A program made the position numbers and the translations under genes. From positions 26,265,141-26,329,140 of the forward strand of contig CM044965.1 of the NCBI GenBank assembly GCA_024516035.1: a DNA stretch of 64,000 nt, in the 5' to 3' direction. The notes beneath the pieces were generated by a model, which made no database searches, was not told the DNA's origin, and saw nothing but the letters and a program-made list of their open reading frames with translations. Source of the DNA: Bactericera cockerelli (lineage: Eukaryota > Arthropoda > Insecta > Hemiptera > Triozidae). Below are positions 1 through 64,000 of this stretch, in pieces; the stretch's first letter is position 1; each line of letters begins with the position of its first letter.

Positions 1-136
1 AAAACCCCTGCACACTGGATGATCTACTTCAGGCAAACGAAAAAGCAATAAATGTTTCAGAGTATTGGAAGTACAAAATTTGACCGAGGAACAAAGAGGA
101 GGACACGGAACGTAAGTATGATTGGCATACTGAAAA

Positions 137-210
137 AACGACTCTGTAAATCTCATTTTAGTCCGGTTTATGTGGCAGCACCCCCAAAACATTTTCCTGC
201 CCGCCGCTCC
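137..210 (-). repeat. Dispersed repeat L, short copy
   Basis: The segment around AAACCGGACTAAAATG, on the minus strand, matches the starts of the copies near 1503 and 21413. No coding potential recognised. Confidence 0.5.
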
Positions 211-241
211 TGTAGGCCACCTAAAGTTTTTAAAAGTATTT

Positions 242-352
242 TAAAAAGTTATCATATTTGTGTTAATCACTTTCGTGATATCACAACTACTCAAACTCGC
301 TTTACTAAATCTACGCTGAAACCGGGACTTGAACCACCGATTTCCAGGCCAC
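242..352 (-). repeat. SINE family C, truncated
   Basis: Reverse-strand match to the family C body (ATCATATTTGTGTTAATCAC) and head up to the GGTTCAAGTCCC box-B-like motif; the start of the head is missing. Confidence 0.65.
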
Positions 353-546
353 CTAACACAAAAGATATTATTCAGGCCTGCTAGGTACTCGTATCATTTC
401 AATAGTCTTGACAGTGTTGATAATGATTATAAAAAAATACAATAGTACCTACATTAGGCGGGCTAAATTAATTATCCCCGGCAATCTCGTCATACTTGTT
501 GTGAATATTTGCCATGCTCTGAGATATCTTAAGTGGTTCTCAACCG

Positions 547-652
547 GTACCCGGTAGCTCAGTGGTCAAGGCGCCTGTCTGGTAATCCAGAGGTCGCGGT
601 TTCGGCGTCGCGCGTCATGCCGACACCTTGACCACTGAGCTACCGGGATGTT
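547..652. repeat. Head-to-head tRNA-like SINE A heads (palindrome)
   Basis: The plus strand has CCCGGTAGCTCAGTGGTCAA and, about 80 bp on, its reverse complement TTGACCACTGAGCTACCGGG. The two arms face each other around a G+C-rich spacer that contains only one further head segment (CCAGAGGTCGCGG). The SINE body is absent. Confidence 0.75.
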
Positions 653-769
653 GAGTTGGATGTACATAAGTATGATAAATAGGTACACAAGTACACACAA
701 ATATACAGGGTGGCAATTTTTTGATGCAAAATCAACTCCAGGTGACATTCAAAGACTAAATTTTTTCTC

Positions 770-1015
770 GAAAATGCTTTGAAAAGGTGGTATAAAATGC
801 TTTGAGCATTCACTTCTCCTGGTGTTTACCTTCCAATAAAGAATGTTGTTATTATTATTATTATTATAGTAAGACTCTGAGGGTTAGATAGTAGGAAATG
901 TTTTGAGCATTAACCTCGCCTGGTGGTTACCTTACACTTCTTCTTCTTCTTCTTTCACCAACCTTTTCCCAATTTTATTTGGGGTCAGCGTGTTACCTTA
1001 CATTAAAGAGTATTA
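770..1015 (+). repeat. Two SINE family B 3' tails in tandem
   Basis: Both contain TTGAGCATT followed by a CCTGGTG..TACCTT motif. The first ends in (ATT)n at 845-868, and the second is interrupted by a (TTC)n run at 938-955. Confidence 0.65.
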
Positions 1016-1050
1016 TTCTTATTATGTGCTTTACTATATCTATAAGTAAA

Positions 1051-1192
1051 GTTATCATATTTGTGTTAATCACTTTCGTGATATCACAACTACTCAAACT
1101 AGCTTTACTAAATTTACGCTGAAACCGGGACTTGAACCACCGACCTCCAGGTTACAAGTCCGCTGCCTTATCGATCAAGCTACTGAGATCGG
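1051..1192 (-). repeat. SINE family C, near full length
   Basis: On the minus strand the element starts GATCTCAGTAGCTTGATCG, has a box-B-like GGTTCAAGTCCCGG, and ends with the body AACACAAATATGATAAC. About 142 bp, the typical length of this family here. Confidence 0.8.
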
Positions 1193-1502
1193 ATTATATC
1201 ATAAAGAGATATAAGGTATACATAAAATATAGAGATAAGGTATAATGCCATAAAAGTAAATTACATGATTATATATCAACACACCAAATTACATACACGC
1301 AATTTGTTTATTTCAAGGACAACAATAGTGGCGAGTTATTTTCTCAAGTCATGCTCAGCAGAGTTTGAGACTCAAGCATAACTCACTCGTTAGTGAGTTG
1401 AGTCACTCGGGCTGAACTTTGAGTTATTGTTGTATGGTGATTAGGGTGAACTTGAGTTTTCCTACACTCGTGAGTTTGAGGGTTGAGTATAGACTCTATC
1501 AG

Positions 1503-1800
1503 GCACGGACGGTGGGACAATGGTTTGGGGGTGCTGCCATATAAACCGGACTAAAATGGAATTTATTGAGTCGGACTCTCAGTATCTAAAGAGTTTAAGT
1601 TTGTTTACCATGCCAGTCATAATATTTTTATTTTTTTTAGTTTAGATCCCATCCTATGTTTTTTTGAGGTGATTTATTTCGTTTATGAATTAAATGAATA
1701 AGAAAATCAAAAGTATGCTTAATTATTCTAGAAGTGTGTGATAATGTTTATTGTGTACGAGAAAATTCTCTCTTCTTTTTTTCGTCGGGGGTGCTACAGA
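1503..1800 (+). repeat. Dispersed repeat L, long copy
   Basis: Shares several blocks in the same order with 21413-21670: GGTGCTGCC, AAACCGG.CTAAAATGG, TTTACCATGCC, CTAGAA.TGTGTGATAAT. Probably a non-autonomous transposable element; class not determined. Confidence 0.55.
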
Positions 1801-1932
1801 GAAATGTTTGTTTTATAATGTCCTATAACTCGTTAACATTTTTTTTTTACCATAGCTCTGAAACACCCTATGTGTAAATACAATTTATTACTGTGCAGCT
1901 GAGCACACCGAGTAGAGAATCCGTCAATAAGT

Positions 1933-2105
1933 GTAACACTTGCAAAAATTTAATTACAGTGTTAAGAAAATTGGTGTGATTTATTCAGTAACACTTGCAA
2001 AAATTTAATTACAGTGATTAAGAAAATTGGTCTGATTTATTCAGTAACACTTGCAAAAATTTAATTCCAGTGATCAGGAAAATTGGTCTGATTTATTCAG
2101 TAATT
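1933..2105. repeat. Tandem repeat, 3 copies of about 56 bp
   Basis: GTAACACTTGCAAAAATTTA recurs at 1933, 1988 and 2044, each followed by an AAGAAAATTGG-like block and TGATTTATTCA. The copies differ at only a few positions. Confidence 0.85.
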
Positions 2106-2609
2106 TCACAAGTCTTCTGAATTAGTACCTAGAGGTAAAATAGAAAATCTTCAGTTTTTTACACAGGATGTTGTAAAAATTAACCCTTTCACTGAATTTG
2201 TCCTTGCTCAGGGACATCAATTGATTTTGAAAATACCAGTGCTGCATTCTATGATTTTGTTTCTGTACTTTTTGGAGTTGTTTTTTTTTTTTTTTTTTGT
2301 TCTCTTCCCTCTTGATTTTCTCAGTAAAAACTGTGTAGTCTAGGGTTTGAACTGCGTTTGTAAACAAAAGATTTTTCAGTTTTGAAGATTTTTTTTTTTT
2401 GAAACATCATCTATGGACTCTAACAAACTCAAAAAAGCATCGTTCATAATTTTTTCCCAACTAATTCATAGATGTACAGTGAAAGGGTTAAGGGTCGAAT
2501 TTTAAGATAATAATAATAATACGTTTCTTTGTGTTATTATATCACAATTTTAGTATGTAGCGCAGATTTATAGGACTTTTCCTATTTTAATATCCCAATA
2601 TCTTTTTTT

Positions 2610-2715
2610 TTGTCTATAATTCAGCCACTGGTCGCTGCTGACATTAAAACAGCTACTCATTTTTCCTCACGAGGTATGAGTGGACCCCGAACATTCAAGT
2701 ACAGAGCAGAAAATA
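2610..2715 (-). repeat. SINE family G, partial
   Basis: Contains GCCACTGGTCGCTGCT, TTTTTCCTCACGAGGTATGA and GTACAGAGCAGAAAA, the 3' body of family G read in reverse; the tRNA-like head is lost. Confidence 0.65.
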
Positions 2716-3739
2716 TCCTGCCCGCGACCTCTGGATTACCAGACCGCCCGCCGCCTTTACCATGGTTTATGTTCTTTCAATCACATTACCGGTCAGACGC
2801 CTTGACCACTGACAGTGGCTTAGCTAGACCTACATTTCAGGGGGGGGGGGTTGGGGGATTTCGGGGGGGGGAGGGGTTCAGAAATCTCGCCTAACGTATA
2901 TTCCATCTTTGCTGGGGTTTCTTGGAAATTTCGGGGGGGGGGGGGGGTCTGTGCCCAAAACACCCCCCCTGGCTGCGCCACTGACCACTGGGACATAATA
3001 ACACAAAGAAAACAACAGTATTATTAAATAAATATGCCTAGAGGCTAAATTGTCGAATTGCTTATCCTACCAGAAGGGAATTAAAATTCCTCGGATAGTG
3101 TGTGAATAATTGATTAATTGAACGTGCCTGTATTATTCAGTAAATTCCTATTTAATAAACTCCCGTTATGAAATAGCACAATCATTACTATTATTTTGTA
3201 TTGTTTCGTATGTTGACGTTTAGACACATTCTTACAGGAATGTATTGTACTATTGGCCTGATATACAGGGTGTCCTAATTTTCGACAAACCAAATAACCA
3301 AGCGATTTGGCATAATTATGACATGTCAAATTAAATCAAGGTTGTCACAAAAAGAAGAAAAAAAAGTTCGGCTGATAAAAAAATAGCAATTTTAAACAAG
3401 TAATGCAATTGACCACGAAAAAAAGAGAGAAAAAAAGTGCCTCCGAGAATTTTTAATCGTTCAAAAGAAAGACACTTTTATTGCCGGATTCAGTGACAAA
3501 AAATTAGCGACTGATGAATTTTTTTTCGGGGAAAAAACTCGGAAACTATTCGAGAATCTCTGCTCAACTTTATGAATAAATAGTTGAGACGCAAAAAAGA
3601 AGAAGAAACAAATGGAGGACAAACAAAATCTGATGACCTACATCAATGTTCACATATAAAAAAATATGGGATAAGGAAAGTAAAATGTAGTAAACATACC
3701 AATGACCAACAAAAACCTTGCAAGCTAAGTGCAAAGTGT

Positions 3740-3875
3740 TTCTACTCGATTTTATCTCAATAAGGCTTATAACCTGGAGGTGGGTGGTTCAAGCCTAGAT
3801 TTAGTAAAGCGAGTTTGAGTAGTTGTGATATCAAGAAAGTGATTAACACAAATATGATAACTTTTCATTAACTTT
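3740..3875 (+). repeat. SINE family C, partial
   Basis: Contains AACCTGGAGGTGGGTGGTTC and AACACAAATATGATAAC; the head is truncated. Confidence 0.6.
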
Positions 3876-3929
3876 TTTTTTTAATAACACAAAAACACAT
3901 TTATTTATTCTCATAATTAAGATAATTAA

Positions 3930-4140
3930 TAACACTCTTTAGTGGAAGGTAACCACCACCAGGCGAGGTTAATGCTCAAAGCATTTTCTAGCACCTATAA
4001 CCCTCAGAGTCTTCTTAATATGTGGTCACAAACTCAAATTAATGAGAAAAAATTCATGCACTGGGTGGGATTCGAACCAACGGATCCCCACGCTCCCTGG
4101 ATTACCAGACTAGCGCTTTAACCACTTGACTGCCAGTGCA
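3930..4140 (-). repeat. SINE family B, near full length
   Basis: Reverse orientation: tail ACTCTTTAGTGGAAGGTAAC, body CCTCAGAGTCTT, box-B-like GGGATTCGAACCAACGG, and head ending TTGACTGCCAGTGCA. Confidence 0.8.
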
Positions 4141-4679
4141 AAGAAAGATATTATAACAGTCTTACAATCAGACACATAGCGAACAGAGCTGTCTGGCTAT
4201 CTAACTACCTAATTTCTCTTTAGCTAACGATGGTACATCTAACTAAAATAGGTAGGAAATACATATTAGATTTTTTATGGCCTTGTATACTTCATCTTCG
4301 CAAATTCAATGTCAAATGCGACTGAAATTCAATGTCATGTCGTTATTTGTTGCTAATTTTTTTTCGCCAAAACCAGAATTAAATGTCACGGCGGGTTATT
4401 GGTGCTTGACTCGACGGAATACATATTTTTTATTTATCATTCTCATTAGGATATTCTTATTCATGATTGGATGTATCCAAATTAATTGCCCTCTAGCTAT
4501 TTATTTAGCAATTAACTATCGAGGCATCTCTTCTTTTTATTATTTTGTGTAGAGCAAAGGTTTATGTATTTATAAATTTATTGCACACCAATAAACAAGA
4601 CTTTTTTTAGTTTCTGTGTATTTTCTTAACAAATAAAATTCCTCAACAATTAATAAGGGTATGCCCACTTTTTTTTTTT

Positions 4680-4931
4680 TAAGTGGGGTTTAACGTCGCT
4701 TTCAACTGCCATGGTCATATCACGACGGGGGTTTTACCCTCCATTCGCAGGAAACTCACAAACCTGCTACTCACATTGACCTCACCCAGCCTGAGTGGGG
4801 CCGGGAAAAGCCAGCGTCACGAGAATTAGAATTTGAATGGTCACCCATCCAAGTCTTAACCTCGCTGGATGTCGCTTAACTTCGGTGTTCTGAAGGGAAC
4901 CGGTGTATTCAACATGCCATCGACGCTGGCA
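4680..4931 (-). repeat. SINE family D (5S rRNA-derived), near full length
   Basis: On the minus strand the first 110 or so bases resemble 5S rRNA: GTTGAATACACCGGTTCCCT, CACCGAAGTTAAGCGAC, GACTTGGATGGGTGACC. The body then has GCCCCACTCAGGCTGGGTGA and ends ACGTTAAACCCC. This is the clearest 5S-headed copy. Confidence 0.85.
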
Positions 4932-5004
4932 CAAAAATCTTGTGCTGAAGGTGGGGAAAAATTTAGACTGTGAGTGTAAAAAGACTAGTTATGGCCGATT
5001 TATA

Positions 5005-5125
5005 AAGTAATAATACTGCCAGATTAGGACTAATGTGTCCGATTATACCAGCAGTAAGTCCAAAACCTATGTGAGGATAACTTGTGATGTCCCGGCTGGG
5101 TTTCGAACCCGTGATTTCTGGATTT
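5005..5125 (-). repeat. SINE family A, diverged
   Basis: Contains the family A tail in reverse and GTCCCGGCTGGGTTTCGAAC, the T-arm/acceptor part of the head; the rest of the head is gone. Confidence 0.6.
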
Positions 5126-5417
5126 ATGTTTTTTATGAAAAATTTCTTGTCATTTTTAACTTAGATACCTAATCGAGTAAAGTTTTGTTGTTCATTTATA
5201 TGTTTACTATGTAGACCTGTTTTGTTTTTGTTTTTGTTTTTTTAGTTATTGATTATTGATGTAGGTCATTCGTTTTTTTTTTTTTTGTCCATCTTTTTTT
5301 TCTTGCTTCGCAACGTTTTATTCGAACGCGTAACCTCTGGATTACCCGACTGGCCCCCCCCCTTCTGTATTATACTCCCAATTGCTTGTATTCGTCTTAC
5401 TAAATTATTGCCGTTGT

Positions 5418-5890
5418 TGGGATTTGAACCACCGAACTATAGGTTACGAGTTTGCCGCCTTATTGATAATAATAATAATAGAAATTTTCAGTGGAGGGTA
5501 ACCACCAGACGAGGTTAATGCTCAAAGCAGATTCTACCACCTAACCCAACAGCAGGGAATATTTTATTATCTGTTTAGACTAGGAGAAATTATATGTATA
5601 TTTATAATAACTTAAAAATATAAATAAAATTTGATTATTTGAAGAAGAAAAAACCCTCAGAGTCTTATTATTAAGTGGTCATATACTCGAATAATCTTAT
5701 CTATTAATTGAAAGAAAAAAAAAATATTTATATATTTATTTAGAAACTCTTTATTAGTAGAACATAAAAATTAAATATAAAAATTGACAATATTAATATA
5801 AACAAGAAAAAAAATCATGCATTGTGTTGGATTCGAACCAATAGTTCCCTACGCTACCTGGATTAGAGAATAGCGCCACTTGACCACCAA
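5418..5890 (-). repeat. SINE C head fragment and a broken SINE B
   Basis: 5418-5467 is a family C head piece. 5475-5545, 5653-5700 and 5815-5890 are consecutive pieces of one reverse SINE B split by two A+T-rich insertions. The second insertion carries TTTATTAGTAGAACATAAAA, a LINE 3'-tail motif also seen at 33530. Confidence 0.55.
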
Positions 5891-6479
5891 TGATCGAGCT
5901 ACTCAGTTCGGCTAATATTTTATTACAGGGTAATTTTGCATAGTAATTATTAAAATATTAAACAAAGTTAACAATTATTACGCTTTAGTTTTCGAAACAT
6001 GTTGAGATTGTTGAGCCACTGGTCTAACATTCACGAGATGTGAGCTATTGCAAATCCAGCCTAGTAAGATTTCAGTACCAATATTATACTTCTTCAGCTC
6101 AATTACTTGTATAATTATAATTGTATACGTATATAAAGTACATAATAAATTTATATTAATTATAGCATCGGGTAACGCGGGGTCGACTTAGAACGTGGAT
6201 TAGACCAGAGCTATCGCAAAGCCTGGTACATTTCATAGCCATTTATAAAGTTTAAGTAAAAAAAATGTTATTTTTTCTTAATGTTTCTACGGGAACTACC
6301 CATTTTTACAAAGTCCCTACATAAAAAAATCAATTGAACAAAATAAAAAAAATACAAGTGAATATAAAACTAATATAAAAACGACTGGTTGATGATTAGT
6401 GCAGGCTAAATATTTCCGAAAGTTGAATTTTTATGATGGACATTCTCAATATGGGTAATATTATAACTTGGTGACCATA

Positions 6480-6765
6480 AAGAGGTACAGTTATCATATT
6501 TGTGTTCATCACAATAAAATTTAAGTAAGTTAAAAGAAATGTTATCATATTTGTGTTAATACTAAATTATTTCCGATAAATTTCTAATATTAAAAATCGG
6601 AAGTATTTTTGCTTAACTTGGGACTCAAACCACCGACCTCCTGATTACAAGTTGGTCTGCTATTACAGATTAAGAGCTATTGCAAAATCTATTAAGAGCT
6701 TGAACCACCGACCTCCAGGTTACAAGTCCGCCGCCTAATGATCAAGCTACTGAGGTCACCTAATC
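6480..6765 (-). repeat. SINE family C fragments, overlapping copies
   Basis: Two body starts (TTATCATATTTGTGTT at about 6490 and 6542) and two head segments (ACCACCGACCTCC at about 6629 and 6705) indicate nested or duplicated copies. Confidence 0.55.
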
Positions 6766-7203
6766 TCTTATAACGAAAATCGCACCCTTCACTATCATCA
6801 GAACTGAATAAACCTAGCGCAAGCTAATATGCGCCCCTTGGCTATTTGAGATACATAAAACAGAGGAGAAATGGCGATTCTCGTACCCCTTAAGGAAATT
6901 TATGCAATAAATGATCACTTATTAGTTACGAGTGAAGAAAATTGATTACATTGCATTGATTACATGGCAATTTCAAAAAAAAAAAAATACATTAGACTCC
7001 TATGGGGAAGTATTAGCATATTGAAATCGATATCGCAAAATTACTAAGTTCAAGAACATAACATGTATACATTTTTACTATTAAAAAAAGGTACAAGTAT
7101 ATTTGACTATAATACATTATAATTATGTATAGGTAATCTATAGTCATATAAACAACACGATAGACCATCTTATTTAATGCTTAATAAACATTATTATTAT
7201 TAG

Positions 7204-8937
7204 TAGGGGTAATTACGAACGATTTTGAGCTACATTTTATAAACATATCTGTAACCCTGAGTTGCTTTTGTAAAATCCATGTCTTGTGATTTTTTTGGTA
7301 TATAGACTTATTTAGCATTCTAATGGTGCATTATAAATAGTTTTGTGCATACTGTAGTATCTGTTTAGTGGTGTTCTTATTTACCCCCGCCTGTTCGCAT
7401 TTACCCCCGCCTGACGGGGTAAATGCGAACACATTATACAATATTAAAAACGAACTTTTTAATGGCAATATGTGCTTTTTATGTACAAATAATACACCAA
7501 AATTGTAGGTTCTTTGTGTCTTTAGCCACCTGTATGACAATATGCAAAGTTTATGGACACACAGGATAGTGGTTTGAATCCTAACCACGAAGGTAGTCAG
7601 CTCTTATCAAATAGGGTATCTCTATCTTGCAAATAATAGTAATAATAATAATTTCGTGTCCGTGAGATAGGTATAGATACCTAAATCACGGTGGTGAGAG
7701 GATTATATGGACGCCCAGATCCAATGTCTAGGTACTTTTCATGCCCATTGATTCTATTTGGTTTTAACATCCTGACTTGAGGTAGGCAGGACGGGGGTTT
7801 CACCCTCCATTCGCTGGGAATCGTACTAGCTACCCACATTAACCTCACCCAGCCTGGGTGGGGCCGGAATCGCCAGCCTCACATGTTCGGAGGGGACAGA
7901 ATTTTCTGTGCGAAAAGTCTGCTCCAACCGGGAATCGAACTAAGGATCTCTGGACTACGGGCAGTAGTCACAACCGTTACGCCACGGAGGCTGGTAATAA
8001 AAGCATAATAATAGTAATAGTTAATTATGAGAGCTTTTGAAGGGTGTTTTTTATATTTTTAAATTTTTTTTTACAGATTTTGGTCTTATCAATAGTTTCT
8101 AGGTCATTGTCAATCTCAGATTTGTCTTCTTCTACCTTCATTTCTTTCTTCTTTTTTGAAACTGTTCCCCCTATATTTCTTTTCGTTTTCTACACTTTCA
8201 TTTTTCTTCCTTTCTTTTGCTATGTTCAAGTACACAAATACCTTCATTGGGTCCAATACATTAGGGTACTAATATCTTGGTACATCTTACAACCTCCCAG
8301 TATTTCAGGATTTTGAGCCTTACGTTTGGAAAATTCTACTTTGGTTTGCGGAATCTCAAAACACTGCCGTTGCTCTTCTGACAGCCAGGTTGCCATTAAA
8401 AACATCTAATACGATAGCAGATATCATTTGTGCTTCTGTATACAAAGGAGGTGGTTTCTTCATCTTGTAGTTCCGGGTCATTCTGAGTGTTTTGATAAAT
8501 ACAAAAAAAAGTTATAGGGTAAAACAAACACCCAAAATATGCGTTCGTAATTACCCCATAGCAAAAAAATGCGGGGGTAATTAAGAACACCCAAAAAGTA
8601 TAACTTAAAAAATGGTTAAAACAATTATTTTTGTAAAATAATAACCAAAAACATGCTTATCAATAATTAAAAGTAAAATAATGATAAAAATTCAAGTAAC
8701 ACTTACCTAAAAAATTGTTTTAAAAAAATCAAAAACTTCAAAAAACAATTTTTTTGATAGATCTATTTTCACTAGCTTACTAACTACAACTGAAAATAAA
8801 TACTATCGAAAACTCGTGTTCAACCTGTAAAAACAATTCAAAATAATAGTATTCAACCACCAGATTCGAAATATCTTATCCTGTTTAGGTACAATGACCA
8901 CTGTTCGTAATTACCCCCTGTTCGTAAATACCCCCCT
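7204..8937. mobile_element. Candidate 1.7-kb terminal-inverted-repeat element
   Basis: The left end GGGGTAATTACGAAC (7206-7220) is answered at the right by GTTCGTAATTACCCC (about 8903-8917). Related TTTACCCCC/GGGGGTAA motifs recur inside at 7380-7432 and 8540-8595. No transposase was recognised. A SINE E copy lies inside. Class unknown. Confidence 0.45.
7786..7995 (-). repeat. SINE family E, near full length
   Basis: On the minus strand the head has CAGCCTCCGTGGCGTAACGG, a T-arm-like GTTCGATTCCCGG and the body CCCACCCAGGCTGGGTGAGG; it ends GGTGAAACCCCCGTCCTG. Confidence 0.8.
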
Positions 8938-9265
8938 TGACTACATTATAATTATTTGACTATATATTTATAATTATGATTTATGAAATATCGAAAACTT
9001 GTAATTTAATGATATTACAATTAAACTGTAATTTAATTTAATGATAAAAAATAATAATGATTATAATATTATTAAAATGGAACACTCACAGTATATGTAA
9101 CCACAAGATGTATGTGGAAGATATTAGAGAGGATAATTATTGTGAATTTAGATGGATTGAAATTTTAAATCCAAGGACTTTGATTTGATATTTTGACCGA
9201 AAACCAATAGATTTTTTTGTTGCAATATTATATGCACCTGCAATTATGATGTGTGCCGACTACCG

Positions 9266-9345
9266 ACATCAGTAGCTTGATCAATAAGTTTAACCTGGAG
9301 GGCGGTGATTCAAGTCCCGGTTTCAGCGTAGATTTATAGAGAGGT
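9266..9345 (+). repeat. SINE family C, 5' part
   Basis: Starts GACATCAGTAGCTTGATC and continues to TTTCAGCGTAGATTTA; the 3' part is replaced. Confidence 0.6.
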
Positions 9346-9771
9346 AACTTTGAGATGAAAAACATTCTCTAATATCCAAGTTTCTCTTATACCCAGGTTC
9401 TACTGTATTACCTCGGTTATTAACCTGAATTATCGCTGGCCTTGGTAGACAGGAAACAAAATTAGATATAAAACCCCTTCATATAGATATATAGTGCCCC
9501 TTCAATTTTCTTATCTTAATCTGGAAATAAGAAATCTTGTCTTATCACTCTCATAGTTAGGTATCAGTGATAGATAGGTATCTCGTATGATAATATACTA
9601 TGAAGATATGTACCAGACTGCTAGATAAGGATTTTATGATTTAGCTATGTGCTAATATTATGCATCTGATTGCGGACGCTAGTTGCAGAATTCAGGCCTA
9701 TTATAAATATTATAGATGTGTAAATGTATGAATTATTTATGTTGAAAGAAGAGCGTCTTTACACTCTTTAT

Positions 9772-10012
9772 AAGCCAGCGTCGAGGGCGCGTTGAATGCA
9801 CCGGTCCTCGTAGGATCACCGAAGTTAAGCAAAGTCCATCAAGGTGAATACTTCGTGATGCTGGCATTCCGGGTCAAAACCTAGGCTGGATGAGTTTAAT
9901 TCGAGTAGTTGGTTTGTGAGTTTCCTGCGAATGGAGAATAACACCCCCGTCGTGATAATTATGACCATGACCATTGACCATGCAGTTGAAAGCGACGTTA
10001 AACCCCCCAAAA
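9772..10012 (+). repeat. SINE family D (5S-derived)
   Basis: GAATGCACCGGTCCTCGTAG and ATCACCGAAGTTAAGCAA are 5S-like. The body has TTTCCTGCGAATGGAG and AACACCCCCGTCGTGAT and ends GCGACGTTAAACCCC followed by an A-tract. Confidence 0.8.
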
Positions 10013-10104
10013 AAAAACACTCTTTACAACTTTTGGTAATATCATGTTGGAATTCTCATAGAGTGACAAATCTTAGAATAGTTATCAAGGGCTATAGATA
10101 ACTA

Positions 10105-10235
10105 TAAAATTCTCTCTCTCCCCCCCCCCCCCTTTCTCTCTTTCTCCCTCTCTCTCTCTCTCTCTCTCTTTCTCACTCTGTCTATCTCTTTCTCTCTCTC
10201 TCTCTTACCCTCTTCCTCTCTCGTATCTTGTTATA
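10105..10235. repeat. (CT)n-rich microsatellite
   Basis: An impure TCTC/CCCC tract of roughly 130 bp that contains a 12-nt C-run. Confidence 0.9.
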
Positions 10236-10454
10236 CACTTCTGTCTCTGAGGAGAGACTGGGGGCCCCACGCAACCAACCGATGACCAAAATATAGCCAC
10301 CTGCAAGACATGAGTACATCCATTAGTCCTAACCTTGAGCTAGTGGCCAACGGTGATTCAGTCTTGCCAAATAGATCTATGAATTATGCCAAATAGATGT
10401 TTGAGATGTGTATCTATCTGCTTAATCTGTTGGGAGAGATAATGATAATAATAA

Positions 10455-10745
10455 GATAACGGATCTCAGTCGTTTGATCGATAAGGCGGCGGACTTGTAC
10501 CCTGGAGGTCAGTGGTTCAAGTCCCAAGTTAAGAATACATTTAGTAAAGCGAGTTTGAGTAGTTCTGACATCACAAAAGTGAATAACACAAATATGAAAA
10601 CTTAACTAACTTAACAAATAGATGTTTGAGATGTGTATTTATCGACTTTATCTGATGGGAGAGATAATGATAATAATAATAAGATAACCGACCTCAGTAG
10701 CTTGATCGATAGGGTGGCGTAACCTGGAGGTCGGTGATTCAAGGG
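10455..10745 (+). repeat. SINE family C full copy followed by a second head
   Basis: 10455-10607 is a complete family C copy. 10684-10745 is a second head cut after GGTCGGTGATTCAAG. The intervening ATAGATGTTTGAGATGTGTA also occurs at about 10391-10410, so a local duplication is likely. Confidence 0.65.
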
Positions 10746-10939
10746 GTCCATTTAAATTTTGGGGTTTGTTGGACAAAATGAATTGCCATTGGGTATACAA
10801 TGTGAACCAATCACAAGGAAGTGTTGTGTCCATAATTGACAGTGAATGATATGAATATGAAATACCGAATGTTCGTTGTTTGAAGTGTTTTAATCCTTTG
10901 AGGTCTTTTTTATTTTTTTAACGTCTCTTCATCTAAGTT

Positions 10940-11070
10940 ATTCGAGGCGGGGGGTTTACCCTCCACTTGCTGAAATCTTACAAATCAGCTACTCACATTG
11001 ACCTCACCCAGCCCGGGTTGGGTGGAAATGCCAGCATCACGAAGTCTTCACCTCGCTGGACGTTTGCACG
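10940..11070 (-). repeat. SINE family D body, 5S head mostly lost
   Basis: Contains GGGGGTTTACCCTCCACTTG, ACCTCACCCAGCCCGGGTTG and only a short 5S remnant (CCTCGCTGGACG). Confidence 0.6.
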
Positions 11071-11097
11071 GGTGCTGAAATGTAATAATAATACCAT

Positions 11098-11190
11098 CAG
11101 TATAAAAACACTCTTCAGTGGAAGGTAACCACCAGGCAAGGTTAATGCTCAAAGCATTTTCTACTACCTAACTCTCAGAGTCTTATGTGG
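11098..11190 (-). repeat. SINE family B 3' tail
   Basis: ACTCTTCAGTGGAAGGTAAC through CTCTCAGAGTCTTATG; truncated before the head by the next repeat. Confidence 0.65.
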
Positions 11191-11194
11191 AACA

Positions 11195-11345
11195 TACCTG
11201 GGGAGCTGTTTCGAGCTTATTTGCTCTCATCAGCAGGTAATAGTTCTGAATATCCATGCCATCGACTAACCTTTCTATTTTAATCAGTATAAACAGAAAA
11301 GTGAGAGGTTGTACTAGATGTACATGAATGTACTATATAACAACA
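11195..11345 (-). repeat. Dispersed repeat M
   Basis: The reverse complement matches 48686-48815 closely, including GGATATTCAGAA, ATTACCTGCTGATGAGAGCA and AATAAGCTC.AAACAGCT. Because it occurs twice it is treated as a transposable-element piece, not an exon. Confidence 0.6.
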
Positions 11346-11349
11346 ATAA

Positions 11350-11537
11350 CAACACTCTTTAGTGGAAGGTAACCACCAGGCGAGGCTAGTGATCAAAGCA
11401 TTTTCTGCCACCTAACCCTCAGCGTCTCATTACTATGTGGTCACAAACTCAAATAAATGAGGAAAAAATAATGCATTGGATGGGATTCGAACCAACGGAT
11501 CCCTAAGCTCCTGGATTAACCACTTGACCACCAATCA
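11350..11537 (-). repeat. SINE family B, near full length
   Basis: Tail ACTCTTTAGTGGAAGGTAAC, box-B-like GGGATTCGAACCAACGG, and a head shortened by a small deletion (GCTCCTGGATTAACCAC). Confidence 0.75.
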
Positions 11538-11911
11538 GTAACAATCATAACAATATACATGACTAGAACACTATCAATAGTAATTATTGGTGAAGTTCAA
11601 ACACTTCATTGACGAAACTTCTTGGATAGGAGCTCTGGGGAACTTGGCACTTTTTTCAATGTTAGTTTTTTTGGGGTATTCATTACTATAATACCATCAA
11701 TAATAATATTAGTGAAGTTCTCAAATAGTAGAAAAAAGTTCTAAGTGTAGGAATGTATCAATGTAATCATCAATCAAATATTGAATGATTTTGGTCCATG
11801 AATTTCGTCAGAATGTCCTCAGGGCATGTTGAATAATCAGCAAATTTCTCTCGTCGAAGGCTATTATGATTATTCTTTTGTTGTTGTTGTTGGTGGCGTT
11901 GCTGTTTATTT

Positions 11912-12165
11912 AAAGATGAGTGTTTCACAGCCTTTTTTATTTCGTAGCCATGAAACAGGAGCTACGGTAGACGCTTGTGGCCTGTGTTGTAGCTTGCTCA
12001 TCCCGTAGAATGCCTCCCTTTTATACATATAATGGGCTAGAAGTGACACTTCCCATTTAGGTGCTGGGTCAACACGAGCGCACCGGAAGGTATCCCTTAC
12101 AGACAACTGTAACCAAATTTAGAATACAATTTTTTTGTCGGTTCGGGGAATCGAAACTGCCATTC
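11912..12165 (-). repeat. SINE family F, head degraded
   Basis: In reverse it contains the family F 3' part (AGATGAGTGTTTCACAGCC, TAGCCATGAAACAGGAGCTA) and the central GGTGCTGGGTCAACACGAGC, and ends near the degraded tRNA-like head. Confidence 0.75.
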
Positions 12166-12769
12166 TACATATTTATATTTCATTTACCTACTTCATATTT
12201 CAATGGCTTATTATTTTTGTTGTTTGAAATATCATTCACTTGTTTTGTATTAATTCACATACACATACTATAAATAACATATGGAGAGAAAAAAATATTT
12301 GTATGAATTTATTTATTTGTCAATTAAACCCTACACCCATTGATATCATCCACATGGACTAATAGTTCTACGTAAATTATATCTGGTCAATTTCGTATCA
12401 ATCACAATATCAGGAATTTTATTTACTTGACATGGTAATCACTAATCACCATACCTACTATTTTAATTTATAATAGACCCTAAAGTACTTATGAGAATAA
12501 CTACATAAATAAATAAATTAGTGTTAATAATGCTATATACTCTCATACAGTAAGTAGATACACATTAAGGATCGATCTAGAAAAATCTATGTCCTGATGG
12601 GAGTCGATCAAACTGAATTCTGACAAGGTCAATAAAAAATATTACAAATAGGTAAATTAGTCTACCTAGCTGTTACTTAGAGCGTTTAACATACTGTTGA
12701 AGTATTTACCTATTTAAATTATATATAGTTGTAATGAATTTACCATTAAGATACTATATTATCTCCAAA

Positions 12770-12998
12770 TCTTAATATATATAAATGTCAAAGTCACTGA
12801 CTGACTGATCATCGCTCTACAGCCCAAACCGTAATACCTAGGAAGCTGAAATTTGGTAGGTAGCTTTGTCTTATAGTCTAGATGTGCAATAAGACGGTAT
12901 TTTTCGAAATTCCCACTACAACACCTGCCATTGGCGAAAAAGGATTTTTTGCTTTCACGGCCATGCCTCGGCCCGCAAAGCGGGCGACAGCCCGCTAG
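12770..12998 (+). mobile_element. Non-autonomous Helitron-like element
   Basis: The 3' end shows a GCGGGC-GACA-GCCCGC hairpin (12980-12995) running into CTAG followed by T, the Helitron 3' signature. The 5' part has GTCACTGACTGACTGATCAT and AGCTGAAATTTGG, which I associate with widespread arthropod Helitron derivatives (recalled, not searched). Confidence 0.7.
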
Positions 12999-13017
12999 TC
13001 ATACCTATGACCAATAT

Positions 13018-13118
13018 ATTTTTATGTATTTATATATATACCTATAAAAATCATTTATCTGTTAACTAGCTAACAGATAATGATTTTTGTAGGTAGTACA
13101 TAAATACATAAAATATAT
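13018..13118. repeat. Long imperfect palindrome
   Basis: Inner arms CAGATAA/TTATCTG style around AACTAGCTAAC at about 13060-13080. Outer arms TATGTATTTAT and ATAAATACATA extend the symmetry to about 100 bp. Confidence 0.75.
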
Positions 13119-13149
13119 ATTGTTTATATTAGGTATGATTTGTAAATAG

Positions 13150-13790
13150 ATAATAGGTATCGATAAGAGGTGTGAAAATATTGGCCAACAGCAATAATAG
13201 CACCTGTATGTCTGGTTCTGGGTTCATAGCCTGTAGCTATCAGACAAAGCACATTTTTTTGATAGAAGAGGAAAAATTGCATCAAACACCAGCGTAGGTT
13301 AATGCCTGTGAGCCGGCGAGAAGGTTTTTTACCGTCTTAAAACCTCTTCTTGGTTGTGTTTCTATTATATGTTGCCCTGGGACCACCGTGTGGCATGGGA
13401 AGAGAATGCCGTTGGCATTATCACCACCCTTGATAAAGTTTTGTTTCTATAATTGTAAATATTCCTTGTATGTATGTAATCTTACTGACCGACCTCAGTA
13501 GCTTGATCGATAAGGCAGCGGACTTGTAACCTGGAGGTCGGTGGTTCAAGTCCCGGTTTCAGCGTAGATTTAGTAAAGCAAGTTTAAATAGTTGTGATAT
13601 CACGATGGTGACTAACACAAATATGATAACTTTAACTTTATAATCTTACTGTTAATAAAAATTGATCGAATTTGTATAATAATATACTTCAATGGTCCAT
13701 GTATAATAATACATAGCACCTGTGTGTCTGGGTTCACAGCCTGTGGCTCTCACAGATAATGAAATAAACATTATTTCGATAAAAATTTAA
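13150..13790. repeat. Repeat pair, LINE-type tail and SINE C
   Basis: 13195-13260 and 13705-13765 share TAGCACCTGT.TGTCTGG and TCA.AGCCTGT, a dispersed repeat. 13300-13450 ends ATTATCACCACCCTTGAT, the plus-strand form of the LINE tail seen in reverse at 34720 and 40180. 13488-13640 is a full plus-strand SINE C. Confidence 0.6.
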
Positions 13791-14017
13791 ATCGATAAAT
13801 TTATTATAAACATTTTTTTGGCGTTCGTAGGCAAGGCCATTCCATACTGAAATACAATTTTAAACATATATACATGGTTATTATTTATAATCATTATAAA
13901 AATAATAGTGACAATATTAGTTAAAACACCATAACTTTTTATATAATTAAAAATCGAAGTTTTTCTTGCATATTTAGTCTTTCTATTTAATTTTATGTCT
14001 CTTTGAATGCCCATATA

Positions 14018-14466
14018 CAGGGTGTTACAAAAAAATTATGTCTCACCCTATACAACACTATAGTTTTGTTTTTCGATATGACTAACAAAAAATGTGTAAA
14101 GTTAGGTTAGAATTATTAATCCCAAATAAAAAATTAAAAAAACTTAGTTTAAAAAAAAATCAAGTCATTATTTCACTTGTGAACCACCCTGTATAAAAAA
14201 ATTTGATGCCAATTGAAAGTGCGTGTTTTCATTACACAAACACTCTCTATTCTTGTTATCGAAAAAATTAAACAAACTTGAGTTATTCGAGATTTAGAAA
14301 AAAAATTGGTCGAAAAAAAACCACCCTGTATGTAAAATTTTTGTTTAAAAAAGTACTCAGGAACCATTTAAAAGTAAAATTATCAAATAAAATTCAGGTC
14401 GATCCACTTAAAAATCGAAAGTTGACACCTCAATTTCTGACTTTTGAACCACCCTGTATAAAAAAT
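14018..14466. mobile_element. MITE-like cluster with CAGGGTG/CACCCTG ends
   Basis: Starts ATACAGGGTGTTACAAAAAA. CCACCCTGTAT occurs three times in one orientation (about 14185, 14321 and 14449). This suggests tandem or nested copies of a short element with a TA target site. Confidence 0.5.
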
Positions 14467-14689
14467 ATTTCATAACTGAAACCGCATAATTAGACCATGT
14501 ACTCTAGGATTTTTTATTTTTCAAAATCTCTTTCAGGGGCCGAGTAATTATAGGGAGGATAGACTCAACACTTCTACCACTGTCTTTACAAGTAGGCTTT
14601 TTTTTTTATTGACAAGGGTCCCCAGAACCAAGCCAATGCTGGTCTACTCCCTGTTTATAGTCCCCCAGCCAGACTGCTGGTCTACTACC

Positions 14690-15060
14690 TTAACCCTCAG
14701 AGTCTTATTATTATGTGATCCAAAACTCATATTGATGAGGAAAAATTCATGCATTGGGAGGGATTCGAACCAACGGATCCCTTCACTATCATTACACAGT
14801 CTTTCCCGGTAGCTCAGTGGTAAAGGCGGCACTCTGTGAATCCAGAGATTCCAGAGATCGCGGGTTCGAAACCCAGCCGGGACATGACAAGTTTTCCTCC
14901 CATTTGGGATTTTTACCACATAATAATTTGGCTTGGGCTTACTGCTGGAACAATGGGACTTTAATAATCCTAATCGGGCAGTATAAATAAGACGATATTA
15001 TTATTATTACACTACCTGGATTACCAGACTAGCGCGTTAACCACTTGACTACCAGTGCAC
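14690..15060 (-). repeat. SINE family B split by a younger SINE A
   Basis: 14690-14786 (CCTCAGAGTCTT to CCAACGGATCCC) and 15009-15060 (CACTACCTGGATTACCAGAC to CCAGTGCA) are the two parts of one reverse SINE B. They are separated by the insertion at 14804-15008. Confidence 0.8.
14804..15008 (+). repeat. SINE family A, full length, inside SINE B
   Basis: Head TCCCGGTAGCTCAGTGGTAA and GGGTTCGAAACCCAGCCGGG fold as a tRNA-like acceptor and T arm. The body TTGGGATTTTTACCACATAA is followed by AAATAAGACGATATT(ATT)n. The A-box and B-box look intact. Confidence 0.85.
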
Positions 15061-15308
15061 GGTGATGATATTGAGGAGAAAATACCAAGTTACTGACTCA
15101 GGCACGTGAAGATATAGACCTTGAACCTGGAATGTTAGGGAAGAGGCTAGACAAAGAGAAACTAATGTATAGAAAACAGGAATTTATTGGAGTCCATTTA
15201 TAAAGTAAATTTAGAATCTAATCTGACACTTTCAGGAATTTAAAACCATTTGGTTTTGAAACGAAAGATGATTCTCTACGCATTTACATTATGTAATATA
15301 TGTTTATT

Positions 15309-16199
15309 ATACAGGGTGAGCATAAAGTCTCACCCCACCCCCCGTATCTCGAGAATGGCTGAAAATACAAGAAAACCCAAAAACCCGTATTCCTTAACTT
15401 TTAAGGGAATTAATGTTCAGCCAAAAAAAATTTGCCTACACGGCCCCAGTCAGGCTGGGCATGGTCCAACTTTAAAATCTTAAATAGAATAGTATGTCTT
15501 GTGGCATATTGTTTTGAAGGTCTCATAAATAGAAGTTCGTTACAACAAATTTTAGTGAGCTACATTTTACCGTTCTCGAGATACAGGGTCAAACGTCCTG
15601 CGTAATATCCATATTTTTTGACCTATAACTCGTTAACAGTAAATTATAGAAAAATGAAATTTGTTGATAATAACTCCTTATGACAAGCACTTTTGAAAAA
15701 AGTATAACTCGACATACTCTGTTGATATTAGTTTCTGGTCGGTTTCGTCAGCCACCCGGACGAAAAGTCCGAAAAATTTTAACGAAAAAACAAATCCAGT
15801 TTTAACTTGTTCGAAAGTTCCTGCGATAAGGAGTTATTATCAACAAATTTCATTTTTCTGGAATTTACGGTCAACGAGTTATAGGTCAAAATATATGGAT
15901 ATTACGCAGGACGTCCGACCCTGTATCTCGAGAACGGTAAGTTGTAGCTCACTGAAGTTTGTTGTAATGAACTTCTCTCTATGAGACCTTTAAAACAATA
16001 TGCCACAAGACAAACCATTCTATTTAAGATTTTAAAGTTGGTCCATGCCCAGCCTGACTGGGGCCGTGTAGGCAAATTTTTTTTGGCTGAAAATTAATCC
16101 CCTTAAAAATTAAGGAATACGGGTTTTTGCGTTTTCTTGTATTTTCAGACATTCTCGAGATACGGGGGGTGGGGTGAGACTTTATGCTCACCCTGTATA
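15309..16199. mobile_element. Foldback MITE, copy 1 (about 890 bp)
   Basis: TATACAGGGTGAGCATAAAG at the left is mirrored by TTTATGCTCACCCTGTATA at the right. Arms of about 380 bp pair through CTCGAGA and CATTCTATTTAAGATTTTA. A central spacer of about 130 bp holds CCGGACGAAAAGTCCG. No protein is encoded. A TA target site is likely. Confidence 0.85.
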
Positions 16200-16328
16200 T
16201 CTACATATTTGACGTCATCAATTTCATCTCATGAAAATAAATTATTGTAAAAGTAGTAACTAGTAAACCTACTTTGTCGGGGGTAACTTTGTCTCATGGA
16301 GATAAATACTTGTAAAGTTGATGTAAAT

Positions 16329-16545
16329 GTGCACTGGTAGTCAAGTGGTTAACGCGCTAGTCCGGTAATCTAGGTAGCGTAAGGATCCGTTGGTTCGAAT
16401 CCCACCCAGTGCATGCATTTTTCCTCATTAATTTGAGTTTGTGACCACATAATAAATAATAAGACTCTGAGGGGTGAGGTGGTAGAACATACTTTAAGCA
16501 TTAACCTAACCTGGTGGTTACCTTCCACTAAAGAGTATCATTATT
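16329..16545 (+). repeat. SINE family B, full length
   Basis: GCACTGGTAGTCAAGTGGTT, the box-B-like GGTTCGAATCCCACCC, then GAGTTTGTGACCACATAATA, and the tail ACCTTCCACTAAAGAGTAT. Confidence 0.85.
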
Positions 16546-16546
16546 C

Positions 16547-16757
16547 TGTCCCGGTAGCTCAGTGGTAAAGGCGGCACTCTGTGAATCCAAAAAAAATCCA
16601 GAGGTCGTGGGTTCGAAACCCAACCGGAACATGACAAGTTATCCTCCCATTTGGGATTTTTACCACATAATAATATGTCTTGAACTTACTTCTGGAATAA
16701 TGGGACTCTAGTAGTCTTAATCGGGCAGTATAAATAAGGCGATATTATTATTATTAT
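16547..16757 (+). repeat. SINE family A, full length
   Basis: Inserted in the 3' tail of the preceding SINE B, after which a second B tail continues at 16758-16870. The head has a small A-rich insertion (CCAAAAAAAATCC). Confidence 0.85.
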
Positions 16758-16870
16758 TTGTGACCACATAATAAATAATAAGACTCTGAGGGTGAGGTGG
16801 TAGACCATACTTTAAGCATTAACCTCACCTGGTGGTTACCTTCCACTAAAGAGTATTATTATTATTATAA
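16758..16870 (+). repeat. SINE family B 3' part
   Basis: TTTGTGACCACATAATAAAT to ACCTTCCACTAAAGAGTATT(ATT)n; nearly identical to 16436-16545, so probably a duplication flanking SINE A. Confidence 0.75.
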
Positions 16871-17707
16871 AAATTTTTAGCTCATTTTTTTTCTTCATAT
16901 ATGTCTACACTAGAGATGAGGCTGCAAGTATTACTATACCTACAGCCATAATCCCCAGCAATAACTAACAATTATACCGTATTAAAAAAAAAAAAAAACA
17001 TTTTCGATAATGCAAGAGTTGCATCTTGATTCATCCACCTGGTGCTGATGTGTTGCATGAGTGACTTCCACACATGCAGTTTCCCGTTGCATTGTCGTCA
17101 TGCAGTCTGCACTGCCCATTCAGTTCTGCACAGGGAGTCCCAGGAGTTGCAATGTAGCAAGCTCACTATTTAGACAACCGACCTCAGTAGCTTGATCGAA
17201 GGACTTGTAACCTGGAGGTGAAAATCTGTTTCATTAATTGTTTTCTCAATATGAGCTTCCTTGGCTATTTAAACGTACGTTCAACCTCAAAACTGGCCAA
17301 AAACACAACCTGAAAAAACCATATACCTCTTATAACGAAGACCTAGGCCGAAATGAATAGACAGAATCGAGATCTTAAGTCATGACTTAGCATTGGTTTT
17401 ACCCATCTAAGACAATACGCAAAATGTAGACTTCGCCTCAAAGAGGTGTTACGAAAACGTCTATTTATTCCGCCCCTATTGTACTCAGAGATAGATATCA
17501 TTAACATATCCTTCAACATCATGGACCAGCGGTTAACATTATGCTTACAAGTGTTGGAAGTGTGTAGCGTAATAGAATAGATTGCTATATCTAGTAGAAT
17601 AGATCGCCGTGTATTCTATTATCTCAGTACAAGTGGTCAGTCAGTGAGGTAGAACGAAATCGTGATTAAATATACTTGACTACCGTGCAACACTTGATCA
17701 TACATAG

Positions 17708-17905
17708 CATTAGTGGTCAAGTGGTTAAGGCGCTAGTTCGGTAACCTAAGTAGCGAAGGGATCCGTTGGTTCGAATCCCACCCTCTGCATTAATTTTTCC
17801 TCATTTATTTGAGTTTGTGACCACATAATAATACTTGTAATACTCTTTAGTGGAAGGTAACCACCAGGCGAGGTTAATGCTCAAAGCATTTTCTACTCAC
17901 CTAAA
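17708..17905. repeat. SINE family B with its tail inverted
   Basis: 17708-17830 is a plus-strand head and body (GTGGTCAAGTGGTTAAGGCG to GTGACCACATAATAAT). 17838-17900 is the tail in reverse (ACTCTTTAGTGGAAGGTAAC). The join is at ACTTGTAAT. Confidence 0.7.
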
Positions 17906-17944
17906 TCGGAGGTCCGGAAACTATGTTGCAGACAAACTTTGATT

Positions 17945-18240
17945 TCAAACTGCATACTAGCTGCCCAGTGGTTAAGCACTCGCTTGCCATGCGGAAGGTC
18001 CCGGGTTCGATCCCCCGTGCCGACAAAAAATTGTATTCTTAATTTAGTTACAATTGTTTGTAAGGGATACTCGTGTTGACCCAGCACCTAAATTTGAAGT
18101 ATTGTGTCACTTCTCGTCCATCAGAGGGGAGGCATACTACGGGATGGGTAGGCTACAACACAGACCACAAGCGTCTACAGTAGCCCCTGTTTCATGGCGA
18201 CGAAGTAAAAACGGCTGTGAAACACTCATCTTTAAATGCA
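17945..18240 (+). repeat. SINE family F, full length
   Basis: CACTCGCTTGCCATGCGGAA and GGTTCGATCCCCCGTGCCGA form the head. The body has CAGAGGGGAGGCATACTACG, and the end is GGCTGTGAAACACTCATC. Confidence 0.85.
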
Positions 18241-18394
18241 GTGTGCATATTCTTGGGTAATTAGGGATTTTTTTCTAGAAAGTTCGCTTAAGAATTTTCT
18301 ATACTGCTATTACTTCCGAGAAATTTCTAATATTTTTTTTAGTATTGTTCTAACGAAACAATAATTTTATAAGCTCCACTTGCAAGAACATATT

Positions 18395-18680
18395 AGTGAT
18401 ATTAGAAATCGAAAGTATTGTGTTCGTTTTTGTAAAAAAAAATATATATATTTTTTGCCCCGATTTCAATTTTTTTCATGTTTCTAGACGTTTCATATCC
18501 TCCTGAGCAACTTTGGTTTTGTGTCTGTCGGTCGGTCTGTTAAATACATTCTTTATTACACGAAAATCTCAGAAATTACTGAAGGGATTTCGATAAAATT
18601 TTGAAAAAATATAGGAAACATTCTGTAGATGCTCCCATTTTAAATTCATGAACTTCGCTTTAGCGGTTCTTGGTGATATA
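18395..18680 (+). repeat. Dispersed repeat N
   Basis: AGTATTGTGTTCGTTTT, CCGATTTCAATTTTTTT and TTTCATATCCTCCTGAGCAA recur at 39216-39318 (+) and, in reverse, at about 31205-31345. One copy therefore lies immediately upstream of the exon e acceptor. Confidence 0.65.
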
Positions 18681-19160
18681 CAGAGACCATGCGCCTGACC
18701 ACTAACTTTTTACATATACACTTATCTCGTGAACAGTACACCCGATTTTGATGAAATTTTATACGTATATGTGTATTAATGTTTTAGATAGTACTTTTAT
18801 ATTCTATTGCTTCTTCTATGTTATGTTTATCCTATATTATGTATTAACTATCATATTGTCAAACCTATGTAAACTATCTCAATTATGGGATTTAAAAAAA
18901 AAAAAAAAAAAAAAAATTCTCAATAAAATATGATTGAGCTCTGATATTTAAGAAAATCCGAAATTTTGACAAAAAAATGCAGAAATAAGGTCAACAGAAG
19001 GTACAGATTTTTTTTATTTATAAAATCTACGAATGTAAAAAAAGGTATTCTAACGTGTAAAACAGCCATATTGAAGAAAATCGGTTAAGTGGTTTTGGAA
19101 ATAAAAGTGATTTAGTAAAAAAATCTCAAAATTGCCAAGTGTAAATCTCTATATAAACCA

Positions 19161-19412
19161 CTAGCCGTTTGCCCGTGCTTTGCAACGGGACTAAATTTCA
19201 AATTTACTAAGGCATGGCCGTACTGCTGGACAGCAATGCCTTTTTGAACTTTTTATAATTTTTCTGGACAAAGCGATAATGGTTTTGGGGGGGTCAATTC
19301 TGAGACATTTTTCGCTATTTCTTACCGTTTTGGCTAAACAACTCCGGACAAACAAACAAACATAGGTAGGTAGGTAGGTAGGTAGTCCTTTTTTCTGTTT
19401 TATATATAGAGA
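19161..19412 (-). mobile_element. Helitron-like element, reverse
   Basis: On the minus strand the 3' end is a CCCGT...ACGGG hairpin followed by CGGCTAGT, and the 5' end is TCTCTATATATAAAACAG. A (GTAG)n run lies inside. Length about 250 bp; no coding. Confidence 0.6.
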
Positions 19413-19994
19413 TAAAAGAAAATACATAAATAAACTCTGTTTCTTGTTAATATAGGCCGGTTGGCTGGCGCTACTTGACGAGCGCTCGCCTCCAGGCGAG
19501 CTTGATGAAACAATCACGAGGAAGTATTGTGTCCATAATTGGCAGTGTATTTTTCTACTCTAGCTATTATTCAGTAGGTGCAGCTAAAACGGTGTTGTTT
19601 TCGCTAAAAATAGATCTTTAACAGCATATTAGAAAATATAGCATTCTTGGCATGATGTTGCTGGCCAACCCACACTCACTTAATTAGACTTCAATTATTT
19701 TAACAATAATTATTTCAATGCAATCATGGGGACAATCCCTAATGGTGCACGGTTTAAGGAGTTTTTTTAATATTAAAAAAATATTTACTGAAATATTTTT
19801 TAATATTTCACTTTATAATTATTCTAAGTAGACTGGATATCTTTCGTAATTATTTTAAACAATGCAAATCAATTATGTTGTTGTTTTGTTGCTCTATAAC
19901 TGTCGTTGTCGTTCTTGTTGCAATGTAGGTACAATTTGTTGTTGATAAAATAACGGTTACAGTTTTTTTGTTGCTAGTGGTGATGTTATTTCAA

Positions 19995-20195
19995 GTTAAT
20001 AATAATATCGCCTTGTTCATACTGCCCAAACAGGACTGATGAGTTACATTTTTCCAAAACTAATCCCGAGACATTTTAGTATGTAGTCAAAATCTCAAAT
20101 GAGATGATAACTTGTTATGTTCCGGCGAGGTTTCGAACCCGTGAACTCTGGATTACCAGTCAGACGTCTTGACCACTGAGCTACCGGGACAGACA
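19995..20195 (-). repeat. SINE family A
   Basis: Tail AATAATATCGCCTTGTTCAT first, head last (CTTGACCACTGAGCTACCGG); moderately diverged. Confidence 0.75.
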
Positions 20196-20789
20196 ACCGG
20201 GATTACACAAAATGGGACCCTGCGTAATTACTTTCCTTATCCTATAATACGGAAAGTATTGTATTCGTCGAAAATTTGACCTACCCAGTGTTTCACATTT
20301 TTTGTTATCCAAATCCATATTATTGTTATTAATGTTTTGGTTAGTGTTTTCATTCTTGTTATGATCATTATTCAGTATTAGGACCACGTATGGAATTATA
20401 AATACATCACTAACATACTATTTCCGCTCAAGTTTCCATCCAACTTCCATCCATGCTAATTATTATTGACGTTAGCTACGCATTTGATTCTCTCATGACT
20501 ATTCCATTGATGACTCGTAACTCACTACACGTGGTTTAATTAGCATCCTCATTACCTGTTGATATTCCAGCATGGTTGTCGAAGCAGATAGCGCTCCAGT
20601 TTTGGAACCTGTGAATCTCGTGTTCGATTACCGCAGGGGGAAACTATTTGTCCTTGTCTTGTGTTTCATCGTTGATTAATGAACTTGGATTACTGATTAG
20701 AATGATTTCATCTATACTAAACCGAGCTTTTTGTTATCCTTACGGGTTTGTCCTTGACTGGCGTCCTATTTGAAAGATATTATTATTGA

Positions 20790-21017
20790 ATTCTTCATTA
20801 GATGTAAAAAGACTTTAATGTAGGTACACTGTACAGTACAAATAAGTATTACAAAAATTAAAAAATGGAAACAACATAAACAATAAAAACGAGAAAAAAA
20901 AAGAAGAAAAATACGTATATACACAATACACATATATGTCCTAACTACAGGGCGGGGTTATTTCCCATCGAGTTCTTCTTCGTTTTCAACCCTATATTGA
21001 AAACGAAGAAGAACTCG
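20790..21017 (-). repeat. LINE 3'-tail-like repeat ending in a perfect hairpin
   Basis: 20790-20968 carries CCTAACTACAGGGCGGGGTT, the tail motif shared with 23300, 28270, 33660 and (plus strand) 63300. 20969-21017 is a perfect 21-bp-arm hairpin beginning CGAGTTCTTCTTCG with a 7-nt loop. Confidence 0.65.
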
Positions 21018-21412
21018 AGAGGACTTTTTTGTGATTAAACCTAATGAATTTGTTGATGCTTAGAGAGAGAGCAGGTGGTAAAAGGGATGAAAGTATACCT
21101 TTTTGCCCGGTTTTCGATTCTGACTCCCCACTATCAGAAATTGAATTTGACCCTCAACCCGACCTACGCTATTGAGACGGACACATTGGTCGGGAAGTAC
21201 ATAGGTATAAGAGGAAGCATCAATGTCCATGACATGGATATTGAACATCCACTCAAACTTGCCATACTAAATATTTGCCATACCGTCTTGTGACATCACA
21301 ACGAGTGACTAACACAAATATATATAATAACTTATCTCATGTTTGCGGTTTGTCTCAATGGGACAGACATTTAGCTATTAAGGTATTTAACCATTGAAAT
21401 ATACCTATAACC

Positions 21413-21670
21413 AGACGCGGTTGGTAAAAAAGGTTTTGGTTGTGCTGCCTCATAAACCGGGCTAAAATGGGATTTATGGAGTTGCTCTTTTAGTAGTTTG
21501 AGAGTTTGAGTTTCTTTACCATGCTGCCAATCATAGTAATTATGCATTCATATTATTCTAGAAATGTGTGATAATTTTCACTGTGTACGATTTGGGACTT
21601 GAGAAAATACTCTCTTTTTCTTTTTGGTCTGAGGGTGCTGCAGTTCCGCAGCTCCTTAGCACCGGCCGCG
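21413..21670 (+). repeat. Dispersed repeat L
   Basis: Same block order as 1503-1800, ending CCGCAGCTCC and GCACCGGCCGCGCC. Confidence 0.55.
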
Positions 21671-21954
21671 CCTACATATAACTATTACTATTGAAACAAG
21701 TATGTACATAGTTACGAGATTGTTCAGAGGTATGAAATTTTAATGTTCAAAATATCATAAAACCAAAAGGCACTCTTTCTCCATATACATAAGCAGACAA
21801 ACAAAGTGGGTTTATTAGTAACTAGCTAAAATCCAGCACTTCGTCGCTGTTAAATTTTTGCCCGTGGCTGGCGTCCTATTTGGTTTTTTTTAAAATTATT
21901 TTAGTACCATACCTAATTTGAAAATAATTTACTTATTCTGGCGGGCAAGGCCTA

Positions 21955-22095
21955 ATAAGTCCCATTATTTCAGCAGTCAGTCTAAGGCACATTAATATGT
22001 ATGTAGTCAAAATTCCAAATGGAAATTTTTGGAGGATAACTTGTCATGTCCCGACTGGGTTTCGAACCCGGGACCTCTGGATTACCAGGCCAACG
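21955..22095 (-). repeat. SINE family A, partial
   Basis: GTCCCATTATTTCAGCAGTC through GTCCCGACTGGGTTTCGAAC and CCTCTGGATTACCAGGCC; the distal head is lost. Confidence 0.7.
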
Positions 22096-22613
22096 CGCGA
22101 CGCCGTGACTCGTCCATTGTTTTTCCGGCCGCGAGGCAGACAACTATTTGGGGCCCTAATTTTTTACTTTCCTTATCCTGATATAAGTTTAAAAAAAAAT
22201 AATCAAGCTACTGAGGTCGGTTACCTACATTATAATTAGAAAATAATTTTATTGTATTCTTCGAATATTTGACGGACCCATTTTCTTTCCTGGTTTGGGC
22301 TTATCAACAGGGCCGGGGGCCCCCTGAGGAGCCCGGGCCCTGAAACTTGGGCCCCGGTACCCCCACCCTCCTGTGAACATCCCTGGATCTCAATTTACTT
22401 TATGGTACTTACAGATATTTTCTCATCTATCTCATTTACGAAGGCTGTATGTAATAACCCGTTGAAACAAATATTAATAACTCGTAAAATCCCATACAGA
22501 TGCATTGTGTTGCAACGAAATGCACCAGCGAACAATGCAACATGCAACAACTTACATGATTGCAATCCAGCTAATTAGCTCTATCTTACTCGGGTTTTTT
22601 TTTTAATCTGTCT

Positions 22614-22815
22614 GTCCCGGTAGCTCAGTGTTAAAGGCGGCACTCTGTGAATCTAGAGGTTCCAGAGATTGCGGGTTCGAAACCCAGCCGGACATGACAA
22701 GTTATCCTCCCATTTGGGATTTTTACCACATAATAATATGTCTTGGGCTTATTGCTGGAATAATGGGACTTAATAGTTCTAATCGGGCATTATAAATAAG
22801 GCGATATTATTATTA
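22614..22815 (+). repeat. SINE family A, full length
   Basis: GTCCCGGTAGCTCAGTG head, GGGTTCGAAACCCAGCCGG, and tail AAATAAGGCGATATT(ATT)n. Confidence 0.85.
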
Positions 22816-22816
22816 A

Positions 22817-22960
22817 TTTGAGTTTCACCTCGCTTTCAACTACATGGTCATACCAGGACGGAGGTTTTACCCTCCAATCGGAGGAAACTCACAAACCAGC
22901 TACTCAAATTATCCTCCCCCAGATGGAGTAGGGCCGGGAATAGCCAGCATAACCAGGGTT
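22817..22960 (-). repeat. SINE family D/E shared body
   Basis: Contains GGAGGTTTTACCCTCCAATC and a reverse GGCTGGGTGAGG-like block. The head is missing, so D or E cannot be decided. Confidence 0.6.
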
Positions 22961-22967
22961 TGAATTC

Positions 22968-23260
22968 TACAGAGTGATCAAAAGTCCCGGGACGGATTTT
23001 TATCTTTTTAACGACTTTAGATAGGGACTTGAATTTTTTAAAGAAGATTTTCAATTTTTTGGCGGAATTGGAATTTCTACAGGTTGTCCCAAAAATAGTG
23101 AAACAGGTTTCAACTTCCAATTTTTAAATGGAATCCCCTATTTTAATTTGATATTCGAAAACTAGGTTATCCCAAAAATAGTGAAACAGGTTTCAACTTC
23201 CAATTTTTAAATGGAATCCCCTATTTTAATTTGTTATTCGAAAACTTGAATATAGATCAG
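22968..23260 (+). mobile_element. MITE-like repeat with an internal 80-bp direct repeat
   Basis: AAAGTCCCGGGACGG and TTTTTAACG.TTTAGATAG match 43683-43735. From about 23088 a segment starting TCCCAAAAATAGTGAAACAG is repeated almost exactly at 23168. Confidence 0.6.
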
Positions 23261-23413
23261 CTTGAATAAATAACATAGATCATATACATATATTCAGATG
23301 TCCTAACTAAACGGCGGGGTTATTGCCCATGGCAATCTCTTCCACCCAACCCTTATAAATAATAACTTTTTAAAAAAACTTTACTTATCAATTCATTCTG
23401 TTGTGTGTTTCAG

Positions 23414-23486
23414 CTGAGACGCAACACCTCTGATGTGTGCAGTCCATCACAGCAAGGAGACCACTTTCTACTGAGATGGCTTTCAG
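23414..23486 (+). CDS. SEC14-like exon a (N-terminal CRAL-TRIO helix)
   Basis: The exon follows a TTTCAG acceptor and ends TCAG before GTATGT. It encodes 24 codons plus one base, beginning LRRNTSDVCSPSQQG and ending DHFLLRWLS, the usual 'YFLLRWLRAR' region of SEC14-like proteins. Entry phase 0 implies that an upstream coding exon exists. Confidence 0.9.
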
Positions 23487-26400
23487 GTATGTACATAATT
23501 ATAATAATACTCTTTAGTGGCAGGTAACCACCAGGCGAGGTTAATGCTCAAAGCATTTTCTACCACCTAACCCTCAGAGTCTTATTATTACGTGGTCACA
23601 AACTCAAATTAATGAGGAGAAATTCATGCATCGGGTGGGATTCGAACCAACGGATCCCTACACTACCTGGATTACCAGACTAGCTTGTTAACCACTTAAC
23701 TACCAGTGCACTATTATTATAATAATAGACAATGTGTTCATTGTAGATGACATAAAGGATGGGCCAACTGGGTGAGAAATTGTTTAGATGCACGGGAGCA
23801 CATTTGAGGGAATTGGCCATTCAGAAGGGTAAAAATAATAATATCGCCTTGTTTACACTTGTCTCGCTATAGGACTTAAACAGAGAACCGACTAGCCAAC
23901 CCTTACAAGCCAGGCTAGCTTGCAGTTTCCTAAGGGTTTAATGGCTAAAATGGCTTATACAAAAAAGTCTAAATCCTCATGATGGTTGATGGCACATAGA
24001 AATATGTGATGTGTTTCAGGACGCGCCAACATTGAAATAAAGTTGGCTGGAGACCATCACTCCCCCCTTCAGCTGTAGCCAAGCTAGCTACAACAACAAT
24101 TATAGTTCTATATTAGAAGTCCCATTATTAAAGCAATAAGCCCAAGACGTATTGTTATGTGGTAGTATGGGAGGATAACTTGTCATGTCGCGGATAAGTT
24201 TCGAACCCGCGACCTCTGGATTACCAGTCAGACGCCTTGACCACTGAGAGCTACCGGGCCGGTACTCAGGTGCATTATTGTACATATTAGATGACATAAA
24301 GTATGGGCCAACTGGGTGAGTAATTGTTTAGATGTTCGGGTAAGCCCCGATCTAAACAATTTCTTGCCCAGAGAATTGGTCTTTTTTTTCTTTTCTTTTT
24401 TTTGAGGGGGAAAATCTTGTAAGATGCTCTTCAGCAAGATCTCTAGTGCTGAAGGATATGCGGGACTTGCTGGCAGGGTATGGTGTGTCGCCCCTCTTGA
24501 AGGGCACCAATTCTGTCGGCTCACCCGCTAAAAACCCGCGTTCTTCTTTATAATTTCCTCGAACCACGTTGGCAGAGAATTGGTCTGGCCATTCAGCATG
24601 CCGGCATGCATCCTTGTCGAATATGCGGCATGCACCCTTGTCGAACATGCGGCATGCATCCTTGTCGAACATGCGGCATGCATCCTTGTCGAACATGCGG
24701 CATGCATCCTTGTCGAACATGCGGCATGCATCCTTGTCGAGCATGCGGCATGCATCCTTGTCGAGCATGCGTCTCCGACATCCGGAAGCCAGCAGACACA
24801 TGAAGTTGACTGATGTAACACCGGGTCATCACTCATCATCACTAATGAGTGATGTACTGATGACACTCATGGCCTGTTCACCTTAGATCACCTGTCCTGA
24901 TTAGGAAACACTGAATGGCATACTGGAGTTGTTGTTTGGACCAACTATAAGTGGAGACTATAAGTGGTTCTTTTTTGCCTATTCTTTTTCCTTGTTCAAT
25001 ACTTCTGTCGTAATTAGTGTAGTTACTGTTATTATTACCAAATATCTTGCGGCAAGAACTATAGTAGGTTTATTATTTTATTATTATTTTGTAAAAGAAT
25101 TTATTTCATGTTAGTCTTAAAAACTTTCAATGTCTTAACTTTCAATTATTTTACAAGTGCTCCTGCAAATAACTGACCATTAAATTCTCAATTATACATT
25201 GACCCATCCGCGATGGAGGAATAAAACTAGTTATGTGTATGATTTTTTTTATATATAAAGTTCACATATATGATTTTTATTTATTTTTTAAATTTAACAA
25301 CTTTCAAATATTAACGTTCCCGCCCCATCTTCACATTCAACACCCCGCATTTTTCCTCATACCCCTCATTCTTATTGACGCAGCTCTAATAGTTGACATC
25401 TGGACTTTAACCTTCAACCATAGGATGAGTTTATTCCAGCGTCCGCTTAATTTGCTTGCTGTTTGTTTAAGAAAGTTGATATAATCAATGCCCATTGCAC
25501 CGTTGCAGAAAAAAAAACACATACAAGTTATGTGTATGAATCACTGAAGTAACAGTTTTGCTCCCAAGTACATCTTCTGAAACGGAACCTCATTGCTTTT
25601 TTTTGAAAATCGGAGAGTCCACTAACTTTACTCTACTTTACTTTCCGTGTCCATGATGGTTGTCTTGGTGGTGGAAGGATTGATGGGGTATTAAAACCTG
25701 TGGACGCCCAGAAGGAATTTTCTGGGCTCCTTCTGTGTCCTATGTGTGATGGTGTATTGTGTGGTGTTCATGTAAATAAATTTCCCTTGTGAAATCATTC
25801 TGAAAATTTGGAAAAATCCACTAACAAATATCAATAAATATCGGAAGTATAGTGCTTTTTTGCATCCTTTTTTTATGTAAATATTGTTCTAGTTTTTAAT
25901 TGGTATTACTGCCCGAGCAAAATATCTCTATAAATATCGGAAGTATAGTTTTTTAGCATCCTTTTTTGCCTTAATATTGTTCGGGTTTTTGACTCGTATT
26001 TCTACCCTAGCAAAATATCTATGAATATCGGAAGTATAGTTTTCTGAACAACCTTTTGGCCTTAATATTGTTCTAGTGTATAACTTTTATTACTCGGTAC
26101 TCTTGCTCTGGTGTAGTGGTATAACTCTCTGTTTTATGTCTTCTGTTGTAGCGAGAAAATTCGACCCCATTGCGGCTGAGAAAATGCTGAGGGATGTAAG
26201 TATTTTTTTTTTTTATCTCGGAGGTCATTCGTATTTCCGGCCCAAACCAGGCTAACCCTCAGAGTCTTATTATTATGTGGTCACAAACTCAAATTAATGA
26301 GGAAAAATTCATGCACTGGGTGGGATTCAAACCAACGGATCCCTAAGGCGCTAATACTACGATATAGGTCCGTCACATGGGAACATATTATGTTCCCATG

Positions 26401-29400
26401 TGACGGACACGGAATCAAGTTATGTAAATTTGTACACACGAAATTAGAGACGCACTTTTTTCAATCAGGATACTGTCAAACTCCAGAATTACTGCTCTGG
26501 TCCAAGCGAGGACTCAATTAAAACATAAAAGGTCATTATAAAAAATCGAACCGTCTACGCTCTACGCTCTTATTTTACAATTTTATGTTAATTAAATTCT
26601 AATTGCAAAAGTCACTCGCACATAGTTGTAAAGCTACTGGTTGGTCATCGCTGTAAATATCATAATCTTAGAGCTTAATGACTCAGTAATCATAAATACT
26701 TTGCAGCATAAATTAGAAGCAATATCATAACATAATTAAGCAATCTTCAGTGTCATTTATACAAGCAAGTATGTGTTTAAAATAGCTCTTACCGTTCTCG
26801 AGATATCGTGTTGACTGACACACGGACCCACGGCCGAAAACAACTTTTTTGATATCTCAAGTCAAACTAGTCAAAAAGGTCAAACAATACTTTTCTCATC
26901 ATAGGATAACGAAATATTTTCCTTATCCTATGATAAGAAGAGTAATAAAAAAGATGAGTATTTCACAGACCTCTTAATTTCGTGGCCAAGTATGGAGGAT
27001 TAAATCGCCGTCCTGACTAATTCAAATCAGGACGTACATCAGAAGTAGAATCAACTGGTCACAATAGATCTAAATAGCGGTCGGTGTTGTGATAATTGGT
27101 GCTTCTCTTGTGGAACTCCAACCAGTCTATAATAATAACACCCTGTTGCGTACAGCGTACACTGCGTACAGTAGCATTGCCTCCCCATAAACTCAGCCCT
27201 GACTTGGAAGAAGGGAGCCCTTGGCTTCAAACAAGTTAGTTGGTAATTTTCCATAATTTTGTAAGTTTCAACTCTCTATATCTGCCCTCAGCAGTTACCT
27301 TTTGACAATCCGAGAGATCACATCACACCTCAGTTCAAATTTAGTGTATACCATTTTCCACTTTTCGTGCAACGCTCAATAACCCCCCCCCCCCTCTTTC
27401 CCCCCACCAGTCCCTCAAGTGGCGGCAGGAGTGGGACATCGACGCCCTGCAGGACTGGGAGCCGCCCGCGGCGCTGGCGGGCCGCCTGGCGGTGGGCGTC
27501 ACCGGCACCGACAAGGAGGGCGCCCCCGTCCTGTGTGTGCCCTTCGCGGAGCTGGACTTTGTGGGCATGCTGCACGCCTCCACTAAGAATGATATCATCC
27601 GGCTGGTGGCTCAGACACTCGAAGGTATTATTTATTTATTTATTTATTTATGTATTTATTTATTTATTTATTTATTATTTTATTTATTTATATATTTATT
27701 TATTTATTTATTTATTTATATATATTTATTTATTTATGTATTTATTTATTTATTTATTTATTTATTTATGTATTTATTTATTTATTTATTTATCTATTTT
27801 TATTGGTTGACAAATACAATATTTGCACATAAACCAAAGTCAAAAGTAGGAAAAAGGTAAGTTACATAAAAGATATTATTTCTAGACAAATTATTATTTT
27901 TTTACTTTTTATGAGATATGTTTTGTTGTTGTTGTTGTAGCCAGCTTGGCTACAGCTGAAGGGGTGAGTGATGGTCTCCAGCCAACTTTATTTCAAAGTG
28001 GCTCGTCCTGAACCACATATTACTATGTGCGATCAACTGTCATGAGGACTTGGACTTTTCTTTATAAGCCATTAAACCCTTAGGAAACTGCAAGCTGGCC
28101 TGGCTTGTAAGGGTTGGCTAGTCTGTTATCTGTTTATTGTCCTCTAGCGAGACTACCTTATTAGATATAAATGGACATGATGTACAAAACAAATAATTAT
28201 TTTAACAATAAAAAAAATGGAAACAATATATACGATAAACATGAAAAAGAATAGAAAAATATATAGAAACATATGTCCTAACTAAAGGGCGGGGTTATTG
28301 CCTATGGCAATCTCTTCCACCCAACCCTTATGTATGTACAGTGTACACGATGGATTTTCTTTTTCGTGAACCACATGCCCTATTTTCATGAAATTTTAAC
28401 CGTGTTTTTCGTTGGGATCAATTCATTTTGGTTAACCAAACTGGAAGAAGATTTTCCCTCTTCCAAAAGAAAAATGACTTTCTTCAAGTTCGTCCATTTT
28501 ATTCCATTTGAATCCACTTTGTTTAGAAAGAAACCGGGACTTCAACCACCGACCTCCAGGTTATACAAGTCCGCCGCCTTATCGATCAAGCTACTGAGTT
28601 CGGATAATAATATAGATTAATCCAATAGCTGAGGTGCAATTTACACTGATGTGTGTTGATGTAATATTAAACCATAATTTCAAAATACATCCATTGCGGA
28701 GTTAATGATTTTTCGTCGTAACCGATTGTACCAAGAGAGCAATCAAATATTAATAGATATGACGAAAACTTCGGAGTAAATATTCAAGTGCATTTAACTG
28801 CAAGTCCATATTTAAATGCATTTTGTTGCACACAATCATAGCAAATAATAATACCGTCTCACTCATATTATTCATATTAATAATTTGTATAATGATACAT
28901 ATAATATTTAATAATAATCACCACGGAAATCTCAGTGGTTAAGCACTCGCTTGCCATGCGGAAGGTCCCGAGTTCGAACCCCCGCGCCAACTAAATTTGT
29001 ATTCAAAATTTTTGTCTATTGGGGGGCAAGATAGAGCAGGGCTATCGCCATATGTTGGGGTGTTAAAATCACGTAACGCGAAAAAACTTGGTCGCGACGC
29101 CTTGCTTCGGTAGCAATAAGAGCATAAATAACAATAAGGGCGGATGATTAAAAACACTGCAAGTTAAATTAGTAACAACTAAAGAGAGTAGAGTTTATTG
29201 ATGAAAGCACAATTAATTTACACGTGTAACTTAGTAAATATGAAATTATACAAGTTTTGAGTTATGAGTTATTAAAGTGGACTGTATGATTTAGATGATG
29301 AAAAGGTCTGAGCTATGCCAAGCAACAATTATCACCGAAGAAGTATCTTGGTGATTTAAACTGTATAGCACTTTAGGCAGTCAGAAACTCAAGTATCAAC

Positions 29401-32400
29401 TGGTTCCTGTTCGCGAGAGAACTTAGAGTAATTAAAAACACAGAATGAAAACTTGAGGGAAATAGAACTGGTAAACAAAATAACACTTTGTACCAAGAGG
29501 GTGATTACCGAATTGACAGTTAACGTACAACCGGGGAGCAACTGCTGGTGAGTTGGAGACTAAATTATATCTGATGAGTTAGATTTACAACTGCGAGTGA
29601 GTTGGAGTGTAAAGCACAACTTCGAGTGACTTCACAGCTTGTTAGTGGCTTTACGACTTGTTAGTGACTGCACTACTTGTTTGTGGCTTTACAACTTGTT
29701 AGTGACTGCACTACTTGTTTGTGGCTTTACAACTGACTTGAGATTTGAACTCAAGTCCTTTAAGAAGATTTCTTTCGAAGGGGAAATCGACAGAAGTTTA
29801 TTCCAGCCTTTAGACCATAATCGGTAAAACCAATCAGAATCAAGGAGGAGGTCCCAAAGGTTCAAATCTTGGGGATTCCCATGAGGGGAAGTTAGAGGAA
29901 AAATTGACTGATTATTATAGTCCGTCCCTGATATTCTATGATCGAGACGGTATGTCTAAATCAATTAGGTAAGATTCTTAAAACAATAAAAAATAGTAAA
30001 AGGTTATGAGGAAAAAATATGATTTATGAGGGTATGTGTCACCCAACGAACAATATTTGAGGCATTCATTTTCTGTCGCATACCGAGAAAAAGATTATAA
30101 GTAACAAATGTAAAATACCTACAAAAAGGATGCCGGAAATCGGTAATAAATGAATGGGCTATCATAAAAATATAGAAAGCGATATTAGATCCTTAAGACA
30201 AAGGACTTTTGTGAGGAAAGATCACAAGAAATATTACATTAGGTAATATTATTTCGTGGAACTTAAAATGAATCTCGTGAGAAATTATGTTTAGGAAAAA
30301 ACCCAAATTGTGTTCGGTTGAAAGACTGAACAATTTTGTTACAGTTGTTTGTAAGGGATACCTTCCGGTGCGCTCGTGTTGATCCAGCACCTAAATGGGA
30401 AGTATTGTGTCACTTCTCGCCCATCAGAGGGGAGGCATACTACGGGATGGGTAGGCTATACAACACAGACCATAAGCGTCTACAGTAGCTCTTGTTTCAT
30501 GGCTACGAAATAAAAACGGCTGTGAAACACTCATCTTTAAAATAAAATCACCTGCATGTGGAACATGACCAATGTCGAAGTTGTCCCTGTAGTCATGTCA
30601 ACAAATGGGCTGATACATTCCAGCTTCTATGTCCATACAAAAAAAATACAACTGCCACAGAATCTAGTCTACAAAATCCAGAAATCCGTCCTCCTGGAAA
30701 ACTGTCGCCTGCTCAGAAGATTTTACCCTCCATTCGCTGGGAATCCAACCAGATACCCACATTAACCACACCCAGCCTGGGTAGGGCCGGAAATGCCAGC
30801 CTCATGTGTTTGGATGGAACAGAATTTCCGTCGAAACGTCTGCTCCAACCGGGAGTCGAACTCGGGAACTCTGGACTACGGACAGTAGTCACAACCATTA
30901 CGCCACAGAGGCTGGTGGAATATCTAAATTTTCAGAATTTTTTTTTATCTTTCCAATTCTGTCTCAGTTGAATATGAAGTATAAATAAGAGTATCATAAA
31001 GTTATGCTATAAACTTATTTATGAGAAAGATACCCATGGGGGCCATGGGCCGCATTCATAAAAAAAGAAGCAATGGCTCTTGAGCAAAAGCAAGAAATAA
31101 CAGACAGACAGATGGACAGACAGACAGACAGACGGACAGACCTACAGACAGACAGACCGACAGACAGACAGCCAAACAGACAGACCGACAAACACAAAAC
31201 CAGAGTTGCTGAGGAGGTTATGAGACGTCCAGAAATATGAAGAAAAAAATTGAAATTGGTGCAATTTTTTTTTTTTTACAAAAACGAACACAATACTTCC
31301 GACCTCTAATATTAGAAATTACTCGGAAGTAAAATGAGTAGCCCCCCTCGTGAGGAAAAATGAGTAGAAAGGTATGAAGAAAAATATAGAAGAAAAAGCA
31401 ATAATTATTGAGTTTCCTGCGAATACAGGGTAAAACCCCCGTCGTGATAATATATGACCATACAGTTGAAAGCGACGCTGAACCCAAATTAAAAAAGACA
31501 CCCAGTTATTCTACCCAATTTGGACTAGGGTCCTATACGTTGAACCGAAATGAAAAAAAGCAATAATAATTATTCCTTCGTACTCATAACCATTTCAAAC
31601 TTGCGACCAAAAAAGGGTTTCCCCTTTTCCTCTTTGAATGGCTAGACCAATTTTTGGTTGAGAAAATGATTGGAATGGCGATTACCCGTAAAGTTAACAA
31701 ATTTCTTTCCCAAATGGTTCTCAAAGCCTCGCCAACCATTTCCTTGATTCAAAGCTCCAAACAGCCAAACACCCATGGGTTGACCAGCTCTCAGTAGTTA
31801 AATCGTGATAGTCAAGTGGTTAACGCGCTAGTCTGGTAATCCAGGTAGCGCAGGGATCCGCTGGTTGAATTTTTTCCTCATTTAATTGAGTTTGTGTCCT
31901 TATCCTTGATTGAACATTTATAATGCGATAGTTGAATCTGTGTGAGGTTTACAGTTCACAGAACCACTAGTTATTATCATTTTTAGATATTATTATCTAA
32001 GTGCAATAAAAAGTACAGAGGTCTGAAGACGTAAAAAAAATATTTGACGTAGAATTTTTCCTCAATAATATGAGTTTGTTCACACATAATAATAAGACTC
32101 TGAGGGTCAAGTTTTAGAAAATGCTTTGAGCATTAACCTCGCCTGGTGGTTACCTTCTACTAAAGAGTATTATTATTATTAAATCATCATATTATTATTA
32201 ACAACATTCAGTTTTTGCAATTCATCTGTTGAATACGCCGCGAACGTGAGTGCAAAGCAGTATGGGTATTTAACCACGGTGTATACTGCAGGCATTTTAG
32301 TAGGATTATTATTATTAGTCACTAATTACAACTCATTTTAGAATTGCATCTAAGTTTTATAGTGTATACAGGGTGTTCTTCAACCAAATACCCAGGAGAC

Positions 32401-35400
32401 GTGTTGGTAGATCAGTATCATAGACAATAGTCTGTCCCGGTAGCTCAGTGGTAAAGGCGGCACTCTGTGAAGCCAGAGGTCGTGGGTTCGAAACCCGGCA
32501 GGGACATGACAAGTTATCCTCCCATTTGGGATTTTTACCGCATAATAATAGGTCTTGGGCTTACTGCTGGATTAATGGGACTTAATAGTTCTAATCGGAC
32601 AGTATAAATAAGGCGATATTATTATTATATAGCCCGAGTTGAGAGACAGTCTGGCTTATCTTAACTTTAATCCTGTTTTATAATTCAGCCCTTGCCAGTG
32701 TCAATGGCGCTTTGAATGCACCGGTTCTCGTAGGATCACCGCAGTTAAGCAACGTCCAGCGAAGTGAAACCTTCGTGATGCTGGCATTCCAGCCCGACTC
32801 AGGCTGGGTGAGGTTAATGTGGGTAGCAGGTTTGTGAGTTTCCTGCGAATAGAGGGTAACACCCCCGTCGTGATATGACCGAGCAGTTGCAAGCGAGACG
32901 TTAAACCCAAATAAAAAAATAATTCTGCCCTCAGAGTTCGATGTCCATTTTGTTTTCTTGACGTTGCAAAACTAGGTAGGTATTTACAGTGTCGTCATTC
33001 TGGAGATGCTTCATCGTAAAAACCCGGTGATTCGACTTCCATATTTGGCCGCGTCATTTCACATTCTTTCCTGGTCCATTACTTAACATCACTGTGTTGA
33101 TACTGTTGATGTACTGTATTTCTACTGTCAATCTTTTTTCTTTAATATGAGTAAATGTACTTGTGACTTTGGGATATTTAAGACACCGGTAAATAAATAT
33201 ACCATCTATAAATAGTCTGGTTGGGGAACTATAAACAGGGAGTGGACCAGCTTTTTTTAAACAAAATTAAAGGACTTTTTCGGTGTCTTAAATATCCCAA
33301 TGCCGTATTTTCGCCACTGGTCGCTGCTTACATTGAAGCAGCTACTCATTTTTCCTCACGAGGTATAGTGGACCTCGAAAATCCAAGTACTGAGCAAAAA
33401 AAATCATGCCCCACCAGGCTGGGGTCGAACTGTCAAACCCATGCGTGCAATGCCTGGCGCGCTAACTGACTCTGCCACGGTGACTACTGTTTCACTGTTT
33501 CTGTTTATCCTTCTATTTCACTGTTTTATTTATTAAGAAACTCTTAATTAGTAGAACATATTATATACAGACAGATAATAGTAAAAATTATATATAAAAA
33601 TTGACAATATTAATAAATAAACAAGAAAGAAAATAAAAACAAAATATATACATATGTCCTAACTAAAGGGCGGGGTTATATGGTAATCTCTTTCACCCAA
33701 CCCCCCTTATTTATCCTCCTGTTTCATTGTTTTATCCTACTGTTTCACTGTTTTTATCCTCCTGTTTCACTGTTTTATCCTCCTATTTTACTGTTTTATC
33801 ATCCTATTTCACTGTTTTATCCTCCTATTTCACTGTATTATCCTCCTATTTCACTGTATCATCCTCCTATTGCACTGTATCATCCTCCTATTGCACTGTT
33901 TTATCCTCCTGTTTCACTATTTATCCTCCTATTTCACTGTTTTCTCCTCTTGTTTCACTGTTTTATCCTCCTGTTTCACTGTTTTATACTCCTGTTTCAC
34001 TGTTTTATCCTCCTGTTTCTCTGTTTTATCCTCCTGTTTCACTGTGTTATCCTCCTGTTTTATCCTCCTGTTTCACTATTTTATCCTCCTGTTTCACTGT
34101 TTCATCCTCCTCTTTCACTGTTTCATCATCCTCTTTCACTGTTTTATCCTCCTGTTTCACTGTTTGATCCTCCCATTTCACTGTTATATCCTCCTATTTC
34201 ACTGTTTTATCACCCTGTTTCACTGTTTTATCCTCCTGTTTCACTGTTTTATCATCCTGTTTCACTGTTTTATCCTCCTGTTTCACTGTTTTATCCTCCT
34301 GTTTCACTGTGTTATCCTCCTGTTTTATCCTCCTGTTTCACTGTTTTATCCTCCTGTTTCACTGTTTCATCCTCCTCTTTCACTGTTTCATCATCCTCTT
34401 TCACTGTTTTATCCTCCTGTTTCACTGTTTGATCCTCCCATTTCACTGTTATATCCTCCTATTTCACTGTTTTATCACCCTGTTTCACTGTTTTATCCTC
34501 CTGTTTCACTGTTTTATCATCCTGTTTCACTGTTTATCCTCCTATTTCACGATTTTATCCTCCTGTTTCACTGTTTCATCCTCCCGTTTCACTTTTTTAT
34601 CATCCTGTTTCACTGTTTTATCCTCCTATTTCACTATTTTATCATCCTATTTCACTGTTTCATCCTCCTGTTTCACTGTTTCATCTTTCTGTTTCACTGT
34701 TTTATCCTCCTGTTTATTTTTATTTATAAACATTTGGATCAAGCTTTATTTACATCTTTTATATACAATGAACATGGTAACAAGTTAGAAATAAATATAA
34801 ACAAAACCTGATCAAGGGTGGTGATAATGTCTTCGGCATTCAATTCTCTATTCCTGTTTCACTGTTTTATCCTCCTGTTTCACTGTTTTATCCTCCCATT
34901 TCACTTATTTCTCCTCTTGTTTCATTGTTTCATCCTCCTGTTTCGTTTCCCAGGTTTCATCGAGGAGGCTCTTCCACCCAACTCTTATTTATCCTCCTAT
35001 TTCACTGTTTCATCCTCCCGTTTCATTTCCCAGGTTTCATCGAGGAGGCTCGCCGCCAGGGAGAGGTTCACGGGCCGGCCGCCACGAAGCTGGTGGCCAT
35101 CTTCGACATGACAGACTTCAGCATGAAGCAGTACGCGTGGCGGCCCGCGGCCGAGCTCATCCTCTGCATGATCCAGATGTACGAGGCCAACTATCCGGAG
35201 ATACTGAAGAACTGCTACGTCATCAATGGTAAGATAAGTAAGATAAGAGAAGAGAAGAGAAGAGAAGAGAAGAGAAGAGAAGAGAAGGAAGAAAGAAGAG
35301 AAGAAGAGAAGAAAGAAGAGAAGAGAAGAGAAGAGAAGAGAAGAGAAGAGAAGAGAAGAGAAGAGAAGAAGAGAAGAGAAGAGAAGAGAAGAGAAGAGAA

Positions 35401-38400
35401 AGAAGAGAAGAAGAAAGAGAAGAGAAGAGAAGAGAAGAGAAGAGAAGAGAAGAGAAGAGAAGAGGAAGAGAAGAAGAGAAAGAGAAGAGAAGAGAAGAGA
35501 AGAGAAGAGAAGAGAAGAGAAGAGAAGAGAAGAGAAGAGAAGAGAAGAGAAGAGAAGAGAAGAGAAGAGAAGAGAAGAGAAGAGAAGAAGAAGAGAAGAG
35601 AAGAGAAGAGAAGAGAAGAGAAGAGAAGAGAAGAGAAGAGAAGAGAAGAGAAGAGAAGAGAAGAGAAGAGAAGAGAAGAGAAGAGAAGAGAAGAGAAGAA
35701 AGAAAGAGAAGAGAAGAGAAGAGAAGAGAAGAGAAGAGAAGAGAAGAGAAGAGAAGAGAAGAGAAGAGAAGAGAAGAGAAAGAGAAGAGAAGAGAAGAGA
35801 AGAGAAGAGAAGAGAAGAGAAGAGAAGAGAAGAGAAGAGAAGAGAGGGAAGAGAAGAGAAGAAGAGAGAAGAGAAGAGAAGAGAAGAGAAGAGAAGAGAA
35901 GAGAAGAGAAGAGAAGAGAAGAGAAAGAGAAGAGAAGAGAAGAAGTCAACTATCCGGAGATACTGAAGAATGCTACGTCATCAATGGTAATAATAATAAT
36001 AACTCTTTATTGACAAGAATAATATTGACAAAGGGCGTGTGATTATTGCCTGAGGCAATCTCTACCATCAAATCCATACGGTTACCAGTTATTTGATTTC
36101 GAGAAGTAAAGTGTTCTATCATATATTAAAAAAAGAGAGAGAAAAAAAAAAAAAAAATGTATAAATATAGGTATATACAGGGTGAGCATAAAGTCTCACC
36201 CCACCCCCGTATCTCGAGAATGGCTAAAAATACAAGAAAACGCAAAAACCCTTATTCCTTAATTTTTAGGGGGATTAATTTTCAGCCAAAAAAAAAATTG
36301 CCTACACGGCCCCAGTCAGGCTGGGCATGGACAAATTTTAAGATCTTAAATAGAATGGTATGTCTTGTGGCATATTGTTTTAAAGGTCTCATTGAGAGAA
36401 GTTCATTACAACAAATTTCAGTGAGCTACAACTTACTGTTCTTGAGATACAGGGTCGGACGCCCTGCGTAATATCCATATATTTTGACCTATAACTCGTT
36501 AACCGTAAATTATAGAAAAATGAAATTTTTTGATAATTACTCCTTATGACAAGCACTTTCTAAAAAATTATAACTCGACATACTCTGTTGATATTAGATT
36601 CTGGTCGGTTTCGTCAGCCACCCGGACGAAAAGTCCGAAAACATTTAACGAAAAAACAAATCCAGTTTTAACTTGTTCGAAAGTTCTTGCGATAAGGAGT
36701 TAATATCAACAAATTTTTCTGGAATTTACGGTAAACGAGTTATAGTTCAAAATATATGGATATTACGCAGGACGTCCGATCCTGTATCTCAAGAACGGTA
36801 AGTTGTAGCTCACTGAAATTTGTTGTAATGGAATTCTCTCTATGAGACCTTTAAAACAATATGACACAAGACATAACATTCTATTTAAGATTTTAAAATT
36901 GGTCCATGCCCAGCCTGACTGGGGCCGTGTAGGCATATTTTTTTTGTCTGAAAATTAATCCCCCTAAAAATTAAGGAATACGGGTTTTTGCGTTTTCTTA
37001 TATTTTCAGCCATTCTCGAGATACGGGGGGTGGGGTGAGACTTTATGCTCACCCTGTATAAAAGAGAGGATATAATATATTATATCCGGGTGAAGAAAAA
37101 GAAGAAGAGAAGAAGGAAGAAAAGAAAAGAAGGAGGAAGAAGGAAGAAGAAGAAAAGAAGGAAGAAGTAGGCCAATTACCCGGAGATACTGAAGAACTGC
37201 TACGTCATCAATGGTAAGTCAACTATCCAGAGATACTGAAGAACTGCTACGTCATCAATGGTAAGTCAACTATCGGGAGATACTGAAGAACTGCTACGTC
37301 ATCAATGGTAAGCCAACTATCCGGAGATACTGAAGAACTGCTACGTCATCAATGGTAAGCCAACTATCCGGAGATACTGAAGAACTGCTACGTCATCAAT
37401 GGTAAGTCAACTACCCGGAGATACTCAAGAACTGCTACGTCATCAATGATAAGTCAACTCTCCCGAGATACTGAAGAACTGTTACGTCATCAATGGTAAG
37501 CCAACTATCCGGAGATACTGAAGAACTGCCACGTCATCAATGGTAAGTCAACTACCCGGAGATACTGAAGAACTGCTACGTCATCAATGGTAAGTCAACT
37601 ACCCGGAGATACTGAAGAACTGCTACGTCATCAATGGTAAGTCAACTACCCGGAGATACTGAAGAACTGCTACGTCATCAATGGTAAGCCAACTACTCTC
37701 GCCAGCGAGACACTGGTCTTCTCCCTGTTCAAGTGGTTAAGAACTCGCTTGTCATGCGGAAGGTCCCGGGTTCGATCCCCGTGCTGACAAAAATTTGTAT
37801 TCTTAATTTGGTAACAATTGTTTGTAAGGGATACCTTCCGGTGCGCTCGTGTTGACCCAGCACCTAATTGGGAAGTATTGAGTCACTTCTCGCCCATCAG
37901 AGGGGAGGCATACTACGGGATGGGTAGTCTACAACACAGACATCAAGCGTCTACAGTAGCTCCTGTTTCAAGCGTCTACAGTAGCAAAAAAAAAAAAAAA
38001 AAAAAAAAAACCTCTCCCACCCAGACAAGACAAGGCCCTAAAATTAGGGAGTCAGCTGAAGGATTTTTGATGGGTTTCAAAATCTTGGCGTATATGTATG
38101 TGTGTTAATACCCATACATGACATTAACACACACACACATATACTCCAGGTTTTCCCATCGGTGGGACAAATAGTTTGGGCGAAATGGATCGGATGTCCA
38201 TTGAGCGTCCGACAGTGTCCCACGGGTACACACACTGTAAATAGAGAGTCGGTAGCGCAGGTATGTGTTAAAGGGAAAGGTCTTGTTATCCTGAAGATAA
38301 TTATTGACACAAAGAGACATTGAAAAAACAGGGGACCCAAGATCGAAGAACCACCTAACAGAGAGGATCAGTTTGAAAATCCAGAGGGGCAATACTGCCA

Positions 38401-41400
38401 GTGTGTTGTCAGCATTGCCTTCAGAAGAATTACAGTCACTGTTTTATTTTTATTTATATAAAAAAAAAAACACTGAAATACACGATTCACGTAAGGTATT
38501 TATTCAGGTAGAGTATTTCAGTCAAACTTGAACCAAACTGGTTTCAATATCATCGTGAGGTCAATGTTAAGGCCGAACTGGGTTATGTTCAGTGAACATG
38601 AAAAGATGTAAACATTGAACTTAGTACTTGTTTAATACTTGAAAAAAAAAATAACATTGAACTTGCTATTACCTATTTAGTACAAAAAAACATTAAATTC
38701 TATTTGTTCATTTCGTACAAAAAATAAACATTGATTTTTACGAGTTATTTATTTCCTATACGTTCTTGTTGATCAGCTTTGTGGTTCACTGGTTAGAACA
38801 ACTGGAACATAAATAAAACTTAAGGTGGTGTGATTTGAATTGATCATTGAAGAGGTCCACAAATATCGAAAAATATAGAAAATTTAAATACTTCGTGTTC
38901 CAAGTCTCAATTGTACCTACCTATTAACCTATGTATGCTAGGAAATAATAATAAAAATAAATGCAACAACTTACCTACATATATTACTTCCTTAGAATTT
39001 CTAATAGCTTAGTGGTCTGTCCCGGTAGATTAGTGGTATTGGTAAAGGCGGCACTCTGTGAATTCAGAGGTTATAGAGGTCGCGAGTTCGAAACCCAGCC
39101 GGGACATGACAAGTTATCCTCCCATTTGGGATTTTTACCACATAATAATACGTCTATGGTTTACTGCTGGAATAATGGGACTTAATAGTACTGATAAGAC
39201 GATATTATTATTATAATATTAAAAATCGGAAGTATTGTGTTCGTTGTTGTAAAGAATAATATTTTTGTGCTCCGATTTCAATTTTTTTTGACCGTTTCAT
39301 AACCTCCTGAGCAACTTTTCTCTCCCTCTCGTGTTTCAGCGCCCAAAGTGTTCACCCTGGCGTGGCGAGTGGTCAAGAAATTTCTGCATGAGTACACCAT
39401 CAGCAAGATCCACCTGTACCGATCTGACCCCTCCAAATGGAAACCTGTCCTTCTGGAGGTGATGGCGGAGGAGATGTGGCCTGCTAGCATGGGAGGTGCC
39501 GGCAGAGACCCCGACGGGAACCCTAGGTGTCTCACCAAGGTAATGATGGTGGAGGTGTTGTGTGGAGGTGTTGTGTGGAGGTGATGATGGTGGAGGTGAT
39601 GATAGTGGAGGTGATGAGAGTGTAAGCCTGTCCTTCTGGAGGTGATGGATGTGGAGATGTGGCCTGCTAGCATGGGAGGTGCCGGCAGAGATCCGGACGG
39701 GAACCCTAGGTGTCTCACCAAGATAATGATGGTGGAGGTGTTGTGTGGAGGTGATGATAGTGTAAGTCGGTCCTGCTGGAGGTGATGGATGTGGAGATGT
39801 GGCCTGCTAGCATGGGAGGTGCCGGCAGAGACCTGGACGGGAACCCTAGGTGTCTTACCAAGGTAATGATGCTGGAGGTGTTGTGTGGAGGTGATGTGTG
39901 GAGGTGATGTTAATGGAGGTTATTTGTGAAAAAATTTCGTGTTTGATGTTTTCGACTGCATAAAGTCAAGAACTCACTCGCTCTTGAGCGACCAATTTCG
40001 GTATTCAAATTTCACCTTTACTTACTTACTTTCCGTGTCCATGATGGTTGTGTCATGGTGGTGGAAGAATTGATGGGGTATAACCCCTGTGGACGCCCAG
40101 AAGCAATTTTCTGGGCTCCTTCCGTGTCCAGGTTTATTGTGTTGTTTTTATGTAAATAAATTGCACTGGTAAAAACATTTTTTTTTTTATAAACATTTGG
40201 ATCAAGCTTTATTTACATCTTTCATATACAATGAACATGGTAACAAGTTAGAAATAAATATAAACACAGCCTGATCAAGGGTGATGATAATGCCTTTGGC
40301 ATTCTCTTAAAATTTGGGACAATTAGGAGCATTCAGTTTTGTTGTTGTCTTCTTTAAAAACTGGCTAGTTATCTTTTATTTCACCCTTATTATGTGTGTC
40401 CCCCCAGATTCCCCAGATCGGCAAGGTCCCCAAGTCCATGTACCTGAAGAAGCCCATAGACAAGGCCCTGGAGGAGAACTACACCCAGGCGGTGGTCAAG
40501 AAGGGGGACAAACTCAGCCTGGACTTCAACGCCCCTGAGGAGGGGTACTTTCTTAAGTGAGTGATGAGTGAGGTGTATTTCCTTAAGTGAGTGAGGGGTA
40601 CTTCCTTAAGTGAGTGATGAGTGAGGTGTATTTCCTTAAGTGAGTGAGGGGTACTTCCTTAAGTGAGTGATGAGTGAGGGTACTTCCTTAAGTGAGTGAT
40701 GAGTGAGGGGTACCTCCTTAAGTGAGTGATGAGTGAGGGGTATTTCCTTAAGTGAGTGATGAGTGAGGGGTATTTCCTTAAGTGAGTGATGAGTGAGGGG
40801 TAGTTCCTTAAGTGAGTGATGAGTGAGGGGTACTTTCTTAAGTGAGTGATGAGTGAGGGGTATTTCCTTAAGTGAGTGATGAGTGAGGGTACCTCCTTAA
40901 GTGAGTGATGAGTGAGGGGTATTTCCTTAAGTGAGTGATGAGTGAGGGGTATTTCCTTAAGTGAGTGATGAGTGAGGGGTAGTTCCTTAAGTGAGTGATG
41001 AGTGAGGGGTATTTCCTTAAGTGAGTGATGAGTGAGGGGTATTTCCTTAAGTGAGTGATGAGTGAGGGGTACTTTCTTAAGTGAGTGATGAGTGAGGGGT
41101 ACTTTCTTAAGTGAGTGATGAGTGAGGGGTATTTCCTTAAGTGAGTGATGAGTGAGGGGTATTTCCTTAAGTGAGTGATGAGTGAGGGGTACTTTCTTAA
41201 GTGAGTGATGAGTATTTCCTTAAGTGAGTGATGAGTGAGGAGTAGTTCCTCAAGTGAGTGATGAGTGAGGGGTACTTCCTCAAGTGAGTGATGAGTGAGG
41301 GGTACTTCCTTAAGTGAGTGATGAGTGAGGGGTATTTCCTTAAGTAAGTGTTGAGTGAGGGGTACTTCCTTAAGTGAGTGATGAGTGAGGGGTATTTCCT

Positions 41401-43656
41401 TAAGTAAGTGTTGAGTGAGGGGTACTTCCTTAAGTGAGTGTTGAGTGAGGGGTACTTCCTTAAGTGAGTGATGAGTGAGGGGTATTTCCTTAAGTAAGTG
41501 TTGAGTGAGGGGTACTTCCTCAAGTGAGTGATGAGTGAGGGGTACTTCCTTAAGTGAGTGATGAGTGAGGGGTATTTCCTTAAGTGGGTGATGAGTGAGG
41601 GGTAATTCCTCAAGTGAGTGTTGAGTGAGGGGTAGTTCCTTAAGTAAGTGTTGAGTGAGGGGTACTTCCTCAAGTGAGTGATGAGTGAGGGGTACTTTCC
41701 TAAGTGAGTGATGAGTGAGGGGTACTTCCTTAAGTGAGTGATGAGTGAGGGGTACTTCCTTAAGTGAGTGATGAGTGAGGGGTACTTCCTAAGTGAGTGA
41801 TGAGTGAGGAGTACTTCCTTAAGTGAGTGTTGAGTGAGGAGTAATTCCTCAAGTGAGTGTTGAGTGAGGAGTAATTCCTTAAGTGAGTGATGAGTGAGGG
41901 ATACTTTCTCAAGTGAGTGTTGAGTGTGGGTACTTCCTTAAGTGAGTGATGAGTGAGGGGTACTTCCTTAAGTGATTGTTGAGTGAGGGTTTTTTTATAA
42001 TTGAATTTAATACTTTTATTTATCTGTAATATAGTGATAGGTATTATAAACAATACATTTCCTATAAGCTAAGTCTAAAATCTGACGAGATGCTTATAGT
42101 TTTGCTACAAAAATCTTACAAAAAAAGTTCAAAATGATCATATTTGTGTTAATCACTTTTGTGATATCACAACTATTGAAACTCGTTTTATCTACGCTGA
42201 AACCAGGACTTGGACCATTAACCTCTAGATTAAAAGTCCGCCGCCTTATTGATGTATCCCTACGCTACCTGGATTACAAGACTAGTACCTTAACCCACAT
42301 ACTTGACTGACAATGCACCTTTTCCCTCTCGCCAGGTGGTGTTTCCAGTCAGAGGGTCACGACATCAAGTTCGGCATAGCCTGCAAGGATCTGGATGGGA
42401 ACTGTCACCAGGTCATTCCGGTACACCGGGTGGCGTCCCATCAGAGCCAAGAGGTGGGCGTTCTGGAGTGCCCCGCCCCCGCTACTTGTGAGTATAAGTC
42501 CCGCCTACTTGTGAGTATAAGTCCCGCCTACTTGTGAGTATAAGTCCCGCCTACTTGTGAGTATAAGTCCCGCCTACTTTTGAGTATAAGTGCCACCTAC
42601 TTGTGAGTATAAGTCCCGCCTACTTGTGAGTATAAGTCCCGCCTACTTGTGAGTATGAGTCCCGCCTACTTGTGAGTATAAGTCCCGCCTACTTGTGAGT
42701 ATAAGTCCCGCCTACTTGTGAGTATAAGTCCCACCTACTTGTGAGTATAAGTCCCGCCTACTCTTGTGAGTATAAGTCCCGCCTACTTGTGAGTATAAGC
42801 CCCGCCTACTTGTGAGTATAAGCCCCGCCTACTTGTGAGTATAAGTCCCGCCTACTCTTGTGAGTATAAGTCCCGCCTACTTGTGAGTATAAGTCCCGCC
42901 TACTTGTGAGTATAAGTCCCGCCTATTTGTGAGTATAAGTCCCGCCTACTTGTGAGTATAATTAACACAGTGAGGGAGCGAAGCGACCTCACTAAGTGCG
43001 GTTCTCGTAGGATCACCGAAGTTAAGCAACGTCCAGCGACGTGAAGACTTCGTGATGCTGGCATTCCGGCCCAACCCAGGCTGGGTGAGGTCAATGTGGG
43101 TAGCAGGTTTGTAAGTTTCCTGCGAATGGAGAGTAAAACCCCCGTCGTGTATGACCATGCAGTTGAAAAACGACGTTAAACTCTAATAAAACAAATTATT
43201 ATTAATAACAAGTCACTGTGGCAGAGCGAGTTAGCGCGCAAGGCGTTGCACACATGGTGACCTGGGTTCGATTCCCAGCGGGGGAGGATTTTTTCTGCTC
43301 TGTACTTGGATGTTCGGGGTCCACTCATACCTCGTGAGGAAAATTGAGTAGCTGCTTTAATGTGAAGCAGCGACCAGTGGCAGAATCTTAGGCAAAAAAA
43401 TAATACAAGATATTGTAAATTAAAGTGGTAAAGTCCTATGATTCTGCGCTACCCACTAAAATTGTGACATAATAACACAAAGAAAAAGCATTATTATAAA
43501 ACAAATTATTATTATATTCTTCTCGTTGCAGACACGTTCACATTCGACAACTCCTACAGTATCCTCAGGAATAAACATCTCCACTACAACATCTCCATAC
43601 GACCACCTCTCTCGTCCAATATGACCACCAAGGAAATCGAGGAGGCAATCCAATAA
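23414..43656 (+). CDS. SEC14-like CRAL-TRIO/GOLD-domain protein, 8 exons seen, 5' end missing
   Basis: Joined exons 23414-23486, 26152-26195, 27411-27624, 35034-35228, 39340-39539, 40408-40556, 42336-42487 and 43532-43656 give 383 residues plus a TAA, with consistent phases and GT-AG introns throughout. Seen: an N-terminal helix segment with DHFLLRWLSARKFD and AEKMLRD (CRAL-TRIO N region); a lipid-binding domain with FDMTDFSMKQYAWRPAAE, YEANYPEILKNCYVINAPK and RDPDGNPRC; and a C-terminal GOLD beta-sandwich with WCFQSEGHDIKFGIA and FDNSYSILRNK. From knowledge of the family (vertebrate SEC14L2, Drosophila CG13893) such proteins bind and transfer hydrophobic ligands in the cytosol and at membranes; the ligand here is unknown. 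Family members are about 400 residues, so a short first exon carrying the start Met is missing upstream, in or before the window. The gene lies 2.4 kb upstream of SBDS on the same strand. Orthology to CG13893 rests on recalled similarity. Confidence 0.93.
23503..24265 (-). repeat. Three repeats in intron a: SINE B, repeat K, SINE A
   Basis: 23503-23715 is a full reverse SINE B. 23826-24095 is repeat K, whose inverted copy lies at 27930-28170 (shared AAACCCTTA, CAGCTGTAGCCAAGCT). 24100-24265 is a reverse SINE A. The K pair could let introns a and c base-pair in pre-mRNA. Confidence 0.7.
24598..24775. repeat. 24-bp minisatellite, about 7 copies, in intron a
   Basis: The unit contains GGCATGCATCCTTGTCGAAC and is close to perfect. 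Because 24 is divisible by 3 and the unit lacks stops, several frames stay open on both strands; none looks like a gene. Confidence 0.9.
25625..26060. repeat. Dispersed repeat I and a local triplication
   Basis: 25640-25790 (TCCGTGTCCATGATGGTTGT, GTGGACGCCCAGAAG) recurs at 40030-40170. At 25830-26070 a block starting ATATCGGAAGTATAG and containing TTAATATTGTTC is repeated three times at about 90-110 bp spacing. Confidence 0.65.
26152..26195 (+). CDS. SEC14-like exon b (44 nt)
   Basis: A very short exon between a TTGTAG acceptor and a GTAAGT donor. Joined to exon a it reads ARKFDPIAAEKMLRD, the conserved helix that precedes the lipid-binding domain. It is too short to find by ORF length; it was found from phase and family similarity. 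Confidence 0.88.
26248..26408. repeat. Truncated SINE B and a perfect 41-nt palindrome
   Basis: 26248-26347 is a reverse SINE B lacking its head end. 26368-26408 reads GTCCGTCACATGGGAACATA, one T, then the exact reverse complement. Confidence 0.8.
27411..27624 (+). CDS. SEC14-like exon c (start of lipid-binding domain)
   Basis: The exon follows a C-rich tract ending CACCAG. It starts SLKWRQEWDIDALQDWEPP and runs to RLVAQTLE plus one base. It is strikingly G+C-rich (many GCG/GGC/CTG codons) inside A+T-rich intron sequence. The donor GTATTA is the first unit of a (TTTA)n microsatellite, so the simple repeat begins exactly at the splice site. Confidence 0.93.
27625..27795. repeat. (TTTA)n microsatellite starting at the exon c donor
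   Basis: The GTATTA donor merges directly into about 165 bp of TTTA repeats with a few TA and TG interruptions. The frames open through this region are repeat artefacts downstream of the true donor. Confidence 0.92.
27930..28607. repeat. Repeat K, LINE tail and SINE C in intron c
   Basis: 27930-28170 is repeat K on the plus strand. 28190-28330 is a reverse LINE-type tail (CCTAACTAAAGGGCGGGGTT). 28530-28607 is a reverse SINE C head. Confidence 0.6.
28925..30545 (+). repeat. SINE family F split by a 1.3-kb insertion
   Basis: The head lies at 28925-29005 (CACTCGCTTGCCATGCGGAA) and the rest at 30335-30545 (TTACAGTTGTTTGTAAGGGA onward). The intervening sequence contains a 47-bp direct repeat at 29640-29730 (CTACTTGTTTGTGGCTTTAC) but nothing else I recognise. 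Confidence 0.6.
30721..30915 (-). repeat. SINE family E
   Basis: TTTTACCCTCCATTCGCTGG first; CAACCATTACGCCACAGAGG and the head end last. Confidence 0.8.
31097..31500. repeat. (CAGA)n microsatellite, repeat N (-), SINE D tail (+)
   Basis: 31097-31195 is an impure CAGA tract. 31200-31345 is reverse repeat N. 31405-31495 is a plus-strand D tail (GTTTCCTGCGAATACAGGGT, AAAACCCCCGTCGTGATA). Confidence 0.65.
31800..32180 (+). repeat. SINE family B split by an insertion
   Basis: 31808-31900 is head plus partial body. 32050-32180 is the remaining body and tail with (ATT)n. The insertion between them shares GCAATAAAAAGTACAG with 49918. Confidence 0.65.
32433..32627 (+). repeat. SINE family A, full length
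   Basis: GTCCCGGTAGCTCAGTGGTA head, GGGTTCGAAACCCGGCAGGG, tail AAATAAGGCGATATT(ATT)n. Confidence 0.85.
32690..32915 (+). repeat. SINE family D (5S-derived)
   Basis: GCACCGGTTCTCGTAGGATC and ACCGCAGTTAAGCAACG, then CTCAGGCTGGGTGAGGTTAA, GTTTCCTGCGAATAGAGGGT and GACGTTAAACCC. Confidence 0.8.
33295..33705 (-). repeat. SINE family G and a LINE 3' tail
   Basis: 33305-33483 is a reverse SINE G (CCACTGGTCGCTGCTT, CACGAGGTATAG, AACTGACTCTGCCACGGTGA). 33530-33705 is a reverse LINE-type tail (AGTAGAACATA, CCTAACTAAAGGGCGGGGTT). Confidence 0.7.
33712..35033. repeat. 21-bp pyrimidine minisatellite ahead of the exon d acceptor
   Basis: About 50 or more imperfect copies of TCCTCCTGTTTCACTGTTTTA, interrupted by a LINE tail at 34720-34855 and continuing to the exon. 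Two large segments (about 34040-34240 and 34300-34500) are near-identical, showing block duplication. The unit is itself a polypyrimidine tract. A decoy acceptor with 21 matching exon bases lies at 34951-34974. Confidence 0.92.
35034..35228 (+). CDS. SEC14-like exon d (core of lipid-binding domain)
   Basis: 195 nt, phase 1 to phase 1. It starts GFIEEARRQGEVHGPAATK and includes LVAIFDMTDFSMKQYAWRP and ANYPEILKNCYVIN, the most conserved CRAL-TRIO strand/helix pair. The acceptor TTTCCCAG sits in a 21-bp pyrimidine-rich minisatellite and has a duplicate 80 bp upstream (34951-34953). The donor AATG|GTAAG is copied many times downstream. Confidence 0.94.
35229..35945. repeat. (AGAGA)n array starting at the exon d donor
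   Basis: GTAAGATAAGTAAGATAAGA leads into about 700 bp of AGAGA/AGAAG repeats. A purine-only strand of this length can form triplex or R-loop structures (inference). Long glutamate/arginine or serine/leucine frames here are artefacts. Confidence 0.93.
35946..36080. repeat. Exon d tail copy followed by a LINE tail
   Basis: 35947-35986 repeats the last 40 or so bases of exon d, with one base missing, followed by GTAATAATAA. 35995-36080 (AACTCTTTATTGACAAG, TTGCCTGAGGCAATCTCTAC) is a reverse LINE-type tail. Confidence 0.75.
36175..37060. mobile_element. Foldback MITE, copy 2 (about 885 bp)
   Basis: Same element as 15309-16199, with the same ends (TATACAGGGTGAGC and GCTCACCCTGTATA), arms and CCGGACGAAAAGTCCG spacer. 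It differs at scattered bases. It lies inside intron d, between the exon d tail copies. Confidence 0.87.
37080..37690. repeat. 47-bp array of exon d tail plus splice donor, about 11 copies
   Basis: After a GAAGAA tract, about 11 head-to-tail copies of 47 bp each repeat the codons for NYPEILKNCYVIN followed by GTAAGTC or GTAAGCC. Period checked at 37214 and 37261. One copy has ATGATAAG in place of ATGGTAAG (about 37450). The founder is the exon d end at 35186-35228, now about 2 kb away. Confidence 0.92.
37725..38012 (+). repeat. SINE family F with poly-A
   Basis: Head AACTCGCTTGTCATGCGGAA, body ATACCTTCCGGTGCGCTCGT; a short internal duplication (AAGCGTCTACAGTAGC) precedes an A-run of about 25. 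Confidence 0.8.
38300..38460 (+). pseudogene. Coding-like C-terminal fragment, copy 1 (unidentified)
   Basis: One frame reads TGDPRSKNHLTERISLKIQR then GNTASVLSALPSEELQSLFYF. The reverse strand at 62958-63100 encodes TGDPRSKSYLTEKISLAIQR then GNSASVLSALPSEEMNALFYL and stops. Substitutions between the two are partly conservative, which suggests descent from a real protein C-terminus. I do not recognise the family; it could be a transposon protein or captured exons. Confidence 0.5.
39018..39318 (+). repeat. SINE family A then repeat N upstream of exon e
   Basis: 39018-39215 is a SINE A with an altered D-arm (TAGATTAGTGGTATTGGTAA). 39216-39318 is repeat N, ending 21 bp before exon e and supplying its pyrimidine-rich acceptor context. 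Confidence 0.7.
39340..39539 (+). CDS. SEC14-like exon e (end of CRAL-TRIO domain)
   Basis: 200 nt from a TTTCAG acceptor to AAG|GTAATG. Starts APKVFTLAWRVVKKFLHEY and ends GGAGRDPDGNPRCLTK. The APK.F and DPDGNP..C motifs are family hallmarks. Two degenerate copies of its last 95 or so bases lie within the next 330 bp. Confidence 0.94.
39545..39900. repeat. Two extra copies of the exon e tail and donor
   Basis: After a GGTGGAGGTGATGAT repeat, 39627-39725 and 39766-39865 reproduce about 95 bases of exon e (ending CCCTAGGTGTCTCACCAAG). Copy 2 has AAGATAATG (donor GT changed to AT); copy 3 keeps AAGGTAATG. Spacing is 183 and 140 bp. Confidence 0.9.
40020..40315. repeat. Repeat I and LINE tail J in intron e
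   Basis: 40030-40170 matches 25640-25790. 40180-40315 (AACATTTGGATCAAGCTTTA, CAAGGGTGATGATAATG) matches 34720-34855 almost exactly. Confidence 0.7.
40408..40556 (+). CDS. SEC14-like exon f (linker to GOLD domain)
   Basis: 149 nt after a CCCCCAG acceptor. It encodes IPQIGKVPKSMYLKKPIDK and ends EEGYFLK, split as AA|G. The last 14-17 exon bases plus the GTGAGT donor form the unit of the huge array that follows. Confidence 0.92.
40542..41990. repeat. 30-bp array of exon f end plus splice donor, about 48 copies
   Basis: The unit GGGGTA.TTCCTTAA|GTGAGT then GATGAGTGA is the last 14-17 bases of exon f plus its donor. Sub-variants (TATTTCC, TACTTCC, TAGTTCC, TACTTTC; GAGTGAT or GAGTGTT) cluster regionally. 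Any donor other than the first puts AAG TGA, an immediate stop, into the mRNA. Because 30 is divisible by 3, long minus-strand frames appear; these are artefacts. Confidence 0.95.
42132..42317 (-). repeat. SINE C and SINE B head fragment in intron f
   Basis: 42137-42252 is a diverged reverse SINE C. 42256-42317 is the head end of a reverse SINE B (CCTACGCTACCTGGATTACA). It lies 20 bp from the exon g acceptor. Confidence 0.65.
42336..42487 (+). CDS. SEC14-like exon g (GOLD domain)
   Basis: 152 nt after CTCGCCAG. Encodes WCFQSEGHDIKFGIACKD and ends LECPAPATY, split T|AC. W.F...G.DI.FGI is the first GOLD strand in SEC14-like proteins. The donor T|GTGAGT is reiterated about 21 times in the next 475 bp. 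Confidence 0.92.
42471..42962. repeat. 23-bp array of exon g end plus splice donor, about 21 copies
   Basis: Unit CCCGCCTACTT|GTGAGTATAAGT, derived from exon g's CCCGCTACTT and its donor. Period 23 checked at 42483 and 42506. Two copies carry an extra CT (CTCTTGTGAG). Confidence 0.94.
42985..43475 (+). repeat. SINE D and SINE G in intron g
   Basis: 42995-43190 is a 5S-headed D (GGTTCTCGTAGGATCACCGA). 43210-43475 is a G copy (CACTGTGGCAGAGCGAGTTA, GGTTCGATTCCCAGCGG). Confidence 0.78.
43532..43656 (+). CDS. SEC14-like exon h (terminal, GOLD domain)
   Basis: 125 nt after CGTTGCAG. Encodes TFTFDNSYSILRNKHLHYN and ends EIEEAIQ, then TAA at 43654-43656. FDN.YS.LR.K..HY closes the GOLD fold. No poly(A) site was assigned; a dispersed repeat begins about 15 bp after the stop. 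Confidence 0.92.
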
Positions 43657-46074
43657 TGATGGAAATGATGCAGTGTGAAAGAAAAGTCCCGGGACGGTTT
43701 TTCATCTTTTTAACGGTTTAAGATAGGGACTTGAAGTTTTTGTATGAAGTTCTAACGCAAAAATTTCCGTTTGTTGGCGGAACTGAAATTTCTACAGGGT
43801 GTTCCAAAATTAGTGAAACAGGCATGAACTTTCCATTTTTAAATAGGTCCTACTATTTTCTATTCAATATTCTTGTGGAACTCCAACCAGTCTATAATAA
43901 TAAAAACTTTAACATCCGATTTCTCAGTTTGACGTCAGTCACGTCAGTGTGGGTTGATTCCCTTTTGTATAACTACCTTCAATTTACCTATCTGTAAGGG
44001 AAAAAAGAGAAACCTGGATATAAGAGAAAAAAATTCCAATCCCTTGAGTTCACTTACATCCAGGTTCAACTATAATTGGAAATTTAACACTTGGCTTTTT
44101 GTTGCTATGTAATCTCGTACATATTTTTAAAGTAAAAATGTAGGTAAAACAAAAATTACTAATTACTCGTAATTTCAAATTAGTTCGATTTTGATTTTTT
44201 TATGGCTCTCTTTAAAGTGGCAGGGTTCCCACACGTGAGCTCTTCCACTCAACCACATATTTCTATTACTGTAAGTTTTTAAAAGTTACCTATACAATTT
44301 CGCATTATATTTATTTGCTCATGTACATACATATTTGATGCTCACTATAAACTTAAACATATTCTTAGCCAATAACGTCGATGGCATTTTGAACAGTGAA
44401 CATGAACAAGCCAGTTCTTGTTATGTCACTGCAGTTAAGCAACGTCCAGCGACGTTAGGACTTGCATGGATAAACATTCTACTCCCGGCCCCACTCAGGC
44501 TTGGTAAGGTTGAAATCGATAACCAATGTTAAAACGGCCATTGCAAAAAAAAAAAAATTATTTTGTATCGAATATCTTTCATATGCATGCCTTCTACTGT
44601 CGGGTTTTTTCTGTTGAAGACATGTATTTCTGGAGATTGATCTTGAATTTCTAATGCCTAATTATTCCTATTTAAAAACTTCTGATCCCTTCAGTTCTAT
44701 TGTGTCCAGATTTGATAGTACGTATTTCGTTCTATGAATTTATTTATGTAAAATTTCTAGGATGTACTCTTTCTATTTCTTAACATAATCTGTCTACCTA
44801 TATTCGTTAAAAATAAGTAGTAGTTTTTATGTTAATTTCTCATAATTGTCTGTATTTAAAATATCCATTTTTTAATATACTGAAACTTATTGTTTTATAT
44901 CATATAGATATACTTGTGTTCTTAATAAATTCTGGAGATATAGGTAGTAATATCACATTATTCATACTGCCCGATTACACTATTAAAGTCCCATTATTCC
45001 AGCAGTAAGCCCAAGACGTATTATTGTGTGGTAAAAATCCCAAATGGGAGAATAACTTGTCATGTCCCGGGCGGGTTTTAAACCAGCGACCTCTGGATTA
45101 CCAGAAAAATTCATGCATGGGGTGGTTTACAAAATGTCTGCCTTGACCCGGAGGAATAATTAATTGATTATTACATAAGGTGCGTGAATAGAATAATAGA
45201 GTTATTACATAGAATAATGGAGCGCGCGATTAGCTCAGTGGTTAAGCACTCGCTTGCCATGCGGAAGGTCCCGGGTTCGATCCCCCGTGCCGACAGAAAT
45301 TTGTATTCTTAATTTGGTTACAATTGTTTGTAAGGGATACCTTCCGGTGCGCTCGTGTTGACCCAGCACCTAAATGGGAAGTATTGTGTCACTTCTCACC
45401 CATCAGAGGGGAGGCATTCTACGGGATGGGCAGGCTGCAACACAGACCACAAGCGTCTACAGTAGCTCATGTTTCATGGTAACGAAATAAAAAAGGCTGT
45501 GAAACACTCATCCTAAAAATAAATAAAAAAATCTGAGAATTAGACTTTGCCGGGTCGAGATGCGGTTGCCAAGTCCCTGCTCATGTTGATACTATATTCA
45601 TGAGCACTTGAGCAGGGACCCTGGCAAGCGCATCTTGACCCGGCCTTAAATCATGAGCAATGTTACCCCTTCCTAGTCCTAACCTCTCTGGACGTTGCTT
45701 AATTTCAGTGACAGTAACAACTGGTGTATTCGACGTACCATTGACGGTGGCTAAATTCCATAATGAAACAATACTGACATAATACGCCTAGTAATTAATT
45801 TTGTCTGGTTATGCAATATGTTAATATGCTCCTGAAATACAAGTGATACTTTCCGCAGTACATTTGTCACGTTTCAAAACATTGTGCAATACCGCGAAAA
45901 TTTTAAATTTAAAAATTAGATAATTGTTAACACTCTCCATAAATTATCATAAATATCTTTTCAGAAATTTTATTAGATTTTTCCTGCGTATTTAAACTAT
46001 TTTCTTTAAATATACCATGATCATAAGGTTGATTAAATAGTTCATTTCATATAGATCTTTAGAAAAGTTTCAAA
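43657..46074. other. Intergenic region between the SEC14-like gene and SBDS
   Basis: Filled with repeats: 43675-43870 matches the element at 22968; 44380-44525 SINE D (+); 44945-45105 SINE A (-); 45225-45520 full SINE F (+); 45549-45644 an imperfect hairpin with arms GCCGGGTCGAGATGCG/CGCATCTTGACCCGGC; 45675-45752 a 5S-like SINE D head (-). 44530-44940 and 45755-46074 hold nothing I recognise. The SBDS promoter must lie here, but no motif stands out. Confidence 0.65.
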
Positions 46075-46205
46075 ATGTCGAAAATATTCACCCCGACCAA
46101 CCAAATCCGACTCACAAACGTAGCCATAGTCCGAATGAAGAAAGGAGGCAAAAGGTTTGAGATAGCGTGCTACAAAAACAAAGTTGTCTCCTGGAGAAAT
46201 AATGT
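46075..46205 (+). CDS. SBDS: SBDS exon 1
   Basis: Begins [19 protein letters not shown] and ends SWRNNV, with the valine split GT|T. The donor GTAAGT directly follows. One residue is inserted after Met-Ser compared with vertebrate SBDS. Confidence 0.95.
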
Positions 46206-49200
46206 GTAAGTTTTAGACTTAAATTTATCCAAAATAACTAAGTTATCATATTGTGTTAATCACTTTTGTGATATCACAACTACTCGAACTTGTGTTAGCA
46301 AGTCTATGCTGAACCCGGAACTTGATCCACCAACTCGGTTGTACCACTGGTGGTACAAATGTGTCTGCACGGAATGGACTGGTTGGGTTACGGTGGCCAA
46401 CAGAGATTTCAAGACTGCTTGCACCACAGGTGGTACACCATATCTGTATTTCATAAGACCAATTTACTATTCAAAGCAAAACAAATTTTAGGGGGAAAAA
46501 ATCTGGTCCTATGCAGTGACCTACCTCCAGAGTGCCAGTTCTAGGGGCTGAAATGCAAAAAAGTGTCGGTTGGATAGTGTTAACAGGGAGCAGACCAGTA
46601 GTCTGACCAAGTGGACTGTTAAAAGGTTGCAGACCAGAGCACAGTTCTGACTGGCTTTGCTAGCTAGTGGTTCTGAAAGGGTTCAAAATGTCCCGTTGAT
46701 TATTTGATCAGTGGTATAGGACAACGGAAAATCCTGGTGAGAAACCATCATCCTTGCTACAATAACAACTGTGAAATGGAGAATTTCAACAAAAATTGTG
46801 TGGTCCATAAGGAAATTCTGGTGAATCAACCTTGGGACAGTAAAGGTCAGATTATAAGTAGAGAAATAAATTTATGAAGTCAGACCCTCCCTCAAGCCAG
46901 ACTTCTATCAATTAAAAATGAAAAAAAATCCCATGCATTGATCCAATCAACAGATCCTAACGCAAGCTTGTTCACAAGTCCAGTGCCTTAATCACATTGA
47001 TTGACTACTTACAACAATGCCTTTCTACCAATGCTTGGTAGAAAGGTTTTTATTTGAATTCAAGTTTCATTCAATTTTTAGTGAGACATTCCATTTAGTT
47101 TATTTATTTTTATTCCAGTGAGAAAGACATAGATGAAGTGCTACAAACTCACACCGTATTCACCAACGTATCCAAAGGACAAGTTGCCAATAAGGAAGAT
47201 TTGAAGAAAGCTTTCAATTCTGAGGACCAGACAGAAATATGTAAACAGATTCTAATGAAAGGTAATATTTATAATGATAAAAAAACTAACCTCCATTTTG
47301 TCCTGGTAGCTACATGTCCCAGTAGATCAGTGGTAAAGGCAGCACTCTATGAATCCAGAGATTTCAGAGGTCTTGGGTTTGAAACCCAGCCAGCACATGA
47401 CAAGTTATCCTCCCATTTGGGATTTTTACCACATAATAGTATGTTTTGGGCTTACTGCTGGAATAATGGGACTTAAATAGTTCTAATCGGGCAGTATAAA
47501 TAAGGTGATATTATTATTATTATTATTAACCTCAGTTCCTTGATCAATAAGGCAGCAAACTTGTGACTCGTAATTTCAATTCTAATGTTCAGCAAAGATA
47601 CGAGGTCTGTCCCGAAAGTTCGTATAAAAATGAAATAAAAATTTTATATTACAATTAATCGGGTAATTCAATTTTGTCTCCTCCAAAGTACTCTCCCTGG
47701 GACACAATGCACTTCTGCCAACGCCGTTTCCACTGTTTGAAGGCTCCTTGAAAGTCCTCAGTTTGAAGTCTCTTCAGCTGACTCGTCGTTGCTGCTTTAA
47801 TGGCCTCAACGTCCCCCAAATGCCGCCCCCGAAGCACCAATTTTGTTTTTGGGAATAAAAAGAAGTCACAGGGTGCCAAATCCGGTGAATAAGGGAGGTG
47901 TTCAGTCGCTATGATCGAATTGGCAGCCAGAAACTCACGCACAACGAGAGAGGTGTGAGCGGGAGCATTGTCGTGGTGGAGGATCCACCGCCCCTCTCGC
48001 GCCAAATCCGGCCGATCTCGAGCCATCCGAGCTTTGAGGCGTCTGAGCACTTCGACGGAAAATCTCTAATTAACTGCCTGGCCTGGAGGGACAAATTCTT
48101 GATGGACAATGCCCTGAACATCGAAAAAAACGATCAACATTGTTTTTTTAACCACTTGTGGTTAAAAAGTGGTTGTGAAATCTTTTTAACCAATTGTGGA
48201 CTGTTGGTTCTTTGAAGGCATCATCTCCATAAACTACTTGGTTGAGATCATTAAAAAAATTTCGGCCATTGTTGCCGAGTTTCGCGAGAAATTTGATGAT
48301 GACGCGCTGTTCTTGAATGACTGAGAGTTCCATGCCGACGAGTGATAGAGAGAGGGGTCACTTCACAGGTACCGGGACGATCCAGTTTTTATCGTAAGGC
48401 GATCGAACGCACACTGAGAATTGTTTGGATGTTGTAGAAGGGGAAATAGCCCAAATTGCCTCCCCACTTTGCCTTCCAGCGTTGCCAGAACACTTTTATA
48501 CGAACTTTCGGGACAGACCTCGTATAGTAAAGAGGAGTTCAGTAATTGTTACTTTTAACTTTTTAAAACTAAAGAATAATAAGTAATATCTACAAACATG
48601 TGGATCTAGTCTGTTTACCCAACAAGTGAGCACTCAACTAGCATTTTATGACCATGAACATATTTATTGATATATTTTCTCACTTTTCTGTTTATACTGA
48701 TTAAAATGGAGAGGTTGGTTGATGACATGGATATTCAGAAGTATTACCTGCTGATGAGAGCAAATAAGCTCAAAACAGCTGTCCAGGTATGTTCTGATAT
48801 TCATGTACATCTAATAAAACTTCTCAGTTTTGTGTTTCTACTAATATACTGATTTTTATTGTGATATATAGATAAAAACCTTTTCTTTCTACCACAGGTG
48901 AGCTACAAATTTCGGACAAGGAACGGCACAACCAAATTGAGAACCAGCTCAAAGACATTGCCACAATTGTCTCGGACAAATGCATCAACACGGAAACCAA
49001 GCGCCCGTTCACTGTGTCCATGATAGAAGCAGGACTGAAGCAAATTCACTTCAGTGTTAATGTGAATAAGAATTCCAAGCAGCAGGCCCTGGAAGTAAGT
49101 ATCATAGCTTCCATGGTGAAACTTCAGTGTTAATGTGAATAAGAATTCCAAGGAACAGGCCCTGGAAGTAAGTTAAGTTTTTTTTAAGTTATCATATTTG

Positions 49201-52200
49201 TGTTAATCACTTTCGTGATATTACAACTACTCAAACTCGCTTTACTAAATCTACGCTGAAACCGGGACTTGAACCACCGACCTCCAGATTACAAGTCCGC
49301 CGTCTTTTCGATCAAGCTACTAAGGTCGGTACAGGCCTTGGAAGTAAGTATCAAAGCTTCCGTGGTGAACCACTGCTTGTGGTCCAGAGCAGGCGTGTAG
49401 CCAGGGAGTAGTTTCGGAAGAAAATCCACCCACCAAAATATCAAGGACTTCTATTGTTACAGACCTCACTTTAAATACAAAAATCAAGAAACCCCTAAAA
49501 AATTATGCAATCTTCAGAATAATATAGTACAATATCAATATAGTACATCCAACCCTATATCTCAAAAATTTCTACAAGCAATCAAGCAAGATGAGAAGTT
49601 GGACTTTTTTCATTATCAGCCATTAAACCCTTGTTAACAGACAACCCCTCATAGGTAGATCAGATTGATAGACACAGATTTGAGTTTTATGTTTAGATGT
49701 AACATATTACAAGTTTAAATGACATCTATTAGTTAAAAAGAAGATACTTGATCTTTTTATTTGATCCCACCCAGTGCATGAATTTTTCTTCATTAATTTG
49801 AGTTTGTGACCACATAATAATAAGACTCTGAGGGTTAGGTGGTAGAAAATGCTTTGAGCATTAACCTGGCCTGCTGGTTATCTTCCACTAAAGACTGTTA
49901 TTATTATTATCTACATGCAATAAAAAGTACAGGGGTCTTAATACGTAAAATATGGTTAATTCTTGAGAACTTTTACAGGGTAGCCTGGTGGTTGCCTTCC
50001 ACTAAAAAGTATTATTTATTTTGCTTTATTTTGTACTTATACTTTGAATTTGTAATCTTGTTATATGTTTATCTAGGGCTTGGCCCGTAAATATACACAA
50101 GGCCTCTTCACAATTTTTGTGGGTAGCACAGCATTACTAAGAGCCTCCTGTACTTTTCGAATTCAATTACATTAATTTCTTTTTACTCTGGTAATGCCGC
50201 CACTGGTCGTTACTCACACAAGTAACTACTCATTTTTCCTCACGAGGTATGAGTGGACCCCGAACATCCAAGCACAGAGCAGAAAAATTCCTGCCCCGCT
50301 GGGAATCGAACCCAGGTCACCATGCGTGCAATGCCTAGCGCGCTAACTCACTCTGCCACGGTGACTACTGTATTATTATTATTATCTTATCAAGTGAGGT
50401 GATTATCTGTGTTCCAGGTGATACCTCTCCTCAAGGCGGTGATGAGCGTGGAGCGAGCCCAGATGAGAGTGAAGGTGGAGGTGGCGAGTGGTGTGAAGGA
50501 GGTGAAGAAACTCAAGGAGAAGCTGGTCAAGTGTGCGATGAGTGTGGAGGAGGGACTGGAGTGGGGGAGGGTTGCTACTGGTGAGCTTTTTTTTTTATTT
50601 TATTTTTTTAACAAGAATTGTGCTTTATTTGTACATCATTTCATTACAATATTAGAATAACAATAACATGATAAATATATAAGTACCAGGTACCTACTTA
50701 AAATTAGTAAAATAAAATAATATGAGTATGCACTTATACTATCACACTAAGGTACCTGGAGAACTAGGCACCTTGATTTTAATTTAAACTCACAGTTCTC
50801 TGTCCCGGTAGTGATCAAGGTGTCACACCGGTAGTCCAGAGATCCTGGGTTCAAACCCAGCCAGGTCATGACAAGTTATCCTCCCATTTGCAGTTTCGAC
50901 TACATAATAATACGTCTTGAACAGCCTCCGTGGTGTGACGGTTGAGACTACTGTCCATAGTCCAACGATCCCGAGTTCGATCCCCGGTTGGGGCAAACTT
51001 TTTGAAGAAAATTCTGTTTCCTCCAAACATGTGAGACTGGCATTTCTGGCACTACCCAGGCTGGGTGAGGTCAATGTGGGTAGCTGGTACGATTCCCAGC
51101 GAATAGAGGGTAAAACCCCCGTCCTGACTATCTATCTCAATCAGGATAGTAAAACCAAATTTAATAGAATCAACTGGTCACAATAGATCTACTTAGATCG
51201 CAGTGTTTATTGTAAGGGTTTCACTGAAAACCCTGCAACCAGGTCAGATATTATTAATAATAATAATAATACAGGGTGGGGCAAAAGTCTGGAAACCCCT
51301 GAATAACTTTCGAATGGCTTCCTCGGTAAAATTAAAATTTTGTATGGTAAATCGGGCTAATAAGACCTTCCTTTAGAGTGGGGTCGATTTTTGTTACCGG
51401 CCCCCATGTCGGGGCCAGGGGGCCCAACTTCATTTTTTTAAATACGAACCCCCACCTTGCGATACATTTTTGAAGAGGGCTTTAAATAAGAAATACATTG
51501 GTGCAAATTTTATTTTTTAAATATTAACTGTTTGCAAATGGCGTCCAACTTTGTGTATGCAGAAAAGTCTGGAAACCCCTGAATATCTTTCGAAAGGACT
51601 TTCTCAGTAAATTTAAAATTGTGTACGGTAATTCTTGGTAATTAGACCTTTTATTAGAATGGGACCGATTTTTTTTACCGGCCCCCCATGTCGGGGCCAG
51701 GGAGGCCAACTTCATTTTTTTAAATACGAAACCCCACCTTGCGATACATTTTTGGAAAGGTCTAATTACTCCGACTTACCGTGCACAATTTTAAATTTAC
51801 TGAGAAAGCCCTTTCAAAAGATATTCAGGGGTTTCCAGACTTTACTGCATACACAAAGTTGGACGCCATTTGCAAACAGTTAATATTTAAAAAAATAAAA
51901 TTTGCACCAATGTATTTCTTATTTAAAGACCTTTCTAAAAATGTATCGCAAGGTGGGGGTTCGTATTTAAAAAAATGAAGTTGGCCCCCCTGGCCCCGAC
52001 ATGGGGGCCGGTAACAAAAATCGACCCCACTCTAAAAGAAGGTCTTATTAGCCCGGTTTACCTTACAAAATTTTAATTTTACCGAAGAAGCTATTCGCAA
52101 GTTATTCAGGGGTTTCCAGACTTTTGCCCCACCCTGTATATTAGTCTTGGGCTCACTGCTGAAATCATGGGACTTTTTAAGTCCTAGCCAGGTAGTATAA

Positions 52201-53011
52201 ATGAGACAGTATTGTTTATTGTATGTATGGTTTTACTTCACAATTTTTGTGGGTAGCGCAGCATTACTAAGAGGCTCATTCACTTTTCGAATTCTATTAC
52301 ATTATTTTTTTATTACTCAGGTAATGTCGCCACTGGTCGTTACTCATACAAGTAACTACTCATTTTTCACGAGGTATGAGTGGACCTCAAACATCAAAGT
52401 ATAGATCAGAAAAATTCCTGCTCCGCTGGGGATTTGAACCCTAGCGCACTAACTCACTCTGCCACGGTGACTAAAATATTATTATTATTATATTTGTGTT
52501 AATCATGATTGCTCTACTAATTTATTGCTTAACATAAATCTTTATATTAGAAGTCCACTGCCTTCTCTTATTATTATTTTTAAAATTCAAATCTATTTCA
52601 AAGCACCTGTAAAACTTGGATCTAGTTAACTAAATGGATCTTGGATCTAGTTCAAGTCTATGGTAGACGTAATTTCAGATAAGTTACAACGCACATGTGG
52701 TGATACCAGGGCCGGGGCATTCTTACGCCAACGACTGTCATTGGCAGTCCAGCGTGGAAATGCCTCGAGCCTGGTAGGCACCATGTGTCGGGAGAAGAAC
52801 GATGACATGTTTGTTGTATGAAGATACAGTTAAATAAATCAAGCTATTTGTTAACTAAATTAACTTCTCCTTTTTTTTTCAGGTGTGCCTCATAGACCCA
52901 GGCAAGTACCGGGAGATTGATGAGCTTGTGAGAAGCGAGACTCGAGGCCAGGGCACCCTTGAGTTGTTGAATCTGAAGGAGGTTACAGAGGGAGAGGAAA
53001 TACTGGAGTAA
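46075..53011 (+). CDS. SBDS: Ribosome maturation protein SBDS, 5 exons
   Basis: Exons 46075-46205, 47119-47261, 48898-49094, 50418-50580 and 52883-53011 encode about 253 residues, against 250 in human. Seen in order: [20 protein letters not shown] and [16 protein letters not shown] (N-terminal FYSH domain), [72 protein letters not shown] (central domain), and [16 protein letters not shown] with LELLNLKEV (C-terminal domain). Known role: with the GTPase EFL1 it releases eIF6 from late 60S ribosomal subunits in the cytoplasm. The ATG follows stops in its frame. Oddities: exon 4 is one base out of frame with exon 5, a broken mariner sits in intron 2, and the stop-codon region is a 13-copy tandem array. 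No promoter element was recognised in the 2.4 kb upstream, which is mostly SINEs. Confidence 0.95.
46243..46340 (-). repeat. SINE family C in SBDS intron 1
   Basis: Reverse copy cut in the head (GAACTTGATCCACCAACTCG). The rest of intron 1 (46341-47118) contains GTACCACTGGTGGTAC, a short palindrome, and nothing else recognised. Confidence 0.6.
47119..47261 (+). CDS. SBDS: SBDS exon 2
   Basis: After a TATTCCAG acceptor it reads [19 protein letters not shown] through EICKQILMK plus one base, then GTAATA. This is the second half of the FYSH domain, including the conserved THTVF.NVSKGQ segment. Confidence 0.95.
47316..47527 (+). repeat. SINE family A in SBDS intron 2
   Basis: GTCCCAGTAGATCAGTGGTA head, tail AAATAAGGTGATATT(ATT)n; older than most copies. 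Confidence 0.78.
47655..48050 (-). pseudogene. Mariner transposase C-terminal fragment
   Basis: 131 codons ending [18 protein letters not shown] and [13 protein letters not shown] carry catalytic Asp 2 and Asp 3. The ATG is an internal Met, not a real start; upstream in another frame VQGIVHQEF is still visible. Confidence 0.88.
48148..48333 (-). pseudogene. Mariner transposase N-terminal fragment
   Basis: 61 codons from MELSVIQEQ to a premature end. The N-terminal helix-turn-helix region is partly preserved ([12 protein letters not shown]). The frame is lost at the internal deletion. Confidence 0.8.
48630..48815 (+). repeat. Dispersed repeat M in SBDS intron 2
   Basis: Inverted counterpart of 11195-11345. 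It looks exon-like (open frame, then CAGGTATGTTC), but the second copy and the intact SBDS splicing phase without it argue against an exon. Confidence 0.6.
48898..49094 (+). CDS. SBDS: SBDS exon 3
   Basis: After CCACAG it reads [19 protein letters not shown] through [10 protein letters not shown], then GTAAGT. This is the central helical domain. Its last 45 or so bases with the donor are duplicated at 49122-49172, and a shorter third piece lies at 49331-49360. Confidence 0.95.
49110..49372. repeat. Two extra copies of the SBDS exon 3 tail and donor, split by SINE C
   Basis: 49122-49172 repeats TTCAGTGTTAATGTGAATAA to CTGGAAGTAAGT with a small change (GGAACAGG). 49186-49330 is a full reverse SINE C. 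49331-49372 repeats ACAGGCC.TGGAAGTAAGTA and the following intron bases TCAAAGCTTCCGTGGTGAA. The SINE therefore inserted into an existing tandem array. Confidence 0.85.
49760..50370. repeat. SINE B (+) and SINE G (-) in SBDS intron 3
   Basis: 49765-49910 is a B body and tail without the head. 50195-50370 is a reverse G copy with GGGAATCGAACCCAGGTCAC and CTCACTCTGCCACGGTGACT. Confidence 0.75.
50418..50580 (+). CDS. SBDS: SBDS exon 4, with a one-base frame conflict
   Basis: After TTCCAG it reads [19 protein letters not shown] through [20 protein letters not shown]. The canonical donor GTGAGC at 50581 leaves 163 nt (exit phase 1), but exon 5 needs phase 0. Human SBDS has this intron at phase 0, immediately before VCLIDPG. 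Dropping one G from the G-run at 50561-50570 restores the phase and gives 18 residues between KLKEKL and VCLID, as in human. The alternative is the weak donor AGG|GTTGCT at 50571, which is in phase but three residues shorter. Confidence 0.85.
50793..52215 (+). repeat. SINE A interrupted by SINE E and a foldback element
   Basis: 50793-50925 is the 5' part of a SINE A (TGTCCCGGTAG to ATAATACGTCTTG). 50926-51140 is a full SINE E. 51271-52140 is a foldback MITE. 52142-52215 resumes the SINE A tail (AGTCTTGGGCTCACTGCTGA to CAGTATT). The nesting order can be read: A oldest. Confidence 0.75.
51271..52140. mobile_element. Foldback MITE, second family (about 870 bp)
   Basis: ACAGGGTGGGGCAAAAGTCT at the left is mirrored by AGACTTTTGCCCCACCCTGT at the right. 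Arms of about 400 bp meet with almost no spacer near 51705. Each arm also contains an internal copy of its own subterminal sequence (AAAGTCTGGAAACCCCTGAA at 51563). Non-coding. Confidence 0.85.
52235..52475 (-). repeat. SINE family G in SBDS intron 4
   Basis: CTTCACAATTTTTGTGGGTA at the start, TCACGAGGTATGAGTGGACC in the body, CTCACTCTGCCACGGTGACT at the head end. The T-arm is damaged (GGGGATTTGAACCCTAG). Confidence 0.78.
52883..53011 (+). CDS. SBDS: SBDS exon 5 (terminal)
   Basis: After a long T-tract and CAG it reads [19 protein letters not shown] through [17 protein letters not shown], with TAA at 53009-53011. The last 55 coding bases plus the first 3' UTR bases are the founder copy of the 74-bp array that follows. 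Confidence 0.95.
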
Positions 53012-53940
53012 ATACAAGTTAGAAGGGTACCCTTGAGTTGTTGAATCTGAAGGAGGTTACAGAAGGAGAGGAAATACTGGAGTAAATACAAGTTAGAAGG
53101 GTACCCTTGAGTTGTTGAATCTGAAGGAGGTTACAGAGGGAGAGGAAATACTGGAGTAAATACAAGTTAGAAGGGTACCCTTGAGTTGTTGAATCTGAAG
53201 GAGGTTACAGAAGGAGAGGAAATACTGGAGTAAATACAAGTTAGAAGGGTACCCTTGAGTTGTTGAATCTGAAGGAGGTTACAGAGGGAGAGGAAATACT
53301 GGAGTAAATACAAGTTAGAAGGGTACCCTTGAGTTGTTGAATCTGAAGGAGGTTACAGAAGGAGAGGAAATACTGGAGTAAATACAAGTTAGAAGGGTAC
53401 CCTTGAGTTGTTGAATCTGAAGGAGGTTACAGAGGGAGAGGAAATACTGGAGTAAATACAAGTTAGAAGGGTACCCTTGAGTTGTTGAATCTGAAGGAGG
53501 TTACAGAGGGAGAGGAAATACTGGAGTAAATACAAGTTAGAAGGGTACCCTTGAGTTGTTGAATCTGAAGGAGGTTACAGAGGGAGAGGAAATACTGGAG
53601 TAAATACAAGTTAGAAGGGTACCCTTGAGTTGTTGAATCTGAAGGAGGTTACAGAAGGAGAGGAAATACTGGAGTAAATACAAGCTAGAAGGGTACCCTT
53701 GAGTTGTTGAATCTGAAGGAGGTTACAGAAGGAGAGGAAATACTGGAGTAAATACAAGCTAGAAGGGCACCCTTGAGTTGTTGAATCTGAAGGAGGTTAC
53801 AGAAGGAGAGGAAATACTGGAGTAAATACAAGTTAGAAGGGTACCCTTGAGTTGTTGAATCTGAAGGAGGTTACAGAAGGAGAGGAAATACTGGAGTAAA
53901 TACAAGTTACAAGGGTACCCTTGAGTTGTTGAATCTGAAG
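52956..53940 (+). repeat. SBDS: 74-bp array around the SBDS stop codon, 13 copies
   Basis: GAGTTGTTGAATCTGAAGGA starts at 52961, 53035, 53109 and so on to 53923, an exact 74-bp period. The first copy is the real exon end. Copies differ mainly at ACAGAGGGAG versus ACAGAAGGAG; this alternates in the first six copies, runs as GGG in 7-9 and AGG in 10-13. The 3' UTR therefore probably contains 12 relics of its own coding end. Confidence 0.95.
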
Positions 53941-54174
53941 GATATTGACCTCTGTAGCTTGATTTTTGAGGAGTGAAAAGAAGGTCTAGTTATAAAGATC
54001 TCCCATTTGTGGGAGATTTTTAACTTGAAAAAAGAATACCCTTATGTCTACTATTGTATCATACAGAAAAAAATATTTGTTTATTCTTCTCATTCTTTGG
54101 TTTAAAAGCAAAATAATGAAAATAATAATAATTCTCTTGTAAAAAGGGTGTCATAATTATTATTTATTTTTTAA

Positions 54175-54355
54175 AAGGTAAGTGTGCCCCGGAACCGCTT
54201 TCGCATTACTTCAGGGCACTTTACCTTTACATCCATGCCTTTCCGGAAATGGAAAATTTCGTTCAGAATTTTCCGCTCCGGCCGGGATCCGAACCCGCAA
54301 CCTCCGGGTCAGTAATTAACCAATGCTCTTAACCACTGAGCCACGGAGGTCGGCT
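54175..54355 (-). repeat. SINE family H
   Basis: On the minus strand the head has CCGACCTCCGTGGCTCAGTG and GGTTGCGGGTTCGGATCCCG; the body contains TCCATTTCCGGAAAGGCATG. The only copy of this family in the window. Confidence 0.75.
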
Positions 54356-54488
54356 GTGATTATTAGCTATAGCTTTTTCTGCAACCTCATAAGATTAAAT
54401 TTAAAAATAAGGTTATGAACCTACATCATTCTCTTTCAGTGATCATTCTGTTTTCTTGTTGTTTGAACTAGTAATAAGTTTATAAATG

Positions 54489-54640
54489 TTTATCATATTT
54501 GTGTTAATCACTTTTGTGATATCACAAATACCCAAACTTGCTCTACTAAATCTAAACTGAAACCGGGACTCGAACCACCGACCTCCAGGTTACAAGTCCG
54601 CCGCCTTATCAACCAATCAAGCTACTGAGATCAGCTTGTT
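54489..54640 (-). repeat. SINE family C, full length
   Basis: TTATCATATTTGTGTTAATC to CAATCAAGCTACTGAGATCA, with an extra AACC in the head. Confidence 0.8.
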
Positions 54641-54883
54641 CGACAAGTAAATCAATATTATTTACACACTAGCAGTGGGTGAAAATATACCTCTTGGCAA
54701 AAAATGCAGTACAGTCAATCCCGTATATGAGAGAACTTAAGGGATCGGATTTTTTTCCTATTATGAAGAGGTTATTTTTGCTTTAGTGAGGTAATTTTTT
54801 CGTGAAAATTGTTCTTTTAGTCTGTCCCGGTAGCTCAGTGGTAAAGGCGCCACTCTGTAAATTCAGATAATTCAGATGTCGTG

Positions 54884-55449
54884 TGTCGCGAACGCGAGGT
54901 GTTTTTAATTACTAGTCTGAAATATTTAATTAATAACTTTTGTAAACAAATGACAGACATTTTTAACTTTAGGAAATAGGCCTAAGGTTAGTTGCAATTG
55001 AGACGCCGACGAGGGCGGAAGTTCAAGTTTTCCTAGAAGCTGCACCGACTAGAGGTGTGGCAAGTAATTTAGACTCCGACTAGAGGAGTACCGAGTTCAT
55101 TAGTAGTTTCAATAGAGTGACATTTAGATATTTGATTAAATTAGTGAAGTTAAATAGTAGTGATTCAAATAGTCAATCTTTCATTTTGATATAATACAAA
55201 GTAATTTTATTATAGTCTGATTTTTGCAATAGTGCATAATCTAGTAAGATAAACAGTTTTGCCAAGTGACATTGATTCGCCTTAATAAACCTATTATCTA
55301 TGTTTAATTCATAACTATATAAGTACATTGTGAAAGTAATAAATATATAACCAAAACATTTAGAATCCCCCCTTTAGATCCACAAACAATTAGTTTTTAT
55401 TTTCTCTGTCGTTATCTTCCACGTGTTCGCACCAGGCGAATTCACGACA
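54884..55449 (+). mobile_element. BEL/Pao 5' LTR (566 bp)
   Basis: Starts TGTCGCGAACG and ends TTCACGACA (TG...CA). It is preceded by GTCGTG at 54878-54883, which is repeated after the 3' LTR as a target-site duplication. Read against 59534-60099 line by line I see no difference. An AATAAA-like motif lies at about 55340. Confidence 0.95.
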
Positions 55450-55460
55450 GAAAAAAATTT

Positions 55461-55476
55461 TGGTAGCAGAGCGTGG
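55461..55476 (+). promoter_or_regulatory. Candidate primer-binding site
   Basis: TGGTAGCAGAGCGTGG lies 11 bp after the 5' LTR. TGG pairs with the CCA end of a tRNA; which tRNA is not determined. The leader from here to 56370 is non-coding and A+T-rich. Confidence 0.6.
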
Positions 55477-56370
55477 TTACAATAAAACTACTATAATAAA
55501 GTTTTAATAAAGTGATCTAAACATAATTTCAATAGTTTTATCGTAAAAAGTACGAGGAAAATCAATATTTTTTTAAGTTAGAAACCGAACTACTTCCCGG
55601 TGCAGTGTATCGTCAAAGGCATAGTTCACGCAAGGGATTCTGGGATTACCAGACGCAAGGACGCCAGACTTCAATATTCATGCGCGCATTGGAGGACATC
55701 TTGTAATCAGAGCTACAGCGACAGCAGCGCTAGAGAGAGGATAGCGGCAATCTAGTCAACCCGGTTGAGAAGTGAAGTTGCACACAGAACATCTTTATAA
55801 AACAGCTGATAAGTTGCTAATTATTATTTTTAAACTTCTCACTTTTCTTTTGTTTATTGTTTTGATCGATATTCAATTTAATTAGAGACTTTTTTAATTA
55901 AGTGTTTAAGTCATAGGAAAAAAACACTTTAAGGTGTTATTAAATTTTATGAATTATTATGATGACAATGTAATTGGTAATCTACTATAACGATTAATAT
56001 TATTCAATCAGTATTAGAGTATTTTAAGCCTTTAATAATTTAGAGGTCTTGAGTTAGTCAGTAGCTTGATCTAATGATCCTTTTTTATATTTATCTACAA
56101 ATAAAGTATTTATGTAGATTACTTATTTATTTAAATTTAGTAGTACCTATTGTCGTAGGAAATAGGTTACCAGGTACAATTTTTTATCATCATAAAAACA
56201 ACAGTCAATAGTAATCGAGTAATTTCTTATTACTTATTAGATACTACGTAGGTAGTTAAATAGCCATGAATATTAGTAAGTATGTAATTTTTATTAGCCT
56301 GATTATTCTTATTTAGTTGACATATTTAAATATTTTTCTTCCTTAATTTTTTTTCTTATCTTAGATTAAA

Positions 56371-59115
56371 ATGGCTTCAGTTACTATTTTAAAACGTAAC
56401 TTTACTAGAAGTAAAAATCAACTTAGTAAGGTTGAATCTACTGTATCAGACATACACGTAATTCAAAGGTCTGCTTTTACTGAAGGTTTTGTGAAAGCCT
56501 CAATCAGTCAAATTAATTATGTTAAAGAGATATTAGCCCTTTATATCACTAGAAGAGATTTGTTAGAAAATGCTTTAACTGAAAATGAGTCAGAATTAGA
56601 AAGCCTAGACACAACAGCTAGCGATGAGCTGCATGATAAATTGACACAGGAGATTTCAGAAGTGGAGGCTAGGATAGCTGATTATGAGTCCGTGAAGTTA
56701 GGAATTGATCGTCAGTTGGAAAGCAAAGAAAAAGAAAATGAGCGTAAGTTTTTGCTAGAAAACCGGGCAAAGGATATTGAGCAAGAAGAAAATGAGCGTA
56801 AGTTTTTGCTAGAAAAACAGGCCAAGGATATTGAGTTAGTCGAGTTAGAATACAGAGATCGTATTAAGCTAGAAGAACTACAAATTCAGAAGATGGAATT
56901 AGATTTAGCTAATCCTAGTGCACAAAGAGCTCAACCAATGGACAGCTCCAGTTATAGTTTTCTGCCAAAGGTAGAACTCATTAAATTTGATGGTTCGGAA
57001 CCCGAGAGGTACAGTGAGTTTTGGGAATGTTTTGTCCAAATCATAGATAGTAAGACAAATATTCCCGATTGTCTAAAGTTACAATACCTGAAAATGCAGC
57101 TTACAGGTAAAGCGTCTAAATTGTTAGATGGTGTAAAAATGACCAGTGCTAATTACAAACTAGCAAAGGAAATATTGCACGAAGCATATGGTAGTGAAGT
57201 CATTGTTGCAAATAAACTTTACAATGACATAGTGAAAATGACACTTCCCTCTAACAAAAAGGAAGATGTTCACAAGTTTTATACCGAGCTAGAAGTAAAA
57301 CTGAAGTTGTTAGAGAATTTAGGAGATGTAGTAGAGAACAAAATTTTAGCTTCCGTGGTGTACAATAAATTGACTACAGGCACCCAATATGAGTTAGTAA
57401 AAAAAAATGGGGAAAATATATCTGTAGAGATCATTAGGAAACAAATGAAAGATGAGCTTAAAGTAGAGAGTGTCATGAAGTCTCTAGGCTCCACGGAAAA
57501 GTCTAACACTGCTAGGTCAGGTGAGTTTCAATTTAAATCACCCATTACTCCTATGAGATATGAGAAGAAACCTTATACCGCTGAGTCTCTATTAATAGTA
57601 GATAGACAACAGCATAAGAACAGTGGTATTAAAAATTCTAGTCCAAACACAGTTAGACGTAATAATAATAATTATAAATGTGTTTTTTGTGAGGGAAATC
57701 ACTTTAGTGATGAGTGCCAGACTTATTCTACTCTGATTGAAAGAAAAAAGAAACTAAATGGGCGTTGCTGTATTTGTCTGAGCTTATCTCATCCTACTCG
57801 TGATTGTAAAAATTATACCAAGTGTTGGCACTGTGGAAAAATTGGACATCATTATAGGGCACTTTGTCCAGACAAGTTTTCTAAAGGTCATGGACCTGAT
57901 AAGCATTCAGAATACAGAAATTGGGACCTCATTAGAAGTAAACCTAGGTCTAACTCTGCACCCAGATCTAGTTCTGTGCGTGATAAGAAGGTAGACATTA
58001 GTACTAATAGTGCATTAACAGGCCAGGAAAATGTGCAAGAGTTTTCCGCTACAACGGCATGCGCCGTAAATACTGTAGTTTTTATGCAAACTGCTGTACT
58101 TCATGTAAAAGGCAAGAATAGCAATGAAACTATTAAAGTTCGGGCTATTTTAGATACAGCTAGTAGCCATTCGTACGTAAGTGAAAGGCTGCAGAAGTTA
58201 CTGGGATTAGAAACTGGTAAAGTATTGCCAATGAATGTTTATACATTTGGGGCTTTAGAACCCAAGCACATGAAAGCTCCAGAAGTGTCTCTAGACATGG
58301 TTACAAGTGATTCAAATTTTGAACTGAAATTATTGGTAGTACCTACAATAGTTAGTGCTGATAATAAACTATTATGTGACCGAGAGTTCATTAGGAAGTT
58401 AAATGAAAACTATAGCTTAGCTGACCGGTACTTATTAGATAATCCTGAAATGCAGTTTGACATACTCTTAGGAGTTGATTATTATGCCCAGTCTTTCTTG
58501 CCAGAGAAAATTAAAGTGAAAGATAATTTGTATCTGTTCAACACTGTATTTGGATACGTATTTAGTGGAACCACCACAGAAAGTAAGTTATCAGAAGATC
58601 AAAATATCGCTTCTTCTTCTTTGTATACTAGAACTGAGATAGGTTTAGATTCAACCGATGATGTACGTAAGTTATGGGAATTGCAAACCATCGGAATAAA
58701 GGACAATTGTTCTATTGTAAATGACGATCTTGCCTTGCAGACTTTTGAGTCTAGTCTGCAATATAAAGATAGTAGATATTATGTAGATTTCCCATGGAAG
58801 AATAATACTAGAGACGTTCAGTCTAACTACGACTTAGCCATAGAGAGACATTGGTCAAAACCATATGTGTCTTCCTTACGTGAACGGAAAGTCACCATGA
58901 TTCGTCAGGGTAAAGTGACGTGTGTAGAACCAAAACTAGGCGAGGTTGTTTTAATTACAGAAGGTAAAACAAAACGATCAAATTGGCCGTATGGTATAAT
59001 ACGGAAACTCTACTATAATCGTCAGAATAAAGTAGGTACCGTTGATGTTCAAGTTTCCAATGGTAACATAATTACTCGTCCTGTTAGCTCCCTCTACCCA
59101 ATAGAAATGGACTAA
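56371..59115 (+). CDS. BEL/Pao gag-protease fused to integrase C-terminus (internal deletion)
   Basis: 914 residues. Seen in order: charged coiled-coil region (about 80-190) with a duplicated ENERKFLLE motif; gag domain of the DUF1759 type (about 200-370, KFDGSEPERYSEFWECFV); three zinc knuckles at about 437-505 (C-X2-C-X4-H-X4-C twice, then CWHCGKIGHHYRALC); retropepsin-like protease of the DUF1758 type with DTASS at 595-599 and ILLGVDYY; the start of the pol segment (RKLWELQTIGI). Near residue 808 it jumps to the DUF5641-type end of pol (KLGEVVLITEGK to ITRPVSSLYPIE). Reverse transcriptase, RNase H and the integrase core are missing, yet the frame is unbroken, so the deletion kept phase. 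The element probably moves, if at all, by borrowing enzymes. Nothing suggests an envelope gene. Confidence 0.9.
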   Translation: MASVTILKRNFTRSKNQLSKVESTVSDIHVIQRSAFTEGFVKASISQINYVKEILALYITRRDLLENALTENESELESLDTTASDELHDKLTQEISEVEARIADYESVKLGIDRQLESKEKENERKFLLENRAKDIEQEENERKFLLEKQAKDIELVELEYRDRIKLEELQIQKMELDLANPSAQRAQPMDSSSYSFLPKVELIKFDGSEPERYSEFWECFVQIIDSKTNIPDCLKLQYLKMQLTGKASKLLDGVKMTSANYKLAKEILHEAYGSEVIVANKLYNDIVKMTLPSNKKEDVHKFYTELEVKLKLLENLGDVVENKILASVVYNKLTTGTQYELVKKNGENISVEIIRKQMKDELKVESVMKSLGSTEKSNTARSGEFQFKSPITPMRYEKKPYTAESLLIVDRQQHKNSGIKNSSPNTVRRNNNNYKCVFCEGNHFSDECQTYSTLIERKKKLNGRCCICLSLSHPTRDCKNYTKCWHCGKIGHHYRALCPDKFSKGHGPDKHSEYRNWDLIRSKPRSNSAPRSSSVRDKKVDISTNSALTGQENVQEFSATTACAVNTVVFMQTAVLHVKGKNSNETIKVRAILDTASSHSYVSERLQKLLGLETGKVLPMNVYTFGALEPKHMKAPEVSLDMVTSDSNFELKLLVVPTIVSADNKLLCDREFIRKLNENYSLADRYLLDNPEMQFDILLGVDYYAQSFLPEKIKVKDNLYLFNTVFGYVFSGTTTESKLSEDQNIASSSLYTRTEIGLDSTDDVRKLWELQTIGIKDNCSIVNDDLALQTFESSLQYKDSRYYVDFPWKNNTRDVQSNYDLAIERHWSKPYVSSLRERKVTMIRQGKVTCVEPKLGEVVLITEGKTKRSNWPYGIIRKLYYNRQNKVGTVDVQVSNGNIITRPVSSLYPIEMD

Positions 59116-59533
59116 AATGTTATTGAGGAACAAATTAATATTTCTGAAGATTTACATCTACTTGAATGTTCATTATCCTTATTATTATTATAAAATTTTA
59201 TTTATTGATTTTTGTTTCTCTGAAGAAGTTCAATTTTTTATGTTAAATACTTTTCAATTTTCAGGGATCCGATAGCAGTTTATTTTTCTTTTCATAGGTA
59301 GGTCATGAAATAATTTTTGTGTTTAAAAAATAAATTAAAATGCGGTCTACTGTTGTACTTCAAATATGTTAGCAGTCCAAGCAATCATAAGTAATTATGA
59401 ATATTAAGTACTTTCAAGTTACAGAAGATTATTTTAGCTGTTTATAAAACCAATGTTTATTAGTACTTTATTCTGTAGGTTATTATGATATTTATTTCTC
59501 TCTTATAATTCTATTTCCTTTTATGGGGGGGAA
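59116..59533 (+). other. BEL 3' untranslated region with polypurine tract
   Basis: A+T-rich, no coding. ATGGGGGGGAA at 59523-59533 abuts the 3' LTR and is the expected plus-strand primer. Confidence 0.8.
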
Positions 59534-60099
59534 TGTCGCGAACGCGAGGTGTTTTTAATTACTAGTCTGAAATATTTAATTAATAACTTTTGTAAACAAA
59601 TGACAGACATTTTTAACTTTAGGAAATAGGCCTAAGGTTAGTTGCAATTGAGACGCCGACGAGGGCGGAAGTTCAAGTTTTCCTAGAAGCTGCACCGACT
59701 AGAGGTGTGGCAAGTAATTTAGACTCCGACTAGAGGAGTACCGAGTTCATTAGTAGTTTCAATAGAGTGACATTTAGATATTTGATTAAATTAGTGAAGT
59801 TAAATAGTAGTGATTCAAATAGTCAATCTTTCATTTTGATATAATACAAAGTAATTTTATTATAGTCTGATTTTTGCAATAGTGCATAATCTAGTAAGAT
59901 AAACAGTTTTGCCAAGTGACATTGATTCGCCTTAATAAACCTATTATCTATGTTTAATTCATAACTATATAAGTACATTGTGAAAGTAATAAATATATAA
60001 CCAAAACATTTAGAATCCCCCCTTTAGATCCACAAACAATTAGTTTTTATTTTCTCTGTCGTTATCTTCCACGTGTTCGCACCAGGCGAATTCACGACA
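59534..60099 (+). mobile_element. BEL/Pao 3' LTR (566 bp)
   Basis: Same length and, by eye, same sequence as the 5' LTR; followed by the GTCGTG target-site duplication at 60100-60105. Complete element length 5216 bp. Confidence 0.95.
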
Positions 60100-60455
60100 G
60101 TCGTGGGTTCGAAACCCAGCCGGGACATGACAAGTTATCATGCCATATGGGATTTTTACCATATAATAATGTCTTGGGCTTAATGCTGGAATAATGGGAC
60201 TTTAATAGCCTTAATCGGGCAGTATAAATAAGGCGATATTATTATTTTATATTCCGGTTATTATTGTATCCAGGTTTGATTGTATTGAGCTTACCATCTA
60301 AACACATATTTACCATTTGTATAGTTTAAAACTTTAAATAAATAAACACAAGTACTTTTTGAGACAGTATTTTTTATGAACATTTTCTCTTTTTATTATT
60401 TATTTTATCTTAAAAATGGTAAACAAATTAATTTTTTGACTGAAACTCAAATTTA

Positions 60456-61219
60456 AAATAAATATCGAAATAATTTGGAGATAGAAAACACTTGGCTTTT
60501 TTTGTTTTACTTAATTATTTATTTTCAGATGGCCATTTCGCCAGTTACGGCATCGTCAGTGAACTAAAGACTAAATTTAAAACTAATCTTAGAGGTAACT
60601 TACGAGCTAACTATAATAAAATAAGGAGTTGTAAAGTCGGCAAACTGTACAGGATAATTTCCTCCATTGTCCCTTTGTTTTTACTTCTAACGGTCCGAAT
60701 TTAATAACACATAACCTTTTTTTGTTTATATGACTTGCAGCTGTATTTTGCCTTTGGAGCGTGGTAGGTAGGTCGTATGCCCCTTTGATAATAAAGCCAT
60801 AAAATACAAGAGATCTGCACTTTTGAAGGGTTCAAATTTGGTTTAGCTTTAAAAGTGCAGATCTCTTGTATTTTATGGCTTTATTATCAAAGGGGCATAC
60901 GACCTACCTACCACGCTCCAAAGGCAAAATACAGCTGCAAGTCATATAAACAAAAAAAGGTTATGTGTTATTAAATTCGGACTGTTAGAAGTAAAAACAA
61001 AGGGACAATGGAGGAAATTATCCTGTACAGTTTGCCGACTTTACAACTCCTTATTTTATTATAGTTAGCTCGTAAGTTACCTCTAAGATTAGTTTTAAAT
61101 TTAGTCTTTAGTTCACTGACGATGCCGTAACTGGCGAAATGGCCATCTGAAAATAAATAATTAAGTAAAACAAAAAAAGCCAAGTGTTTTCTATCTCCAA
61201 ATTATTTCGATGTTTATTT
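60456..61219. repeat. 369-bp near-perfect inverted repeat, 26-nt loop
   Basis: Arms 60456-60824 and 60851-61219 mirror each other around 60837.5 without indels. I saw only two mismatches, near the outer end and at CTAAC(G/A)GTCC. Each arm holds the same 70-codon open frame (60492-60704 and 61183-60971), including GHFASYGIVSELKTKFK after a TTTTCAG acceptor-like motif. I do not recognise that peptide. If transcribed the region would form a long RNA hairpin. Confidence 0.92.
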
Positions 61220-61457
61220 GTTTTACCAAGAGTTGTGTATAACTATAAGTTCCCCAAGAACTTATAAATTTCATTAAAATAAATGTAATCAATCACTGAC
61301 AGATTTACATTTTACAATAAACGTAAATCTACTTCTTAAACATAATTAGGGCAGATTAGAGACCTTGCAATTTTCAGGAAATATTTGCTGGGTTAAATAC
61401 AAACGATCAGTCTTATCAAATCGGAACAAAGATTCGCGGTGTACTTTAATTATTTTT

Positions 61458-62260
61458 AAAGATGAGTGTTTCACAGCCGTTTTTATTTCGTAGCCATGAA
61501 ACAGGAGCTACTGTAGACGCTTGTGGTCTGTGTTGTAGCCTGCCCATCCCGTAGTATGCCTCCTCTCTGATGGGCGAGAAGTGACACAATACTTTCCAAT
61601 TAGGTGCTGGGTCAACACGAGCGCATCGGAAGGTATCCCTTACAAACAATTGTAACCAAATTAAGATTACAAATTTTTGGCGGCACGGAGGATTCGGGAC
61701 CTTCCGCATGGCAAGCGAGTGCTGAGGTAATCGTGCGCTTTAATATTCTATCTTGATTGGTAGTCACTATGGCCAAGTGAGTGCATTATTCTTCCACGCA
61801 CAGTGTGACCTGGGTTTGATCCAGGATATTTTCTACTCTACTTGGATTTGAGGGGTTCACTCATACCTCGTGAGGAAAAATGACAAGTTGGTTTAATGTG
61901 AGCAGCGACCAGGGGCGGAGTTATGGGCAAAAGTAAGATATTGGGATATTCAAGGACAAAAAAAGCCCAATAATTCTGCACTACCCACTAAATTTGTGAT
62001 ATATTAACCCAAAAACACACATTTCTTAATTTTATTTATTCTATCTTGATTCAATTACAAATAGGAGGCCAAACTAAGTAGGTACTTGAATAGAAAATTA
62101 TGTTATATTAACTGTGTAACTTCTCGCCCATCAAGGGGGAGCTTACTCCGGAATGGATAAGCTACAACACTGACCATAAATGTCTACAATAGCTGTTGTT
62201 TTAAGGCAACAAAATAAAAAAAAAACCTGTGAAAAACCCATCTTTACAATAAAAAATTGC
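61458..62260. repeat. SINE F (-), SINE G (+), degenerate SINE F (+)
   Basis: 61458-61735 is a reverse F ending at a head with ACCTTCCGCATGGCAAGCGA. 61765-61970 is a G copy (CACTCATACCTCGTGAGGAA). 62105-62250 is an old F 3' part (CTTCTCGCCCATCAAGGGGG). Confidence 0.7.
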
Positions 62261-62264
62261 AATC

Positions 62265-62955
62265 GAAATCTTCATCTTTCTGTGAAAATATTTTTTTCTT
62301 ATAATAAAATCTGATTTTTTTATTTGCAATATAAAATTTTAACTCAAATTTTAATCTTTGACTTAGGACCGAATTATGAAACAGGATTAGTTAATCTTAG
62401 TGGACACTATCCCTTAACTTTCACCTTGACAACAACTGTAGAGGTCATATCTGAGCTGGGCTTTGTAGCTGTATATTCTCTCTGTGGCGTAACGGAGCTG
62501 TGGCCAGCCTTTGGAAAATCTTGTTTTAAAATACCTATCGGTATCGACTTACATTTACTAATGCTGTTTCATAATTTCATTTTTTTCCCCATTATTAGGC
62601 ACTTTAACCACTTATTGTATGGTCGTTCGTGCCGATCCTCTAAGGTCTAGATAAGGTGAAGGAGGTGGATAAGAATCAAATTTGAATTTTTCTTTTAGGC
62701 GGGATAAAAAAAATTAAATTCAGAATCTCGATCTTTTAGAAATGAATCTCAATCTAATTTCTCTGGATGGAATTCAATGTTGAGCGGGTATGCTGGGGCT
62801 GTGCAGAGCAAATCACGAATCCATGATGATGTGTTTGATTGAATCTACATACTGGGCCGGTACATAGTAGATCCAATACCTGCAGCAGAGATAAGCATTA
62901 TTTGTGAAAAATTCAATTATTTCGATCTATTAAGATAAACTTTTATTTCTTTTCA
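62265..62955. other. No recognisable feature
   Basis: A 108-codon open frame at 62324-62650 has no family features I recognise and no splice signals that make sense of it; treated as chance. Confidence 0.5.
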
Positions 62956-62957
62956 TT

Positions 62958-63100
62958 TTATAAATAAAACAATGCATTCATTTCTTCAGAAGGCAATGCT
63001 GACAACACACTGGCAGAATTGCCCCTCTGAATCGCCAAACTTATTTTCTCTGTTAAATAGCTCTTTGATCTTGGGTCTCCAGTTTTATATTTGTTTTCTA
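62958..63100 (-). pseudogene. Coding-like C-terminal fragment, copy 2 (unidentified)
   Basis: The minus strand reads YKTGDPRSKSYLTEKISLA, then IQRGNSASVLSALPSEEM and NALFYL before TAA. The homologue of 38300-38460; both stop at the same place after an FY(F/L) motif region. No splice site or longer frame identified. Confidence 0.5.
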
Positions 63101-63284
63101 AATTGCCAATACAAAAACAAGCAATACTTTTTCTCATAATATTTTTCATTGCATAAAAAAATTAACGAGCTTCTTCTCTTGGACTTGAGAAAGACCAAAT
63201 ATCATAATAATATATTTTATATATATAAAAAAAAATCAAAATACAATTTTCTCTTCTTCCTATACAGTAGTGAATGGTGTGTTC

Positions 63285-63440
63285 ATAAAGGGTTGGGTGG
63301 AAGAGATTGCCATAGGCAATAACCCCGCCCTTTAGTTAGGAGATAATTATGTTTCTATATTTTTTTCTATTCTTTTTCATTTTAACTGTATATATTGTTT
63401 CTATTTTTTCATTGTTAGAATAATTATTTGTACTGTACAT
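63285..63440 (+). repeat. LINE 3'-tail-like repeat, plus orientation
   Basis: GGGTTGGGTGGAAGAGATTG and CAATAACCCCGCCCTTTAGT, the sense form of the tails at 20790, 28190 and 33530. No reverse transcriptase sequence is attached. Confidence 0.65.
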
Positions 63441-63455
63441 GTGTCCATTTATATA

Positions 63456-63690
63456 ACAGCCTCCGTGGCGTAACAGTTGTGACTACTGCCCGTAGTCCAG
63501 AGATCCCGAGTTCGATACCGGGTTGGAGCAGACTTTTCGAAAAAATTCTGTTTCCTCCAAACACGTGAGACTGCCATTTCCGGCCCTACCCAGGCTGGGT
63601 GAGGTTAATGTGGGTAGCTGGTACAATTTCCAGCGAATGAAGGGTAACACCCCCGTCCTGATCAGGACGTTAAAACCAAATAAAATCGTT
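63456..63690 (+). repeat. SINE family E, full length
   Basis: CAGCCTCCGTGGCGTAACAG head, CGAGTTCGATACCGGGTTGG, body CTACCCAGGCTGGGTGAGGT, end AACACCCCCGTCCTGATCAG. Sequence from 63690 to 64000 shows only A-runs and nothing else I recognise. Confidence 0.82.
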
Positions 63691-64000
63691 GACGTTAGGA
63701 AGGCCATCCAGCCATAAAAAAAAGAGCTCCACACAACCAGCCTCAACCATGAGGTTGAACAATGCCGACCTCAATAGCAACATGAACTAATATGGGATAA
63801 AGGCAAGGGAGATACATATGTGTCCATTTATATCTAAAGTGTTGAATAATAATAATGTCTATCAACAGCTAATAATTTTTGAATGGTTAAAACTGAAATT
63901 TTGATTGTATTGCATTTTTGAATTTATTAAAAAAAAAAAAAAAACCAGGGACAAACATACAAACTGTTGTGGTACCCTCTTTTTTTTTGACTGACTGAGT

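What the first reader, a model, noticed from the sequence alone, without database searches (positions are those of the whole stretch)
35186..53940. Tandem arrays founded on exon ends and 5' splice sites in two neighbouring genes
Seen: downstream of exons d, e, f and g of the SEC14-like gene and exon 3 of SBDS, the repeated unit is the last 14-95 exon bases plus the working 5' splice site. The SBDS terminal exon does the same with its stop codon. That is 6 of 12 visible coding-exon 3' ends. Each array starts with the true exon and extends only downstream. Units differ (23, 30, 47, 74, about 100 bp), so this is not one satellite family but one process acting repeatedly at the same kind of place. 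Inference: either a mutational mechanism tied to splice donors (for example R-loop or U1-associated breaks followed by slippage), or selection for redundant or decoy donors. I know of no described system with this pattern.
Basis: partly seen in the sequence, partly recalled or inferred. Interest (0 to 1): 0.88.

Follow-up and report, generated by a model that had tools for sequence, protein, structure and literature searches.

The report
Tandem arrays seeded on exon edges
In this psyllid (jumping plant louse) genome, short stretches that straddle the edge of an exon are copied over and over in tandem, like the "mirages" reported from amphioxus, and exon ends seem to seed such arrays more often than neighbouring DNA does.

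Summary
The arrays are real. In the window, 5 of 11 called 5' splice sites and 1 of 2 called stop codons (SBDS) found a tandem array. "Only donors, only downstream" is wrong: the 3' splice site of exon d is arrayed upstream, 2 copies in the window and 15 in a second copy of the locus about 75 kb away. That copy carries mostly the same units at the same exon ends in very different numbers. The genome is a psyllid. "No described system" is also wrong: amphioxus "mirages" have this anatomy (PMC3087553, passages). The link to donors survives tests outside the window: the most over-represented hexamers in array units are GGTGAG and GTGAGT; donor hexamers occur in 20 of 68 arrays against 6.1 expected, in gene-sense orientation 16:3; genome-wide, tandem AGGTAAGT triplets exceed the reversed-motif control 12-fold, 7.7-fold after correcting for single motifs. 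Against it: by plain occupancy donors (5 of 33) equal intron positions (16%). Best reading: mirage-type minisatellites tolerated by splicing, with a founding bias at 5' splice sites whose cause is unknown.

The parts
33710..34944 (+). Acceptor-side array of 21-bp pyrimidine-rich units upstream of exon d, resembling its own pyrimidine tract
   Evidence: TRF rows 33710-34715 (period 21, 47.7 copies) and 34852-34944 (4.4 copies); resemblance to the tract by eye
34904..35051 (+). 80-bp duplication (1.9 copies) holding the 3' splice site and 18 bases of exon d; the last copy is the true acceptor (exon starts 35034)
   Evidence: TRF; probe hits at 34944 and 35024, 15 in the second copy
35188..35233 (+). 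Founding unit of the donor d array: last 41 exon bases plus the 5' splice site (exon end 35228)
   Evidence: Sequence; unit from TRF
35240..35943 (+). AAGAG microsatellite (140.8 copies) between donor d and its array
   Evidence: TRF
37173..37695 (+). Donor d array, 47 bp x 11.1; one further stray copy near 35946-35990
   Evidence: TRF; 13 probe hits, 35215 to 37670
39436..39923 (+). Exon e end (39539) and two further copies of exon end plus donor, spaced 183 and 140 bp
40536..41989 (+). Donor f array, 30 bp x 49.3 (exon end 40556)
   Evidence: TRF
42478..42961 (+). Donor g array, 23 bp x 20.9 (exon end 42487)
   Evidence: TRF
49045..49371 (+). SBDS exon 3 end (49094): three copies of exon end plus donor; only one in the second copy of the locus
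52950..53942 (+). SBDS terminal-exon array, 74 bp x 13.4, each unit with the stop codon (true stop ends 53011)
   Evidence: TRF

Best explanation
These are mirage-type minisatellites. Short stretches (roughly 20-180 bp) are duplicated in tandem in many places of this array-rich psyllid genome and then grow and shrink. Shown here: duplications straddling an exon edge occur at donors and at acceptors, unit lengths vary, copy number differs strongly between two copies of one locus, and exon interiors are nearly free of them. Inferred: they persist because splicing keeps using the outermost original site (first donor, last acceptor), so the extra copies fall inside the intron. Shown statistically, within the limits given: array founding is biased to functional 5' splice sites, about 3-fold over random places in the same loci and about 8-fold by genome-wide motif clusters (matches, not arrays). 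Inferred and least certain: the bias is mutational, for example a co-transcriptional lesion or replication conflict at the exon-intron edge, rather than selection for extra donors.
For: Arrays at exon edges in the window and in kinase loci picked without looking at arrays (e.g. L052, L064, L072, L074). Acceptor arrays. Same units, different copy numbers in the second copy. Exon interiors rarely duplicated: 1.8% of 565 positions. Donor words: GGTGAG 10 arrays vs 1.91 expected, GTGAGT 9 vs 1.99; 20 of 68 arrays vs 6.06, 0 of 2000 placements as high; GC-matched expectation 5.2; sense 16, antisense 3 (P 0.004). Genome-wide triplets 3170 vs 257 and 6667 vs 677; singles 39833 vs 25022. First-copy position test: donors 6-7 of 33 vs 2.3-3.0. 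Anatomy as in amphioxus mirages, where regular splicing is reported (passages).
Against: By occupancy donors (5 of 33) do not exceed downstream intron (16.2%). The centred first-copy test gives P of only 0.01-0.06. GTAAGT and GGTAAG are weaker than the GTG forms (5 vs 1.71, 4 vs 1.66). Acceptors are not clearly enriched (P 0.03-0.18, 0.07-0.26; TTTCAG 1 vs 3.5). Twenty chaperonin donors showed only 2-3 short donor duplications, by eye. Splice sites were called from sequence, not RNA. Nothing here tests the cause of the bias or which donor is used.
Confidence: 0.68

Rival explanations
1. No donor link: the genome is simply full of young tandem arrays, and those at exon edges catch the eye because exon interiors are kept clean by selection.
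For: Occupancy of donors (5 of 33) and acceptors (4 of 31) is about that of intron (16.2% and 10.0%), exon interior 1.8%; TRF arrays cover 7.1% of the 98 sampled loci.
Against: Collapsing arrays to founders, donor words are about 3-fold over random same-locus placement, sense-biased, and triplets are 7.7-fold over a reversed-motif control after normalising.
Confidence: 0.2
2. Selection keeps extra donors, as spare or decoy sites or as U1 snRNP landing pads that protect the transcript.
For: Donor-bearing arrays are mostly gene-sense; donor words top the ranking.
Against: Copy number is unconstrained between the two copies of the locus (3 vs 1, 13 vs 6, 46 vs 68); units carry 11-41 or more exon bases with no role in U1 binding; a stop codon and acceptors are arrayed too.
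Confidence: 0.07
3. The DNA word itself (CAGGTGAGT-like) is prone to slippage, whether or not it works as a donor.
For: The words are the most over-represented in array units.
Against: Orientation is 16 sense to 3 antisense; the bare word should have no orientation. Not all 16 were checked to be exon ends.
Confidence: 0.04
4. Assembly artefact: the arrays are mis-assembled.
For: Near-identical same-chromosome gene pairs hint that both haplotypes may be in the assembly; reads were not available.
Against: A second copy of the locus, exons 96-99% alike, shares the units at the same places with diverged repeats; similar arrays sit in unrelated loci.
Confidence: 0.03

Closest known systems
Amphioxus 'mirages': minisatellite-like tandem duplications of exon-intron boundaries (globin genes BflGb6 and BflGb9, Adh3; PMC3087553; also PGBD5 and troponin C, PMC3902484)
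   Same: Units spanning a splice site with part of the exon; 5' and 3' boundaries both affected; units of very different length; copy number differing between haplotypes there and between two copies of the locus here; mechanism unclear
   Different: A psyllid rather than a cephalochordate; arrays up to dozens of copies; a stop-codon array; here a statistical excess of donors over neighbouring sequence. Regular splicing and somatic instability, reported there, could not be tested here
Intron gain by tandem duplication across an AGGT site (listing and abstract start of PMC4974935; model in PMC3087553)
   Same: Tandem duplication that copies a splice-site sequence
   Different: No new intron is shown here; the duplicates lie in an existing intron or after a stop codon
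Ordinary intronic minisatellites
   Same: Tandem units of tens of bases with unstable copy number
   Different: The founding unit includes coding sequence and a working splice site

Membership tests
Amphioxus-type mirages | Tandem repeat unit spans an exon-intron boundary | tested here: met
Amphioxus-type mirages | Both 5' and 3' exon boundaries can be duplicated | tested here: met
   Donors d, e, f, g, S3; acceptor d; acceptor arrays in L064, L071, L079
Amphioxus-type mirages | Unit length varies from gene to gene | tested here: met
   23, 30, 47, 74, 80 and 140-183 bp in the window
Amphioxus-type mirages | Copy number differs between haplotypes | tested here: inconclusive
   Differs strongly between two copies of the locus, but whether these are haplotypes or duplicates is not settled
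Amphioxus-type mirages | Splicing of the mRNA stays regular | not testable with these tools
   No RNA data
Amphioxus-type mirages | Somatic length instability (reported for Adh3) | not testable with these tools
   No reads
Amphioxus-type mirages | Concerted evolution of units within a cluster | not tested
   No tree of units was built
Intron gain by tandem duplication | A new intron bounded by the duplicated splice sites | not tested
   Gene models follow relatives' proteins; no gained intron was looked for

The most novel reading that the evidence does not exclude
In this psyllid lineage working 5' splice sites are hotspots at which minisatellites are born: transcription or spliceosome assembly at the exon-intron edge provokes local tandem duplication, so that perhaps hundreds of introns carry arrays of duplicated donors, a standing supply of raw material for new introns and exons.
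Probability: 0.4. Interest if true: 0.85.

Novelty: new variant of a known kind. Interest (0 to 1): 0.62.

Why it matters
In the papers seen here, mirages were noticed gene by gene in amphioxus. A second, distant animal shows the same anatomy in unrelated genes, with a measurable excess at 5' splice sites. That makes it testable whether splice donors provoke tandem duplication, and bears on the origin of introns by tandem duplication. It also warns annotators: runs of perfect donors beside real exons can mislead gene finders.

Tried and rejected
Rejected: 'donor-only' and 'downstream-only' (acceptor d). Rejected as the sole account: random placement and base composition (GC-matched placement; reversed-motif controls). 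A lead dropped: that the genome might itself be amphioxus; its protein relatives are psyllids.

Led nowhere: naming the species (COX1 search, unanswered, not repeated); papers on psyllid tandem repeats and on further boundary-spanning arrays (nothing relevant listed); reading the original Adh3 paper (not held); microhomology at array junctions (by eye only, inconclusive, not used).

Rows dropped before counts. Of the 40, 7 gave no donor (L048, L050, L055, L066, L067, L068 had none that I would call; L056 was dropped as the near twin of L057), leaving 33; 9 gave no acceptor (L042, L047-L050, L056, L067, L068, L076), leaving 31. Splice sites were chosen with a position matrix recalled from memory plus reading by eye; the acceptor of L054 was placed by eye alone. 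The donor of L059, counted as duplicated, was not checked by eye. The centred 24-mer test misses L045 and L069, whose arrays are displaced from the exon; they were not added. 81 arrays became 68 after removing those that share unit sequence. Of the 16 sense arrays, several (such as L060, L066 and one of L064) were not shown to be exon ends. The top hexamer would not pass a correction for all words (P 3e-5 times about 2080), but donor words were the hypothesis given.

Full report
Setting. The window is G000:C11:26265141-26329140 of a 565-Mb assembly in 1032 contigs. The best named relatives of the SEC14-like protein are psyllids, Diaphorina citri (86% identity) and Cacopsylla melanoneura (83%); an unnamed relative is 93% identical. 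The genome is therefore taken as a psyllid; no call named the species. Pfam confirms the two genes: CRAL_TRIO in exon d, SBDS_N and SBDS_domain_II in the joined SBDS exons 1-3.

Observation. SEC14-like exons d-h join in an open frame and all exons were placed with a relative's protein. SBDS exons 1-3 join in frame; exons 4 and 5 of the window copy do not. TRF and probe counts show arrays at donors d, e, f and g, at the donor of SBDS exon 3 and at the SBDS stop codon: 6 of 13 called coding-exon 3' ends.

A second copy of the locus. The CRAL-TRIO matches pointed to a copy about 75 kb downstream. The 30 kb fetched is colinear with the window; long aligned blocks are 75-97% identical, exons 96-99%, and 8 of 114 fourfold sites and 1 of 272 residues differ over exons d-h. 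It may be the other haplotype placed beside the first (many kinase matches also come in near-identical same-chromosome pairs) or a segmental duplication; this is not settled. Copies per exon end, window vs second copy: donor d 13 vs 16, e 3 vs 8, f 46 vs 68, SBDS exon 3 3 vs 1, stop 13 vs 6, acceptor d 2 vs 15. For donor g TRF gives 20.9 vs 7.9. The other ends probed were single in both. So lengths are unstable, places are mostly shared, and one array exists in one copy only.

Genome sample by position. Forty kinase exon loci were taken in rank order without looking at arrays. Boundary arrays appeared: for example L052 (50 bp x 11), L072 (75 bp x 8.7), L074 (42-45 bp x 13), L064 (donor 30 bp x 5.7, acceptor 26 bp x 7), and acceptor-type arrays in L071 and L079. 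CRAL-TRIO loci show more (L008, 43 bp x 15.8). By occupancy, donors (5 of 33) and acceptors (4 of 31) are in arrays about as often as nearby intron positions (16.2% of 1664 downstream, 10.0% of 1544 upstream); exon interiors rarely (1.8% of 565). Occupancy counts an array once per copy, so I also asked how often a first copy has further copies. Centred test: donors 5 of 33 against 5.1-6.6% (P 0.01-0.06), acceptors 2-3 of 31 against 2.9-3.3% (P 0.07-0.26). With three window placements per site: donors 6, 7 and 6 of 33 against 3.0, 2.3 and 2.7 expected (P 0.007, 9e-5, 0.001), acceptors 5, 5 and 3 of 31 against 2.0, 2.3 and 1.6 (P 0.03, 0.05, 0.18), exon interiors 1.2-1.3%. Twenty chaperonin donors showed 2-3 short donor duplications by eye, none with a long exon part.

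Motif tests. Over 98 loci, window and second copy left out, there are 68 distinct arrays. Ranking hexamers by over-representation in their units against non-array sequence of the same loci puts GGTGAG first (10 vs 1.91, P 3e-5) and GTGAGT second (9 vs 1.99, P 2e-4), with CCAGGT, GAGGTA, AGGTGA and AGGTAA in the top ten or so; GTAAGT (5 vs 1.71, P 0.03) and GGTAAG (4 vs 1.66, P 0.09) are weaker. Reversed controls are low (GAGTGG 2, TGAGTG 4, AATGGA 1, TGAATG 0). Acceptor words are mixed: CCCAGG 6 vs 1.53 and CCCCAG 5 vs 1.28, but TTTCAG 1 vs 3.53 and TTGCAG none. Donor hexamers occur in 20 of 68 arrays against 5.2 (non-array placement, 0 of 2000; GC-matched 5.2, 0 of 1000) or 6.1 when first units are put back into the background (0 of 2000). 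Without the CRAL-TRIO loci it is 18 of 60 against 5.7 (0 of 2000), with one array per locus 10 of 40 against 3.6 (3 of 2000), for arrays of at least three copies 9 of 19 against 2.5 (0 of 2000). In loci oriented by their gene, 16 donor-bearing arrays are sense and 3 antisense (P 0.004, by locus 13 vs 2, P 0.007). This points to functional splice sites rather than the bare word, though not every one of the 16 was shown to be an exon end.

Whole genome. Three AGGTAAGT with gaps of 20-50 bases: 3170 matches against 257 for the reversed motif; AGGTGAGT: 6667 against 677. Single AGGTAAGT: 39833 against 25022, so 8.0% against 1.03%, a 7.7-fold excess. For AGGTGAGT the genome-wide single count did not complete; in 321.5 kb of array-masked local sequence it is not commoner than its reverse (12 vs 24; AGGTAAGT 25 vs 22). 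These are matches, not arrays: the places listed fall in 6 clusters and 5 clusters, all at the start of C1. Taken at face value this means some hundreds of arrays genome-wide, duplicate loci included; that is a rough extrapolation. The matching acceptor count did not complete.

Mechanism. A tandem duplication across a donor leaves the exon body joined to the first copy and the intron joined to the last; splicing from the first donor removes the rest. Acceptor arrays are the mirror image. That explains why donor arrays seem to 'extend downstream' and how they can persist (inferred; no RNA here). The bias to donors is shown only statistically; a co-transcriptional cause is my inference. Selection for spare donors fits poorly with free copy number and with the stop-codon and acceptor arrays.

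Comparison. PMC3087553 (passages from the abstract, section 16 and references) describes 'mirages' in amphioxus globin genes: minisatellite-like duplications of exon-intron boundaries, both 5' and 3', 6 vs 3 units in two haplotypes, splicing not disturbed by RT-PCR, mechanism unclear, and a model of intron gain; it cites Adh3 and further loci. PMC3902484 (one passage) adds PGBD5 and cites troponin C. In the eight answered literature searches no listed title or abstract start reported such arrays from insects or a genome-scale donor excess; the library holds openly licensed papers only.

Noticed in passing
50418-50580 (SBDS exon 4) and L041: Exon 4 of SBDS is 2 bases shorter in the window than in the second copy, and the window's exons 4 and 5 do not read on in frame. 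The window copy may be defective, or the consensus wrong.
   Followed up: partly
C11:26365141-26395140 (L039-L041): A second, colinear copy of the SEC14-like/SBDS region lies about 75 kb downstream; many kinase genes also come in near-identical same-chromosome pairs, so the assembly may hold both haplotypes.
   Followed up: partly
36175-37065: A stretch with long inverted repeats, apparently a non-autonomous DNA transposon, sits between donor d and its array; seen by eye.
   Followed up: no
42960-43200: Downstream of the donor g array the sequence looks like a 5S-rRNA-derived SINE (recalled resemblance) that may have cut into the array.
   Followed up: no
56371-57400: A gag-like open frame (by eye); colinearity with the second copy skips from about 54.8 to 61.3 kb of the window, so an insertion is likely.
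   Followed up: no
27628-27799: A TTAT microsatellite begins beside the donor of exon c; it is not built from exon sequence.
   Followed up: no
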